A DNA stretch of 64,000 bases. Origin: Paramacrobiotus metropolitanus (taxonomy: Eukaryota; Tardigrada; Eutardigrada; Parachela; Macrobiotidae). Shown here piece after piece: positions 1 through 64,000 of the stretch. Both the position numbers and the translations under genes were made by a program. The notes under the pieces were generated by a model. The model did no database searches. It had not been told where the DNA came from and was given only the letters and a program-made list of their open reading frames with translations. The stretch is taken from contig NW_026570358.1 in assembly GCF_019649055.1 (NCBI RefSeq), positions 248,001 to 312,000 of the forward strand. The letters are read 5' to 3'. Numbering within the stretch: position 1 is the first letter of the stretch; each line of letters opens with the position of its first letter.

Positions 1-907
1 AAAAACGTTGGGGATGAAGGAACCGTGAAAGCATTAACGCTCTTTTCTCAAATTGGAACCAACTTCTATACAAGCCCGCACGGACGAATTACGGTTTATG
101 ACTACAAATACCTACTTAGCTTCTTTAGAAGCATTGTGTTGTAGTTTTGATAAAACGGAAACGGTATTGAAAATAATACAGTAGAAGTATAGATCTAATA
201 GTGATTAAAATGTAGTTTATCCAGCATACTTAGTACTTGTACAAATAGTAATCTGTGCGAGGATTTAGGCTTCTGCCTTTCTGTCCAGTAATTATCCAAG
301 CTCGAGAGAAAATTACGGTTCGTTGTAAGCATGCATGCGATTCGACATTAATTACTCCGAGTAAACGAACCGTACAACGCACCGAACCGTAGGGATGTCT
401 GCGACAACCAGCAAAGCTTACAAATCCAAAATAAATGTTGAGCTAATGGATACAAAGGGGTCCATCACTGCCAGTAGTGGGTAAAAGGTGATATCATGCA
501 TGACATTGGAGAGCGGCCGAAATCCTGGCACAGATGATTATATGCTTCTGTTAGCTTAGTATTCATATACTAGTACCTAATAATGAAACACGAAGCAAAA
601 TCAGTTCAGCATTATATTTATGTACCGCAGAATGTTTTCCCAGTCTCCTTCATCCGTTCCGTACTGCTGGTTTTTTGGTGCCAAGTAAATTACTCCATTG
701 ACTTTACAGGCAACGAATTTATACGCATTTTGATTCGAGAAGTAATTTGGAGCGCTCACACCGGGCTGCGGTACTGGCAAGATTGTTGTTGAAAGTCCCA
801 GGAGAGTGCGCAGCAGCGTACCGGAGCAAATTACATGAGGACTGTGGAAAATAGATACAGTACGAAATCAACAATATTATAGTAGGTAGTGTTGGAAACA
901 CAAGCAA
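1..907. other. Left-edge intergenic sequence
   Basis: I see no convincing gene here. A short inverted motif around 310-390 (TTACGGTTCGTT followed by AAACGAACCGTA, then another CGAACCGTA) may be the remains of a small foldback element. Short open frames in the stretch have no recognisable composition or motif. Confidence 0.4.
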
Positions 908-1294
908 CTATTGCGCAACCTTAACGGCGTACCAAATACCATTTTCCCAAAACAACTCTTGATTTGCATCTATCCACTGTTTCAGATGGTAGAGAGGTTT
1001 CCACTGATGCGTCGAATGCTTCCCAAAATCATCTCGCTCTGCAGTCGCAACGGTTAAGTCATAGTTCTGTATACGGCTCCATTGGTCAGATAACTTTGGC
1101 AACAATGCTCTTTCCTTGTCCAGGATAGAGGTGGTGTGCTGATCCCCATCCGTAATTTTCAGTCCATAGCAGCCTAATTCTACTACGTCGGGGCTGCAGT
1201 ATACAGAAACATAAGAATATATAGGATAAGGGTCAAGGCGTGAGATCTGTTCGTGTTGAAAAACCGCCATTTCTATCTGCGTTTTCGTTTGCAA
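908..1294 (-). CDS. Hypothetical 128-residue ORF
   Basis: An uninterrupted minus-strand frame begins at ATG 1294 and ends at a stop at 908. The product is mixed polar with no signal peptide, membrane span or known motif. Tryptophan-rich stretches near the C-terminus (residues about 97-125, with WKPLYHLKQW and ENGIWYAV) look protein-like rather than random. It lies just outside the 3' LTR of the giant Gypsy element, so it could be an exon of a host gene or an old fragment. I do not recognise it. A chance ORF is possible. Confidence 0.3.
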   Translation of the reverse strand: MQTKTQIEMAVFQHEQISRLDPYPIYSYVSVYCSPDVVELGCYGLKITDGDQHTTSILDKERALLPKLSDQWSRIQNYDLTVATAERDDFGKHSTHQWKPLYHLKQWIDANQELFWENGIWYAVKVAQ

Positions 1295-1565
1295 TTAATG
1301 ACAGGAGGTACTGACAGGAATGGTGATCTACCATGAATAATGTCGTTTAATTTCTTGTATTTTTGATTTATACGGCAAGCGCATTACAGTATATACTGTA
1401 TAAAATTTAGATTCCTAATTAAGCGCTTGAGAGGAATTGCGGTATGACACGTAAACAGCACATTAACGGCTGAACTGATAACAAACCGACGCCTCTCGCC
1501 GATAAAAGCTACTTGATTATAGATAAACCGCTAAACAGCTGATAGTCTGGTAATACATAAAGTAG

Positions 1566-1925
1566 TCTAATGGTAGATCCAGAATAGATCCACAGACGGA
1601 GACAGAAACGGAATCTATCCCGTGGAAGTGAGCAATACGATCTGGATTGCGAACTATTGCGAAATCACAAAACGTCGCACCGTAAACTGCTGACTTTTTA
1701 ATATTGAAAGTCTGGAGAACAGAAATCAACAAGTGATCGGCGCAGCTCGATCGTAAAACGTAGAGCCCGTTCAACAGTGTGCAACACTGTGCAGCACGTG
1801 CTATGCCGCGCCCACTATCAAAACGCAAGCCAATCAGAAGAGACACAACACAGACACGTAATCCAAAGGCGTAGCGCCACAGGCGTAGCGCCACTGACGT
1901 GAACGCTAGTGATCCCAGTCTCACA
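1566..1925 (-). repeat. 3' LTR of the giant Gypsy element
   Basis: This is a direct repeat of 18248-18603. On the minus strand it starts TGTGAGAC and ends CCATTAGA. The long common core includes a stretch around the GATCGGCGCAGCTCGATCG palindrome (about 1736-1754; 18419-18437 in the other copy). The adjacent interior sequence (1926-1945) is not a good polypurine tract, which is a weakness of the assignment. The 170-residue frame across it is LTR sequence, not a gene. Confidence 0.75.
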
Positions 1926-2029
1926 TGCCTCTGGGGGGATTCCGAGCTCCTGTGAGGCTGGACACACTCCCGAATCCACGAGAAGACGACGGTCGCCAGT
2001 GTCTGTGCGTGCTCAAAAGAAAACATCAA

Positions 2030-4120
2030 ATTCTCTTATTCCATTTTATCACATCAGTTCCATAAGGCACAATTCCATTTAATACGATGCGAATAAAGAG
2101 ATCCAATTTATAAAAATACTATCATAGAACAGATCAACAGTTAAAAAGATCAACAAAAGTATTAATCAAAATGTAGACTAGGATCCTCCATTTCTGACTC
2201 GTAAAGGTCACAGGTCCTGTCCACCGTTTTCCGCACATTGGCCCATTCCGCTCCATTGAGCAATTCTGCGCATCCATAGTGCGACTTCATCACAATCCGC
2301 TTGAGAATCAGGTGCGTATCAAGTACGACTTAAGAATACTGCTTCATCTTTGGAATAAGGTGCGTATCAATTGTACGACTTCAAAATGAGATCCAATAAA
2401 GGTCATGGAGGGACGTCTTTAAGACAAGCATGATTTGCTTCCTCCCTGGTAAGGTCATCCTGTATGAAGATGATCTGTTGAGATGTGCGACTCGTTTCGG
2501 GTTAATGGTCCCAAAGGTCATGCAACTTGAATTCCATTCCGGTGACTCTTTTGGGCAATTGATGATCCCAAAGGTCATCCCACTCTTCAAAACTTCCATT
2601 AAAGGTCATGGAGGGACTTAGCCAATTTTCTGCGGCTTTCAAGCACTTCTTTGCTTGCCTCCCTGGTAAAGACTTGATTTGACCTTTCCGTCGCACATCC
2701 AACTTCAACATGCCTCGAGCGGCCAGAGTGCCGGCAAGTTTACCGTAGCATCTCTGATGGGGCCGGCTAGTTACCGCATTGAATTTACCCCATGAAATTT
2801 CCACCTCTAATCTTTTACTCTTGTTCGCCGCCTGTGGCCCATGTTAATACGAGAAATCCGGCTCGATTACCGTAGTTTTTCTCGTTCCGCTTTTGACACT
2901 GAATCGCTCAAAAAGAGTGCCGGCACAGTTTACCGTAACAACTCTAATGAGGCCGGCTAGTTGCCGCATTAATTTCAACCCTAATAGGTATTCCACATGA
3001 TTTCTTTATCCCTTCGATTCTGTGCTATAAACGCTGAAAACAACAAGTACACGAACGCGGTTTCAGTAATATGTTACGTGACCTTTATACTTTACCATTG
3101 CGCTTAGTTAGGCTATACCGTACTGAACTGAGACTTTCGCATTCAATTCTTATTCCGATGACCTTTCGTTACTTTAACGTGATGACCTTTCCCGTGCCAT
3201 TTTTCAGTTCAATCGTCTCATTCTAACACGGTGACCTTTCACGCTTTTGACGTTTTCACCAGTTCTCCAGCGATAACTAACATTCAACTGTTTCTGATCT
3301 GTTCGCCATTATTCGAGTACAAAGTTCTTCCAGTTCTAAGTTCACAGCCTTGTAATTCGAAAGGTCATGTCGTTCCATTTGTTCGACATATATTATCCAA
3401 TGTCGCATCCGTTATGACCACGGTTTCTCCGTCGCTGAAGCCTCTTTCAACAGTGTAAACAACGATTTTTTTGAACCACCTGTCGCGCGGAGTCCGCTTC
3501 TGCATCTACTGCCGCTCTTTCCATGGGTGCACGACCTTTTCTTTCAAAGTCTCGTAACCTTTCGGTTGTTCCGTAGACACGAAACTCTCTTGACCTTTAG
3601 GTTGCGCTTCCTTCTCCACGGTTCCAGACGTCTGTTGACCTTTAGGCTGTTCGTCTTTTTCTGTGAAAGTCCCGTGACCTTGAGTCGGTCTGTCGCTTGA
3701 CCTTTCACTTTGACACCTTATGGTTTTCGGTAATCCGGCTTCACAACCTCGTCTGATGACCTTTCATTTTTGCTGATCCAGATCTTTCGTAACCTTTTGG
3801 CTGTTCCATTTGGATTTCTGCCGGAGTCTCTTACCAATTCGATTGACCTTTCACTTCTCTCGTCTGATTCAGTCCGTGTCTGATGACCTTTCGACTGGAG
3901 GACCTTCCTGTTGACTTTTCATCCATGATGACCTTTCTGGTGTCCGTTTCGATGACCTTTTGACCTTTTAACAATTTTGAATGACTTTTCGTCAGAGTTT
4001 GGTGACCTTTACACTATCAACGAAAACGATAACGATTGGCTGGTGTACTTTGTATGACCTTTACACCTTCCGAACTTCTATTTTTAGTGCCATTGATCCC
4101 ATTAATCATGTTTATGTGGG
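2030..4120 (-). other. 3' noncoding region of the giant Gypsy element
   Basis: No ORF of note lies between the last coding ORF and the 3' LTR. The stretch is dominated by AAAGGTCA octamers. In 2.2-2.62 kb they lie in the orientation opposite to that of 3.0-4.1 kb. The phrase AAAGGTCATGGAGGGAC occurs twice (2399 and 2603). Broken octamers such as GTAACCTTT, GACCTTCC and TTGACTTTTC are mixed in, as expected if copies decay after arising. Confidence 0.7.
2733..2980. repeat. Duplicated 60-bp block with GCCGGCTAGTT core
   Basis: Positions 2733-2796 and 2917-2980 are imperfect direct repeats, each running from GAGTGCCGGCA through TTTACCGTA to GCCGGCTAGTT and CCGCATT. They lie in the 3' noncoding part of the giant Gypsy element. 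It is a local duplication of unknown role. Confidence 0.75.
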
Positions 4121-4879
4121 TTATTTGTTTTCGCGTCCTTTAGTTATCCGATCAAGGAGTTCTTTCTCGGCTGCATCCTCAGGTTCGCCTCTTTGAGTTA
4201 GCAGTTCCGTAGGAGTTGGTTTCTTCTTCTTCTGCTTGACCTTTCGCTCGTTGATTGCTTTCGCTATATCGCGGCCCAATTGTTCAGCTTTTGATTTGAC
4301 CATCTCTATTTCCTCTTTTCTCTTCTCTATGAGGTCATTCTCATTATCAGTAGCAGTGCGTGGTTCGAAAAAGGGTTGTTGCAAATCCTTTTTGGAATTA
4401 CGCTCTGGTACATTAGAGCCAGTAGCAGTGCGTGGTTCGAAAAAATTCGAGTCGCGCTCTGATATCTCTGCGCCAGTTCGCTTTTTCGAAAGGTCTTTTT
4501 TGTTCAGTTCAAAATCGTTTTGCGAAGTGCGTTGTGTTACTTCGGTTTCATCTCCGTTTGCTAGTGACCTTTCTGCCAAATTCCCAGCTTCTGCGTTCAA
4601 CTTGATTGTAACTGCTGTTTCGAAATCCTTATCCTCTTTCCGCTTCCTTCCTTTCTTCTTCTTCGTTTTATCTCCGTTTAACCCATTCGTTTGACCTTCT
4701 CCCATTTCAGGTAGCGGAGGTGGTTCGAAAAATGGCTTCTGTTGTGTAACTGAGTCATTTTTCAGACCCCGCTCTGTCGTCATCTTTTCCGTTAGCTTTC
4801 TCAGTTTCGGATAGCAGAAATGGTTCGAAAAAAGATTTTTCCAAATCTTTTTGAGTACGCTCTGTTGCCTTTTCCTCAT
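4121..4879 (-). CDS. Gypsy C-terminal basic tail with FFEP repeats
   Basis: This 252-residue frame overlaps the end of the integrase ORF by about 125 bp in another frame. It is highly charged (Lys/Glu-rich, with KKKKGRKRK near residue 75) and repeats a short FFEP motif three times (FFEPPPLPE, then FFEPRTAT twice). A fourth FFEP copy, FFEPFLLSE, lies in the overlapping integrase frame. Because the same peptide continues across two frames, the two ORFs were probably once a single reading frame and an indel separates them. The basic run may serve as a nuclear-localisation or nucleic-acid-binding tail (inference). No catalytic motif is visible. Confidence 0.55.
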   Translation of the reverse strand: MRKRQQSVLKKIWKNLFSNHFCYPKLRKLTEKMTTERGLKNDSVTQQKPFFEPPPLPEMGEGQTNGLNGDKTKKKKGRKRKEDKDFETAVTIKLNAEAGNLAERSLANGDETEVTQRTSQNDFELNKKDLSKKRTGAEISERDSNFFEPRTATGSNVPERNSKKDLQQPFFEPRTATDNENDLIEKRKEEIEMVKSKAEQLGRDIAKAINERKVKQKKKKPTPTELLTQRGEPEDAAEKELLDRITKGRENK

Positions 4880-6158
4880 CTGGTAATGGAGGGTGCCATG
4901 GTTTCAACCGGTCGATCGAAACCACCTTTAAGTCTGCTTCCTTCTTCGGGTTCTGCTCAATGACCTCGGCTTCGTTTGGTCGCGGGAAACTGAGAATTTT
5001 CCACACTTTATCGTATTTCGACTTAAAGTCCGATTGGTTTTCTTTTTTCCCTTGTTTCGTATCCTTTGGTAGCCGTATCAATACGAAATCTCCCACTTTA
5101 AAGTTCGGCTCAGACTTCTTCTTGTTGTAAATCTCCGCGTTCTTCTCATAAGCGTCTTTAATATTACACCGTGCCACTTCTTCTGCAAAGGTCAAGTTCT
5201 TCTTCATGGTCTCCACCCATTCGTCTGGAGTCCCATAATCATCGGGTATATTCGTTTTTGTAACCACATCTTCCGGCATTGTCATTTCTCTGCCGTGTAG
5301 CATATAGTATGCTGAATATCCCGTTGTGGCGTGTACGACTCTGTTCATCGCTGAAATAACATATGGGAGGTACTTGTTAAACTTTCTTTCATTTCCCGCT
5401 TTCAGGTATTGCGCCAAGCCATCCGCAATTGTCTGCATCTGCCTTTCAACTTGGCCTTGACCTTCTGGGTGATATGCGGTTCCAAATGTGTGCTTAATCT
5501 TAAACACATTGGTGACCTTTGCCAATACTTCAGCTGTAAAGTGTCGTCCGCGATCCGTATGCAGGATGTGCGGTGCTCCGTGTACCAATATCACGTGCTT
5601 CACGAACACTTTAGCGAATTCTTTAGCCGTTGCTGTTTTCATCGGTACCGCGATCACGTATTTCGTCAGTTGGTCGATAAATACCGCTATGTACTTGTAT
5701 CCACGTTTCTTCGTCGGTAGCAACGGTCCTTTCAGATCAGCGTACACTCGGAAGAACGGATGTCCGACCTTTATCTCTTGTAATTTTCCTGGCGGGCATT
5801 TCCTCGGTGTTTTACGAAACTGACATCCTTGGCAGGCGAGAATGTAATTCTTCACATCTGTACTCATCCTGTCCCAGTAATATCGTAGTCGAATTGCAGA
5901 TAATGTCTTTTCGAATCCCAGATGTCCTGCCGCCTTCTCGTCGTGCAATGCGTGAATTATCGCTCTTCGCATGGACAACGGTACCACATATGACCTTTCT
6001 AGTTTGCCATTTTTATCCTTTACTCGGTATAATATACCGTTCCACAACTGGTAATGTACTTCAAATTTAGATCTTGTCTCCGCGTCTGGTAGATGTTCCA
6101 ATTCATCTATGATCATTGCCAGATGGGGATCTTTTAACTGTTTATTCCGCAATTGCAA
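4755..6158 (-). CDS. Gypsy integrase
   Basis: The enzyme inserts the cDNA copy into host chromosomes. The 467-residue frame holds, in order, the H2C2 zinc-binding domain (residues about 70-120, with GHLGFEKT, RYYWDRM and CQGCQ), the DDE core (YADLKGP, HTDRGRHF and the E in GQGQVERQ, about 135-245), and a C-terminal module with NFKVGDFVLIRLP and the terminal SIDRLKPWHPP, typical of the GPY/F-type Gypsy integrase tail. All three catalytic acidic residues are present. It overlaps the RT ORF by 25 bp in another frame (6134-6158). That overlap could be a frameshift site or a mutation, and I cannot decide which. The start used is the first ATG; true translation would be from a polyprotein. Confidence 0.9.
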   Translation of the reverse strand: MQLRNKQLKDPHLAMIIDELEHLPDAETRSKFEVHYQLWNGILYRVKDKNGKLERSYVVPLSMRRAIIHALHDEKAAGHLGFEKTLSAIRLRYYWDRMSTDVKNYILACQGCQFRKTPRKCPPGKLQEIKVGHPFFRVYADLKGPLLPTKKRGYKYIAVFIDQLTKYVIAVPMKTATAKEFAKVFVKHVILVHGAPHILHTDRGRHFTAEVLAKVTNVFKIKHTFGTAYHPEGQGQVERQMQTIADGLAQYLKAGNERKFNKYLPYVISAMNRVVHATTGYSAYYMLHGREMTMPEDVVTKTNIPDDYGTPDEWVETMKKNLTFAEEVARCNIKDAYEKNAEIYNKKKSEPNFKVGDFVLIRLPKDTKQGKKENQSDFKSKYDKVWKILSFPRPNEAEVIEQNPKKEADLKVVSIDRLKPWHPPLPDEEKATERTQKDLEKSFFEPFLLSETEKANGKDDDRAGSEK

Positions 6159-9100
6159 GTTTGAGTCATCAACCTCTTCTTCGTCACCTTGCAGGTTGAC
6201 AATGCGGACTGTCGCTGTACTGAGTTCATTCCAGTCTTTGATGACCTTGCAGCGTGGTAACGGTTTGTACCTCTTTTCATTTGTTTTGGGAATCTCAGCA
6301 ACTTAATCGGACACTCGTTCAACGCTTGTGTAACTTTGTCCGTTTCCCAAAGGTCATCTCCCTTTTCCGCTGCTTTATCAAGTCCAGTGACCTTTCCATT
6401 TTGCATTTTAGGTTCCGTGTCAAGTCCGGTGACCTTTAAGTCACTGACAGCGGGCAACCAGCTTTTCACTCGGTTCACTTGTGCTTCGTTTTCAGCCGAC
6501 TCATTCGCCGTAGCTGAAGTGACCTTTAATCGTTTTTCTCGTTGTTCCACCATCTGTAGGAACAGCTGACCGATTTCGATTGCTGGTTCTTTCGTGTCAA
6601 ATTCCTTCTTGTAATCCTCGAAGTTTGGAATCTCATCAAATTCTTCTTCTTGACACGTCGGGCCTTCGATCGGCGCTCTTGATAATGCATCCGCGTTGTC
6701 GCAGTATTTTCCCGGTTTGTATTCGATTTTGAACTGGTGACCTTGTAATGCCATTGCCCATCTCGTCAGACGCGGGTTCATCCCAACTTTATTCGTCTCT
6801 GACCTCAGCAAGTTTGTCAGCGCCTGATGATCCGTCCTTACGGTAAATTCGGCATAATCGATGTACGGCTTGAATTTCCTGACAGCGAACACTACTGCCA
6901 GACATTCCCATTCCGTTACGCCGTAATTTTTCTCGGCTCCATGCAAGACGCGGCTCGCATATGCGATTGGGTGTCCATCTTGTGACAGTACAGCTCCAAT
7001 TCCTTCTTTGCTCGCGTCGCATTCGATGACGGTCGGTTTTGCTGGGTCAAATTTTGCCAATACTGGACCTTCACACAACAACTTTTTCAAGCTATTGAAC
7101 TCTTCCTCATGTACTGCTGTCCAGTCTTTTTTTACGTGTTTATCTTGTCTCAGCAACTCATACAAGTGGCAAGTCTTCTGTGCGTATCCCATTATGAACT
7201 TGCGATAATAATTTGCCAGTCCAAGGAATGACCTTAACTGCCTTTCCGTTTGAGGTCGTTTGAATTCTGAGACCGCGGTGACCTTTTCCGGATCCATTCT
7301 GATTCCATCTTCGCTGAGTATGTGACCCAGGAATCCCATTTGTCTCATTCCAAATTCACACTTGGTTGGTTTAATCGTGAATCCCGCTTCAACCAGACTC
7401 ATTAAGACATTTCGCAGATTCTGCATGAAGATCGCCCAAGTCTTTCCGGCGAAGATAACATCATCAATGTACCCGAAAACACATCCTTTTCTTTTCGCTT
7501 TTGAGAGTACTTTGTCCATGCACAACTGGAATGTTGCTGGTCCGTTGCACACTCCGAATGGCATTCGTTTAAACCGGTACATTCCATCTTGCGTTACAAA
7601 GGTCGTCTTGTTGATAGACGCCGGATCCATTGGGATCTGCCAGAATCCACTTTGTAAATCCATTTTTCCATAATATTTGTTGCCCGCACACGCATCGAGC
7701 AATTCATCTGGGTTCGGTAGCGGATAATTGTTCTTTCTCGTTAACTTATTAAGCATGATGTAATTGACACAAAATCTTGTTCCCATTGTTCCATCACCGT
7801 TTTTCTTTACTGCCAGCACGACTGGGAAACTCCACTCGGCGTCTGACGGCTCAATTACATCTTGTGCCAACATTTCTTCGATATGCTTCGTTATAAACTC
7901 ACGGCCTGTCCAACTCGTTCTGGCCGGGTTACACTTAACTGGCTTTGCATCTCCCGTGTCAATTACGTGAGTGACCCCTTTTACATCTCCATACGGTTTC
8001 TTTGATGTGGGTAAGACTTTCCAGAATTCCCAAAACGCGTTGTACACGTCGTTTTTCTGCTCTTGGGTAAGGTCAGGCCCCAATTTCAAGTTTTCGATTA
8101 TCTTTTTCAGTTCAGCTTTTGTTGTATCGTCCACCTCAGGGTCTTCGAGTACGTTTTTTACTGTCCCTGCGTTGACCTTTACATTCTCCATATGTTCATA
8201 CGGTTCGACGTATCCGAGAAGCTGATTTTTCTTCACGATCCGATATTTGCTACTGTGATTCGCAATAACGATCTCGAAGTACTTTCCTCTGTGATCCGTC
8301 ACTCCTGCCAACGGTTGCACCTCAGTTTCCACTTGTGGGACCGGTGTAAACATCAACTTGTTTTGAGCCGGTGCATATTTTCCCATCTTGACCTTTACAC
8401 GTGTGCAGTTTGACGGTTTCAATTTGATTCGTTGGTCGCTGTAGACTTTGATCACGTCTTTCGACATTCTGGCTTTTTCCACTTTCAATCTTCTGACTTT
8501 AATATCCTTTTCTTTTTCTTCATCTACTTCGTCATCCTCATCCAAGTCCATTAAATCCTCTTGCTCCGAAAGGTCACTTACACCTGAATCTTCCGAAGTC
8601 GTTGAATTATCACTTGAACTCGTCCACTCGGAGTCGGAGTTACTGCTCTCATATTCTTGTGCAGTGGCTTGACCTTTGTCAGCCTTTTCGAGTGGACGCT
8701 CATCAACTCCTTCATCTTCTGATGAAAGGTCACTTTCGTTTTCTCGCGAATCGCTAAGTTTTTTCGTTTTCGAATTTTTGAGCAGGGGTTTGTCCCCTTC
8801 TTTTGCCTTTCGCCCATTTCGTGCGGCTACTCTCGGGTGACTCCTCGCTACTCGAATTCTCGTTGGTGACCTTTCTGATTGATCGGAGTTTGACCTTTCT
8901 TCGTCCGATTTTGACTTTTCCGATTCATTTATTTCTTCGGGGCTCGTTAATGGTTTTTCGGTCAACTCGACCGGCGGACATTCCTCACCGTTATCGAGTG
9001 ACCTATCCCCGTTTTTTGCCTCAGTTACTGGGTTTTGCTGTTCCTTCGATATTCGTTCAACTTCTTCTTTAAACTTCTTCCACATTTCGCCTCTGTCCGT

Positions 9101-9652
9101 TAACATCTGTGCAATGTCGAAAGCCGATTTTGAACTTTCTTCTGTTTCATTCGATTGTCCTTCGGCTATCTCTTGAACTGGTTCCTCTTTCTCTGCTTCT
9201 TTGACAGTCCCTTTATTGGCTTCATCCTGTTGAACTGTTTCGTAACCTTTAGGTCGTTTAGGACCAACAAAGTTGCAGTTTGCCATCAGCTCTTCGGTGA
9301 CCCATTCATCATTTGGAATCGTTTCATACATGCACCATGTATCACCGCCTCGTTCGGGGTAGTCCACTCCATCTGGATCTGGTGCAAAGGTCACCTTTTT
9401 CTTTTGCATTAATCCCGGTAACCTTCTTTTCCGGGTTACCTGTAGTTCTCGCATTTCTTTTACGTCAAATTTGGGGATTTCTTCCTCGAATTTCTTCCAG
9501 TATTTCTCAAATGCTTTTTCGTTTCCCTCTTTTAACGCGTTGTAGTACACTTCAAGTGATTCGTAGACAGGTGTACCAAGTCCTGCCGGAAGATGATCGT
9601 TCTCCTTCGCCTTTATACATGTGGTTCGCACGGAAGTCCCAGAAAAGGTCAA
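6134..9652 (-). CDS. Gypsy reverse transcriptase and RNase H polyprotein
   Basis: The 1172-residue frame has a long acidic, low-complexity N-terminal half (residues 1-400, Glu/Ser/Asp-rich) followed by reverse transcriptase. RT motifs seen are YYGKMDLQSGFWQI (about 665), FGVCNGPATFQ (about 705) and the catalytic box GYIDDVIF (about 730), with YIDD in place of the commoner YVDD. RNase H follows with ECDASKEGIGAVLSQ, ASRVLHGAEKNY, EWECLAVVFA and RTDHQAL (about 880-960). The thumb/connection motif LGLANYYRKFI is typical of Ty3/Gypsy. The octamer is embedded repeatedly, for example as KVTGLD twice near the C-terminus and as ERS elsewhere. The last 100 residues are non-conserved and precede the integrase frame. 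The RT core is intact. Confidence 0.92.
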   Translation of the reverse strand: MTFSGTSVRTTCIKAKENDHLPAGLGTPVYESLEVYYNALKEGNEKAFEKYWKKFEEEIPKFDVKEMRELQVTRKRRLPGLMQKKKVTFAPDPDGVDYPERGGDTWCMYETIPNDEWVTEELMANCNFVGPKRPKGYETVQQDEANKGTVKEAEKEEPVQEIAEGQSNETEESSKSAFDIAQMLTDRGEMWKKFKEEVERISKEQQNPVTEAKNGDRSLDNGEECPPVELTEKPLTSPEEINESEKSKSDEERSNSDQSERSPTRIRVARSHPRVAARNGRKAKEGDKPLLKNSKTKKLSDSRENESDLSSEDEGVDERPLEKADKGQATAQEYESSNSDSEWTSSSDNSTTSEDSGVSDLSEQEDLMDLDEDDEVDEEKEKDIKVRRLKVEKARMSKDVIKVYSDQRIKLKPSNCTRVKVKMGKYAPAQNKLMFTPVPQVETEVQPLAGVTDHRGKYFEIVIANHSSKYRIVKKNQLLGYVEPYEHMENVKVNAGTVKNVLEDPEVDDTTKAELKKIIENLKLGPDLTQEQKNDVYNAFWEFWKVLPTSKKPYGDVKGVTHVIDTGDAKPVKCNPARTSWTGREFITKHIEEMLAQDVIEPSDAEWSFPVVLAVKKNGDGTMGTRFCVNYIMLNKLTRKNNYPLPNPDELLDACAGNKYYGKMDLQSGFWQIPMDPASINKTTFVTQDGMYRFKRMPFGVCNGPATFQLCMDKVLSKAKRKGCVFGYIDDVIFAGKTWAIFMQNLRNVLMSLVEAGFTIKPTKCEFGMRQMGFLGHILSEDGIRMDPEKVTAVSEFKRPQTERQLRSFLGLANYYRKFIMGYAQKTCHLYELLRQDKHVKKDWTAVHEEEFNSLKKLLCEGPVLAKFDPAKPTVIECDASKEGIGAVLSQDGHPIAYASRVLHGAEKNYGVTEWECLAVVFAVRKFKPYIDYAEFTVRTDHQALTNLLRSETNKVGMNPRLTRWAMALQGHQFKIEYKPGKYCDNADALSRAPIEGPTCQEEEFDEIPNFEDYKKEFDTKEPAIEIGQLFLQMVEQREKRLKVTSATANESAENEAQVNRVKSWLPAVSDLKVTGLDTEPKMQNGKVTGLDKAAEKGDDLWETDKVTQALNECPIKLLRFPKQMKRGTNRYHAARSSKTGMNSVQRQSALSTCKVTKKRLMTQTCNCGINS

Positions 9653-10316
9653 CTCTCGCTTCTTCCCACATTTCTCCTTCTTCGGTCATCTCTTCTATCT
9701 CTCGTTCAAATCTCCTTTCTGTTGCTACCGGATCGAGAGGATCTTGGATTCCTTTCTCCACACGTTGCAACCAATGGTTTAGCCATCTGCCTCTTCCGAT
9801 TATAAAACTTTCCACGCATGACAACCACGTTCGATATCTATTCCAATGATACCGTTCGATGTGTGGTTTCCACATTTCGTTTGTCCGCATGATGCTTTTC
9901 ACTTCCTTTTGGGCATGACCTTTAAGGTCTGCTAATGCGGCATTACATCTTGGCCATTCTGAGAGGTCATCTTGGGAGGCATTTTCACAACATTCCACGC
10001 ATTCCCATTGTGGTTGCACTCTGCACGGATCCTCAAAGTAACCGTGGTGACAACTCCCGGCTCGTTCTTCTGGAGTTAATGTCCTTTGACTCGCTTGAGG
10101 TTTAACATCTTCCCGTGTTGTGGCGTCTTGTTCACATTCGATTGGGGTCACGCTTTTATCCTCCGAGGATATTTCAATGACCTCTAGTTCTTTTTCTGTT
10201 CGGTGACCTTTCAACTGTTCGAGTGCCTTGTCGCGGATTTCGCTTGTAAACATCTGTTCCTCTTCAGCTATTCGTTTCAAAACTCGTAACCTTTCACTCT
10301 TTTTATCCTTCCCCAC
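9552..10316 (-). CDS. Gypsy ORF between protease and RT
   Basis: A 254-residue frame lies between the protease-bearing ORF and the RT ORF and overlaps the RT ORF by about 100 bp in another frame. It is charged and Trp-rich, with a cysteine-containing stretch (PCRVQPQWECVECCENAS, about residue 98-115) that does not fit a known zinc knuckle. No function is evident. It may be a linker of the polyprotein separated by indels. The octamer appears in it as KGH (LKGHRTEKE and DLKGHAQKE). Confidence 0.5.
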   Translation of the reverse strand: MGKDKKSERLRVLKRIAEEEQMFTSEIRDKALEQLKGHRTEKELEVIEISSEDKSVTPIECEQDATTREDVKPQASQRTLTPEERAGSCHHGYFEDPCRVQPQWECVECCENASQDDLSEWPRCNAALADLKGHAQKEVKSIMRTNEMWKPHIERYHWNRYRTWLSCVESFIIGRGRWLNHWLQRVEKGIQDPLDPVATERRFEREIEEMTEEGEMWEEARVDLFWDFRANHMYKGEGERSSSGRTWYTCLRIT

Positions 10317-10333
10317 TTTAGCCGTCTTTATTT

Positions 10334-10750
10334 CCAGTGCCTCTGGTACTGGCCGTTCTGGTACTGGGATAGCTTTTCAACACCTTTTTCTGTGTCTCCT
10401 TGTTTATATTCATCTGTGATCATACTTCTCCCGTCCGAGAAATATGATCGCCTCATCCGTGTCTGGCGCGAGTGGTTCCTTTTTCCTTTCGTTGACTTTT
10501 GACATTTACGCTTTCGCTAATCTTCCGGTGCCTCTGGTACCGGGATTATCCGTTGGCTAATCTCGTTCTGCTGCACTCGTCATTCCCGGTGCCTCTGGTA
10601 CTGGGATGACCTTTCTCTTCCCTTTTGTGTCAGCATTGTCCGATTTAACGTGTTTTCGATCTCCTGCTGAATCATTTGCAACTGCTCAAATGGTGACAAT
10701 TCTTTTCGCGTCATCTTTTTCCTTTCGTTTCCCGGTGCCTCTGGTACTGG
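10334..10750 (-). repeat. Four hairpin repeats, GGTGCC-TCT-GGTACC type
   Basis: Copies lie at 10334-10352, 10525-10543, 10586-10604 and 10732-10750. Each has 8-9 bp arms around a TCT loop. Outer pairs differ between copies but stay paired: in the first copy CAGTGCC faces GGTACTG, in the second CCGGTGCC faces GGTACCGG. The third and fourth use G-T wobbles. The copy at 10732 is read IPVPEAPG, while the copy at 10586 is read in another frame (SQYQRHRE), so conservation is not at protein level. Confidence 0.75.
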
Positions 10751-12541
10751 GATTATCGTTTTATTAACCATTTTAGCGTTTCCCGTCTGTTTTACAAGTT
10801 CGGTGACCTTTCCGACTTGAACTTTGGCGACTGGTTTTGGGTCATCTTCTTTCTCTTCTTCACCTTCGTTATCCATTAGTACAAATTTCTTTTCCAAGAA
10901 GTCAAATCCCAGTAAGACTTGTACGTCGTCACACTTCGGTCGGACGTAGAAGGAATGTTCGCTTGTCTTCTTTCGTAAGGTCACTGGTGCTACACAGTAA
11001 TGCGTCACCAGGAATCCTGACGTTCCGCTAATTCCATTAATCTTCACTAATCTGTCAGGTGGCAATGGAAGCATGTGGAGTCCATTCTTTTCGCAAAACG
11101 GTTTGCTGATAAGCGACGTCTCAGCGCCGGTGTCCAACATTGCGTTGACCTTTATGTCTCCCACTTTCACTTCGTGTGTATACGCTTCAATTCTTTTGGG
11201 TAATTTTCCATTTTGAATCTTCAAGGTGTGAATCTTACATTTCACAGGGATAAGTGATACTGGTCCCGGATCCATATCGGAAAGCACTTGTCCTTTTGCT
11301 GGAGTGCTATGACCTTTCAGTATCTCGCTCAGCTTGTCAATCCTGTGTGGAACGTTAGTCCGAACATCGTAATATTTTCGCGGCTTTTCTTTATTTGTTC
11401 GCTTCTCTGTAGCCATTTTATCACCGATGACCTTTTCCACATTCTGCACTTGCTCATTTGCTTTTGTGCTATCCATGTGACCTTTAGTCACTTCATTTAT
11501 CGTCTGATGGATCAGTTCCTCTTTGCGATTTTCATTTCGTTTATCTCTCAGCTTCTCAATGACTTCACTTGTTATTTGGTCAGCTCGCTTCAATTCGTCT
11601 TCTTCGCCATCTCTCATCTCCTCTGGTGACCTTTCATATGTGACCATATTATATCCCTTTTCGGTCATCCATTCAATCACCTTTGCAGACACTTCATTGT
11701 TCGTTCTCGTCGGGTCGATTTGTGAAGACATTCCGTCTGTTCGGGCTGGTGACTTGTCATTGGCATCCTTTTGCAGTGCCTCCGATAAGTCCCGTGACCT
11801 TTCAACTGCGCCACTCTGTTGCGTTTGCGTCATCTCTTTTGACCGTCTTTTTTGTTCATTTTGCGCTAAGTCCTGTGACCTTTCGTTGCGCTTCATGACA
11901 AATCCGCCGTTTGTCAGCTTTTGTATGGGGACTTTTTCTCCATAATTCGGCGGTTTATCCTGTGGCGGAGCATTACGTGAATAATTCCAGTCAGCGCATG
12001 TCTTCTTATATTCCTCTGCGTTGAATGCTGGGACTGGGTTCGGTGACCCTTGCGCTGGTTTCCCGGTAACCAACTCTTCTAGTCGCTTTCTTTCACATTG
12101 CGTTCGCAACTGTTGCATATCCCAGTAATCCTCTTGTGACATTCTTGCTTTCTGCTTTGCTTTCGGTGTCACAGGTATCCACATCCCGTGATTGCCATTC
12201 GGTCTGTAGGCCACTTTTTGCCAGATTTCCTTCCGTTGCAGCGTTATTGCATCTACAAGTGAGTCATCGGAGTTCTGTTGTGCCAATTCGCCATTCTTTT
12301 GCTGCGCTGTTCGCAGTGTCAAGTCTGTTTCTTGACCTTTTAACACGACGCTGTCGCCGTGACCTTTAGCATTCGCACTTGCTCCGCGACCTTTCACTTG
12401 AACTTTTCCAACGGAAGGTGACCTTTCATCTTTACTACTAACGGTGATATTCTGCTTAATCCATTCTTGCCTTGCCAGCTTCTCTTCTTCGTCTTCTGAA
12501 CAATTCCAAAACTTTGGCTTTGGCTCCCCGTAACATCGCAA
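10580..12541 (-). CDS. Gypsy gag-pol segment with aspartic protease
   Basis: The 653-residue frame is mostly polar, Lys/Glu/Gln-rich spacer (1-450). A retropepsin domain follows: AMLDTGAETSLIS (about residue 470), the flap-like region KINGISGTSGFLV, and the C-terminal VLLGFDFLEKK, which stands in the place of the (I/L)LG(R/M)DxL motif. The protease cuts the Gag-Pol polyprotein. The octamer is present many times and in all frames: KGH (AKGHGDS, LKGHSTP, TKGHMDS), RS (DERSPSV, ERSRDL) and KV(T/I/Q). Such density in a linker suggests that the linker grew by accumulation of the motif. The next ORF starts about 260 bp downstream. Confidence 0.85.
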   Translation of the reverse strand: MRCYGEPKPKFWNCSEDEEEKLARQEWIKQNITVSSKDERSPSVGKVQVKGRGASANAKGHGDSVVLKGQETDLTLRTAQQKNGELAQQNSDDSLVDAITLQRKEIWQKVAYRPNGNHGMWIPVTPKAKQKARMSQEDYWDMQQLRTQCERKRLEELVTGKPAQGSPNPVPAFNAEEYKKTCADWNYSRNAPPQDKPPNYGEKVPIQKLTNGGFVMKRNERSQDLAQNEQKRRSKEMTQTQQSGAVERSRDLSEALQKDANDKSPARTDGMSSQIDPTRTNNEVSAKVIEWMTEKGYNMVTYERSPEEMRDGEEDELKRADQITSEVIEKLRDKRNENRKEELIHQTINEVTKGHMDSTKANEQVQNVEKVIGDKMATEKRTNKEKPRKYYDVRTNVPHRIDKLSEILKGHSTPAKGQVLSDMDPGPVSLIPVKCKIHTLKIQNGKLPKRIEAYTHEVKVGDIKVNAMLDTGAETSLISKPFCEKNGLHMLPLPPDRLVKINGISGTSGFLVTHYCVAPVTLRKKTSEHSFYVRPKCDDVQVLLGFDFLEKKFVLMDNEGEEEKEDDPKPVAKVQVGKVTELVKQTGNAKMVNKTIIPVPEAPGNERKKMTRKELSPFEQLQMIQQEIENTLNRTMLTQKGRERSSQYQRHRE

Positions 12542-12735
12542 CTTGGCTCCTTCGCCTTTTCGTTTTCTGCCAAAAATTTTCGAAATTTCGCGTGCTGTTC
12601 GTTTGCCTCTTGCGCAGTGTCGTTCTGCGGTTTCTTCTGATTCAGGAGCGCCTGTTGAATCTTTGCATTTCGTTGTGCGCGTCGTTGCGCTAGCACTTCT
12701 TCGCTGCAGTACGGTGACCTTTCATTTTGCTGCAC
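12394..12735 (-). CDS. Short Gln/Lys-rich Gypsy linker ORF
   Basis: A 113-residue frame overlaps the start of the protease ORF by about 150 bp. It is rich in Gln, Lys and Ala with no domain. It begins MQQNERSP, where ERS is the octamer. It probably belongs to the same polyprotein linker, separated by a frameshift. Confidence 0.4.
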   Translation of the reverse strand: MQQNERSPYCSEEVLAQRRAQRNAKIQQALLNQKKPQNDTAQEANEQHAKFRKFLAENEKAKEPSCDVTGSQSQSFGIVQKTKKRSWQGKNGLSRISPLVVKMKGHLPLEKFK

Positions 12736-12774
12736 TTTTTGCAGTGTCGCGCTACCGTCACGACAATTTCCACT

Positions 12775-13055
12775 CGCAGTACCATTCTGCGGTGACCTTT
12801 AGTCCCACTTGGACGTTTCCACTCGCAGTACCATTCTGCGGTGACCTTTCACTTTGTGACGGTATTCCTATAACCGTTCCATTTCCTTTTGCGATGACGG
12901 CATCCATATAGCCGTTTCTCTTTGCTGTGGCGGCATCCATCTAGCCGTTCTTGTGGTTGCGGCATCCATATAGCCGGTCCATTTTGCTTTTTCTGCTGAC
13001 GGCATCCATATAGCCGTTGCAGTGGTCACATTCACTGCAGTACCATTCTGCAGTG
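12775..13055 (-). repeat. Three hairpin repeats with TACCATT loop
   Basis: Copies at 12775-12791 and 12824-12840 have arms CGCAG/CTGCG around the loop TACCATT. The copy at 13033-13055 has the longer arms CACTGCAG/CTGCAGTG around the same loop. The C-G pair of the first two is T-A in the third, a compensatory change that supports a structure acting as RNA or single-stranded DNA. Each hairpin is followed within two to four bases by the octamer (GGTGACCTTT), so hairpin and octamer form a composite unit. Confidence 0.75.
12859..13017 (-). repeat. Five hairpin repeats with ATCCATATA loop
   Basis: Four copies (12897-12915, 12931-12947, 12960-12977, 12999-13017) have a GGC/GCC core stem, usually ACGGC/GCCGT, around a conserved nine-base ATCCATATA loop (one has ATCCATCTA). 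A fifth at 12859-12877 has ACGGT/ACCGT around ATTCCTATA, again a compensated C-G to T-A pair. Spacing is 29-39 bp. They lie in the region between the CCHC segment and the protease linker. Confidence 0.75.
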
Positions 13056-13115
13056 GTGACCTTTCCTTTATCCGGTGGTTTATAGGGTCGGGTCGATCAG
13101 TAGGCTCACCGGTGC

Positions 13116-13856
13116 CTACTGATCTTGCCCGTTTCCTGAACCGGCGCCCCTCCTGTTGCGCGCCCTGCATTTCCCTTGCGCTTGCTCGTTCACCGAATAC
13201 GCCTCCGTTTGCTGGCCACCACCCTGTTGGTAGTTTCCTTGGCCGCCGCCATTGTTCTGGCCTCCTCTGAAGTTTCCGCGGCCGAAGCCTCTGTTTCTTC
13301 CTCTGAAGCCGCCGCGGCCAGAAGCCACCACGGCCGTAGCCACCATTCTGGCCACCGCCATTTCCATTTCCATAGTTCCCGTTTCCATTCCCTTGTTGGT
13401 TTTGGAAGTTTGCTTTGTGCTGATACCATTGGGTGATGAGGTCATATCCGTTGCGACCGCTAGACGCCAACCACCAAGCCCGCGCAGTCGTTGCCACTCG
13501 TTGAAGGCAAACAGATTCGGGTTCTGTTCTGGTGATGTGTTAGCGAATTTGCACCCCTGTGTCTGATGATTGCCGTCCATACAGTACTGGCACATCTGAA
13601 CGTTGTTCGCCACCCATCCGTCAATCATCTGGAACTTGAATTCGGTTCGTGACCCTTGATTTTGCTGACTATTGTTCTGGTTTCCTCTGTTTGGCTGAAA
13701 GTTGCCTTGACCTTGACCTTGATTCTGAAAGTTTCCTTGGCCTCCATTCCAGTTTCCATTTCCATATCCATTTCCACCGAAATTTCCATTACGCCCACCT
13801 TGTTGTGGTAACCCGACATTCATAGGGGCCACATTCTGTGGTGCCGGTGCAGCCAC
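13116..13856 (-). CDS. Gypsy nucleocapsid-like Gly/Asn-rich ORF with CCHC knuckle
   Basis: Residues 10-65 are Gly/Asn/Gln-rich, followed by one zinc knuckle CQYCMDGNHQTQGC (C-x2-C-x4-H-x4-C) at about residue 85, then RGGF-type Gly/Arg repeats. This fits retroelement nucleocapsid, which binds and packages element RNA. The Gly/Asn-rich reading passes into another frame (13.3-13.46 kb: GNGNYGNGNGGGQN) and then returns (GRGGFRGRNRGFGRG), so a pair of compensating frameshifts has occurred. That suggests drift under some constraint, or assembly error in a low-complexity tract. It lies between capsid and protease, as expected. Confidence 0.7.
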   Translation of the reverse strand: MAAPAPQNVAPMNVGLPQQGGRNGNFGGNGYGNGNWNGGQGNFQNQGQGQGNFQPNRGNQNNSQQNQGSRTEFKFQMIDGWVANNVQMCQYCMDGNHQTQGCKFANTSPEQNPNLFAFNEWQRLRGLGGWRLAVATDMTSSPNGISTKQTSKTNKGMETGTMEMEMAVARMVATAVVASGRGGFRGRNRGFGRGNFRGGQNNGGGQGNYQQGGGQQTEAYSVNEQAQGKCRARNRRGAGSGNGQDQ

Positions 13857-14146
13857 ATTTGAGGTACTGGCCTCGCTTGAGCGGCCACCTGTACCGCCGC
13901 CGCTTGTATGGCTGCCCGTCTTGCGTCATAAAGGTGACCTCTTTGGTGACCTCTTGGGTTTGCTCTGCGGTAATCCGGTGGCTGCTGAACTGGTACCGCT
14001 GCCATTCTCTGTTGTGGCATATCTTCGACTTGACCGGTACGGATGGTCACGTATTCTTGGTTACGTTGACCTTTTAGGCGCTTTATATTTTCTTCTCCAG
14101 CTGACCAGTGTCGGAAAAATCTTTGATTTCGGTCGGTGTTCTGCAT
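13820..14146 (-). CDS. Gypsy gag linker ORF
   Basis: A 108-residue frame, rich in Gln, Arg, Ala and Pro, lies between the capsid frame and the nucleocapsid-like frame. No domain is seen, only polar linker (RMAAVPVQQPPDYRR, and an Ala/Gln run). It contains octamer-derived KGQ (RLKGQRNQEY). It is probably part of Gag, in a shifted frame. Confidence 0.4.
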   Translation of the reverse strand: MQNTDRNQRFFRHWSAGEENIKRLKGQRNQEYVTIRTGQVEDMPQQRMAAVPVQQPPDYRRANPRGHQRGHLYDARRAAIQAAAVQVAAQARPVPQMWLHRHHRMWPL

Positions 14147-14198
14147 TGTTGCGTACGCAGTGCCTTATAAAGGTCACTGTCCACTCTACATCCTTCGA

Positions 14199-14531
14199 TT
14201 AGGAAACCGACTGCTTGTTTTCAGTGATAATCCGCTTCGCCTTGTATTTCATGATCGCCTGATAAAACTGATCGAGCGATTCTTTTCCAAGGTCAAATTT
14301 CCTTGCCATGGCTTCTCGTAGTCCGAGGACTTCTTCATCACGGTCTCCATATTCATCTTTGAATTTGTCCATCCATTCCGTAATTTGTATTCTGTTTTTC
14401 CTCCTGGAGTGCGATCTCTCTCCTTCGAACCAGGTTTTCGCTGGTCCTTTTACTGCGCTGGCTATCTCAATCAGGATTTGGTCGTCGGTGAGATGATACG
14501 TTCGTTGGGTATCTCTGACCAGTTCTGTCAA
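14199..14531 (-). CDS. Gypsy Gag capsid (Retrotrans_gag-like)
   Basis: The 110-residue frame matches the retrotransposon Gag core: AVKGPAKTWFEG (about 27-38), TEWMDKFKDEYGD (about 51-63) and SLDQFYQAIMKYK (about 85-97), in the spacing of the family (A.. W....... F...F......L.. L). It builds the virus-like particle. The domain is short and flanked on both sides by other frames, so this copy's Gag is probably broken by indels. Confidence 0.75.
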   Translation of the reverse strand: MTELVRDTQRTYHLTDDQILIEIASAVKGPAKTWFEGERSHSRRKNRIQITEWMDKFKDEYGDRDEEVLGLREAMARKFDLGKESLDQFYQAIMKYKAKRIITENKQSVS

Positions 14532-14742
14532 CCATTCACTGCGTCGCGACTGCCGTCAAAGGTCATGAGTGTGTTTTTCGAGCCATCGAGTTGAGTGCTT
14601 TTGTCAACTGCGCCGCTGTATCTTCTGCTCTCTGGTCTCCTCCTCTTTGCTACTTTCATCATTGTTTTGATTTCGTTTCGCCTTTCCATAACGGGATTTC
14701 CTAGGACGCTCCTGCCGGCTGGAGGGTCTGTCCCGTCGCCCT

Positions 14743-15189
14743 TCATCCGATGAACACGTTTGTTTCAAAGTGCGAGGGAAATTGTGAAGGGTCACCTCGA
14801 CTCATATGCGGGTTGACTTTCCGAGGTGGCTCTTTGTCTTCTTTGCCCTTTTCTCCTTCTCGTTCCGCTTTTACGCTTCCTTTACCGGTACCAGTTCGTT
14901 TTGGCATCTCAAAGTGGAAGCTTTTGCCCGTGCCCGTTTCATGTGCCTTACTGTAACTGGGCGGGGGTGACTCCACTGTTGCTGTTCTGACTCCATATTG
15001 CAGCAGTTGTTCATCTTTGTGTTTATTCGACATGTTGAGCGCCTTATTTTCATCTTCAAGGCGACGGACTTTCAACTGGAATTCCTCTTTTTCCGTTTTC
15101 AAATTCTGATTCTCCTCGTTGACCTTTAGCATGTGCTGATGGAGTTGGAAGGTCTTCTCCTGGATGACCTTTTCAGTATCATTCTCCAT
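14743..15189 (-). CDS. Gypsy gag N-terminal coiled-coil ORF
   Basis: This 148-residue frame begins with a heptad-rich Leu/Glu/Lys coiled coil (HMLKVNEENQNLKTEKEEF through VRRLEDENKALN, residues 15-55) and then becomes a charged Gly/Thr/Lys linker. Weaker coiled-coil pieces continue in other frames up to 16.2 kb (for example 15988-16170, with LEDELHNKEDQ and LETRLFELEQQR). The second Gypsy-type element in this window also has a large coiled-coil ORF upstream of its capsid, so this is a shared design. The role, probably oligomerisation, is inferred. Confidence 0.55.
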   Translation of the reverse strand: MENDTEKVIQEKTFQLHQHMLKVNEENQNLKTEKEEFQLKVRRLEDENKALNMSNKHKDEQLLQYGVRTATVESPPPSYSKAHETGTGKSFHFEMPKRTGTGKGSVKAEREGEKGKEDKEPPRKVNPHMSRGDPSQFPSHFETNVFIG

Positions 15190-16127
15190 CCTCTTAATGT
15201 GTTCATAACTGGGTCACATCCCTTTCCAACGTCGTGTATTCCTCAGCTGCCGCTTTCAGCTGGTTTTTTTGTACAGGTGACCTCATCTTCCCTCGTCATT
15301 GCCGTTTGGGTCATATTGATCAGCTCCGTGTTGAGTCTGATGATCTCCTGTGTTTTCTGATGTACCGTCTGTTGCCATTCTTTATCTTTCAGTTTCGAGC
15401 ACCGTGACCTTTTCATCCAAAAGGTGTGCCTCATGTTCCCACCTCGCGCCTTGTTCTGCAATCGTCTTGGCGGCTTCCTTCAACTCTTTGATCTCATCGG
15501 TGACCTTTTGTTGTCCTCCTTCAACACCTTGTTCTCTTGCATCACCTGTCTTATTTCATTATTCAACCGTACACCTACGGTGGCTGTAAGATCTCGCAAG
15601 TCCTTTGCCACCTTAGCGGCTTCATCAGCCCTTCTCTGGTGATCGTATGACTCCTTCTGGAGGTCCCGATATTCTCGTCACGGAGCTTCAGGTCATTCCT
15701 GAGCTTGAAGACTTCAGTAGTGTTTGTCAACAACCGCTGAGTAGCATCGGCGAGTTTGGTTGCGTATTCATCTCTTTTCGTTTCAGCTTCAGTGACCTTT
15801 AGTTTCCAGTGAGTCGCATTCGTCCTTCAATTCTGCCAAGTGTCGTGACCTTTCCGCTGATTCTTCCGACATGCTCTCGTTAAGGTCACTGACTGCAAGA
15901 TGACCTTCCATTTCTCTGTCATCTACCATTTCAGATACTCTTCAGTTCCCTTGCTTTCATATTTCACTTTCCATTCTTCTGCTGTACTCACAAGTGTCCC
16001 CGTTGTTGTTCCAACTCAAATAGCCGAGTCTCGAGCGATGTCAGTCTCTCTTGATATTCCTGTTTTCGTCTCGCCGTCTGGTCCTCCTTATTATGGAGTT
16101 CATCTTCCAGATCCTTCACGCGCCTCT

Positions 16128-16892
16128 TCAAGAGTTGACGTGGGGCTGTTCGGTGACGGCGGTCGTACATTGATGACCTTTCCGTTTGTGTCCGTTCGAT
16201 GAGATGCTCTGGTATGTCCTTAAAAGTGTCATCCCTTCAGCGCGGTCAGCTTGCTTCATTGCGGATTGGAATGACATATTCATAGTCGTTTCATCATCCG
16301 TGAAATAGGACTCGTTTGATTCGTCTGAGACCATTGGAGTTGCCCAAAGGTCATCGCCTGTGGTTTTATCGATCAGTGAAAGGTCATCCAGTCCCAGTTC
16401 AACGAGTTCCTCTTCGGTGACCTTTGTCTTTTCCATTTCCATTTGAGCCAGGTTCACATTCTTATCCTGCTCATTCATTCCACTGGTGGTAGCATCCGAC
16501 TGTGATGCTCCAACTGGTTCCGCTCCTCTTGCTGTGGGTTTATCCTCCCCGGTGACCTTTGTCTGGTTCATCGGATCACTTCCCGCTGTAGGCGCGGGAG
16601 TGTGTTTCTGGTCGTCACTGGAGCTTTCCTGATTGGCGACCGCCTCGAGCGCCTTCTGATAAGTGCTATCAGAGCCTCGTGAGTCCTTCTTTTCGAATGC
16701 CTTGGGCGCTCGAGTGTTCCGCTCATGTCCAACTGGACGCGAGTACGGGTACAAATCTTTTGTACGGATTTGGTGCACCTTGCTGTGAGCTGCGGGAGCT
16801 TTTGCTTCCCTGACTGCTGTTAGATGTCGGTTCCTCTTGGTCTTTATCCATGTTGATCGGATAACTTGGACGCTCCTGCCAATTGTTCTCAC
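16128..16892 (-). CDS. First gag-region ORF of the giant Gypsy element
   Basis: The 254-residue frame is acidic and polar (Thr/Asp/Glu/Ser-rich) with no recognised domain. It is the first long ORF after the leader. Octamers are read in it as KVT (TKVTGEDK, TKVTEEE) and as the antisense form DDLW. Coiled-coil frames follow downstream. It is probably the N-terminal part of an extended Gag. Confidence 0.45.
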   Translation of the reverse strand: MRTIGRSVQVIRSTWIKTKRNRHLTAVREAKAPAAHSKVHQIRTKDLYPYSRPVGHERNTRAPKAFEKKDSRGSDSTYQKALEAVANQESSSDDQKHTPAPTAGSDPMNQTKVTGEDKPTARGAEPVGASQSDATTSGMNEQDKNVNLAQMEMEKTKVTEEELVELGLDDLSLIDKTTGDDLWATPMVSDESNESYFTDDETTMNMSFQSAMKQADRAEGMTLLRTYQSISSNGHKRKGHQCTTAVTEQPHVNS

Positions 16893-18235
16893 ACACGTTA
16901 TTGTATGGTTTATTCAATAATCCTAAAGGTCACTCTGTACCTCCGAAATTTTCTAAGTCCTTATTAAAGGTCACTTTTCGACTGAAAAATTCGACTAAGT
17001 CCCCGTTTAAAGGTCACTTTTGATAAAAAAGTTCGAGAGTTCTGCCCTAAAAGGTCACTTTCGGACAAAACTTCGAAACAGCTTTTACAGTTTGGGACAC
17101 GTTAGCGAATGAAATCCTACAGCTGCTGATATCGCTGTACTACTATTCAGTTCAATTTCACTTCGGTAAAGGTCACCGTTTGTCAATTTCGAATCATAAA
17201 GGTCACTTAAATAGGTCAATCCGGTCAATTCCAAACTTTTTGGTAAAGGTCACTTTTCTAAGTCAAAGGTCAACTTCTGGTCCCAAAGGTCACTTTCTGA
17301 CTCAACTCAACTCAAAAGGTCACTTTCCAGCTCAATTTCGAGTTAAAGGTCACTTTTCATCTCAATTATCTCATCTCAGATCAAATTTCCCATTACTGCT
17401 AAAGTTCAACGGAAAATCCCCATTCGGGTTGTTTACGTCGTTCTGATTGGTCAGCTAGTTCAAGTTATTCAGTTCAAATTTCGACCAATCACAGCTCAGA
17501 TAACTGACCAATTACGTGGTTCCTCTTAAAATCTATATCTGCCTGACGTCACGGTCAACGGCCAGACATGCGCGTCGTGTGCAAAACTCCGCCTACATCT
17601 ACGCTCAGCTCAGTACGGACCAATAAAATTGCCAATTTTACCAACTAGCCAATCCGTAATTAACAACGGTTTTCTACCTGTTAACGTCCGTCTGTTCCAC
17701 GTCCGTCCGTTCCGCGGGAGGATGATCCAGATGATCAGATTCTTCTTCCAACTCCGTTCCCGCGTCGCCGCTGTTCCGTAGCGTGCCTCGCGCTATCAGT
17801 AGGCTACTGTGCCGGCTGTGCCGTAGCAACAGTAGTTTTACGCTCTACACCAGTTTGGTGGAGTCTGATCTGTCTTTTCCGTGCGCCCCTTTCGGCGTTT
17901 CGGCTCTTGTGGCCCACGGCAAGTTCGCTGAATCCTTGCCGAGTATCAACGACACCAGTGTAGGTCTTCGCTGAAGACTCTACACCGAGGAACATGACGA
18001 CTGAACTCTTGTACTCTTTCACAGCTATGAAACAGCACGGTTCTTCGCTGAAGATACCGTACCGAAAACAAAGCTGGTAATCCACGTCAGATGAGGAATT
18101 CGCACCGCTTGTGGTGTTGCGCTTTGCTGTGGGATCGACCTGTGCCTTACTGGTCACGGTGAACACGTCAATTAACAGGCCAAATATGCCTGGCACGACT
18201 CAAATCAGTCAAATCAAATCAGAGAACCGCTGTCG
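16893..18235 (-). other. 5' leader of the giant Gypsy element
   Basis: About 1.3 kb lies between primer site and first long ORF. The part at 16.92-17.36 kb carries 11 octamers, all AAAGGTCA on the plus strand. The element RNA leader therefore carries UGACCUUU, complementary to the sense octamers of the coding body. The part at 17.4-18.2 kb has no octamer. A 130-residue frame (17804-18196) lies in it, its ATG about 40 bases after the primer site. Confidence 0.7.
17804..18196 (-). CDS. Possible leader ORF of the giant Gypsy element
   Basis: This 130-residue frame starts 40 bases downstream of the primer site and would be the first ORF on the genomic RNA. It has a hydrophobic start (MPGIFGLLIDVFTV) and a central YQLCFRYGIFSEEPCCF stretch. 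No family is recognised. It lies outside the octamer field. It could be a real upstream ORF or chance. Confidence 0.25.
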   Translation of the reverse strand: MPGIFGLLIDVFTVTSKAQVDPTAKRNTTSGANSSSDVDYQLCFRYGIFSEEPCCFIAVKEYKSSVVMFLGVESSAKTYTGVVDTRQGFSELAVGHKSRNAERGARKRQIRLHQTGVERKTTVATAQPAQ

Positions 18236-18247
18236 GCTCTGCTACCA
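18236..18247 (-). promoter_or_regulatory. Primer binding site, initiator tRNA-Met
   Basis: The minus strand reads TGGTAGCAGAGC directly after the 5' LTR. It is complementary over 12 bases to the 3' end of insect-type initiator tRNA-Met including CCA (GCTCTGCTACCA). This fixes the LTR/internal boundary and the element's direction. Confidence 0.85.
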
Positions 18248-18603
18248 TCTAATGCTAGATCCAGCAGTGATCCAGATACGGAGACCTAAACGGAATAGAT
18301 CCCGTGGAAGCGAGCGATACGATATGGATCGCGAGCTATGCGGAAAACACAAACGTCGCACCGTAAATCGCTGACTTTTAATAATATTGAAAGTCTGTGC
18401 AACAGAAAATCAACAAGTGATCGGCGCAGCTCGATCGTAAAACGTAGAGCCAATTCAACAGCGTGCAACGCTGTGCAGCACGTGCTATGCCGCGCCCACT
18501 AATAAAGCGTAAGCCAATCAGAAGCGAGACACAACACAGACCGTAATCCAAAGGCGTAGCGCCTAGCGCACAGGCGTGAACGCTAGTGAGGCCTCGTCTC
18601 ACA
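18248..18603 (-). repeat. 5' LTR of the giant Gypsy element
   Basis: It is the partner of 1566-1925: starts TGTGAGAC on the minus strand and ends CATTAGA immediately before the primer site. Compared with the other LTR it has substitutions and small indels (for example GCCTAGCGCACAGG against a duplicated GGCGTAGCGCCAC), so the insertion is not recent. Confidence 0.8.
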
Positions 18604-18744
18604 GGTATTAATGTGTTATATGCGAAAAAAAGCAAGAAAAGTAAAGAATTTGACCGAACAGAGCCAAGTCAATGCTACCGGAATCCGGTTAGCAAATTAC
18701 GTTTTATCATGAAATTTTAATAAACGTTCGATCTACATACAGGG

Positions 18745-19307
18745 CACCGCATTTTGCATTTTCAGAGTTCGTGCCATTTGGTGGCACCTGCTGATATGAC
18801 CTCCGGGGCAAGAGAAAGTACATTGTTATCAGCTGCCGCAAATCCATATCCGGGCCACGTCTTTTCCCAGGACCCACAAAGGTCTACAAATTTGCGTGGT
18901 GTATTGATCAAAGCATTGACCGAACAAACCAAAACTCTCTGCCTCACCGATTTCACCGCAGACACTAGTTTCGTGGTAATAACAGATTTGGTGGCACATT
19001 AATATGAAGAAGAAAATTCAGATATCTGTTATTCACGTTAAAATGGCATCTCCGAAGACGGCATCACCAGCTCCAGCCAGTGGTGCGATATCGGCAACGA
19101 GTGTATGAACAAGGTCCCAGATGTACCGATTTATGTCAACTGATCACAGTCTGCCAGCAGCTGCTTATCACTAACTACACCATCAACGACATTTCAGCTG
19201 AAATGGACAAAATTTTATGGGAGTTTATATCCCGCCGCAAGAAAACGTGTGCACGCGCGTTGCAGCACGCGAAGCACCGGTGTCGCAACGCACTACCTGA
19301 AATTTAG
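18745..19307 (+). pseudogene. Decayed C-terminal fragment of the local F-box family
   Basis: Frames here match the paralogues at 33.9-34.2 and 37.7-38.1 kb: KFAWCIDQS corresponds to RLAWCMDHK, and TKTLCLTDF to TETVTLIDL. CTDLCQLITVCQQLLITNYTI corresponds to CQDIAELIIICHKLLLKNYTI. The pieces lie in different frames with an in-frame stop near 19106, so the fragment is not functional. It supplies the C-terminal end (to 19307) that the other copies lack. Confidence 0.6.
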
Positions 19308-19310
19308 GGT

Positions 19311-20804
19311 GGCCATTCCGCGCTTGACCTTCTGCACTGGGGAGGCGAACGAGCAGATGGTTCAGCGACTCTTAAAAGCGGCAAATGATTCCTGTCCACC
19401 GATTACGAGTTGTTCCAGAAGGTCAAGCGCTTCATCAGTATTGGATACGGACGTTGGATTATCCTGTAAACTGGGAAGCCATCCGTTGTTGTCTCGCATT
19501 GTAAGTTTTGTTTTGAAAATTCGCTACGCATTTAGGAGCACTTTTGTTCAGAAACTGTTTGCTTTCCTCAGCATATCTGAATAAATTGAGTGCGGTTGTT
19601 TGTTCTCAGATATTCCGGCTTTGGATCCAGTGGCAATGCAACTTTTTGGAAGAACACTGACTTGCGAACTTTGGACTTAAGCTCTTTATCAAAGCTTGCT
19701 GCTTAGCAAGCATAGCTGCAACGTTTAATTGTTGATGAAATCCGTTAGTTTCGGTGTCTCTTTTTTACAGTATGGTAACAACCGCGAACATTACTCAAAA
19801 GGAGTAATGCGGCAGGTAAAGAAACGGGTACATAATTGTACATGCTCGTAATTGCATCTGTATTCTTTATAGACCCTTAATACAAAAAATCATGTCAATC
19901 ATGTCAAATCATTGTGACAATTTTATCATTGTTGTAAATACCGAATACGTAGTACTTAATCTGCAATGCATTGCAATTCTTGGTTGGCGTAGTACACAGT
20001 ACGCGGTACAAGGTATTCACAGCCAATCACAGGCGACAGCTGAGAGATGTCACTATAATGGATAAAATAAACAATGAACTACTAATAACACTAGTAATGG
20101 ATAGTAACGACAGATAACCGTTATGGTCGAGTTGTGACCATAATGGATGGTCATGGGTTCAAAACGTACATAGCTAAAGCTGGCAAAAGCTAAAAAGCTT
20201 GCCATGAAGACGGCGCGTCGATACAGACAGAATAATCGTTAAGAAATGTCTTGACATCCTGAGGCATTTCCTGTCCCATAATCTGAAATTTTTCATCCTT
20301 TTTTAAGAACTGTCCTGACACAGCTACTTGGCCCCCAATACTACATGGCGCTTCCGGTGCGACCGTCCTGCCACGTTGCCGCTTCCGCATTGTCAATAGC
20401 CTGTTTCTTGCATACGGTAGAAGCTCCGTACATAGAACCGCACGGCGTCAGATAAGTAGTACGTTAGCAGGATGAAAACTGATTCAGATCTTTGTGCGGT
20501 TATACTTTGGTCACGTACAGCAACGAAAAAATTAATCGAGTCGAGTGCGCGCGACGGCGTGACCACCCTGCTAACGGTCGGCGGTCTGAGTGCTCAAAAA
20601 TGATCCACGGGCAGCATAAGCTGACCTCCATTCACTGATGTGTCTGAGCCGTTGCAAGCATCCGCGTACGGCAGATAGTTTTTATGCGTCACCGCACGAC
20701 GCTTGGTTACAGCTGCTAACGTCGCGAACGGACGTAAAACAACCCGGAACCAAAGGTTCCACATGGAACCGGAGCCGAAAGGGACATAAACCGTGCAATC
20801 TGAA
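19311..20804. other. Intergenic, no clear gene
   Basis: No convincing gene. A 68-residue minus-strand frame at 20190-20396 starts at ATG and has an ordinary amino-acid mix (GQEMPQDVKTFLNDYS); it could be a first exon but has no support. The remainder is AT-rich with short frames only. Confidence 0.35.
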
Positions 20805-20940
20805 ATTCATTTTAATAGGCAATAGCCGTCAAAGTAACAAGTGCAAGCGCAGGCACACTACGTTACTGTTAAAATTTTAAACACTGAAAAAACAACCAAA
20901 ATCTCTATCCACCCGTGGGTCAAATGGTAGCGTACTTCTG
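20805..20940 (-). repeat. 3' end fragment of the window's non-LTR element
   Basis: About 135 bp match 48095-48233 in the same orientation, sharing TTTTAATAGGCAATAGCCG, then AACAACCAAAATCTCTATC. The partner lies at the 3' end of the endonuclease ORF and 3' UTR of the non-LTR element. This is therefore a 5'-truncated copy, the usual product of incomplete target-primed reverse transcription. Confidence 0.7.
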
Positions 20941-22000
20941 AAATAGGCTAATTACATGCATGTAACTGACAGTGCGGATAGCGGCATGGATGAAAATATC
21001 CCGTTTAAACTACAAGTACCCTCAGAGGTATTTTTCAGCTTACAAGAGTAAATACAAAATCTCCTCCTACATTTTCAAAATCATTCCAATTGATAGCTGT
21101 TAATTGGCAAATATTCCAGACACGAAATTGAAACTATTAAGTGTTAACATAATAACGCGTTGCGTTTAAACTGCCGTACGTGGTGTTAAAAGTCAAACGT
21201 GATAAAAGCTGGTACTAGGAGCCAGCGGTGGTGCAAAAGTGGCTACATACCCCTGCATTATATTATCACACACAGTTTCTGTAGCGTACATTTTAAGCTA
21301 CCGGCTGCCTGTTCAACTGGCATGCGACTGATGCGAGCACAACATTGTGAACGTGGCGTGCCATAGTACCAGGCGAGACTGCCTGCCCGCAGCATGTGAA
21401 CAGTACTTCCTGTCGCCAGACCGCTAGCATGTGCAGAGTTAAAGAGACGGCTGTATAACAACAGAACTCAGTGGAGCCAAAAGTGGTCGATATTTCCGTC
21501 TGTTATTATGACTCATCGCGTACTGCATGTACGCTCGCGCAGCAGCCAGTTCCTTGGTTTCTTAGGTTTGCTGCGCACACATACCAGCCGTGAAATGCCG
21601 GTGAAATGCTATTGCTTTACTCTTGTTATTACCTCGGCATATTCTCATCCCCTCATTTTATCTGAGCTTGCTATTTCAACCATTTAATTTAGTGCCTTTT
21701 TTATCTCTGCATTTTGTATTTTTATACAGCGTTTTCTTATACCAGAAAAGGGGTCAGTATAACTCTGTTTAACGTCAAACCCTTCCCAGCCTTTCGTGCA
21801 TGTAAACGCTTCGTGGAAATGCTAGTCAGTACTGAGTACTCCCCATACGCTGTGTTAGTCAGCGCCGATTCCCTGAAAATTATAGTACGACTTCGCCATT
21901 TTGGCAGAAACGATTGCACATAAGCACGATAACATTAACGACGGTATAAAAAGCAACAAATCCATCTGAGCGCAATACACATTCCGAACAGGCAGTATTC
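20941..22000. other. Intergenic upstream of the TMEM151-like gene
   Basis: No gene is seen. The stretch should contain the promoter of the plus-strand gene beginning at 22001, but I could not identify a specific promoter element with confidence. Confidence 0.35.
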
Positions 22001-23504
22001 ATGCCGAATCCCAGCGCGCCCTCCGAAACGTCGATTACTGTTAACTCGTTCTTCGGCAATCCCGGCGATGACATTCCCCACCTGCATATGGAGATACCGC
22101 AAACCTCCACGGGGGCTTACCGCGACGATCCGCCCTCGTATAAGGAGGTCACGCACAACATGCCGCTGCTTGACGCGAATAGAGAAGAATTTTCCAAGGA
22201 ACCCGCTAATCTCCCTCTGCCGCCATTGTACGAAGATCTTTTTGGGCCCGGGCAACCGTCAGCGTTTGTCCCTCCTGAAGGACGGGACTGGGAAGATCCC
22301 GGAGTGGCCTGTGACGAATTTTGTAACCCCATGAACTGCTGCCGCATGGTCGTGCAGTGCGGTATTATCATGGGGATCGTCTTCCTGGTTCTGGCAGGCA
22401 CTACGCTGACCCATGAAACGTGGCCGCTTTGGGCCGGGGGCGTGCTGTTGGGAGTGTTCTATTTGTGGTACTTCATCGATACTTGCTGCTATAATTCCAA
22501 TATGAAATTCCTCAGCAATGTCTTGTCGCTGGCGGAACTTGACCAACATGTGCAGAGCGTCCGATCAGGTACGATTTAATCAAATCGCCCGTAACCGATT
22601 TTTTTCTGTAACTAGCAATTAAATTTAAGTAAGCTGAAGCAGCAAATTTTCAATGGCACGAGCCGGGCTAAAACACTAAAATATTTAAAATATCGAGACG
22701 CAGAAAAATTAAAATTTACTGAATTTAGGACAGTATTCCCTTCTGCTTCATATGATTTCTGATACTCTGTACTGAGTAACCTGTATTCATGTAAAGCGTG
22801 CGCATGTAAGCGCAAATAAGATTTTCTAAATGAAGCTTAGAAAACCGGTTTACTTGTGTAACCGGAGTAAACGTCGGTTTTGCCGTTAAAAACTTCACCA
22901 ATTTGCGATGGAACGTGTCCTTGATTAAACATGTCCTTAGACTATGGGTTGGATTCCAATTACTTTTGTGGTCGTAGCAAAGGCGGAGATTGCATGGCAC
23001 ATGGAATGCTACCACCACGAGACGCGCACACGCACGGTGACCACCGGTAGTGGAAGCAATCGCCACACCCGCACGGAAACATACACTGTCAAAGTGACTA
23101 CTTGGAGGGGAGATAAACCTTTCGAGTACGCCTCGTGCGAAGAGGTCTCCAGTCCTCAACAACTGGATAATATCGAAGCTTTCAAGCAGACGCGAATTAA
23201 GTTCTCCAAGCAGTTCGTTATGGCCGACAGCGCAACACGAGCGGCTTTTGAAGGGCAGCGCGATGAGTTTGTCGCCGCCAACCGCCATCGGGACCGACAA
23301 TACAGCTTGACTGAGTCGTTTGAGATTGCCGGGTTTGAGAAAGCCCTGATGGCTTCGACAACCGAGGAGAAGCCATTCTTTTTACAATGTCACTGGTATG
23401 TTCTAGCAGTCTTGCTGCTGCTGGAACTGCCGTTCAGTCTGATGATCAAGATGCAGTCACGGCGTATGGATTATGCGTACGTAAAAAAGCTCGGAATATG
23501 GTAG
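22001..23504 (+). CDS. TMEM151-like membrane protein, two exons
   Basis: Exon 1 is 22001-22568 (donor GTACGA), exon 2 is 22978-23504 (acceptor GTCGTAG). The phases match (phase 1), giving 364 residues. The N-terminal cytoplasmic part has a DDPPSYKEV (PPxY) motif that could bind WW domains. Two adjacent membrane spans follow (about 122-140 and 148-165), then a cysteine pair and the loop entering AWHMECYHHETRTRT, the hallmark YHYxxRTR-type segment of TMEM151. Then come YxxCxE, the QRDEFVAANRHRDRQY region and a final span (ECHWYVLAVLLLLELPF-like, about 330-348). Human paralogues are longer, mostly C-terminally. Function of the family is poorly known. The ORF is clean, so it is probably expressed. 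A tempting acceptor at 22939-22940 gives the wrong phase. Confidence 0.8.
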
Positions 23505-26099
23505 AAATAATAGAGTTTAAGTTGTTCTTCACTGATATTGAACATTGCTTAACCTTATTGAACATTATTGAACGGCACGGATGGCCACTGCTTCTTGCCC
23601 TAAGCCGGTCAGTGGAGAGTCGCCACTGGCGACGCATAAAAGCGGCAACTTCCCGTTGCGGATTTCCTCTCCCGCCCACTATTTGAATCAGAGGAGCTGG
23701 AGCAGCAGGCGTCCAGGATGGGACCGGATGTCAGATGGAAGGCGTAGTACATTTAGCTAGACGTTCTTTGTTGTTCGCTTTGTCTCGTGGCTTTCTGCCT
23801 GTTGTTTCCAGTGAATAAGGCATAGCTGCGTCATGCGTGTGTTCAGGCGGTGATTTGCGTTTGCTCTCACGCGCGTTGCTATTCAATGATGTTCGCTCCA
23901 GTGGGCAGAGTCGTCCACCAGGGAATTTTTTATAAAAATCCATCCCCCATGCACGTGTTTTGATTTGTTCTACACACCAGCAATTAGGAACAATAATGTA
24001 GATAACAAGTGCCTATGGAATAGTATGATTTGCGTACGAATTGCAATTGCAGTTGAACTGAGATTCGTTGTAGTGACTTGTACAGTTGTACTTGTATCGT
24101 ATTCCTTCTGTAGCGAGTTTCTGAAATACCTAAACGTGTACTGTGCAGTTTGACCAAATTCGCAGGCAGGTAAAATCACATCAGTGTGGGTTATCTGCTC
24201 GCTGTACGACAAGGTTCGAAACACCTACCAGCGCTGGGTGGATACACCGGTGGATCTGAGGCAAGGAGCTACCGTTCGGCACTGGCTTAACCTGTACGCT
24301 ATAATACATGCGCAGGAGCAAAGACGTTGCACCTGTGGCACTTACCCTGTATCATTACAAACGATTACACAGTAGTTTTCGAATTGAATTTACTCCTTAA
24401 CACATTCTGAATCTGATGCAGCCATAAAAAAGTAAGAGCTGCGTAAATAACATTTGACCAAATTTCCCCAGCTGATCCGAATTTAAATAATATAAAACAA
24501 GAAAAACTGACTATTTATCATACTATTTTGATCCTAGGTACAAGGGATTCGGGGTGGGTGGATCTGTGAAATTGTGGGATGATGTTGATTGGAAGACTGT
24601 GGATATTTCCTCGTTAACTAAGCTGGCCGTACACTCTCTGGCTACTGATGAAAGCCATCCATTATATTTCTTTTTATATGCCGGAAAAAAGGCTGGTATT
24701 CAGTCTGCAGGGTTTTGGATGATATTTTTATACGTATGATCCCATCGACAATGAACACCATTGTGTTATGTTGTATGTGTTTTGTTATAGCCGACAGTGA
24801 CAATTTAAAATAGCGAATAGTAACCAATAGGGAATAGAAATTAAACTACAGAGTAATTTTCATGGCATCTATCTGTTTCATATTACTGTAATTTTTTTTG
24901 TTTTGATTATGGATATGTGACCGCGCTTCCTGCTCTAAATTGGATGGCAAAAAGCTTATTAAAAAATTTCTCAGTTGTCCCAGAACCAGCGTATTTTTAA
25001 TTATTGCCATCCAACAACATTCTGAATGTCTGACATCGCCAGGTAAAAAATTATTAGAAACCAGTCAAAACCGCAAAAAATTAAATTATCAACACTAACC
25101 TTGCTTTTGGCAGCAGAGCATAGGAATGCGTGTAGCCAGCGGGATACAGTTTCATTAGGCAAAAGAGCAGGCAGACTTTTAGTACTCGTACTGTATAATA
25201 CTACAGAGTACTCTACTATACATGTACAAGGGTGTACAGAAACCATAGTTGTAACTATTATCGGTGCTGCACATCGCTGCGTATTATGTGCGACACTTGT
25301 TTTACATGTGCTAGATTCTTATGCTTGTATCACGGAGAAACTTTAGAAGATTCTAGTGTTAATTTGTATTTGCTGCAGTCTTTCGCGATCAGTGTCCAGT
25401 CAATGTGGTATTTACGAAACTTATGGTTGTCCATAGAGTCGGTCCAGATGACATACAGTAATCAAGCAGGTATCTGCACCAGCACTAATCTGTTGCTAGT
25501 TGCGTAATTGCTGTACTTCTGCTAATGCTTATACAACCTTGAGTATCGTATAAAGGCTTGCGATCCTTCTAAGCGATCCGTTACGAGCGAAGGTCGGCGT
25601 ACTTTTACCAGTATCTGACACAGGTATACAAGCGTAGCAGCTACGATGGAGCCACTGCTAAAGAGGTTACCGATGTGCCCTGGCATCGGGACTACGAGTA
25701 CGGAGTACCTGACTAACTCTAGACGTTTTATAGGCGCAATACAAAATGTCCAGATTGGTTTACGGTATTGTACATGTACTGTACATAGCAATGCTCCGGA
25801 AACAATAAAATACGTTAAACGGTAGGTAAGATCAATACGTTGCACTGCATCTGGTTTTTCAAGTACCGCCTCACTGTTAATGCTGAAGGCTGTCGATCAA
25901 CAGCTCATATAGTTTTACAGCGTACAGTGGCGTGCTCTATGCAGTCTACGTAAAATATTCCTTTGGACGTTCCGGGCAACCTGTTCAGTTTCTGGTACAA
26001 CAGCATTATTTGACATCGCCAGAAGGAGCTGCTACTCTAAAACAGAGCAACGTAAGAACCGGTTTACGCCCCGTTTTTGACTGCTAAACTGACCGTACG
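23505..26099. other. Intergenic, weak ORFs only
   Basis: Several short frames occur but none shows a domain. The best are 24181-24375 (plus; SLYDKVRNTYQRWVDTP) and 24539-24739 (plus; VKLWDDVDWKTVDISSL), which could be exons of an unrecognised plus-strand gene separated by a 160-bp intron. Support is thin. AT content rises between 24.4 and 25.1 kb. Confidence 0.3.
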
Positions 26100-27619
26100 A
26101 TGCAGAACCTACGGAATTTTCCTGAAGATGCCGGCAGTCTGCTGGCACTTAGCATTGTGCAAGTCCTGTTGGCAATTGCGGGATTCGCCGCAAATCTCTA
26201 CAACTTTTTCTACGGTAAGAAAGGTTCTAATCTACTGTCACTATTTTATTTTCGGCAAGCTCTTCTAGCATTTCTCTGCACCAAAACTGGATATAACGTT
26301 ATATCTAAGCAGCCGATAGCCCTCTAAAGCTTACATCCCCGACTTTCGTCTTAAATTTCAAGATATCCAAATAATTTATTTGCTTGATTTTCCTTTAACC
26401 ATTAATACGGGGTTGGCCATACCGTTTTGGTTTATTTAGAAGCTTTGAAGAATAATGTAGTTATCGAACTTGTATGGGGTAAGCAGAGTGCCAAATATGG
26501 GTATATTCAGTTGGTGCTAATCTAATTTCCACTGACTTTGGCGCATAAACCGGCGTTACTCTTCGTGTCGGCTCTCTGTTCCACAGGATATGATGGTGGC
26601 GCTGGCGTTAAATATAACGTTGCTTTATTTCACGCCCTTGCGTTTGTAATGATGTCATCTATGAGTCGACTAGGTAGATACCTTAATCGATTATCCTCCA
26701 AGCAATCGATAGCACCCGTGGGTGTCAACAATTTCGATCTATTCTGCACCTGTATCCCAGGTGGTACAAGCCGACCTACAAATTTATAGGCTTAATTCGT
26801 AGCCTGGCTTGTACTGTATATCGAACGAAGAAGCAAACACTAGCTTTAAGGGCCCAACAATTCATAGCAGCCCAACAATTACTCGTAATACCAGCAGACA
26901 GCAGCTAATAACATACGGTATAATAGGACGTTTTTGTATCACAGAACATCGGGCAAGAATAAAAACGTTTCGACCTGATTCCAGAGGTAGATCCGAGAAT
27001 TTTGCTGAGAAAATATACCACATTAACTTTCCGATTTATTGTATTTATACCAAAAAATTGTTGCATTTGTAAATAACTTCCAGATTTGAATCTATGTACA
27101 CCTGTATATGATTTGCTTTCAGGACTTCTGTTTTCTGCCCACATTTTTCCGGTGATGCAAACGCTGGCCTTCGTCTTCTTTACGATCCCATTGTATGGGA
27201 TGCAGCTGTTATGGGGTGTCGGCTCGGTGGTGGCATGTGTGCGAGTGTTTTGTGGCAACAGAAATTTAATGTTCGTCGGAGAAGATCGGGAGATTAGTAA
27301 TTGCGTTGGCCGAGCCTGTGTCGTGTACCTGTTCCTCATGGTTATTGTATGGTTCTTCGCGGTCGCTTCTGGCGCCCAGCCCTTCGTTGCTTCGCTTGGC
27401 ATGTGGGGCTCAGTCCACCACGCGTTCCAGACCGATCTTACCGGACATCTGGTCATGCTGGGAATGGTTCTCGCGCTAATTGCCGGTATAGTCGTGGAAG
27501 AGCTTGTCATCTCGCGAAGTGTTTCCGTCGGAAACGATCTCATCTACATCGATAATAATCACAAGCTTCTTGCCCGAGTCGAAGAACAAACCGGGTCACC
27601 GCCACCGGAGACCGTCTAA
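26100..27619 (+). CDS. Multi-pass membrane protein, three exons, unknown family
   Basis: Exons 26100-26214, 26587-26673 and 27123-27619 join in phase 1 at both introns (donors GTAAGA and GTAGAT; acceptors CACAG and TTTCAG), giving 232 residues. The first hydrophobic span is in exon 1 (LALSIVQVLLAIAGFAANL), the second in exon 2 (VALFHALAFVMMSS), and at least three more in exon 3 (about residues 72-100, 135-155, 180-205). The tail is polar, ending in an acidic/Pro stretch. The layout of four to five spans with short loops resembles small tetraspan proteins, but I recognise no family. The ORF is intact. The stretch inside the second intron, 26.8-27.1 kb, has no other gene. Confidence 0.65.
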
Positions 27620-28359
27620 ATGGGGACCGCGATCCAGAACCAAGGTGCCCATTAAGCCGTTATTTGGAGCCATGGTTCCACCGCTGAGTTTGCCGTTGAT
27701 AACCCTAAGAAGGAATATTTTACGATATTACTGCTTGCACTGTACTATGAACATTTCAGCTTTAAAATGCGAGAATAGAATGCACCAGGCGTTTCCATTC
27801 AGTACATAATTGTGCACAACATCAATATAACCACATCGCCTTTTAATTACGCCTTTTGTTTTCCGTAAATTTAATTTTGTTGTTTGCGATTTGGCTTTTC
27901 ATTCCTACGGTTGGTAGTTTAATAATTTATTATGACCAGCGTTATACAGTACATAATTTATTCGGATTTTGAAGGAAATGCTTCTGTAGCGTTACTGATG
28001 TTTAACTGCGCTGTTGTATTTTGTGAGATAAAAATATGCTTGAGCGGTATACATACTTGAACATCCATAAGCAAATTTTATATTTGTTATGATCCGCAAT
28101 ATAATATGCCACGCTTCAGATACTATCTTAGTAGAATTTCCGGTACCTTTTAACAATCACTTGCTGGTAAATGGTAGTAGAAGTAGCTAACCCGTTCTTA
28201 CCGGACTGAAGTCGTTAGACCAACGACACCAACCCATCCGACGATAATTGGTGTACTTGAAGAACTTCTCCTTAATTTGGTTTTCAAAAATTGTGCCTGC
28301 AAGCTTTTCAGCTATGTAAATTAATTGCCCACAAAGAAAGAATGGAAGTAATCATGACT
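27620..28359. other. Intergenic, no gene seen
   Basis: A roughly 740-bp AT-rich stretch separates the plus-strand membrane protein from the minus-strand kinase-kelch remnant. It should include both 3' ends, but nothing else is recognisable. Confidence 0.4.
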
Positions 28360-30720
28360 TTAAATTACGGTAGGGTCCGCTAACAATGTAAGCTGTTTAT
28401 CGCTTCGACTGCCGCATAACAAGTTTAATTGGGTATGACACCGCAATGACTCGGCTCCTCTGCAGCAGTAGCGAAGCACATTGGTGCAAAGCGTTATGCA
28501 TTCACATTTAAGTCGGAATAGTTGTTGAAATCGGTAATTGTAGTACAGTGCTTGTACTTCGGCAAAACGAAAGGTCACCTTCAAACCGCTTGTCTGGAAA
28601 CGTTATCGGCTGAAAAAAAAACCATACTCCTAGTGCAAAGTCGTAGCTTTTTATCAATGATGAGGGCGGCGTTCCGTCTGTTTTTATTTCGATGAGTTCG
28701 CCGCATACATATATCCGCTGATCCAAGGCAAACGCGCAAGCATCTCGCCTTTTTTCAAAAGCGGTCCCATTGTTTCCCAAGTTTAAGTTTACATTCTCAA
28801 ACGCCAGCATGTTTTCAAGGAACCTTAAGGGGAACAGCCCCCGAAAACGTAAATATCGTTGTTAAAGGCAAGCATGGCGAACTGAACTCGAATGCCGGGT
28901 AAATCTGGGAGGCTGCTCCATTCGGCGGTCATAGTATCAAAACATTCTACAAACATCGCATTCACAGCTGTGTCGCTAGTTGGCATCATAATATAAATTA
29001 TCTTGTCGCCCAGCTGCACGCCGTCCAAAATCTGAAATCTTCCGAAATATAAAAATCGATGGCGGTCTGCCAAAAAAAAGACTACTTATGGTTTTATTGA
29101 TGCTTGTACGCGTATGACTATGAGTAAAGTGCATGTCACAACGGACATACGAAGCGCGGATGTAAAAACACATTCACCGTTCACGAACCTATTCGGCACA
29201 TCTAAACTGATAATAGTCGAAGGTGACGATGTATATAAAAGCAGCAAATGCTCATTACCATCCGTAAAAAAATCTTGTTATACATTGTAACGGCGTGGTT
29301 AAGCCTTTTGTCCTGTGAAAAATAAGGAACACGAAGACACGTTTGTTCGGCCAAATCCCACACTGCTGTTTCGAAGAAACTAGCGTTATCCAGATGGCCT
29401 CTACGTTCGGTCTGGCACAATACAGCGCTACTATTTAAAGCTGTAAATTTGAGCAAGTGCTGATTTTCTGCGAACTGCACCGGAAGCGGAAATGTTCTTA
29501 TCGTATTAGTAAAAGGGGGAAATGTTTGTGCGTGATGATAAGTAACAGACGATGTAGTACGAGTAAAACCATCACTCGTGAAAACAGATTTTTGATGCAG
29601 CAACAACACAACTTGCTTGAAGTTCGCGTTTTCCGCTTTCGACAGCAGATGTTGCACTTGATCTGCTGAGATCCTGTCTTCGCGTGAATTCGAAGACAAC
29701 GTTCAGTGCACTTGGCCAGATTTGGGTGAGTCAGAACCGGTATAAGAGGGGCGGAACCCTCGGCGACCAAGGTCATATACCGATTATAATTCATTTTGTT
29801 ATCTTCCGCCTCGATTATTGTCATCCCTTTATACAAACATTAATCGTGACGACTGCTTATGAAATACGACAACTTCAGTATCATACATCCCAAGCTCCAT
29901 ATGTCTATTTTTCTTCCAGGGTTGTTCTGTTTAGCACCACTATCGTTCAGCGAAACAAAAGAATGCAGCATCTCAGGCGCCATATACCCAATAGTGCCTC
30001 GAAGATGGGTGAGATCTCAGATCTCAAGAACACGTACTTCGGTCCTGCATTTGCACTAAATCATCCATGTCACACAGAATTAATCTTTCATCGCCACCAT
30101 GTATGGTCCGTATAAGACGTTTCCTGGTTTCAGATCTCCATGAATAAAAGCTCTGTTATGTAAATAGCTTAGTCCGTCGGCAATATCTTTTGCGTAACGC
30201 TTTACTACCGAATAATCGAGACGGTTTCCAGCTTGTTGCAGCTCTTTCATTCTAGTTCCAAGGTCTCCATTTAAGAAAGAAATTAGCCATTTCTTCCCCT
30301 ACATCCAAACATCACAATAAATAGGTTAACCTTACCAGATCAAAATTCCATCATGAGCTCCACCAAAAAAGTAACCGTTACGTTACGCAATTCCATCTCC
30401 ACCGAAAAAAGTCTCCCTGCATGTGGCGTGATAATTGTAATTTTAAAATATCCTACCAGGTATTCAGTATTAAAATCCAGCAGTAACTTCAGCTTGTCCT
30501 GCATTCGGTTAAACATTTCTTTATCATCCCAGTGGCCTTTCTTGTCTAGCTGAATGGCCTTTACTGCCACTTCGGTTTCCGCGATGTGATCCCCGCAGTC
30601 GGTAACAGCTGCAGTGTAGACAATCCCAAAAGAGGCCCTCCCAATACAATGTGCATTGTTGTAGCGATATCGACAAGTACAGTACTTCTAAGCTCAACCA
30701 CGGTTCCCTCAGGCTCCATT
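28360..30720 (-). pseudogene. Kinase-kelch fusion, probably inactivated
   Basis: On the minus strand the N-lobe (30.34-30.65 kb) shows the glycine loop IGRASFGIVY and VAVKAIQL. The next exon (30.1-30.3 kb) has the catalytic loop HGDLKPGN (HGD in place of HRD). Next come CDMDDLV in the DFG position, GTIGYMAPEML (APE motif) and KIDIWSLGCM. The C-lobe runs to about 29.65 kb (RISADQVQHLL). After it come kelch-type repeats to 28.5 kb (FAMLAFNNDIYVFGG, then DACAFALDQRIYVCG). A TGA stop follows VELMMEF, and the activation segment changes frame between NVLYGPY and ERLILCDMDD, so this copy seems broken unless introns remove the lesions. A kinase joined to kelch repeats is unusual. A partial paralogue lies at 34.85-35.20 kb. 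Function would be signalling (inference). Confidence 0.65.
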
Positions 30721-30966
30721 TCGCAACGAAAAGTTTTACCTTCGTGTAATGATTAGCTAGCAACCGAAACCCTTACTCAAAAAAATAATGCGAGCTTATT
30801 ATATTCTCTTGATAAGCAATCATACGTTCGAACTGCAAATCATTTTGTCTTGCATTATGCATTACATTCAGTGTAAAATACTACAAAGGTGCAGTACAAA
30901 CTTGAAAATTACAGTTAACACAAAACCGTAACGAGTAACGACCCGTCGGCATCGATATGTTGATAG

Positions 30967-31469
30967 CAGACTTGGCCCATTTTCGCTTTTCCCACTTTCA
31001 CCCCACCCCCACCTTCACAGTTTTATTCCCAGCCCAGCCCACCTCCGGCTACTCAAATTTTCAGCCCATCTCACCTTTTGGACCTCATTTCCATCCCCAT
31101 TTTTTACAGGCTCAGCGTCGTTAATTTCGCAAGTTTTTCCGCATACCATAGAGTTGCTGGGCGAAAAAAAATTTTGGTTCCCAAGAAAATATGTTTACTT
31201 ATTGATAAAATCCGCGCGGAGCCTCTGAAAATTTCAGTTTTGGAGCTCAGATGGTGCATTTTACATGCTCTAGCCTGAAAAACAGATGAAAATATCAACA
31301 TTTTTTTATTTTTATTTGTTTTCTGGATCCCATCCAACTTTCAACAATCCCAGCCCATCTCACCTCATCTGCGGCTCTTTCCCACCTCATCCTCATTTCA
31401 CCCAAAGGTGAGATGGGCTGGGAAAAATGGGAAAAAATTTCACCTCCACCAAAAGATGGGCCAAGTCTG
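30967..31469. mobile_element. hAT-like MITE, about 500 bp
   Basis: The ends are inverted: CAGACTTGGCCCAT at 30967 and ATGGGCCAAGTCTG ending at 31469. The flanks carry GTTGATAG (30959-30966) and CTTGATAG (31473-31480), an 8-bp duplication with one mismatch and a three-base offset. The interior is pyrimidine-rich at the left (repeated CAGCCCATCTCACC) and has matching inverted pieces at the right (GGTGAGATGGGCTGG). There is no coding capacity. CAG ends and 8-bp duplications point to hAT. Confidence 0.65.
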
Positions 31470-31480
31470 GAACTTGATAG

Positions 31481-32474
31481 CTAATACTAGTAATTATCAG
31501 CAAAACGCCGCTTATCGTTCGGTACTGTTATGAAATTATAACATTAGCACATGCCTACTATCAGTGAACATTAATTTTAATAATCGCGTTGATATCTGAA
31601 GTTACCTGGGTTTTGCTATCTGCAAACATGTCGTATACCACTTTACCAAGCACTGTGTGCTGTGGCACTTTGGGCGCTCTGAAATACCTGTTGACAGCTT
31701 GCTGTTGACACTCAATTCAATCAAAATGGAGCAACTAAAATGTTGGAGTATGCGAGCACACGTTTAGTGATTGTTAATTTTTAAATTGGTTAAAAACAAT
31801 TTGCCTGTTCTATTGGTGTCGCGACAAAAATGACCTTGACTCTTGGCCCCACATCTGCCTTCTGGGCACACGTCATAATTTCTAAACTCGATAATCATTC
31901 ATTTTTTTGCAAAGAAAAGCGCAACACCTTTCTGATTGTGAGAAATCGAAAGCCAACCTGTTCGTTAAAATTTTTCTGGCTGTCATGGGTAAAAAGCTGC
32001 GCTTCCATGTTGGCACTATTGAATCGGCGGTGAAAACGCGGGATGATCACGAGTACCGGTAGCTGGCCAGATGCCGGTATAACTGCAAAGTGAATCGGGG
32101 GTCCTTAGAATTTTTCGATTTTTTCTTCGTAACAATTAAGCAGGCAGCGCTTCTCTGTCGCACCAGTGAGCATCATAATGATTGTTTAATAACTTAAATA
32201 ACCCTACTCTAGCAACGGCTGGGAGTAAAATTTAAAAGCTGTGACAGCTCTTTTCCGGTATGTCCGGTATGAACTGAGCAAAGTGCGGCTTGACAAGTTC
32301 GGTTAAGCCAAGGCTGCCACTGCTAAGCCTCTACCAGAAGCGTTGATGCCCTTCGCACTTCACTTTTCTTGCTTGCCGCATCTCTTCGTTATTTTTATTT
32401 CTTCTTTTCGCTTTATAAGATCTCCGAAAAGGTACTTTAGGCATCTGATGGTATTTTAATCCATTCGCTTTACT
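31481..32474. other. Upstream region of the F-box gene
   Basis: No gene is seen. The 100 bp before the ATG at 32475 are T-rich (TTCTTCTTTTCGCTTTATAAG at about 32400). TTTATAAG there could be a TATA-type element about 65 bp upstream of the start codon. Confidence 0.35.
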
Positions 32475-34174
32475 ATGGATCCGCTGGGTGAGTATCCTTT
32501 TGAGAACTCGTTAGACAGCGACGGAGTGCTGAACAATGGAAACATTGTGTTAGTTCTGCAACACAACGGAGAATGGTGGCTGGGATACGTTCAGGATGTC
32601 GATGGTGAAAATCTGTTCGTGAATTTCGGCTCCACAACTTCTCCCGCCTGCTGGATGCATTCGCGTCAGGTTTGGCCACATCCCCTTATGGACAAGAGCA
32701 CATATTCCATTGACAAAGAAATCAAGGAGAACGGCAGTTTTATGGTGCGGGTAGCCTTGCGACGGGAGGACCATGGACCGTACATATTTCGGCCAGCAAG
32801 CCTTATTTTGCCAACGGTGAGCAAAGGTCTGCTTTATGTCAGACTGGATGACATGGTTCCATCTCTTTGCATGGCTGTGCGTCTGTGGCAGATTACCCAT
32901 TATTACAACCTCAGTCAACCTCTGCCGCTTGCTAAATTCAATTCAAACGGCTTGTATTGCCGCAAGTATGTAGTCCCCATAAAGGACGCACGGCTTAAGC
33001 CATTGGATGTTGACAGCATGAGAAAGTGTGTCGCACGTGCTGGATCATCGTCAACACGTTATGGGATAAAAAGTCCCATCACACACCGTTTCTTCGTTAG
33101 GTTGGGCAACGATCAGCTAACATTTGTTAGTGTGCAATGTGAAGCGGACTATGCGCATAGATGGGCGGTTTGGGATGAGGAGCTCTTGGCTACGGCGTGT
33201 GAAGAATATTATTTGCCTGGCAAGCTATTACTTTCGAGTGACGTGCTATTTTTCGAGCAGTCTTCCACCGAAGGATCTGTCTGCGACGAAGGTCGGTTAT
33301 TTTTAAGTAGACTTGAAATCTTTCAAAGTTTTGCAAGCCTTGCCAACATTTAAATTTTGAGTAAATCAGAAATGTAAATGCACCGGTTGCAGATTGTGGG
33401 ATTTTCGATTTATCGTTGGACGTATTAGCCGAGATTCTGTATAGTACCGACTTGCACACTCAAGCGAGGCTAGTGCGGTGAGTGGGATTTCCCAGTGCCT
33501 GTATCGCTTGGGAAAACAGGGCGGAAAAAGCACTTCAGTATGCATGCATTTTCGAAAGTACTGTAGCTTCCAAAGCTGCACTACGCTACCATTGTAAAGC
33601 TCCTTTCTGTACTTGTCGAAATCGCCAGGACTGAACCATCAACGATGCGCGTATGAGTATGTACTTATTCGATATGTCTGCAGGGAATTCTCTTAAGTCA
33701 TAATAATTAATTTAAAAGAAGTAAGGCACTGAACTAATACAACTGTATACCAATTTCAAAAGTCTTTAATAACTGATATAAAATTTGGACATAAACGAGC
33801 AACTCAGTTGGGATGGCACATTGGCAGTGTATCCTCGCGGCTCGCGCAAAATAATTTGGACAGAATATTTTTCAACCTAGTCCTCATAGCTTGTTAACTG
33901 TAGGGTCTGTCCACAGTGGTGGGAGATCTTGGCTGACCATGAAGGGAAACGGCACATCACCGTGGACATTCGCAGGTTCATCCCATGGTCGCACACCAGT
34001 ATGTACCGCTTGGCCTGGTGTATGGATCACAAGTTGACACGGCAAACGGAAACCGTCACCTTAATCGATCTTTCGATGCCACGCGACCTGGTGGCGGGCG
34101 AACTCTTTCTCCACTTGCAGCTGCGGTACGCTCATGTCCGCTGGATGAAAGTGCAATATCGGATTCCGGAATAA
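32475..34174 (+). CDS. F-box protein with Tudor/agenet-like N-terminus
   Basis: Three exons, 32475-33291, 33393-33477 and 33904-34174, join with matching phases (1, then 2) and give 390 residues. The N-terminus (about 22-75) has VLVLQHNGEWWLGYVQDV and LFVNFGS, a small beta-barrel pattern like Tudor/agenet, then a conserved W..HSRQVWPHPL. Residues about 277-310, across the exon 2/3 join, are an F-box: IFDLSLDVLAEILYSTDL, then TQARLVRVCPQWWEIL. The F-box would bind Skp1 in an SCF ubiquitin ligase. The C-terminus has MYRLAWCMDHK. Paralogous pieces lie at 18.7, 36.5 and 37.7 kb; those at 18.7 and 37.7 kb extend further C-terminally. This is the only copy in the window with an open frame. The substrate is unknown. 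Confidence 0.7.
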
Positions 34175-34261
34175 GGCAGCTTACCTCTCTGTGAACAGAA
34201 ATAACTGCGTCTGCGATCGATTTAGATGTTTTTGTGTCTGGTGTGAGTGCGGCTGTAGCCA

Positions 34262-34849
34262 TACTATAAGATTTTTCTGATTTAAAGATTTTGCTAATAT
34301 TTAGCCTATTACTGACGGCGTAGCAACCGTTGATTGTCTGGAGACTGGAAGATGTAATATGCGCGTTGTGTTAACAGAGTCATTGTTCTTGTGGTCATGA
34401 GTGACCGACTCATGACCTATTCTAGTACTGTTGGCTCCAAGTGATCCGATTTTTGCTTTGTTCTGCAGTTCGTTTTCGGCTGGTAACCGAATGCAAGTAA
34501 ATGATTATAAGTTTTTCGCTGTGCTGTTAAATTTTTAGAACAATTGTCCCAAAACTCAACAGACTAAAACTTCGATAACAATAAGTACAGATACACGTAA
34601 ACCTGGTTTTTCAAACAAGGCACGTTGCATTGTTTATATTTTGCAGTTAGTAGCCGCCAAAAACTCTTGATGCCCTTTAGCGCAATTTAACTTACCTTGT
34701 TGTTCTCCACTCGCAAGCGTTGTATTTACGCGGGAATGTTCATTTCGGAAATTGTACAACCATATTATTTTGTACTTTGGTAAAAGAAATCTTAATCAAG
34801 CCACTTATCAAAAAATGTTCATGGTTGAAATATCGATTTTTCTAATTCA
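34262..34849. other. Intergenic
   Basis: No gene or repeat recognised. This is AT-rich spacer between the F-box gene and the kelch remnant. Confidence 0.4.
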
Positions 34850-35200
34850 AATTTCAGCATCGTAGTTTTCCATCTGTGACGAAGGCGAAAAACCGTCGAT
34901 GAGGTCACAGCATACAAAAATGCGCTGGTCCAAGACAATCGCGCACGCATATCTTCTGTTCTCCAAAAGTTCTTCTGTTCTCAGTTCTTCCCAAATTTTA
35001 GTTGACGCAAACATGTTTTCACGGAGTCTTGAGGCGAATAGCCGTCAAGCACATACACATGTATGTCGTCTTTAAAGGCTAGCATGGCGAATTGACTTCA
35101 AGGTCCAGGTAAACCGGGGAGGAAACTCCTTTTTCCGGTCACGGTGTCAAAACATACCACGTGCATCGCCTTTATAGCTGTCCTGCTGCACCGTTGCACC
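34850..35200 (-). pseudogene. Decayed kelch fragment
   Basis: On the minus strand the pieces DTVTGKRSFLPGLPG, QFAMLAFKDDIHVYVLDGYSP and a following segment mirror the kelch part of the gene at 28.5-29.0 kb (WSSLPDLPG, QFAMLAFNNDIYVFGGCSP) in the same order. Stops and frame changes interrupt it. It is a duplicated, dead partial copy. Confidence 0.55.
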
Positions 35201-36481
35201 CACTGACATGACAAGGCTTGGTAGTAATTTTAAGATCTGATTTTTACTAAAACGTGTTTTGTAATAACTAACTAGTGGTGGTTGTTAACCACATCACTGC
35301 ATAGCGCGAGCTACAGTACCACTGGGTCATGGTACTGAATGTGTGGAATCGGAAAAGTGTGCCGTGACGCTCTTCGTTGCGTCAGACAAACTTTTTATTC
35401 TTGAGGATCAGTTAATAGTAGCATCTCGCTGCGCTCGATACAAATTAAAAGATTGCATAATTAGTTAGGTAGCCTTTCCGGTGGATTGTACGAGTATCGT
35501 TCTGTTCACTCGATATTTTTCGACTTAAACAGTACTATTCTGTGGCACAACAAAATTAATTAGGTCGGGTATACGCGCAAGAGAATTCATATTGTCTCCA
35601 GCACAAGCTACACCATTGCTGCGCTGGTGCAGCCTGCGCCACACCTGCTGCCATGCTGGTCTACAAACATTCATTGACCTTAGCGACTTGGCTTTCATAC
35701 TGGACGTAGTATAATATTCCCTCCAATCGGTGCGCACCTCGGGATTCTGCTTTCCAAACTTTCTGCGCATTTCGAAAATTTCGGAGCCGTGAAATATCTC
35801 AGGTTATGTTTAAAGATTATCGTTATTCGATTAATTAGCGAAGAAGAAGTGATCGCTTCCCGGACGCAAAGTCGCATAATGATCTAGCGCTTGAACCCCC
35901 ATTCAGCATGTCCACTGTACCGCTTAATTTCCTGTAGTTTGAGGGTGGTTTTCCGTCCCGAGTGTTCATGCTCAGTTGGTCCGAGACTGATAGTAACTTA
36001 TGCACATCTGCACTCTGTTGCTATAGGCTTCGGCTGATCACGCCATTGTCCTTTCGCTCCAATTACAGTACTGCTGCATTACTTTTATCATGATGACCAT
36101 GTAAACACGGATTCGCCCGACCTGTTTTTGAGTGTTTTATTGTGACCGAAGAAGCATAAATCAGGAAACGGATGCATTAAATAATTTAGTCTTTGACTTG
36201 CGGTAATATATCAAGGACTTCAGTGCCGCATCCGTTAGTAACTTGCCCATTTACTGATTAAATAAGCACGGCAGAACGAGTAGCCTCGCAGATGAAGGAT
36301 TCAATGCCGATTTTATCATAACCGATTTCAACCACCTAAGTCCATAATTTAGCGTTAATATACTACTCTCACCAGCCAGGATCAGAACTTAATCTGCCAT
36401 TCCGCAGATAGCACACAGTAGTGCATTATCCCAACCGCTAAATTTCCCTTAATTTTCTCCTTTTATCTGGCCCTTCTACCT
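35201..36481. other. Intergenic, no gene seen
   Basis: About 1.3 kb without a supported gene. An 81-residue minus-strand frame (35525-35770) has no recognisable feature. Confidence 0.35.
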
Positions 36482-37340
36482 ATGGAGTACACAATTATGG
36501 CGGTTTATCTCTTTCGAGAACCCAAACGGAGCGAACGTGAGCTGAATCACGGAAACACGGTGTTGGTGCAGCGTATGGCCGGCGTTTGGTGGCAGGAATA
36601 TATCCAAGACATCACCGATACTGGCGACTAAATGTTCATTTACTTCGATTCAGCAACGGTCAGTGCTGCCTGGATTCATGCCCGTCACATCTGGGCCCAC
36701 CCGCTGTTGGACATGGATATCGTGACCCTTCACGATCAAATAGAAGAGAAAGGAGATTTGACCGTGCAGGTTGCGCTACGGAATGAAGTAAACGGACCAA
36801 ACGTCTTTCGCCCGGCACAACTCCTTGTGGCTTCCTATTGCTCCTGGAGTTCTTACGCTAGACTGGATGGTGAACTGCGCCACAGCACCTCCCCGTCCAC
36901 AAATGGCAGGTTGCCGCCGAAGCGGCTTTTCAAGGACCTCCTCTGTTGAACAAAAAGTTCACCAGACTACATTATCGCAAGCTTGTCGTACCGGTTAAGG
37001 ACCCGCATTCCATCAAGGCTCTGGATGTAAAAGCCCTTTAGCGCTGTTTCTATCATGCTGCCGCTCTGTTCAAACCCGATAGAGAGCTCCCGGGCACCAT
37101 TCCTCTCGTCAACAAGAATATCGCCGATCGGATGTTCGTATCAGTCGGAAATGCCTCGCTAAGCTTTGTATGCGCTCAACGCGATGCCAGACGTCCAATG
37201 GACGCTGCCATCTGGAATCACCGGTGTTTAATGCAGGCCTGGCAGAACTGTCGTATCGAACAATCTTTCGTCGAGAAGATGCCACTTCTGAAAAAATCTA
37301 CAGAAAAGATCGGTGATCGTGGTTCCGACAGTAGGAAGTT
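36482..37340 (+). pseudogene. F-box family paralogue, N-terminal part, broken
   Basis: It begins ATGGAGTACACAATTATGGC and follows the gene at 32.5 kb: HGNTVLVQRMAGVWWQEYIQD, an in-frame TAA at about 36629, then MFIYFDSATVSAAWIHARHIW, VQVALRNEVNGPNVFRPAQL, a frameshift near 36.87 kb, RKLVVPVKDPHSIKALDVKAL with a TAG, then DRMFVSVGNASLSFVCAQRD. No F-box exon was found downstream. Confidence 0.7.
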
Positions 37341-37699
37341 CCATTGTGTGCAAACCCTCCAAAAGCAAAAAGGGGTGTTTTTATGAATATTTGCTATTTT
37401 GGCCATACTCCATATTCTTTGCCGAACATTAGTCTAATAATTCTGTCAAAGCATACTTTTTGCATTCGGTTTGGGTATGTACATCCAGTTCCAACAGAAT
37501 TCCGTTCAGGACCGGATAATCCAACTCCCAGATCCTCCCATCTGCAAACAGCAGCTTTTTCATTAGTCCTTCATTAATATAACTCATTGCATGATAATAC
37601 ACGAATTAAAGAGATACAAAAACGAAACACCAACCAAATAAAACAAATCTACTTCATATACAACGCAATAAACTCGAAAAACAATGGCAGTTTCTTGGC

Positions 37700-38129
37700 T
37701 TACCGGCATTATACGGTGCTTCCAAATATGTCATCATCGATGCAGACACTGCATTACCGGGACAGTTTGCACCCTTGGAGCACGACGCTGTGTACAGGCT
37801 GGCCTGGTGTATCAGTGACGCTGTGATGTGTACACCAAAACTCTGACTATCAGACAGGCCATCACAACAAAGCCCTCTGGAGTATTTGTATCGGTATTAA
37901 AGGATTTACTAAGGGCCAAGAAGGTGCTCATGGATCTGATTATCATCCAAAACGGAACCAGTCGAGCAGGAGTTATCGGCGTTAACAACGGCCTGTCTGT
38001 TTTCGATCTCCCCACAGAATGGAAGTGTCAAGATATCGCCGAGCTGATCATCATTTGCCATAAATTGTTACTAAAGAATTACACTATAGATAATGTTGCT
38101 GCTGGTATGAGGTGGATTTTACATAAAGG
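37700..38129 (+). pseudogene. F-box family paralogue, C-terminal part, cut by LTR element
   Basis: Frames give DAVYRLAWCIS (matching MYRLAWCMD), then after a frameshift near 37830 TIRQAITTKPSGVFVSVLKD and NGLSVFDLPTEWKCQDIAELI through NYTIDNVAAGMRWIL. The sequence is cut at 38129/38130 by the 5' LTR of the second Gypsy-type element. Together with 36482-37340 it may be one decayed gene. Confidence 0.65.
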
Positions 38130-38693
38130 TGACGTGCATAGATGCTAGTACGTACGTTCTTACCTATAATTACTGTACCCCTTCACCTACGTCACTGCGG
38201 TTGTTCAGTTACTGCTATCTGTGATTCGCCTGTTCTCATCTTGATAGCGATATATCTCTTGCTCCTAGAAGTCTATATAAGATCGTGCTTCCTGTGATAA
38301 CGGCATCAGTCTCGATCACTCTAGACTGGCAACTTACTTTTAACTTCCCTTGTGTTGTGCATATGATTGTGCGTTAGCGAAGTAAAGCATCTTCTGTGGT
38401 TATCGACGTTCGTAATTAGCTTCGGATTATAGCGTGGTAAACACGGTATGCTCGTGCTTCGTCCGACCCGCATGTGTATCGACCAGGAGTTAGAAGTATA
38501 TCTCAGCACAATTGCTTAGGGATTTCTGAAGGTTCGTGTTCCTGATTATTCCATCCGTTCTTACTGTAACAATTGATTTGGGAGTTGTTCTACCCACTGA
38601 GCAAGGCAGGGATAGTGACTACGACAATCCCGTCCGGAGAGTCGTTAGTCAATCCGTACTTCTTAGTACCGTTGGCAGTCACATAATACGACA
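38130..38693 (+). repeat. 5' LTR of the second Gypsy-type element
   Basis: It starts TGACGTGCATAG and ends AATACGACA, directly before the primer site. A TATATAAG box at 38274-38281 probably sets the U3/R boundary. Two tandem four-base steps (ACTTACTTTT) near 38333 are missing from the 3' LTR. Confidence 0.85.
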
Positions 38694-38705
38694 TGGCGCC
38701 CAACG
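38694..38705 (+). promoter_or_regulatory. Primer binding site, tRNA-Lys
   Basis: TGGCGCCCAACG abuts the 5' LTR end and is complementary to the 3' end of tRNA-Lys(CUU) including CCA. The complementarity breaks at the next base. Confidence 0.8.
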
Positions 38706-39500
38706 ATGGTTCGTAATTTTCCCGATGTTACAGTAAAATTGTGGATGGAAATTTGATGGTATTTGCGTGTGTCAGTGTGTTGTGGTCCGTAGAAAGGCGT
38801 CGAACCGAAAGGTACGCCGAAGGTGGCTGAGCTTCCTCGCCAAGGGTTTTATTTTAAAGCGAGCTTCCTCGCTAAATGGGTGTGCTTCCACACCCAATAA
38901 ATTTAATAATTGAATTCGGACCGAAATTCGCGCAGTAATCAGTAGTCGAAACCTTAAAGGTCGGCTACGGTGTTTTGCGGAAAGCAGATAAAAGTGGGTA
39001 ATTTCCGGGTTGTCTGCGCAAAGCAGTGACCGCGGTGAATAAAGTGTAATCAGCAGCGTCAGCGTGCCTGGCTTGCAGTCAGACAGTGGCTGTAGATAAA
39101 ATCAGGGCTTAAGCCATTGTCAGTGGCAAGCCTAGATAAAATCTTCAGCAGTGCAGAACAAAAGGCAAGCTGAAATCGGTAGCCAAATCAGTAGTCAGTG
39201 ATAGCTGGCTGCGAAAACGTAAACAAACCAGGTAGTCGGTGACTGACCTGAACCCGTAGGAAGTAAAATTTAACAGTGGAATAAACCGCAAAGGTTATCC
39301 GCAGTAAATAATCATAGGAATACGGCAATAAGTGCTGTTTGGTGTTTCAAACCTAAAAGGTGAAACACTGGACAGTTAAACTGTAGCACAATCGCTGCTG
39401 TGTGTTGTAAGCGTGTTTGGGCACAATAGCCGAAGATACGTATTGTAGTTGACTTGGGTAGATTAACCGCAAAGGTTAACTACCAAATAACAGCTACATA
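38706..39500 (+). other. Leader of the second Gypsy-type element
   Basis: Noncoding, 795 bp. It has recurring short phrases: CCGCAAAGGTTA twice (about 39287 and 39467), GCTTCCTCGC twice, and repeated CAGTGGC..AAGCC..AGATAAAATC (39090-39145). It probably carries packaging and dimerisation signals, which is inference. Confidence 0.55.
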
Positions 39501-41534
39501 ATGTCGGATAAAATAAATGAAAATAATACAACGCAGTTGGTCACAATTGACCCGAAGCGTGTGATATTAGGTCCATGTGAGGCAATATCACAACAGAAAA
39601 AATTTAAATTTAATGCGGAAGTAATTCCTTTGGGACTGATGTACGAGGCGTTGGGAGTTGAACCTCCCAGCCAGCCAAAAGCTTTTTGCGGACAAACCTG
39701 GATTGACTACCAGGAAATCGGACAGTTTTCAAACCCGAAACCTAGAGCACCGTTCTACTACCGTGGTTGGGTAGAATCAGAACAGTGTATACCGGAAACA
39801 TATCTGGATGTTTCCGAAGAAGAGTTTAACGAAGCGGTTAAACGGGCAAATCAACAATTGCCTGAGTGTAAAAAGAAAATGGAAGAGCGAAGAGCAGTAG
39901 TATCTGCTAGCGGGCAGCCGCAGCTTCCAGAACCGACTCGTCAGTCGGAAAGTACACAGAACTTGTCGAATGTAAACGCACAGACAGAGGCGACTGGAAG
40001 TAAGTCAGTACAGGAAGCTGACATCCCGGTTGAGCAGCTAATTCAGGTAGATGATCAGCGTGAAGTGGTATCAGAAGGCGCAAAGCCAATAGATTTTTCG
40101 AAAATTACAAGAGAATCGACGGCACAGTCGCCGATATCCGATGAAGAAAACTTCCTGTCAGCGGCCGTTTCACCGGAACGCAATCAGATGAATTTTGAAC
40201 TTGATCAGTCGTTCAACGAAGATCTGGCTATAAGCGGCAATATTACGGCAGAGTCGGAAGTGATGGTAGTTCATCCTTCGCAGTCGTATTTGAGGAAAAT
40301 TCTGGCAGAAACAGATTTCGCTCCTCCCGATAACGCTTTTATGGAAAAAGTGGTGCAGGTTGATAAAGCACTTGAGGCGACAAAAGCGGATAATGATGTT
40401 GCCCTTGTAGCACGGCAGTCAACCGGCACGGTGTTTAAGAGTATTCGCAAACTGATCGGCTCTTTTAACAGCAGTGTTCAGTCCATGGGTCAGATTCGGC
40501 AGTTGAATACTGATCTGGAAAAAGAACAAGAAGATAAAAATTTTTTTCGTGCAAAGTACAACGAAACGCGCGTTAAGCTTAACGAAGCGGGCGAAGAAAT
40601 ATTTCGTTTAAATGAAAAAGTTCGGTCAAACGAAAGAAATTTATTGAATCACCGGGATAACATGAATGAATTAAAGGGTGAGCTGGATGAAATTTATAAG
40701 GAACGAGACCTGTTGAGAGATGTAAATCGCAGACTCGAAACTTACCTGGAAGACGCCAGGGGAGAACTGGAAGAGTTTCGAAACTCCGAGCTGGCACAGT
40801 CTCGGGATACCCAGTCCAGCGCGGCTTTAAAAACTGAAGTATCGTCATTAAAGGATCAACTCGATCAGGTTCAGGACGAACTAAAAAATGAAAAATACAA
40901 TCATGCGAAAACGACGAAAAATTATAATGATATGGCTGTGCAGCGTAAGAAATTTTGGGATGAGCTGCAGGAATTAAAGCAGAAATTTGTACCAGAATCG
41001 GAACGGGTATCCAAACTGGAAGAAGAGTTAGCGATTTGTCGCTCCCAAAATGATTTTATGCATCAATCAGCGCGTACAGTGTTGTCAACAACCTGTAAAG
41101 ATAATGAAGAAGCATTACAAGCACAAATAGCACAGTTGAAAGTTGATTACGCGAACGAAAAACAAGCGAAGGAGAAAGCGCAGAAAGACTATACTACTGC
41201 TAAAAATAAGAAATGCACAGCGTGCGATACGGCAAATACGGCTAAGGAAAAAGCGCAAGCTGCTGCTTATGAAAAACAGGAAGAAGTCACTCAGTTGAGG
41301 AGAGAAAATAATCAGCTGAACACGGCTCTGCGCGAAAGTGATCAAACGGTTAAAAATATGCAGACAGAATTTGCTGGTTTTCAACAGGAATTAATGCACT
41401 ACAGAAATCAGAATGTACGTTACGCGGTGATCAAGCCGTTTACCAACCGGAAGTACCTGTCGGGACGGGTGAAGTCAGAGTACCTCCGCGTATGTCGCAA
41501 TACGACGGGCAGAATTTTGGTCCTTCCGGACTGA
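39501..41534 (+). CDS. Large coiled-coil ORF of the second Gypsy-type element
   Basis: The 677-residue product has a globular N-terminal 120 residues (LGPCEAISQQKKFKFNAEVI, then a Trp-containing WIDYQEIGQFSNPKPRAPFY), a polar linker, and a continuous coiled coil from about residue 300 to 640 (LNTDLEKEQEDKNFFRAKYN; then LNEKVRSNERNLLNHRDNMN). It is uninterrupted in an element that has lost all its enzymes, so it may matter for mobilisation. It overlaps the Gag ORF by 43 bp in another frame, which would suit a frameshift-linked extended Gag. The giant element has a comparable coiled-coil region before its capsid. No homologous family is recognised; a structural role in particles is inference. 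Confidence 0.75.
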   Translation: MSDKINENNTTQLVTIDPKRVILGPCEAISQQKKFKFNAEVIPLGLMYEALGVEPPSQPKAFCGQTWIDYQEIGQFSNPKPRAPFYYRGWVESEQCIPETYLDVSEEEFNEAVKRANQQLPECKKKMEERRAVVSASGQPQLPEPTRQSESTQNLSNVNAQTEATGSKSVQEADIPVEQLIQVDDQREVVSEGAKPIDFSKITRESTAQSPISDEENFLSAAVSPERNQMNFELDQSFNEDLAISGNITAESEVMVVHPSQSYLRKILAETDFAPPDNAFMEKVVQVDKALEATKADNDVALVARQSTGTVFKSIRKLIGSFNSSVQSMGQIRQLNTDLEKEQEDKNFFRAKYNETRVKLNEAGEEIFRLNEKVRSNERNLLNHRDNMNELKGELDEIYKERDLLRDVNRRLETYLEDARGELEEFRNSELAQSRDTQSSAALKTEVSSLKDQLDQVQDELKNEKYNHAKTTKNYNDMAVQRKKFWDELQELKQKFVPESERVSKLEEELAICRSQNDFMHQSARTVLSTTCKDNEEALQAQIAQLKVDYANEKQAKEKAQKDYTTAKNKKCTACDTANTAKEKAQAAAYEKQEEVTQLRRENNQLNTALRESDQTVKNMQTEFAGFQQELMHYRNQNVRYAVIKPFTNRKYLSGRVKSEYLRVCRNTTGRILVLPD

Positions 41535-43279
41535 ATATATCCCAGCCGTATCAACAGGTGCGCCCCCCACCGGGTTCAATAATACTAGATAACAGTTCCG
41601 GTGCTCCGCTTGTTCCGGTGCATCTGCAGTCGCAGCCACAGGCTCCCATGCGTCCGATTTCCGCTGCACAAAACGAATCACGCGTTGAGAACCGGCACAG
41701 TGCATGTGGTAACGTGCATTCACAGCAGAATGCTCCGCCTGAAAATGTTGACAATAATGGTAATGTTCATCCAGGCGTGGTCGCTCATGGTGCAGTCTCA
41801 CCTCGTGGTGGAAGTCCCGCTTTGTCAGTGTGTTCCAGTGCTTCCCTAGAATCGGCAGTACAGTTGTTAGTGGAGCAAAATAAAATAGCAACGGAACAGA
41901 ACAAAGCACAAATCGAAAATCAAAGTAAAATGCTGGAGTTGTTAATTGCTCAAACTAAAAACTCTTCAAGAAGAACTGAAAAACTAATGCATTTACAGCC
42001 GTATGAAAATGCAAAGAAATCTGGTCCGATTGACCAATGGCTTAATAACGTCGATATGTGTATTCTGTCGAATGACTGGGATGATGAGAGGACGTGCAGA
42101 GCGGTAGCCGCTTCTCTCAGAAATAATGCTGCGATCTGGTTTAAAAAATTGTTTGAAGATAACCCAAACGAACAATGGATTACCTTCTTCCGTCCCAAAC
42201 TGTTGAAACATTTTAATTCAGCTGTCACACCTGCTGAATTACGTCGTGAGATGAACGCCCGTATTTTCCGTACAGATGACACAGTTGCATCGTACACAGA
42301 CAGCTTTCTGCACTGGTTTGAGGTACTGCAGATGTCTGAAGAAGAGCGTGTGGGTATCCTTTTGGATGGCCTAAAACAAAACAAAGAAAGCTGGTTTACG
42401 CAGCTGTACCCGCAGAATGTTAAAACTGTGGACGATATAACAGAACGGTTACAAAAATTAGAGACAATGGAAGTGTCTCTGAATTCCGAGAAAAGGACTG
42501 TTGCGCCTAACGCTGCGCAGAGAAATGGTGATTCGCGTAATTCAGGATATCGCGGGAATTTTAATAATAATAATAGTAATAATGGAAATTACCAGCAGCG
42601 TCAGTCAAATAGGAATTATGATCACGCGCCGCAGTTTCCTTACCAGAATGGTCATGGTGCGATGTATCAGCTAGCAACGCCGCAGATTGGTCAGTATTCG
42701 CAGTGGCAAACGCAGTACGGACAGTGTGATCCATTTAATTACCGCCCGAGCAATAATAATAACAATAATAATCGCGGAAATAATTTTTACCGTGGGAATA
42801 ACAGCGGTGGTTTTCGACAGTCGTATCACGGAAACAATAATGTCAATCAAAACTCGCAGAATCCCGGTGCACCTGTAAACAACCAGTCGGCTTTTGATGA
42901 ACGTAGAATTAATAAAGATAAATGGTATACGTGTCACGGAATTGAGATTTGTTACCGCTGTCACGGTTTGCATCCGGCAGGTGGCTGCCGCAATGAGCTT
43001 GTTCTTCCCCGGTTGTATGAGCCTACGCCGCAGGTATTGGCACGGTGCAACGCTTCGCTGTCGCAACAGCAAGTAGCTCCGTCACCGGCACAGTGCAACA
43101 TAATGGAGATCATGAAAATGGAGGTTTTTCCTGCTTCTAATGTAGAAACGTCTCCTGCTAAAAAGAATTGTTCATTCAGTAGCAGTCAAGTTTGTGGGGG
43201 TAGTGTCCACCCACAAAAGAATAAGAATATTGAGCAGTCAAGTTTGTGGGGGTGCGGTAAAACAGTTGCCTGTGCGTGA
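41492..43279 (+). CDS. Gag (capsid and nucleocapsid) of the second Gypsy-type element
   Basis: The 595-residue frame has a Pro/Gln-rich N-terminus and a Retrotrans_gag-type capsid at about 160-340 (PIDQWLNNVDMCILSNDWDD, then LRNNAAIWFKKL, ITFFRPKLLKHF, DDTVASYTDSFLHWFEVLQM). An Asn-rich stretch (370-460) follows, then one variant zinc knuckle CYRCHGLHPAGGC (C-x2-C-x3-H-x4-C, about residue 488). It ends 86 bp inside the next ORF. Near its end lies the peptide SSQVCGG, which is repeated in the next frame because of a 50-bp duplication. Confidence 0.85.
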   Translation: MSQYDGQNFGPSGLNISQPYQQVRPPPGSIILDNSSGAPLVPVHLQSQPQAPMRPISAAQNESRVENRHSACGNVHSQQNAPPENVDNNGNVHPGVVAHGAVSPRGGSPALSVCSSASLESAVQLLVEQNKIATEQNKAQIENQSKMLELLIAQTKNSSRRTEKLMHLQPYENAKKSGPIDQWLNNVDMCILSNDWDDERTCRAVAASLRNNAAIWFKKLFEDNPNEQWITFFRPKLLKHFNSAVTPAELRREMNARIFRTDDTVASYTDSFLHWFEVLQMSEEERVGILLDGLKQNKESWFTQLYPQNVKTVDDITERLQKLETMEVSLNSEKRTVAPNAAQRNGDSRNSGYRGNFNNNNSNNGNYQQRQSNRNYDHAPQFPYQNGHGAMYQLATPQIGQYSQWQTQYGQCDPFNYRPSNNNNNNNRGNNFYRGNNSGGFRQSYHGNNNVNQNSQNPGAPVNNQSAFDERRINKDKWYTCHGIEICYRCHGLHPAGGCRNELVLPRLYEPTPQVLARCNASLSQQQVAPSPAQCNIMEIMKMEVFPASNVETSPAKKNCSFSSSQVCGGSVHPQKNKNIEQSSLWGCGKTVACA

Positions 43280-43346
43280 TGTGAAACCCGATAGTCCGGA
43301 TGTCAGTCGTACAGCTACAGGATCCAGTCAAGTTTGTGGGGGTAAA
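43180..43346 (+). repeat. Three internal copies of the polypurine-tract motif
   Basis: AGTCAAGTTTGTGGGGGT occurs at about 43186, 43236 and 43324. GTTTGTGGGGGT also forms the end of the true polypurine tract at 45198-45209. Copies one and two are 50 bp apart, not a multiple of three, and mark the point where the Gag frame gives way to the next. Copy one faces CCACCCACAAAA (about 43208) and can form a hairpin. Confidence 0.75.
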
Positions 43347-44063
43347 GCTACGGCGATTCCGCCTAGACAAACAGTGAAATTACCTGCACAATGCATGGTA
43401 ATCGGAAATAAAACAATTAACGTTGTACCTGTACCGGCCGATCATAGAAATGTTGACAACGTGCACGAGCGTCCGAAATCACCGCGGTATGTTCGCAGTC
43501 CAAATTCTTTTTCCCGGATGAAACCTAAAGAAAGTCTGTCAGAGGAGAACAAATGCGCGACCACGCAGGACTTTTTTGATTTGCAGTTCTGGAGGAATAT
43601 ACAGAAGCAGTGTGTAGATAGTAAATGCTGGTATCGGGATCTTAAAAATCAGAAAAGATTGCATCCGATCTTTCTACCGCAGGGAATTGATCAGCTTGTT
43701 TTTAGTGAAGGACTTGTGTGCCGAAAACCAGACCACAATGGCAAATCACCGAAAATCTACGTACCTTGTCAGTGGCGTAAAGAGTTGATTACGCGCTTTC
43801 ACGAGCTAATTGTGCACAATCAAGTGTACGGTGCTAGCGTTGAACTGTCTCCATTTTTAGTGCAGCGGTTTTACTGGCCAAATATGAGTATTGACATAGA
43901 TGAGTTCGAAAGTAAATGTACGCAATGTCAACCAAATGGCAACGTTGTGCGAAAATGTAATGCGGCCGTCATAGCGGGAGAGTGCGCTGCACCGCTTTCA
44001 CAGGCTGCTGATGTTGAGCCTAAAAGTTGTCAGCAGCCAGTCTGCAAAAAGCGAAAAATTTAA
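43194..44063 (+). CDS. Orphan integrase zinc-binding (H2C2) module
   Basis: This 289-residue frame opens with linker carrying SSQVCGG twice. Residues about 125-265 resemble the N-terminal part of Gypsy integrases: FWRNIQKQC, then IFLPQGIDQLVFSEGLVCRK, YVPCQWRKELITRFHELIVHN, FLVQRFYWPNMSIDIDEFE and CTQCQ (HHCC). The DDE catalytic core that should follow is absent. The ORF ends in a basic CKKRKI. It could still bind DNA or an autonomous integrase (inference). If one 50-bp copy of the upstream duplication were absent, this frame would be continuous with Gag. Confidence 0.75.
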   Translation: MGVVSTHKRIRILSSQVCGGAVKQLPVRDVKPDSPDVSRTATGSSQVCGGKATAIPPRQTVKLPAQCMVIGNKTINVVPVPADHRNVDNVHERPKSPRYVRSPNSFSRMKPKESLSEENKCATTQDFFDLQFWRNIQKQCVDSKCWYRDLKNQKRLHPIFLPQGIDQLVFSEGLVCRKPDHNGKSPKIYVPCQWRKELITRFHELIVHNQVYGASVELSPFLVQRFYWPNMSIDIDEFESKCTQCQPNGNVVRKCNAAVIAGECAAPLSQAADVEPKSCQQPVCKKRKI

Positions 44064-45208
44064 TTTTAATGCGTTTGCTAGGTGATGTCAGTTCCCAGTA
44101 AAATATCTGCAAATAAACGTGCAGATATGTTAATCGTTTGTGCTGTTTTTAATTTAAACGAAAAATGTTGAAATTTTAATGTTAATAATAATTTTGTAGT
44201 GGCAGAACTTCGCAACACTGCAATATCCTGAATGTATCCCAGCATAGGTTTTTAAAATTTTAAAAGTAAAAGGCTTACCTGTTGTTCAAATTAAATCCGA
44301 AAACGGAAGGCTTGGTTGTAAAGTCGTCAACAAGCGCAGAAAAGCAATGTTGGCCAGCAGATGTAGTGGAAGCGTAACACAGCAGTATAACCTAGCGTGT
44401 ATGTACAGTACAGTATATTGCAAAATGTTTAAAATCTTACCTTTGGACGGATGTAGGAAAAGCAGTACGGTAAGATATCAGGAAAGCATTGTTGCAAAAA
44501 GCTTCCACAAAACGAGGGTTTTGATCGTCCGTACGAAAAGTGGTTGCGAGGTACCCGATAGCGCAGCAACAGAACAACGACAGACAGCATCAGCAGTACT
44601 GTGTAGTGGGTTCCCGATACGCACCACACAGCAGTCCCGAAGATGTCTTTCCTTCGCAGCAGATTCCAAGCAGACCAGAAGAGTAAACCATTTTCGATGT
44701 TCCAGATAATATAGTGCAATTTTGAACGCACTTTTCGTAAAAATTAATATTTTAAAACTGAAAGAACGCTGTCAAACTCAGACTGTTTGGGAAAAGGAAA
44801 AATGGAAAAGTGTGCGTTGAAAGCCTGCAGATTTCGCAACCGGAAGTGCTGTGTTCCGTGTAGCTGCCATACTGTGCGGTTGCACTTTCGTTCTTGGCCG
44901 TGTTGCAAATCACACTGAATTTTCGCTTTTTCTGTTCGTTTTTGTTTTGCTTCTTCCCTTTGGACTTCGGACGCCTCCTGGATCCTGGATCTCCCGCCAT
45001 TCCAATCACCGTGGACCTCCGGATGCCAGCGAGCGCCAAAGATCCCACCAAGTCACATTTCATTCGGATCAGGCGTACAGTCATTATGGGCACCGGACGG
45101 ACACGTGTGGATTGCGCGGAGATGGATCAGGATGGAGCGTCGCACAATCACAGGATGGAACGGATGGATTTGTTTGCGTTTGCGGGAGCAAAAAACCGTT
45201 TGTGGGGG
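44064..45208 (+). other. 3' region and polypurine tract of the second Gypsy-type element
   Basis: About 1.1 kb without a supported gene. Frames of 100-150 residues at 44.43-45.3 kb overlap each other on both strands and have no motif; the largest runs into the LTR. The polypurine tract GTTTGTGGGGG ends at 45208, directly before TG of the LTR. Confidence 0.6.
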
Positions 45209-45687
45209 TGACGTGTATAGATGCTAGTACGTACGTTCTTACCTATAATTACTGTACCCCTTCACCTACGTCACTGCGGTTGTTCAGTTACTGCTATCTG
45301 TGATTCGCCTGTTCTCATCTTGATAGCGATATATCTCTTGCTCCTAGAAGTCTATATAAGATCGTGCTTCCTGTGATAACGGCATCAGTCTCGATCACTC
45401 TAGACTGGCAACTTTTAACTTCCCTTGTGTTGTGCATATGATTGTGCGTTAGCGAAGTAAAGCATCTTCTGTGGTTATCGACGTTCGTAATTAGCTTCGG
45501 ATTATAGCGTGGTAAACACGGTATGCTCGTGCTTCGTCCGACCCGCATGTGTATCGACCAGGAGTTAGAAGTATATCTCAGCACAATTGCTTAGGGATTT
45601 CTGAAGGTTCGTGTTCCTGATTATTCCATCCGTTCTTACTGTAACAATTGATTTGGGAGTTGTTCTACCCACTGAGCAAGGCAGGGA
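45209..45687 (+). repeat. 3' LTR, truncated, of the second Gypsy-type element
   Basis: It matches the 5' LTR from TGACGTG to GAGCAAGGCAGGGA and then stops; the last about 85 bp (U5 end) are absent. TATATAAG is at 45353-45360. Because the end is lost, a target-site duplication cannot be checked. Confidence 0.8.
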
Positions 45688-46629
45688 AGTGGTTAGTCTC
45701 TTACACTAAACCGTACAGAGTTTCTTCACACGACAATATCGCCAGCGGAGTTCGCTTGGGCGCCGGCTATAATGTGGACGAGGCTGGAGCACGTACTTCT
45801 GGAGCCAAAACGCCCAGTTCCTGACCAAACAGAATCTGTAGCATGGGCATCAGTTGCTGGTGACCAGTAACCACGACGTTTGCGTTGAGCGCATGTCCGC
45901 GGCCGTTGATTTGTGGATCGTGCCATCAAGGCGGAAGACGAGGGCGCGTACGTTTTTGCGTATCTTGGTAAATGTCCTCAGAGCAGCGAGAAAGATCCAG
46001 TCGGGTGTTAACTGCGGGCTGGACCAGCATACCGCGTTACCGTTTTACCTTAGGGTCAATCTGCAGCGCAGATTGAAGTTTGTTTGATTCACGCCTCAAT
46101 ATGCTCCTGGGTCATTTGCGTATGATACAAAACATAATACTGTTGATATGCAAAAAAAAGATTGTATAAGATTAACATAGGTATAAGCATTTTCTTCTAT
46201 TGTACGTACGTATTAATCGTTAATACAATTAGAATATTAATTTTCGATTATTGCTACATTAATTAACCTTGTAATTACTAACTTTTTGTAATTTCTTTCT
46301 ATGATAATGCTTGGCTACTTGGCTCGTTTACAGTGAACTCTTTGGCGCAGGGTCCGTTCGTAACTCCAACCGACTCTCCTGATAGTGCAGCGAGTACAGT
46401 GAAACCTCATAGTACGTACGCCCCGAAGAAACGTACACCCCTTTATTACGCACGAAATTTTCCGAACGGTGGTGTGCGTATTTCAGAGGTTTCACTGTAT
46501 GCTGAAGGCGGATGTGAAGTAAGGGGGGTACGGCAACGAGTCTGGGTGAGAAATGACACAACGCCGTTAAATGTACCTGCCTTGCAACGGCAACTGTGCC
46601 TGTCCGTCATAGAATGTCATCTTTGCTGA
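45688..46629 (+). other. Decayed coding remnant, possibly Ig-like, and a 98-residue ORF
   Basis: Between 45.85 and 46.0 kb, frames give VDLWIV and AEDEGAYVFAYLGKCP, which recall the D-x-G-x-Y-x-C end of an immunoglobulin domain with Cys replaced, split by a frameshift. At 46333-46629 a 98-residue open frame begins MNSLAQGPFVTP and has no known domain. Neither is well supported. Confidence 0.3.
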
Positions 46630-48092
46630 ATTCTTGAAACACCGATAGCTTTGCTTGGCCAAAGCTGGTAAATTCCAAAGAACGGCTGTGTTCCGCTGCT
46701 GCGCGCAGTGCTTTGTGTGAACTGAATTTGAGCTGAATAGTCCAAGAGCATTCTCCCAAAAAAATTTTTATCCGAGTTTTCTGTTTCTGTCTGCATTCAA
46801 ACCGTTGGAAATGCTATTTGCGCGGGTACGCTATTTCCTCAAACCGATGATTATGCGCAAAAAACGTTTTTTCGCCAGTGTACACATTCCTAGTGATTTG
46901 GCTTCACAGGGGTGTAAAGCATTCGAAAGAGCGATCGCAGCGCGCGAATGCGAAATTTTAATAGTTAATTCTGCCAGCTAGGCTGTTCTACAATAAATCG
47001 AAAGCAAACAGAGTTGTACTTAGTATGTCAAACAGCGCTGAAGTTACAGTCTGTATTTGGCTGGCAAGTAACTTGAGATGTTCGAGGAATATGAGCCCCT
47101 CGATACTGCTGCATTTGCAGATTACCTCCAGGTTTTGCTCAGTGACCAATGGGAAGGGAGAGAAAACACATCAGGGAAACCTTCCAGCTGGGTTCGAGAT
47201 ACAAAAGCTATAATGATCTTTGTACGACCGTTTGATCGATTGCCGTGGCAAGTGTGCCGCAGCAAAGCAGGATACTAACGCGATACTGTGTACGATTTCC
47301 GGTGAAAGCCGTGCAAAGTCTCATGTTTCCTGACTGTTACTGGTAACACAGGGTATGTTGCAGAGTATGCTGCAGGGTATGTCACACAGGGTATTTTCGA
47401 TTTCCCGGCCCGTTGCTTCCCAGCGAACCTCCCCTTCCGCATGGATTGACTGTCGCGAGCGCCATGACAGGCCAACCTTGCTCTGAAAACCAATACAACA
47501 TTTCTTTGCAGTTCAGACCAATCACTTGTATACTGCGCCGACAACGGCTGTCCTGGAGCGCTCTTTAATGTCAAGAAGTCCATCCGCGTGACCGGTATGC
47601 TGATATAGGAATCGTCACGAAATCGTCATGACCCGCAACGTTCACCGGATGATCATACCCGGTCGCGGCCCGCGGGGAGATCCTCCATTTGCCGAGCGCG
47701 CTGATGCGAGCGATTCGGTTCATTCCGATGTCATCGGCTGGATGTGTTATCGGCTAATCGGGCTGACCATAACGCCTTGTGTCCCGTAGCATGTCACGGC
47801 CGAAGCTCCCGCTGCCAGGCCGCTGTCCCGTCTGGTGGCGCTAATATTGGAGGTCGACCAAAATCTGGTAGTTAAAAAGCAGCATTTTCCCGGGATGCAA
47901 CACATTCGAATGATCCATATGTCAGCCTGCACGATCGCTTTACTGGAGCAAAACAGATTCAACGGTCTGCCGCGACTGAACAATCTGATATTGGGGTGTG
48001 GGCTAAGGCGGGGTTTCCAGATACTACGTAACCAGCCGATTCAAAGGCAGACATTTTAACTAAAGCAGGCTGAAGTGTACATCGTACGTCGG
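46630..48092. other. Intergenic with short unrecognised ORFs
   Basis: The frame at 47078-47278 (plus; TAAFADYLQVLLSDQWEGR) and one at 47835-48059 (plus; leucine-spaced GLPRLNNLILG, like one leucine-rich repeat) may be exons or relics. Support is insufficient to name genes. Between 46.65 and 47.0 kb nothing is seen. Confidence 0.3.
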
Positions 48093-48175
48093 AATACGAT
48101 TTTAATGGGCAATAGCCGCTAAGGTAACAAAGATCGCAAGCGCCGGTGCACTACATGAAAGTTAAAATTTAAACA

Positions 48176-48904
48176 TTAAAAAAAACAACCAAAATCTCTA
48201 TCTTGTCTTGGGTTAAAAGGCAACGTGCTCAAAACAGCCGTGGCATTTCCTTTAACAACGGCCAGGCTGAAACGCTGCTTAAGGAAAGCAGTAGAACGCG
48301 CTTCTCCAGTTAAGTCTCGAATTTTGCGGCCCATGAAATGCAACAGTTCACTGAAAGCGGGGCCAAATACTCCCAACGTCTCTATCACTAAAGAATAAAA
48401 AAAGTTTCCATTTTCCATAAACGAATATGTCAGGCGTTTGGAATTTTCTGCAAGCTGAGCAACTTGTCCAGGTTTCTTGTAGCTGCCGGTGACATGCGAG
48501 TCTGCGACCGTACACCAACTGGTTACATCCCACACCAGTGGTTTCCCTTGGCGGACAGGAATCAGCGTCATGCCATCGGGCCTTTTCCCGTTCACACTCG
48601 ATAAGCCGGTCGGTTCCAGTTGACAAGGAAAACCGGCGCTCTAACAACAATTCTTGGTAATACTATTCATTTCTTTATGCCGCGCCCATCGTCCTTTGGT
48701 TGACTTATTACAGGATAACCCGTGGTGGCCGTTAGTGTCTACTTGCTTACCACATGCGATACAGTTGTGCGCCACCACCACTGGTAGTCCAAACCGCAAC
48801 GCAACACCGATTCTGACATCATCATCTCTGAGGAAAGTTCCAAGACATGGAGCGGGCAACGCATTCAACCAAGCTCCAGAGTCCCTGTTAAATGCAGCCA
48901 ACAA
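48176..48904 (-). pseudogene. Non-LTR C-terminal zinc motif and PD-(D/E)XK-like endonuclease
   Basis: CIACGKQVDTNGHHGLSC (a CCHC zinc motif) is followed by GRWARHKEMN. After a frame change near 48.64 kb come RPDGMTLIPVRQGKPLVWDV, which matches the RPD...D-V core of restriction-like LINE endonucleases, and ETLGVFGPAFSELLHFMGRK. The domain would nick the target site. The frame change shows inactivity. Confidence 0.7.
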
Positions 48905-48919
48905 GACCGCCCTGCCACG

Positions 48920-49148
48920 GTCGTTTCCAAATAGGCGCGCACCCCGTGAATAATAGCTTCGGCTCCGCCTTTGATTCCAAAACCAAGCTGTACTTTGTTA
49001 CATAGTTCCTTCATCTTCTCAGTGCACCGTTGACTAACCACTTTCGATATCAGACGTCTGAGAGTTTCTCCAACTGCGATGGGACGTATGCCGCCGTCCT
49101 TTTTAGCTAGTGGGATTAGGTTGGCGCCGAAGAAAAAGGGTATGATAT
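48920..49148 (-). pseudogene. Non-LTR reverse transcriptase fragment
   Basis: IIPFFFGANLIPLAKKDGGI, RPIAVGETLRRLISKV and VQLGFGIKGGAEAIIHGVR are the RT fingers motifs of non-LTR elements (KKDGGxRPI block and QxGF block). The palm aspartates are deleted directly afterwards. It is cut upstream by the MITE at 49157. Confidence 0.75.
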
Positions 49149-49156
49149 CTTCGGGG

Positions 49157-49926
49157 TAGAGCCCGGCACGAGCAGCAAAAGTGCTGCTCGGTTCGCTCGT
49201 TTTCACTTGCCTAAACTTTCCGCTCGTTCAGCTCGCTCGTTTTTCAATTTTACTTTGTTGTCGCTCGCTCGACTCGATCGTATTCTTATTTTTGCAAATC
49301 GGCTCGCTCGTGAGCGGAGATAATTTAACGTTTCAAATTTTTTTGCGCGAATTAGATATTCCAAAATTTTAGTCTCCCCAAAAAGCAAAAACTTAGGCAA
49401 AGATGGGCATATAAAATAACTTCTCTTCCACATTGGCAATTCGTTTTTTATAGCTTCGTTTTTTCGCTAAAATTTGAACTGATTCCCGTTTCCTTGTGTG
49501 TTTTGAAATGCAATAAAAATGTCTGAAATGTTCACCACAGCTATAAAAGAATTAAGAAACCGGTTCAATAATGTCTTTGTTGGTTACGGATTATCGTTAC
49601 TTCGTCCCGAGACTCCTGACTCCCGAGCCCAACATGTCGAGGAAAAGTTTAGTAAACTAGTTCGCGCGAAGCGCGAAGGTGACGGTGATTTACGACCCTT
49701 TTCAGCTTGGTCAAGCTAATTTTTACGCAGGAACTCTTTCAGTTCGCATAAAGTCAGCCTGTAAGCTCGTGATCGCTCGCACCCGGCGATCCCGCTCGCT
49801 CCGCTCGCTCGCATATTTTTTCCTGTTGCTCGGCTCGTTTATAAATTTGCAAAACAGCGCCTGCTCGCTCGAAGTAACCGAGCGCTCGCGAGCCGAGCCG
49901 AGCTGCTCAGCTCGTGCCGGGCTCTA
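49157..49926. mobile_element. hAT-like MITE, 770 bp
   Basis: Perfect 17-bp inverted ends TAGAGCCCGGCACGAGC; an exact 8-bp duplication CTTCGGGG at 49149-49156 and 49927-49934. The interior is rich in CTCGCTCG phrases at both ends and has no transposase. It is inserted in the RT frame of the non-LTR element. Confidence 0.92.
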
Positions 49927-50077
49927 CTTCGGGGACCACGTTATGTAGTACATGGTTCACGAAATCGAGAGTTTAACCCGTTTAGGGTAACTAAGACATT
50001 GCTTCCCTGTACCTTCCCTTAAAAGCGAAAACAAAGATTTCGAATATTTAGACGCTGCAACAGCCTGTGATACCAAT

Positions 50078-50945
50078 GGACCATATGGAACTCTATTGGA
50101 ACTTATTGGAACTGTTGGAACTACTGTACATCGTTTAATTGCGAACTAACGTGACACCAGTGGAACCTATGGAACTCTATTGGAACTTATTGGAACTGTT
50201 GGAACTACTTTTACACCGTTCAATTGCGACCTGGTGTGACACCAGTGGAACCTATGGAACTCTATTGGAACTTATTGGAACTGTTGGAACTACTTTTACA
50301 CCGTTCAATTGCGATCTGGTGTGAAACCAGTGGAACCTATGGAACTCTATTGGAACTTATTGGAACTGTTGGAACTACTTTTACACCGTTCAGTTGCGAC
50401 CTGGTGTGACACCAGTGGAACCTATGGAACTCTATTGGAACTTATTGGAACTGTTGGAACTACTTTTACACCGTTCAATTGCGATCTGGTGTGAAACCAG
50501 TGGAACCTATGGAACTCTATTGGAACTTATTGGAACTGTTGGAACTACTGTACATTGTTCAATTGCGCCCTGGTGTGACACCAGTGGAACCTATGGAACT
50601 CTATTGGAACTTATTGGAACTGTTGGAACTACTTTACACCGTTCAATTGCGACCTGGTGTGACACCAGTGGAACCTATGGAACTCTATTGGAACTTATTG
50701 GAACTGATGGAACTACTGTACATCGTTTAATTGCGCCCTGATGTGACACCTGTGAAACCAATGGAACTCTATTGGAACTTATTGGAACTGATGGAACTAC
50801 TGTACATCGTTTAATTGCGACCTAATGTGACACCAGTGGAACCTATGGAACTCTATTGGAACTTATTGGAACTGTTGGAACTACTGTACATCGTTTAATT
50901 CCGACCTGATTTAACATCACTGGAACCTATGGAACCCGTTGGAAC
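50078..50945. repeat. Left subterminal array, about ten 85-bp units
   Basis: Each unit has GGAAC at 10-11 bp steps (GGAACCTAT, GGAACTCTATT, GGAACTTATT, GGAACTGTT, GGAACTACT), a spacer, and the palindrome CTGGTGTGACACCAG in the best copies. Units diverge towards the interior. Open frames of 60-115 residues across it are a by-product of the period. It probably binds transposase. Confidence 0.9.
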
Positions 50946-50949
50946 TGTT

Positions 50950-51305
50950 AAAATTTCTGAAACTAACAGCACTGCGCCCTTTTGTGATACCAAGGGGAAG
51001 CATCGAATGCTGTTAGAACTCATTGAAAATAATATCAGTATTTACTAGGTTTCTAATTATGTTTCTAATATTTTAGTAGCTAACGCTACTAGAAAATACC
51101 GGTGATGCTCAAGCTGATATCATTAGGAAAGGTTTTACGACGTTTTATGCCTAATTAAATCGGTAAAATGGGAAAATACAGAAGCACTGCAGAAAATCAA
51201 ATCTATAATTTAGAGCATTTTAGCTAAGCATATGAAGAGCTAACTGCAAAAATCGATATTTCATAATTAATCGATAATTAATCGATAATTATTAGTAATT
51301 AGTTT
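50950..51305. other. AT-rich spacer in the KDZ-like transposon
   Basis: Between the left array and the 3' end of the minus-strand gene. It has a short ATCGATAATTA tandem (about 51270-51290). No gene. Confidence 0.5.
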
Positions 51306-52782
51306 TTATCGCTTAGAACAGTACGGACATTTCCAAGGTTTCTGTTTTGGTGGTGGTTTTCCTGATCGGGTAACACGAGGTGACACATACGATGCGCACA
51401 TATGATGGAACGCATGTTGGCAGACTGTGCAGCGCAACCACGGTTTATCTTTGTTGTCCGGAATAAGAGCCGCATGACACTTCCCGCATTTTATGATCTT
51501 GTTGGATTCGCTTACATTGGTGTCGTCTTGGCTGAGTTTTCCGAAACGATGATGAATGGCACGTTTTGTAGCTTCGGGATCATCTTCATTAAACTTCCGT
51601 GAGTTTCAGGTCGAAGGTTTATAGTTCTGTACAGTTTGCTTCACTAGCAAGTCATTACGATTCACCTTCAGAAACAACGGAAGCGGAAAATGATCGAATT
51701 TTGTTTCCTGTGTGGCCTCTATCTGCAGCGTAACGTAACATTATAAAATTTCGAAGAAACTTAAATACAAGCTCGATTTATAGTTTCTAGTTAAACTCTA
51801 CCTTTTACAGTCATTTTCTTTGGAGTGCTGCTAGATAGTGGTGAGAAGTCACTGTCGTTAGCTGGAAGTGACTGATCCATGTTAGCATTTTGCGTTCCAG
51901 ATTCAGTAGCTTCCATGGCGCTGCTTTTGCGCTTTCCCATGCCGCTGGACGTTTGCGAAGCTAAATCCACAATTAAAAGTACAAGGAGGATTGGTGTTGA
52001 GTCGGCAACGAATTTATCGCTTAAAGTTAGACTGATCTCCCAATCGACTGGAGTCTTATTAAGCCGTCAACCGTGGATGGTTGCCTTTCCTAGCATGCGC
52101 AACCGCCAACCGAGGTATGATGGTAGCCAGGTAGCGTCATGTAATATACTGCAGCTGGCATATTACGGAGCTGTTGATTAGTGCAGCCAATTACGGTTGA
52201 CGGCCAAGACAGCCTCCAGTGGATTGGGTGTTCATACTAACTTTAGGCGATAAATTCGCTGCAGACTCAACACCAAGGTGGAGCTGCTGTATCGCAACGA
52301 GATTCGCTTCGAATTCAGGACAAGGCCTAAGTGTACACCGGTCTTACCATCCAAATGTGGCCTCGCTTTACATGTTGCAGCAGCAGGATTACCGGCCAAG
52401 CTCACCTCGGGCGCTTCGTCTAGAAACTTGCAAAGCACCGACGATACCATCAATCTTTGCAAGTTGCTCTGAAGTAAAGTGCTCGCGTGGCAAAATTAAG
52501 CAACGCCTCCGCACACCCTTCAGATTCACTTGGTGCTGCTTGTCTGCCCAAGCAATCTGGCCAATGCACCAGCGATTTTGTTGCAACGGGTCCTCTTTTG
52601 TTGCATCAAGGAACAAGTCCTTCCGAACAGCCAAACAAAGCACGTCTTCCGCAATATCTTCAAACTTCACCGAGAGAACGTTCTTAAAAAACGTATTCAT
52701 CTGAAAGAATATATCGTCAAATTTGTATAATGAATTCGAGAACTAGATAATTAATTTTGTTGTACTGTAGTACATAAAGGGC

Positions 52783-52850
52783 GTTTTATTAGGCATTGCC
52801 ATCTAAATATAACAAAGTGCAAAGCGTAAGTACACTACTTTACCGTACAG
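52783..52850 (-). repeat. Possible diverged 3' tail of the non-LTR element
   Basis: TTTTATTAGGCATTGCCATC followed by GTGCAAAGCGTAAGTACACTAC resembles the 20.8 and 48.1 kb sequences (TTTTAATAGGCAATAGCCG; GTGCAAGCGCAGGCACACTAC). It lies inside an intron-like gap of the transposon gene. Confidence 0.4.
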
Positions 52851-55201
52851 ACTAAATCACATTTGTAGTATTTAGATAAGATTTTTTAGCCTGGTGTCAG
52901 TTTCGATAATTTGTGTCACATGTTCTGTGAGCAGTTTACTTGACGAAATACATCGTTGAGCAACTTACCTTTTCGGCATGAGTTGTCTTGCGTAGTGCTT
53001 CTATCAGTTGAGCAAAACTTTCTTTGGCCAAGCAGTTGCTTCGGTCGGGAAGTAAAGATAGCGTTGTACGCGCGGTCAAACCATTGCGCGGTAAAGTTTG
53101 ATATGGCGCGGCTTTTGAAATATGCCGTAGCAGGCACTGGAGAGCTTCTTCTTGGTCGTACTCGCAAGCAACTTTACGGGCAATCTGCAGAAATATTTAG
53201 GAAAAACATAATGGATGCAGAGTCATCTAGCGCTATGGAAATAACGTTGTATAGTACCATATCCCCAACAGACGACAGTATAGAGTATAAGGTTGCAATT
53301 CGGTGAGTGCAGCTAACCATCCCCGCTGATAATAGTTTTGGTTTGATGATTTCGTATTTGTCATTAACCGCATTAGTCAGTTCACGGCATCCTTCTTCGC
53401 CAAAATGAAGCAGTTTCCGAACATCTTTGGATGCACGTTGCTGCGCTTGCTCCAGAAGTGTGAAAACAGTGTTATCGATGTCGGTTATCTCGTTATCCAT
53501 GGTCAAAATAGCTACCCGACTCAATGTCCGCATTCTGTAAAAATCTCAGGTTTTCGTGCGTGATGGCACAATCAAATAGATTACAGAGCTTAAAGAGCGA
53601 AATTTATTGAGACTGACTTGTCTTTAGTTGCGGCAGCGATATCATCCAGGCCATCGGAATTCATGGTAAGCGCACAAGACGAAGTAGGATGCACACCACC
53701 GCTGTTTTTGTTGCGATAGTTTAGATATAGTTTTCTTTCGTACACGCATCCAAATATACGTGGCATTAGCTTAGGAAATGGATTATCGTGGATTATTAAA
53801 GGAACGTGCAATTTTGTCCAGCGATCAAGGCCTGCGGAATCAGTTATTTCTCCTAAATTGCAAATGTCTTCCATATTTGTCCCGAAAATTGACACGCTCA
53901 GATTCAGAAGGAGCGTTTTCCACGTGTCTGGGAGTCCGACTACGATCAAGCTTGGCAAACCTTTGAAGTGCCTGATCAGGACTCCGTAAAACATGCTGAT
54001 CCAAGAATGTGCTAAAAATTATTTCCAATATTCAAACTTATACAAGTTCAATTTAAAAGTATTTCTGTTTTTTAGACAACCAATACAAATGATTAAAGTA
54101 AATTCTGGTGGACGCGATATCAGTTGATATGGTTACAATAATATCTTTTTATAACAGTGATAAATATTTCACTCACCACACATTAGTACGAAGGTGTAGT
54201 AGACATCTAATGGCAAATGTTGTCTTATAATGGCAAACAGTCTGGCCTTCTTTTTTCCTTGATAGACCTCGACAGTGCGGGAATTAAAACGGATGACAAA
54301 GGTGTCCACATATGCACATTTATCGGTGTCGGCTAACACCATTCCACCCTCAAAGGGACGAAAATTATGTCCGGACCAAAACGAAAGTAACACCGTCTTC
54401 TTGCAGTCCCAGGTGCGAAACCGCTTGCCGCTTTAGCGGAATTTCTTTGTCTTCGCATTTCCTGTAAGAAATGAAAAACATGCATACATGTGCGTTGCGT
54501 CCTCACAATTGGGTGCTTCATTGCGTCCAGTCCTTACATGTATACTAGTACTTCTGTGTAGCTACATAATAACATCACAAAAGCACTTGATCCATTATTA
54601 TTAGTATACTTTCTGTTGTGTTTTTTTATATACAGCTTTCTTATGTAGTTTTTCAATATATTTTACGTACTCAATATACCGTTGGTGATACCACTCCCTA
54701 ACTTGGCGAGAACCTTGTTGCTCATGTTGGAAAACGCGGACGAGCCGCCTTTGATATGCAGATCCGAGGAGAAATCTTTAAAATTGTTGCACGACTTGCT
54801 ACGAATGTAAACCTTCTTACAAACCAGAATTGGCCGATATACACAAAATATAAGTACCTGATCGTCTAAAGCTTATAAAGGCCATTTAGGTTCGCCGCCG
54901 TTATCGTTACAGTATCAGTTTTAAAAGTCTGAGGGTTACGGTACGAGCTGCGCTATTCTTGTATGTAAACCGAGTTGCAAGTTATAGGGCGAGTTTAAGC
55001 TACCGTAGAATCGTAGATACCATACAATAGTGCATATAATATAATAAATAAATCTGTACCTCGTGCAGCTGTCGTCCTGCAGTTCAAACAGCGTTCCAGA
55101 TTCTGTTGTTTTTCCTTCCACTTCTGCAATGGGCGTTAACACAAATGCCATAATCCAGTCGTCCACTGCTCGTTTTTCCTTCTTTTTAAAATAATAGGTA
55201 C

Positions 55202-56428
55202 TAGTGCCCTGCAACGGAGTACAAAATTGCGTCCAGTCCGATCCGAACTTACAAAATTTTATCCGAACCCAGTCCGACTCCGAATTCTAAAAATCGTACT
55301 CCGACCAATCCGATCCGAAAATATTTTTGGCCAATCCGAACCCACTCCGATCCAATCCAAAAAATTTTCCGAAAGAATATTGCTTAATTTTATTACACAT
55401 CCCCAGATTAAAAAAAATTTAATGCCGAAGCAGTTAAAATTTTAATGCCGAAGTACCGTAACATGGCATTCAAAAAAATTTTAGCCATGTTGTCGGTAGC
55501 CAAAAGACTTCAGAATTCACAGGTACAAGTTTCTTGGGCATAATAAAGGTTAAGCTAGAGGATTTATATATACAAGATTTTTTAGGTGAATTTAGTTTTT
55601 TAGCACTACAGTGTTGAAGCAATTGGAGAGGTTAGTTATCTATCCTCACTGTCAGATATCTGTATCAGATCTTTTTGTTGTATACGCTTCAGGCCACGGA
55701 TTACCCACGTATTAGTTAGGTTCAAAAATAGGGACAGAAATTTAGAGGGATGGATGTTTCTAAACGTCCGGAACTAAAAATAAATGGTAGTTTCGTGCAT
55801 TCCTTAGTGTAAGTTTATATTATTATATATAATGTTAGTATATATAATTAGAATATATTATTATTGTTATCTTAATCTCAAGTATTAATCGAATTACAAG
55901 TGCTGCAAATAAAAACGGGAAGTCGGTGCCTAGCGAAACTGACTGAGCTGCACAACACATGTGGTCCGTTTAAACTTTAACCGTACTGTAATAGTTATAC
56001 TAAAATTATTTGATAAGACAATAACAAATAACGACATCATAACAATCGTAAAACACTCAAAATAATAAAAAGTGTCAGGAGAATTAATAAAAGGAAGTAA
56101 AAGAGAATTAACAACAGTCAACTAAACAAAAGCAGGTACTTCGATGAAAATTAATTAAACGCAAATGGAAGTATCGCGCGAAGCGCGAAGCTGACGAAAA
56201 TTTTTGTTTTGAAGGCCGGTGAAATTTAATAAAAATTAATTAATAAAATTTATTTAATTACGGATTATTCGGAGTCTTGATTGCATCCGAACCCGATCCG
56301 ATTAGGTGCACATAAACTCCGAAACCACTCCGACTCCGAATTTTCCAGATTGAAATCCGTCCAATCCGGTCCGAAAATCGGAGTGGGTTCGGAGTGGATC
56401 GGATTTCCCAGTCCGTTGCAGGGCTCTA
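55202..56428. mobile_element. hAT-like MITE, 1227 bp
   Basis: Inverted ends TAGTGCCCTGCAACGGA and TAGAGCCCTGCAACGGA (16 of 17 match); an exact 8-bp duplication ATAGGTAC at 55194-55201 and 56429-56436. The subterminal sequence repeats TCCGA-type phrases (CCGAACCCAGTCCGACTCCG) at both ends in opposite orientation. The centre is AT-rich and noncoding. It splits an exon of the transposon's minus-strand gene. Confidence 0.93.
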
Positions 56429-57393
56429 ATAGGTACGACCATCCTTCTCTTTAAACCGGTATTCAGCTGCCGTGAACTGTAATAAAGCGCTACTCTATAA
56501 TCGGCTAAATTCCTGCAGTTATTAGTAGACTGTGCACAAACACGCATAAGCTACTTACACAAAACGAATCTGAAGCCGATTGGTTAGACATTAGAAAGTA
56601 TCTGTAAGCCTGTTCACAGGATGCAAAAGCCAAATTACAAATGCCAGCAACTTCCTTAATTATTTAATTAGAATGCGTTTGTCAAAAAACTTGCTGTTTC
56701 CAAAGGATTACAATTTACGGCTCATTTTTATTGGCACGTTCCCACAAAAAAAATTCAGGGTTGGATACAGTTTACTGTGTTTCAGCCTGGTTATTTGTAC
56801 AAGAAGTACGGTTAATCACTTTAATGACAAATTATATGTTGACTAAGCTGGTACTGCATTGATTACAGTAATAGTATTACGTATACCTAATCTAATAAAC
56901 GATCTATGGGTGCATACTGCCTTTGTAGCTGTGATTTCATGGCCAGTCGATGAGTTTGGCGCTCGCTGTGCAGTGAAAGTGCAGTCAGCCTTCCCCTCCC
57001 CAATGATGATTGGACTTTTGGGTGAAGTACTGACTAAAAGGTGAGCACAATTCTCCACATAGGGCTGTTTATGTGGGCAACAGTGTGGCACAGGTCGCTG
57101 CTGGAATATATAGTCTGTCCTTTAGTGCTCTTTATACAGCAGTATCACATGAGCAGCTACTTATACAGCACTATAACTTGAGCAGTTCAACAGTTTCTGT
57201 CCGACGTTTAATAAGTCCTCAAGAGCTTTATCGGTAAAATCAGGAAAATTACGTGACCTTAATTTATGCAGTGTGTCTCGAACGTTTTGCTATGGAAAAA
57301 AATTATTTTGACAGTAATGGTATTTACTGTTTAATCAGAACGTACAAGTGCATTTGATAGATATGAACTGCTTCTGTAGATAAAGTGAAAATC

Positions 57394-59933
57394 ATGACAT
57401 ACGAAGAGCAGAACGGTTCTTTAAGATTATTCCTCAGCAAGTATTCACTGGACGAAATCCTGAAGTTGTGCACCGTTTGCACAGCAAACCGATCACTGGA
57501 CATTATGGATACGGTTCTTTTGGAAGTATGCCAAAATGTGTGATGTATCTACATATTTTTTGAAATATTAGTTAGCTATTGCTTTTAATTAACTACTGCA
57601 ATATCATTGTAATAAATGATATACTGCATGTAGGAACTTGCACACCGTGTACAGCTGGCACCTGATCGGCTTAGAGATATGTATATCCACGTGATGAACG
57701 AAGCGCCGTCTCTCCTTGATTTGATTTCGCCATCGGATCCAAGGAGTATCGTTGTAATTACTCCTCCAGTGAAAACGTGCACGGAAGGCTGCGTGTACCA
57801 GAGGGGCTCTAAAACAGGTCTACCTTTGGAACTCGGTCTTCATAATAAGCCAGCTTGGGTAAATATATACCTTTACGTAGTCACAGTTACTAACAACTCG
57901 TTAGTTATATTTCTTGTTCAGTGAACTGTCTACTGTCTTGAGTACACACACTTTTACGTTAATTTCAATCGGTATTTATTAGTTATTATTAACTGCTTTG
58001 AAATACAACTGAATATTGCGGCAAAAATACAGTACCCGAAGCATTTTTTCAGGGCACACTGCACGACATTAACGGAATGAGCCGATCTTTCGTTCGCCTA
58101 TCGTATAGATGTCCAACCTGCCGTAGTATATACAAGTACGACATGTTTCAATCCAAAAAGGATGGCAAATACCGCTTTTACGAGCACGAACGAACGCATG
58201 TGCGCGTGACCCAGACAACTTATTGGTCTAGAACGTTATGCAAATTCTTAGTAGAAAGCGTGTAAGTGCTCTAATTAAATACCTTATAAATAAATCACAT
58301 TTATCTTAACAAAACTAAAATTAACTGATTACACGGGAAATAGTGCTCTTTTCTCTTCTTTGCTACACAACTGCCAAGTAAAGCCAACTTTGTTTTACAA
58401 CTTCCTTTTCAAGATTGCATTGCAAAGCGTCTTTCAACGGGTTCTGCGAAACGTACCTCGAGACATACGGAAAAGCTGCCGGTAAAATTTTCCCAAACCA
58501 TTGGCTTTTTTCACTTGAAAACTTTTATCTACTTTGTAGGATTTGATGTACAGAACGTGTCCGAAGCGTTTTTCCGCTATGAAACGGAAAATGAAGTTCG
58601 GGAGAATAATTTGCTTTATTTCGGGTTCTCTTCGGACAAGGACGTTGAGCAAGCTTTTCCTGAACTCGACAAACTTCGATGCGAGCGTCTATACCCTCAT
58701 GTCTGCCATCCGGCGTGCGCTTCCAGAGGTTGCGGAGTGTTGTTCTCGGTTGACGGCATCTGGAAAGCTCACTTCCAGCACTGTGCTTTTGTTCAGCAGG
58801 CAAGTGACTTTTAGCAGGAATCAAAAGATCGTGTTGCTCAGCATGTATACAATTAAGTCACAGCGACCATGACAGGACCACCAGAGCGTAGAATAACCTA
58901 ATAAAGAGAATACCTTATCTATTAAAAGTTTTTAGAATACCGTTGCAAACGTTCAGCTGGTAAACTTTCCAAATATTTGTCCAGAAGAACCGTTGTCTAA
59001 ACGTGGCGAAATGTATTGCGGGCCACATTCTCTTCCTGCACAACTGGCGAATATTCCAACAAACAAAAGAAAGGTCACGCTGCAACATGCTGCAGCTAGC
59101 GCATTTCATCTTCAAGGTAAACTTTCTGTATTGGTGCAAGAATCGTACTTTTATCCGATTATTCTTGCAGCGTCTGACCGGGTTTTGAGAAACTTTTGCG
59201 CTGATGAAGTGACGCTTCCCGGCGAAACAGTGGAAGTAGAAATCATGAACGAAATCTCAATGCCGGAAAACAATGATTCAGCAAGTGAACTGGTTTGCAC
59301 AAAAACCTAGGTGAACCAAAAATGCAGCCAGTTCGGTCACGAGGATACATATTTGTGGTGCGAGCGGGTGGTCACATCGACATGTTCTCTCCTATATATA
59401 AGTGCGTATTTACCTATATGTGATTCGGCAGTTAGTGACACATGTACCGAACCATTGCTTTCCTGTTACAGGTCTGAGTCTCCATCCCAGGTATTCCTTA
59501 TACTGATTTCTTGGATGTATCAGGTCTTACAAACAGTTCCCTCATGCGACTGGCCAAAACTTTTTTTGGCATATGATAACATGTGCAATCTGGAGCGACT
59601 GAAAGCCACGCTTCAAAACTTTCGCTACCACCGCCATATGACGAGCTTTGGACCAAGGGGATGACGAAAGTAATCGACGGCTTCCACTTGGGCAACCACA
59701 AAGGCCATAAATGCCACACAAAGTACAATCCAGACCAAATCCGGGCGGCCTATCCCAACCTGCTCAGTGCTAATACACAGAGTTGTGAGCAGACATTCCG
59801 TTGGCTGGGAGCATTCCAGCATGCTATGTTCAAAATGACTAAGTACCGTCAACTCTTCTTTCTACACAGGATCGCTAAGCGCAGAAACTTGTATCTGGAA
59901 AAAGTTGCAGCCAGTACGCGCTCTGACTCATGA
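57394..59933 (+). pseudogene. KDZ-like DDE transposase gene
   Basis: Exons visible: 57394-57525, 57634-57858 and 58053-58261 (phase-consistent; the third with a C-P-T-C zinc pair, YRCPTCRSIYKY), about 58.54-58.80 kb, about 58.99-59.3 kb, then 59472-59933. Cysteine clusters (PHVCHPACASRGCG) precede FSVDGIWKAHF (first D). Then come AYDNMCNLERL (second D), VIDGFHLGNHKGHKC with Y-N-P, and SCEQTFRWLGAF (E). That order (D; YD..C; FHL..H...C; CEQ.F) matches the KDZ (Kyakuja-Dileera-Zisupton) superfamily. A one-base frame change between LERLKATLQ and LSLPPPYDELW inactivates it. Placement in KDZ is by motif memory, not a search. It is convergent with the minus-strand gene. Confidence 0.65.
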
Positions 59934-60239
59934 ACATTCAGCAGATGATGATATTACTTATAATATGTATTTTCAGCTTTTCAAAGCATCAAACTGCTAC
60001 AAAGTTTAAACTGCTCACTGCTGCTACTAATGAGGTAATAAAATTACGATCAGTATTCGCAAACGATGTCTCATGTCCTCAGTTTCTGTGAGCTATAGTA
60101 CGCCTCACTAACATTATTTTCGAAAATACTTCTAACTACAGCAATTTTTGAAGTAACTTTTAGTTCAACAGGTTTCAACAGCAACAGGTAAAGATAGCAT
60201 AAGAGCCCGAAGGCATATTTGCAGTGTTTCCTTCGGTTC

Positions 60240-60620
60240 CAACGGGTTCCAAAAAAAGTTTCACAGGCTTAACTGGTGTCACATCAGGTAGCAATTAAAC
60301 GATGTACAGTAGTTCCAACAGTTCCAATAAGTTCCAATAGAGTTCCATAGGTTCCACTGGTGTCACACCAGGTCGCAATTAAACGATGTACAGTAGTTCC
60401 ATCAGTTCCAGTAAGTTCCAATAGAGTTCCGTAGGTTCCACTGGCGTCACAAAATGTCGCAATTAAACGGTATACAGTAGTTCCATCAGTTCCAATAAGT
60501 TCCAATAGAGTTCCATTGGTTTCACAGGTGTCACATCAGGGCGCAATTAAACGATGTACAGTAGTTCCATCAGTTCCAATAAGTTCCAATACAGTTCCAT
60601 AGGTTCCACAGGTGCCAAAC
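60240..60620. repeat. Right subterminal array, about four inverted 85-bp units
   Basis: The complement of the left-array unit (GTTCCAATAAGTTCCAATAG; TGGTGTCACACCA), four to five copies. It forms a long inverted repeat with the left array, so the element has extended terminal inverted arrays of unequal copy number. Confidence 0.9.
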
Positions 60621-60640
60621 GAGGGCGCTCTGAGATAGGG

Positions 60641-60682
60641 CGCTAATCGAACCCACAGTAGTTTCTTTGGGTTCGATTAGCG
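60641..60682. repeat. 15-bp perfect stem inside the right transposon end
   Basis: CGCTAATCGAACCCA (60641-60655) and TGGGTTCGATTAGCG (60668-60682) are exact complements around a 12-base loop. I saw no equivalent at the left end. Confidence 0.85.
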
Positions 60683-60828
60683 TAACCCTTGTTACACTAT
60701 TCTCGCCAAAGAACGATGTACGAATATTTGCAGCAGCGGAACTTATGGAACCAATGGAACTACCGGAACTAATGGAACTTTAATGGAACCCCCTTCTTAC
60801 CCTAAACGGGTTAATCTATGACGAAATC

Positions 60829-61827
60829 AGTCAATGTGGAACATAATTCACTCTCCTCTGCTCCAGGCCCACATAGTAAATCTTTAAGATGTTGCGGCCG
60901 TAGGTCTGAGCAACCACCAGCAGAACCGGAAGGAAAGCTGAGAACGGCTTTCAAAACTTCGGCAGGTGTGACTAGGGGAGGCTTAAGCGACTGTTCGGGC
61001 GGCGGTGGATAATCACTGTCCTGTGGTTCCGGTGGATGCTTACTGCGTAGGGACTCAACAGTATCCGCGTTCATAGGTGCAAGTGCATCCTCGCCCATGA
61101 TCACACCAACAGCCCGTCGAACATTATTGTCCTGTAACAGGGACGTCACCAAGGCGGCCTGTCGTTCTTCGTGCAGCTCTCTTTTACGGGTTATGTCGCT
61201 GCTACTACGTGTACGGGGAGGATGATGATGACGGGACAGATCAGCCAGATTCCTGCGGATTATTGTAGACAGCAATTCCTTTCGGACTGATTTCGTGGCC
61301 GGCAAAGACAGAGCTCTTGAGCCAAACAGCAACACATCTACCCATGACGCCGATGAGTTTTCACGTACACATTGACGGAGTATTTGGGTAAGGCTCTGTG
61401 CGCAGGGACGTCGGACTGTCTCCGGCACTCTTTTTGGGAGGTTATAATGCGTCCCGGTGAGGAGAAACTGAAGGGGGTGCTGATCAGAACGGGGCTGCGT
61501 AGCGGCAGGGGGCTTTTGGGCTTCGACTTTCTTGCAACAGGCCTTGACATGGTTGGCGAACCCTGCGCCTTTGGTGAATAAATGCAAGCAGAACTGACAT
61601 TGCTGATCTTTCACCATTTCAGCGACATCCAGAGGCTGTAAAAATGTGAAAAGCCGAGATAAAGGTTCTTCAAGAACTATGACATCGACCAGCAGAGAAA
61701 CGACATACCCGATTACCTGGGGTTCACAAAAGTTCCCCCCAAGTAGTGTCGTGCAAGGCCCCATAAACATCGTCGTTGTAGATTGGTGCATCCGAAACAT
61801 CGTCGTTGTAGATTGGTGCATCTTCAT
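60829..61827 (-). pseudogene. Non-LTR retrotransposon N-terminal region
   Basis: It has a zinc finger CQFCLHLFTKGAGFANHVKACC-like (C-x2-C-x12-H-x4-C) at about residue 80-101, then a long basic linker and the conserved pre-RT block LSFPSGSAGGCSDLRPQHLK before the junction with the transposon at 60828. The frame resumes at 49958. The N-terminal finger with a C-terminal endonuclease is the R2-like plan. Confidence 0.75.
61751..61823. repeat. Short tandem repeat at the 5' end of the non-LTR element
   Basis: ACATCGTCGTTGTAGATTGG occurs twice, 29 bp apart (about 61766 and 61797), each followed by TGCATC. It may be the 5' UTR repeat of the non-LTR element or a local duplication. Confidence 0.65.
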
Positions 61828-61830
61828 TTA

Positions 61831-63031
61831 ATTAATTGATTTTAGATATCCTCAGACTTGTTTTGCCACTGGAATCCAATCGTACAATACTTTTCTTCGG
61901 CTTGGCGGAGAATTTCTTGAGCCAACTCCATGTAATCCGCGAAGTTCAAAATAATTTTGCGGATGTAATTAATTAAACGTAATTAAACAATCGTATTAGG
62001 TGACATTTGTGGCATTTGCCACTTCCGTCGTCGACGTAATACCTTGCATAACCAATGTCACGGTGGTCACTAACAACGGAAAGGACACCATGAACACTGG
62101 AGTAACGGATATAAATGTCTGTAAAGGACCATCCGTCTCCATAAGACCATGACAAACGGGCACGTTGCGTCTGTGGCGAATATAACAAAGGAAACTATAT
62201 TTTCAATCAAAGCCAGTTCTGTAAACGCAGAATAATATATGGAAGGTGTAAAAATGTAAAATAAAAATCTTCCCGAAACAATGTGAAAAAATGTTCCCTA
62301 TCGTTATAGGCTGGGATTTCTTCTATACGGTTATACCGTCGTTTTGGATTTCTTCGAGATATACTACGTTATACTAAGCTGTCAGAAAATGTTAATATCA
62401 TTCGGTAAGTACTTTTTCATATTTGTGAATTTTTTCAGTTTTTACATGCATTGCATGGAGCTTAGAAATATCAGCTTATTTGTTCGGTAAGCTCAGTATT
62501 TCACAAGGAACAGTATAATGATTAACAAGAAGTTTTCTCCGCGGTTGGTTGGTGTTTGTATAGCACCGCTGTCAATTGCTGCGAGAGGGAGAAAAGCCAG
62601 TACTTCGATACTGAAGTCAATAATAAATTATTCACAGAGTGCGATCGTTTCGGGGCAGAGATGCAAAGAAGAAATATTTACAAAGGAAGATTGCGTTAAT
62701 ATTTCCGCTGAATACATGCCACCTGTTGGCATACTTGATTAAGAATTCAAGCTGTATGCCATTGTTCCTTGTTTGCCGTCGACTACGCTGTCTGATTCAC
62801 ATTGTAAAAAAACTGCCCACTGTGTAGGATTCTCTTAACGCTCTTTTCCCGATCGACCAGCACTGTACGAACTTTAATTCCCTTTCACCTACGACAGCAA
62901 TGATTTAGGAAGCGGTGCAAAGAATTTACTGACTGTTTACGCGTCTCGAATATTGTGGACTAGCAAATGTAAGTGCTATAATTCTGCGGATTACTCCAGT
63001 AATTAATCACCCATGGATTCAAAAACGTATC
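61831..63031. other. Intergenic, no clear gene
   Basis: Short frames only. ORFs at 61973-62188 (minus) and 62518-62742 (plus) show no motif. Confidence 0.35.
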
Positions 63032-63621
63032 TTGCATCCATACGGCCGCAGCGCAATCGCTTACCGGCCTGGACAAAATCCTCTTATTTTCCTTATGACG
63101 GTTTTGGCACTCTTACATGCCGCCGTCTTGTATTTGACCTATAAATACAAACTTTGTATTATAGGTCAAATAGAAGACGGCGCCAACATGTTACCGGCGT
63201 CCCTTATTAAGCCTCATGGCTGCGGTCACCGCAATAGGAAATAAGACGAACACTATGTTGGTAGCCTGGCTACCAACAGTGCTTGTTGTAATTCTTATTC
63301 CGGTGCTTATTATCGGAACGGCCTTGCACAGCGACGGTCAAACAGTGCGCACTTCTGCACTGGCGTGGGACAACATGACACATAATTCCTGTTGCATGCC
63401 ACGGGAATTACTGTATGTATCAAGTTGTCCCACGTCGGTGCCATGATGCCGTCGCTTCCGCAGCATATTCATTGCGGGATCTCAGCGATCCGCCGAGTGT
63501 GCTCCCCGCGCTAGTGTCAGCAGCATCGCTTCCACCTTGGGAACAACAGTCCGCTAATACCAATGTCGTTCAATGCTGGAACGATTACTGCGCACAGTCG
63601 CCCTATGACTGCCTCGATTAG
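63032..63621 (+). CDS. Possible small membrane/secreted protein exons
   Basis: Frames 63032-63244, 63216-63446 and 63415-63621 overlap in different phases. The second has a strong hydrophobic span (LVAWLPTVLVVILIPVLIIG). The third ends with a cysteine-containing polar tail (CWNDYCAQSPYDC). They may be one gene with a short intron or a frameshift. No family recognised. Confidence 0.3.
63121..63182. repeat. 60-bp near-perfect inverted repeat
   Basis: CGCCGTCTTGTATTTGACCT meets its complement AGGTCAAATAGAAGACGGCG with an AT-rich centre (ATAAATACAAA / CTTTGTATTAT) that is itself complementary. One or two mismatches. It is a cruciform-forming sequence, perhaps a very small MITE. A second small stem, TGTTGGTAG/CTACCAACA, follows at about 63255-63278. 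Confidence 0.8.
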
Positions 63622-64000
63622 GTATGAGAAATACCACGTCAGCTGCGTAAAGGTTGATACCCACCGTTTCCATCGGTAAAAGCCAACTTAAATCACTGTA
63701 ATTCCAGGGGATATTTTTTTCCTTGCTTTTTACCATCTAACCAAAGCGCCTCTGACGTAGAAGCGAAAGAAATAGGGCACGATTTAACACGAACTCTCAT
63801 GATGCAGCAAAAAAAGGTAAAAGTTTAATTCAAATTCTTTTTGACCCAAATGATAAACAGTGGATAACTGCAAAGGAAAATTAAATAAAAGCTACATTTA
63901 TTTTCATTTTTAATAAATTTAGTTCCACTTAATAGCTATCAAATTTTTTTTAAATACTTTTCAATTTTTTTTGTTATCAAATTCTATTCAAAAATACCGA
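63622..64000. other. Right-edge AT-rich sequence
   Basis: Nothing recognised. The last 150 bp are very AT-rich with runs of T. Confidence 0.4.

Follow-up and report, generated by a model that had tools for sequence, protein, structure and literature searches.

VANDALs are DNA transposons, and in the Drosophila retrotransposon gypsy the Su(Hw) array is located in the leader. The gypsy array is described as an insulator, a cluster of short repeated sites to which a DNA-binding protein of the host attaches (PMC3701704). In the VANDAL/VANC families as described, a short motif is repeated within one family, relatives carry other motifs, and the VANDAL motif lies in noncoding tandem repeats (PMC5735166). 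The NBRE, given as 5'-AAAGGTCA-3', is the monomer site of NR4A receptors (PMC10419244).

Analysis of a 64,000-nucleotide stretch from the tardigrade Paramacrobiotus metropolitanus (the window, meaning the whole stretch that was analysed) revealed an octamer-bearing element of about 17 kb on the minus strand which, judged from its sequence, is a Ty3/Gypsy-type LTR retrotransposon. Its parts were as follows.

1566..1925, minus strand: 3' LTR, 0 octamers (blastn self-match)
2203..4062, minus strand: 3' region beyond the final long frame, a second dense octamer stretch, both orientations
4755..6158, minus strand: integrase frame, 3 octamers (2 sense, 1 antisense); PF17921, PF00665
6134..9652, minus strand: RT/RNase H frame, 14 octamers (9 sense, 5 antisense); PF00078, PF17917, PF17919
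10580..12541, minus strand: aspartic protease frame, 12 sense octamers; PF13975/PF13650
13116..16913, minus strand: gag region, split into several open frames in the window copy, octamers in several frames
16925..17352, minus strand: leader array of 11 octamers, all AAAGGTCA on the plus strand, partly tandem
17353..18247, minus strand: octamer-free leader segment of 895 bp
18248..18603, minus strand: 5' LTR, 0 octamers; direct repeat of 1566-1925 (blastn self-match, 85.8% identical)
2203..17352, no strand assigned: whole octamer array, 84 copies of AAAGGTCA

The protease, RT/RNase H and integrase genes follow in this order on one strand (minus), from 12541 down to 4755, which fits the Ty3/Gypsy type. 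The gag region showed one CX2CX4HX4C knuckle, and in a relative (L014) the gag frame was uninterrupted (1261 aa), with an N-terminal part that was long and coiled-coil-like by eye. The tandem part of the leader array consisted of a 30-bp unit at 17285-17366. The LTR pair of the C9 copy was identical at 343 of 343 positions; no target-site duplication was seen by eye next to the LTRs of the window element.

To our knowledge, tens of NBREs inside the protein-coding DNA of a transposon are without precedent, and none of the titles and abstracts listed in literature searches reports an octamer array of this kind. Like gypsy, the element is an LTR retrotransposon with clustered short repeated sites (PMC3701704), here putative binding sites, and it has a gypsy-like leader cluster (11 octamers in 428 bp) that may likewise be bound. 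Unlike in gypsy, octamers also occur throughout gag, pol and the 3' region, with every sense frame in use, and the word is a different one. The VANDAL/VANC families are similar in that a short motif is repeated in one family with other motifs in relatives, but about half of the octamers (43/84) lie in ORFs, and no VANC-like protein was found by Pfam in the scanned element pieces. With the NBRE as described (PMC10419244), the octamer shares all eight bases and the monomer format, an identity that the sequence-only reading had correctly stated.

Exact copies of AAAGGTCA numbered 86 in the window. A total of 84 were located within 2203-17352 (27 on the plus and 57 on the minus strand) and two elsewhere (28570 and 59070), which bears out the concentration noted in the sequence-only reading. 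Base composition predicted 0.71 copies for the element and 1.75 for the remainder of the window, and an order-2 Markov model from the element itself predicted 1.56 in 15.5 kb. Synonymous-codon shuffling of 11 stop-to-stop ORFs (1000 shuffles per ORF) gave about 3.3 octamers against 43 observed, so that a codon-preserving shuffle did not yield similar counts. When each ORF was tallied separately, the 34 sense octamers used all three frames (9, 10 and 15) and the 9 antisense octamers only two (3 and 6), the empty frame being the one in which the octamer would write TGA. The recurrent triplets K-G-H, K-V-T and R-S in the element proteins come from the octamer. An excess of KVT/ERS was present in P0001, and peptide counts suggest that P0004 and P0005 are without such an excess.

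The octamer had been held to be equally dense in coding and noncoding DNA, and this was not the case: 41 copies lay outside ORFs in 5.7 kb against 43 inside ORFs in 11.3 kb, and neither LTR nor the 895 bp following the 5' LTR contained any (for the latter, 0 where the rate of the whole element predicts 5.0, P 0.007; zero in one LTR taken alone was not significant, P 0.14). None was found in the LTRs of relatives (8/8 LTR loci), where the gap from the LTR to the first octamer was 875-921 bp in the 4 of 8 loci in which it was measurable. One-mismatch variants were about three times as dense in the element (51 in its 17.0 kb) as outside it (43 in 47.0 kb). Genome-wide, AAAGGTCA occurred 42,562 times against 15,522 for a backward-read control, an excess of about 27,000.

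Conservation was determined in relatives at ten places, 76-93% identical to the window element. The search word for these A1 relatives, 19 bases from the leader, included the octamer (25 matches, ten places analysed, one with a second partial copy), and all relatives found in this way were octamer-enriched wherever element DNA was present. HSPs below 400 bp were dropped before counting cell retention, octamer borders, base nine and spacing, and those below 250 bp before counting third codon positions, gapped cells, orientation and substitutions. The octamer was kept in 431 of 518 aligned cells (83%), against 27,959 of 87,649 (31-32%) for other 8-mers. Per-base identity was 95-99% within the octamer and 76-91% across 20 flanking bases to each side, the borders of conservation coinciding with the eight bases. 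Between relatives alone, with the window excluded, AAAGGTCA scored highest (z 13.0) among 8-mers with at least 10 aligned occurrences. The same relative-pair test showed the overlapping 8-mers CCAGAGGC and neighbours conserved in 30/30 cells.

Third codon positions were identical at 847 of 871 sites (97.2%) in octamers and at 17,221 of 23,003 (74.9%) outside. Together with the use of all sense frames, this upholds the claim that the conserved object is the nucleic acid and not a peptide. Retention was seen in coding and noncoding DNA alike and in both orientations (sense 295/348, antisense 167/208). A role in RNA could take the form of packaging, as proposed earlier and here by Gag, or of sense-antisense pairing in the genomic RNA. 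In its favour, the RNA has UGACCUUU at the 11 leader sites and AAAGGUCA at most body sites, two words that could pair. Such a role is nevertheless improbable: both orientations are kept, pairing-breaking transitions (16 sense, 5 antisense) were, among single substitutions, no less frequent than changes that leave a wobble pair (13 sense, 1 antisense), and the exclusion of G at base nine is left without explanation. That base was C in 43, T in 23, A in 18 and G in none of the 84 element octamers; G was likewise found in 0 of 573 octamers of relatives, and in 3 of 26 in an octamer-bearing cousin (L044).

The sequence-only reading had also considered spread by a copying process and had proposed that aligned copies be inspected for insertion or substitution. 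Among 25 gapped cells, no relative was without the whole octamer; at most 5 of the 8 bases were lost, one base in 16 cells, and two long gaps (9 and 23 columns) were extra bases on the relative's side. Against a sister copy, 22 of 25 alignable sites were ungapped, with 1-5 substitutions each. Judging from these alignments, the difference between copies is mostly one of small changes and not of octamer insertion. Functionless multiplication of the octamer, by copying or by mutation (template switching, gene conversion or microsatellite-like spread), agrees with the partly tandem leader array, but is very improbable given these sites and cells, the 8-base left flanks, which differ in all 86 copies, the eight-base borders, and third positions frozen between diverged copies. 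The alignments indicate that the octamer is under selection as a double-stranded-DNA word; since it was kept while the surrounding letters changed, something probably reads it as DNA.

We favour, at a probability of roughly 0.45, a selection-kept array of AAAGGTCAH monomer sites for a dsDNA-binding protein, most likely a host NR4A-type (DHR38/NHR-6) receptor. The octamer is the exact NBRE, and on C45 of the host genome two exons encode an NR4A-like DNA-binding domain; they match the human one at 92.6% and 78.3% identity, and the P-box is CEGCKG (query P0125; the comparison covered the exons of the DNA-binding domain). In known receptors, the NR4A C-terminal extension touches the AAA part of the site. 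AGGTCA was preceded by AA in 84 of 110 cases and by CA, the form of NR5A/ERR sites, in 6. Spacing was near random (CV 1.09), helical phasing was not detected (R 0.12 over 93 pairs), and NurRE-type everted pairs at spacing 6 were absent from the window and the relatives, as for monomer sites. The orientation of neighbours was non-random, 65 of 83 adjacent octamers agreeing; in the relatives, direct repeats at 21-22 bp gaps were conspicuous, making up 54 of the 197 pairs spaced no more than 40 bp apart, and probably represent the tandem leader array.

In the NR4A reading, natural selection on point mutations would maintain body-wide AAAGGTCAH sites in this Ty3/Gypsy-type family. An integrated copy would be bound at many sites at once, and the bound array might act as an intragenic enhancer or anti-silencing platform, which would drive or protect transcription from the LTR. 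The model, if true, predicts strong binding to AAAGGTCAC and its loss on AAAGGTCAG, with AAAAGTCAC and CAAGGTCAC as comparison words. Against it, 84 sites far exceed the need of an enhancer, and the same site could serve other host proteins. The agreement of neighbouring orientations, the 21-22 bp direct repeats, the G at base nine in L044, the conserved CCAGAGGC set and the choice of relatives by an octamer-bearing word likewise weigh on that side. Another host reader (nuclear receptor, zinc-finger, insulator or chromosome-pairing factor), comparable to the gypsy Su(Hw) insulator, has candidates in the 63 zf-C4 matches of the host genome (exons counted apart), but seems quite unlikely, as the exact NBRE and the A at position 1 favour NR4A among the receptors known to us.

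The enrichment in relatives to which the sequence-only reading had looked was present in those found by the leader word and absent from four others (L043, L045, L046 and L047); the array is thus a feature of certain subfamilies and is not shared across the clade. L043 was picked for its sparse octamers in the genome octamer list, and L044 and L045 were among 3 places sampled from 150 with an RT motif, of which L044 turned out octamer-rich. The near sister subfamily (L043, L045) nearly without octamer also counts against an NR4A reader, because a host receptor cannot change for one subfamily only. This sister, A2, showed 92-95% amino acid identity in the RT core (about 71% over the whole RT frame), yet carried 2-3 octamers per 10 kb against 40-51. 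A2 had about 95-97 GATC per 10 kb; L009 and the window segment had 32-33, and the octamer-bearing L044 was intermediate (53). An A2 leader piece contained 2 octamers among 37 GATC in 2.5 kb. An EM search gave no crisp motif in A2, its GATC enrichment included, or in families B1 and B2. In B2, AACCGACC was found in 13 copies, all sense. At 38128-45691 the window contains another LTR element, in which no crisp dispersed words were found.

The main rival to a host NR4A reader is a VANC-like protein, encoded by the element itself, that would bind the octamer along the element and remove silencing. Word and protein would then co-evolve, so that subfamilies differ in their word, as suggested by the octamer-poor, GATC-rich A2 and by the different short motifs described for VANDAL/VANC families of Arabidopsis (PMC5735166). 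It is rather unlikely: no sequence-specific DNA-binding domain exceeded the Pfam cut-off in the 7 window and 5 further pieces scanned, and there was only the zinc knuckle seen in translation and a sub-threshold AT hook. VANC motifs are described as noncoding, with the coding probes tested there lacking them (PMC5735166), unlike the 43 octamers in ORFs here, and the GATC enrichment of A2 came without a crisp motif, with L044 in between. A related and doubtful proposal is a replaceable whole-body DNA address, coding DNA included, that would be AAAGGTCAH in A1/A3 and GATC-cored in A2 and would track changes of the reader protein.

If the array is receptor-bound, these elements would be tied from end to end to one transcription factor of the host, at the cost of recurrent K-G-H, K-V-T and R-S triplets in the proteins they encode. 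The octamer-poor sister subfamily offers a natural experiment on the identity of the reader, and the address reading, if true, would represent a genome-length, evolvable address in an animal retroelement. If most of the excess genomic octamers sit in such elements, titration or rewiring of the receptor could follow. Receptor binding, if real, would make this a strong and directly testable case of transposon coding DNA adapted as regulatory DNA.

Exact counting returned 86 copies of the octamer AAAGGTCA in the window. As the sequence-only reading had counted, 84 were located at 2203-17352 (27 on the plus strand and 57 on the minus strand) and two elsewhere; base composition predicted 0.71 for the element, and the left flanks of the copies were all different. 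The carrier is a Ty3/Gypsy-type LTR retrotransposon with the following features:

18248-18603, minus strand: 5' LTR, no octamer
Directly after the 5' LTR in minus-strand reading, minus strand: leader
After the leader, minus strand: gag region, several broken frames in the window copy
10580-12541, minus strand: protease
6134-9652, minus strand: RT/RNase H
4755-6158, minus strand: integrase
Between integrase and 3' LTR, minus strand: 3' region
1566-1925, minus strand: 3' LTR, no octamer

The RT was 98% identical to Paramacrobiotus metropolitanus protein LOC129592891, and a degenerate RT word had 150 exact places in the assembly (169.8 Mb, 533 contigs), including sister subfamilies. The LTRs of the window copy were only about 85.5% identical to each other, so this copy looks old or recombinant. 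A copy on contig C9 had identical LTRs (343/343 bases), and its frames were unbroken in those pieces that were read, which on sequence grounds indicates that the octamer-bearing family has moved recently. The Gag of this family (L014:3-3785) showed by eye a long coiled-coil-like N-terminal stretch ahead of the capsid part, and the integrase C-terminal tail (L030:1801-2874) an AT-hook-like KKRGRPRK (PF02178, below cut-off), similar to GKRGRPRKK in P0004, a protein of family B. The window's other LTR element (38128-45691) contained no octamers, and motif searches gave no crisp dispersed word in it. It is younger, its terminal repeats being 98.8% identical, and includes a gag-like frame that scored just below the cut-off for PF03732. 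Mutually inverted arrays of 84-bp tandem repeats of TGGAACT-type units were present at 50066-50946 and 60272-60628.

The octamer array is real and strong. Open reading frames held 43 octamers against about 3.3 after synonymous-codon shuffles, and sense copies occupied all three frames. An equal density in coding and noncoding DNA, as previously claimed, was refuted (41 sites in 5.7 kb outside ORFs vs 43 in 11.3 kb inside). Octamers were absent from both LTRs and from the 895 bp following the 5' LTR; this gap was 875-921 bp in relatives (4 measurable of 8 LTR loci examined). No description of such an array was found in the titles and abstracts listed by the literature searches.

Relatives at ten places (L009-L028, one including a second partial copy) were aligned with the window copy in HSPs of at least 400 bp. 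The octamer was intact in 431 of 518 aligned cells, other 8-mers in 27,959 of 87,649 and same-composition 8-mers in 1,105 of 3,601. Identity per base was 95-99% at the eight positions vs 76-91% in the 20 bases on each side. Base nine was never G, either in relatives (n = 573; C 404, A 89, T 80) or in the window (C 43, T 23, A 18). Among 8-mers aligned ten times or more in three window-free pairs (L009 vs L015, L017 and L014), AAAGGTCA had the top z, 13.0. A smaller group of overlapping 8-mers around CCAGAGGC was conserved in 30/30 cells of these pairs (z 6.8); the window carries 4 copies of GTGCCTCTGGTA from this type of word, which may be a repeated peptide.

In a larger set (L029-L031 added, HSPs of at least 250 bp), octamer cells were retained in 49/51 antisense coding, 235/272 sense coding, 119/158 antisense noncoding and 60/76 sense noncoding cases. 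Third codon positions were identical in 847/871 cases in octamers vs 17,221/23,003 elsewhere; with three frames used, a peptide explanation fails, and the earlier view that the nucleic acid is the conserved object held. Our reading of these alignments is that purifying selection acts on a word of double-stranded DNA that is short and asymmetric. Two other proposals of the sequence-only reading fared poorly: gene conversion is disfavoured because it would run beyond eight bases, and action in RNA, tested as pairing, was not supported since pairing-breaking substitutions were not rarer than pairing-keeping ones.

Of the 87 changed cells in the ten-place set, 43 differed by a single substitution (to AAAAGTCA in 12 cases), 20 carried two to four substitutions and 24 contained a gap. 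The larger set had 25 gapped cells: 16 lacked one base in the relative, the largest loss was five of the eight bases, and two long gaps were 9 or 23 extra bases in the relative. Against L043, of sister subfamily A2, 25 window octamers could be aligned: one was identical, 22 differed by 1-5 substitutions and 2 had gaps. Other 8-mers did equally well (9.5% identical); octamer sites are therefore unconserved between A2 and the window subfamily, A1. Copies thus differ by substitutions rather than by inserted octamers, a choice the earlier reading had left to alignment.

The expectation that relatives share the enrichment was borne out at the ten A1 places, which had been retrieved through a leader word containing the octamer, and in the cousin L044 of subfamily A3 (26 octamers in 10 kb), and not in L043 and L045 (2 and 3 per 10 kb vs about 0.3 expected) or in the distant families L046 and L047 (none within the 10 kb fetched). 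L044, with an RT core 89.5% identical to the window's, retained 10/16 alignable octamers unchanged (control 13%), with G at base nine in 3/26 of its octamers. The A2 loci L043 and L045 had RT cores 92-95% identical at the protein level (whole RT frame of L043, about 71%). GATC, counted at half because palindromic, reached about 95 (L043) and 97 (L045) per 10 kb, against 33 in the window segment, 32 in L009 and 53 in L044. It was roughly threefold commoner in A2 (L043, L045, L048) than in A1 and dense in the leader; the leader piece L048 had 37 GATC in 2.5 kb, plus 2 octamers. GATC may be a replacement word in A2; its conservation between L043 and L045 was modestly above average (z 3.4, behind CATC 4.3 and ATGA 3.7), and no crisp motif for A2 emerged from an EM search. 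In L047 of family B2 (C37:457000-466999), the sense strand alone carried AACCGACC, in 13 copies where about 1.2 were expected; the copies fall in all three phases and may be a second dispersed word. Across 72.5 kb of element-free flank from nine loci, 4 octamers occurred where 2.7 were expected. The whole genome had 42,562, vs 15,522 for the reversed word; the excess of about 27,000 would equal some 320 full-length elements by arithmetic, not census.

The earlier identification of AAAGGTCA as the NBRE, the NR4A monomer site, agrees with PMC10419244. Two exons of contig C45 encode a host DNA-binding domain that is NR4A-like, 92.6% (first finger) and 78.3% (second finger) identical to human NR4A2, with P-box CEGCKG and the stretch AACQHYG; SGxHYG replaces the latter in 5/5 other host domains with the first finger covered (ten fetched). 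NR5A/ERR consensus sites have C at position 1. AGGTCA was preceded by AA in 84/110 cases and CA in 6/110, and A at position 1 suits NR4A more closely than it does NR5A or ERR. There were no everted pairs at spacing 6; direct repeats at 21-22 bp gaps, prominent in relatives (54/197 pairs within 40 bp), probably derive from the tandem leader array. Because of the NBRE match, the host domain, A at position 1 and monomer-style spacing, an NR4A-type receptor appears the likeliest reader (probability about 0.45). The main objection is that a conserved host receptor leaves the octamer-poor close relative A2 unexplained. A self-encoded or replaceable reader, like VANC of VANDAL elements (PMC5735166), would account for A2 better, but is less likely: no DNA-binding domain exceeded the cut-off in the pieces scanned, and the VANC motif is limited to noncoding DNA, whereas the tardigrade octamer also lies in coding frames.

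With octamers across the transcribed DNA but missing from the LTR and the 0.9 kb next to it, one factor could coat the integrated copy while sparing promoter and RNA start. The coated copy could act as an intragenic enhancer, be shielded from silencing, or form an insulator resembling that of gypsy, which PMC3701704 describes as degenerate direct repeats for Su(Hw). Transposon arrays for DNA-binding proteins are already known; what is unusual here is an array in all coding sense frames, and how far it departs from known systems hinges on the identity of the octamer's reader.
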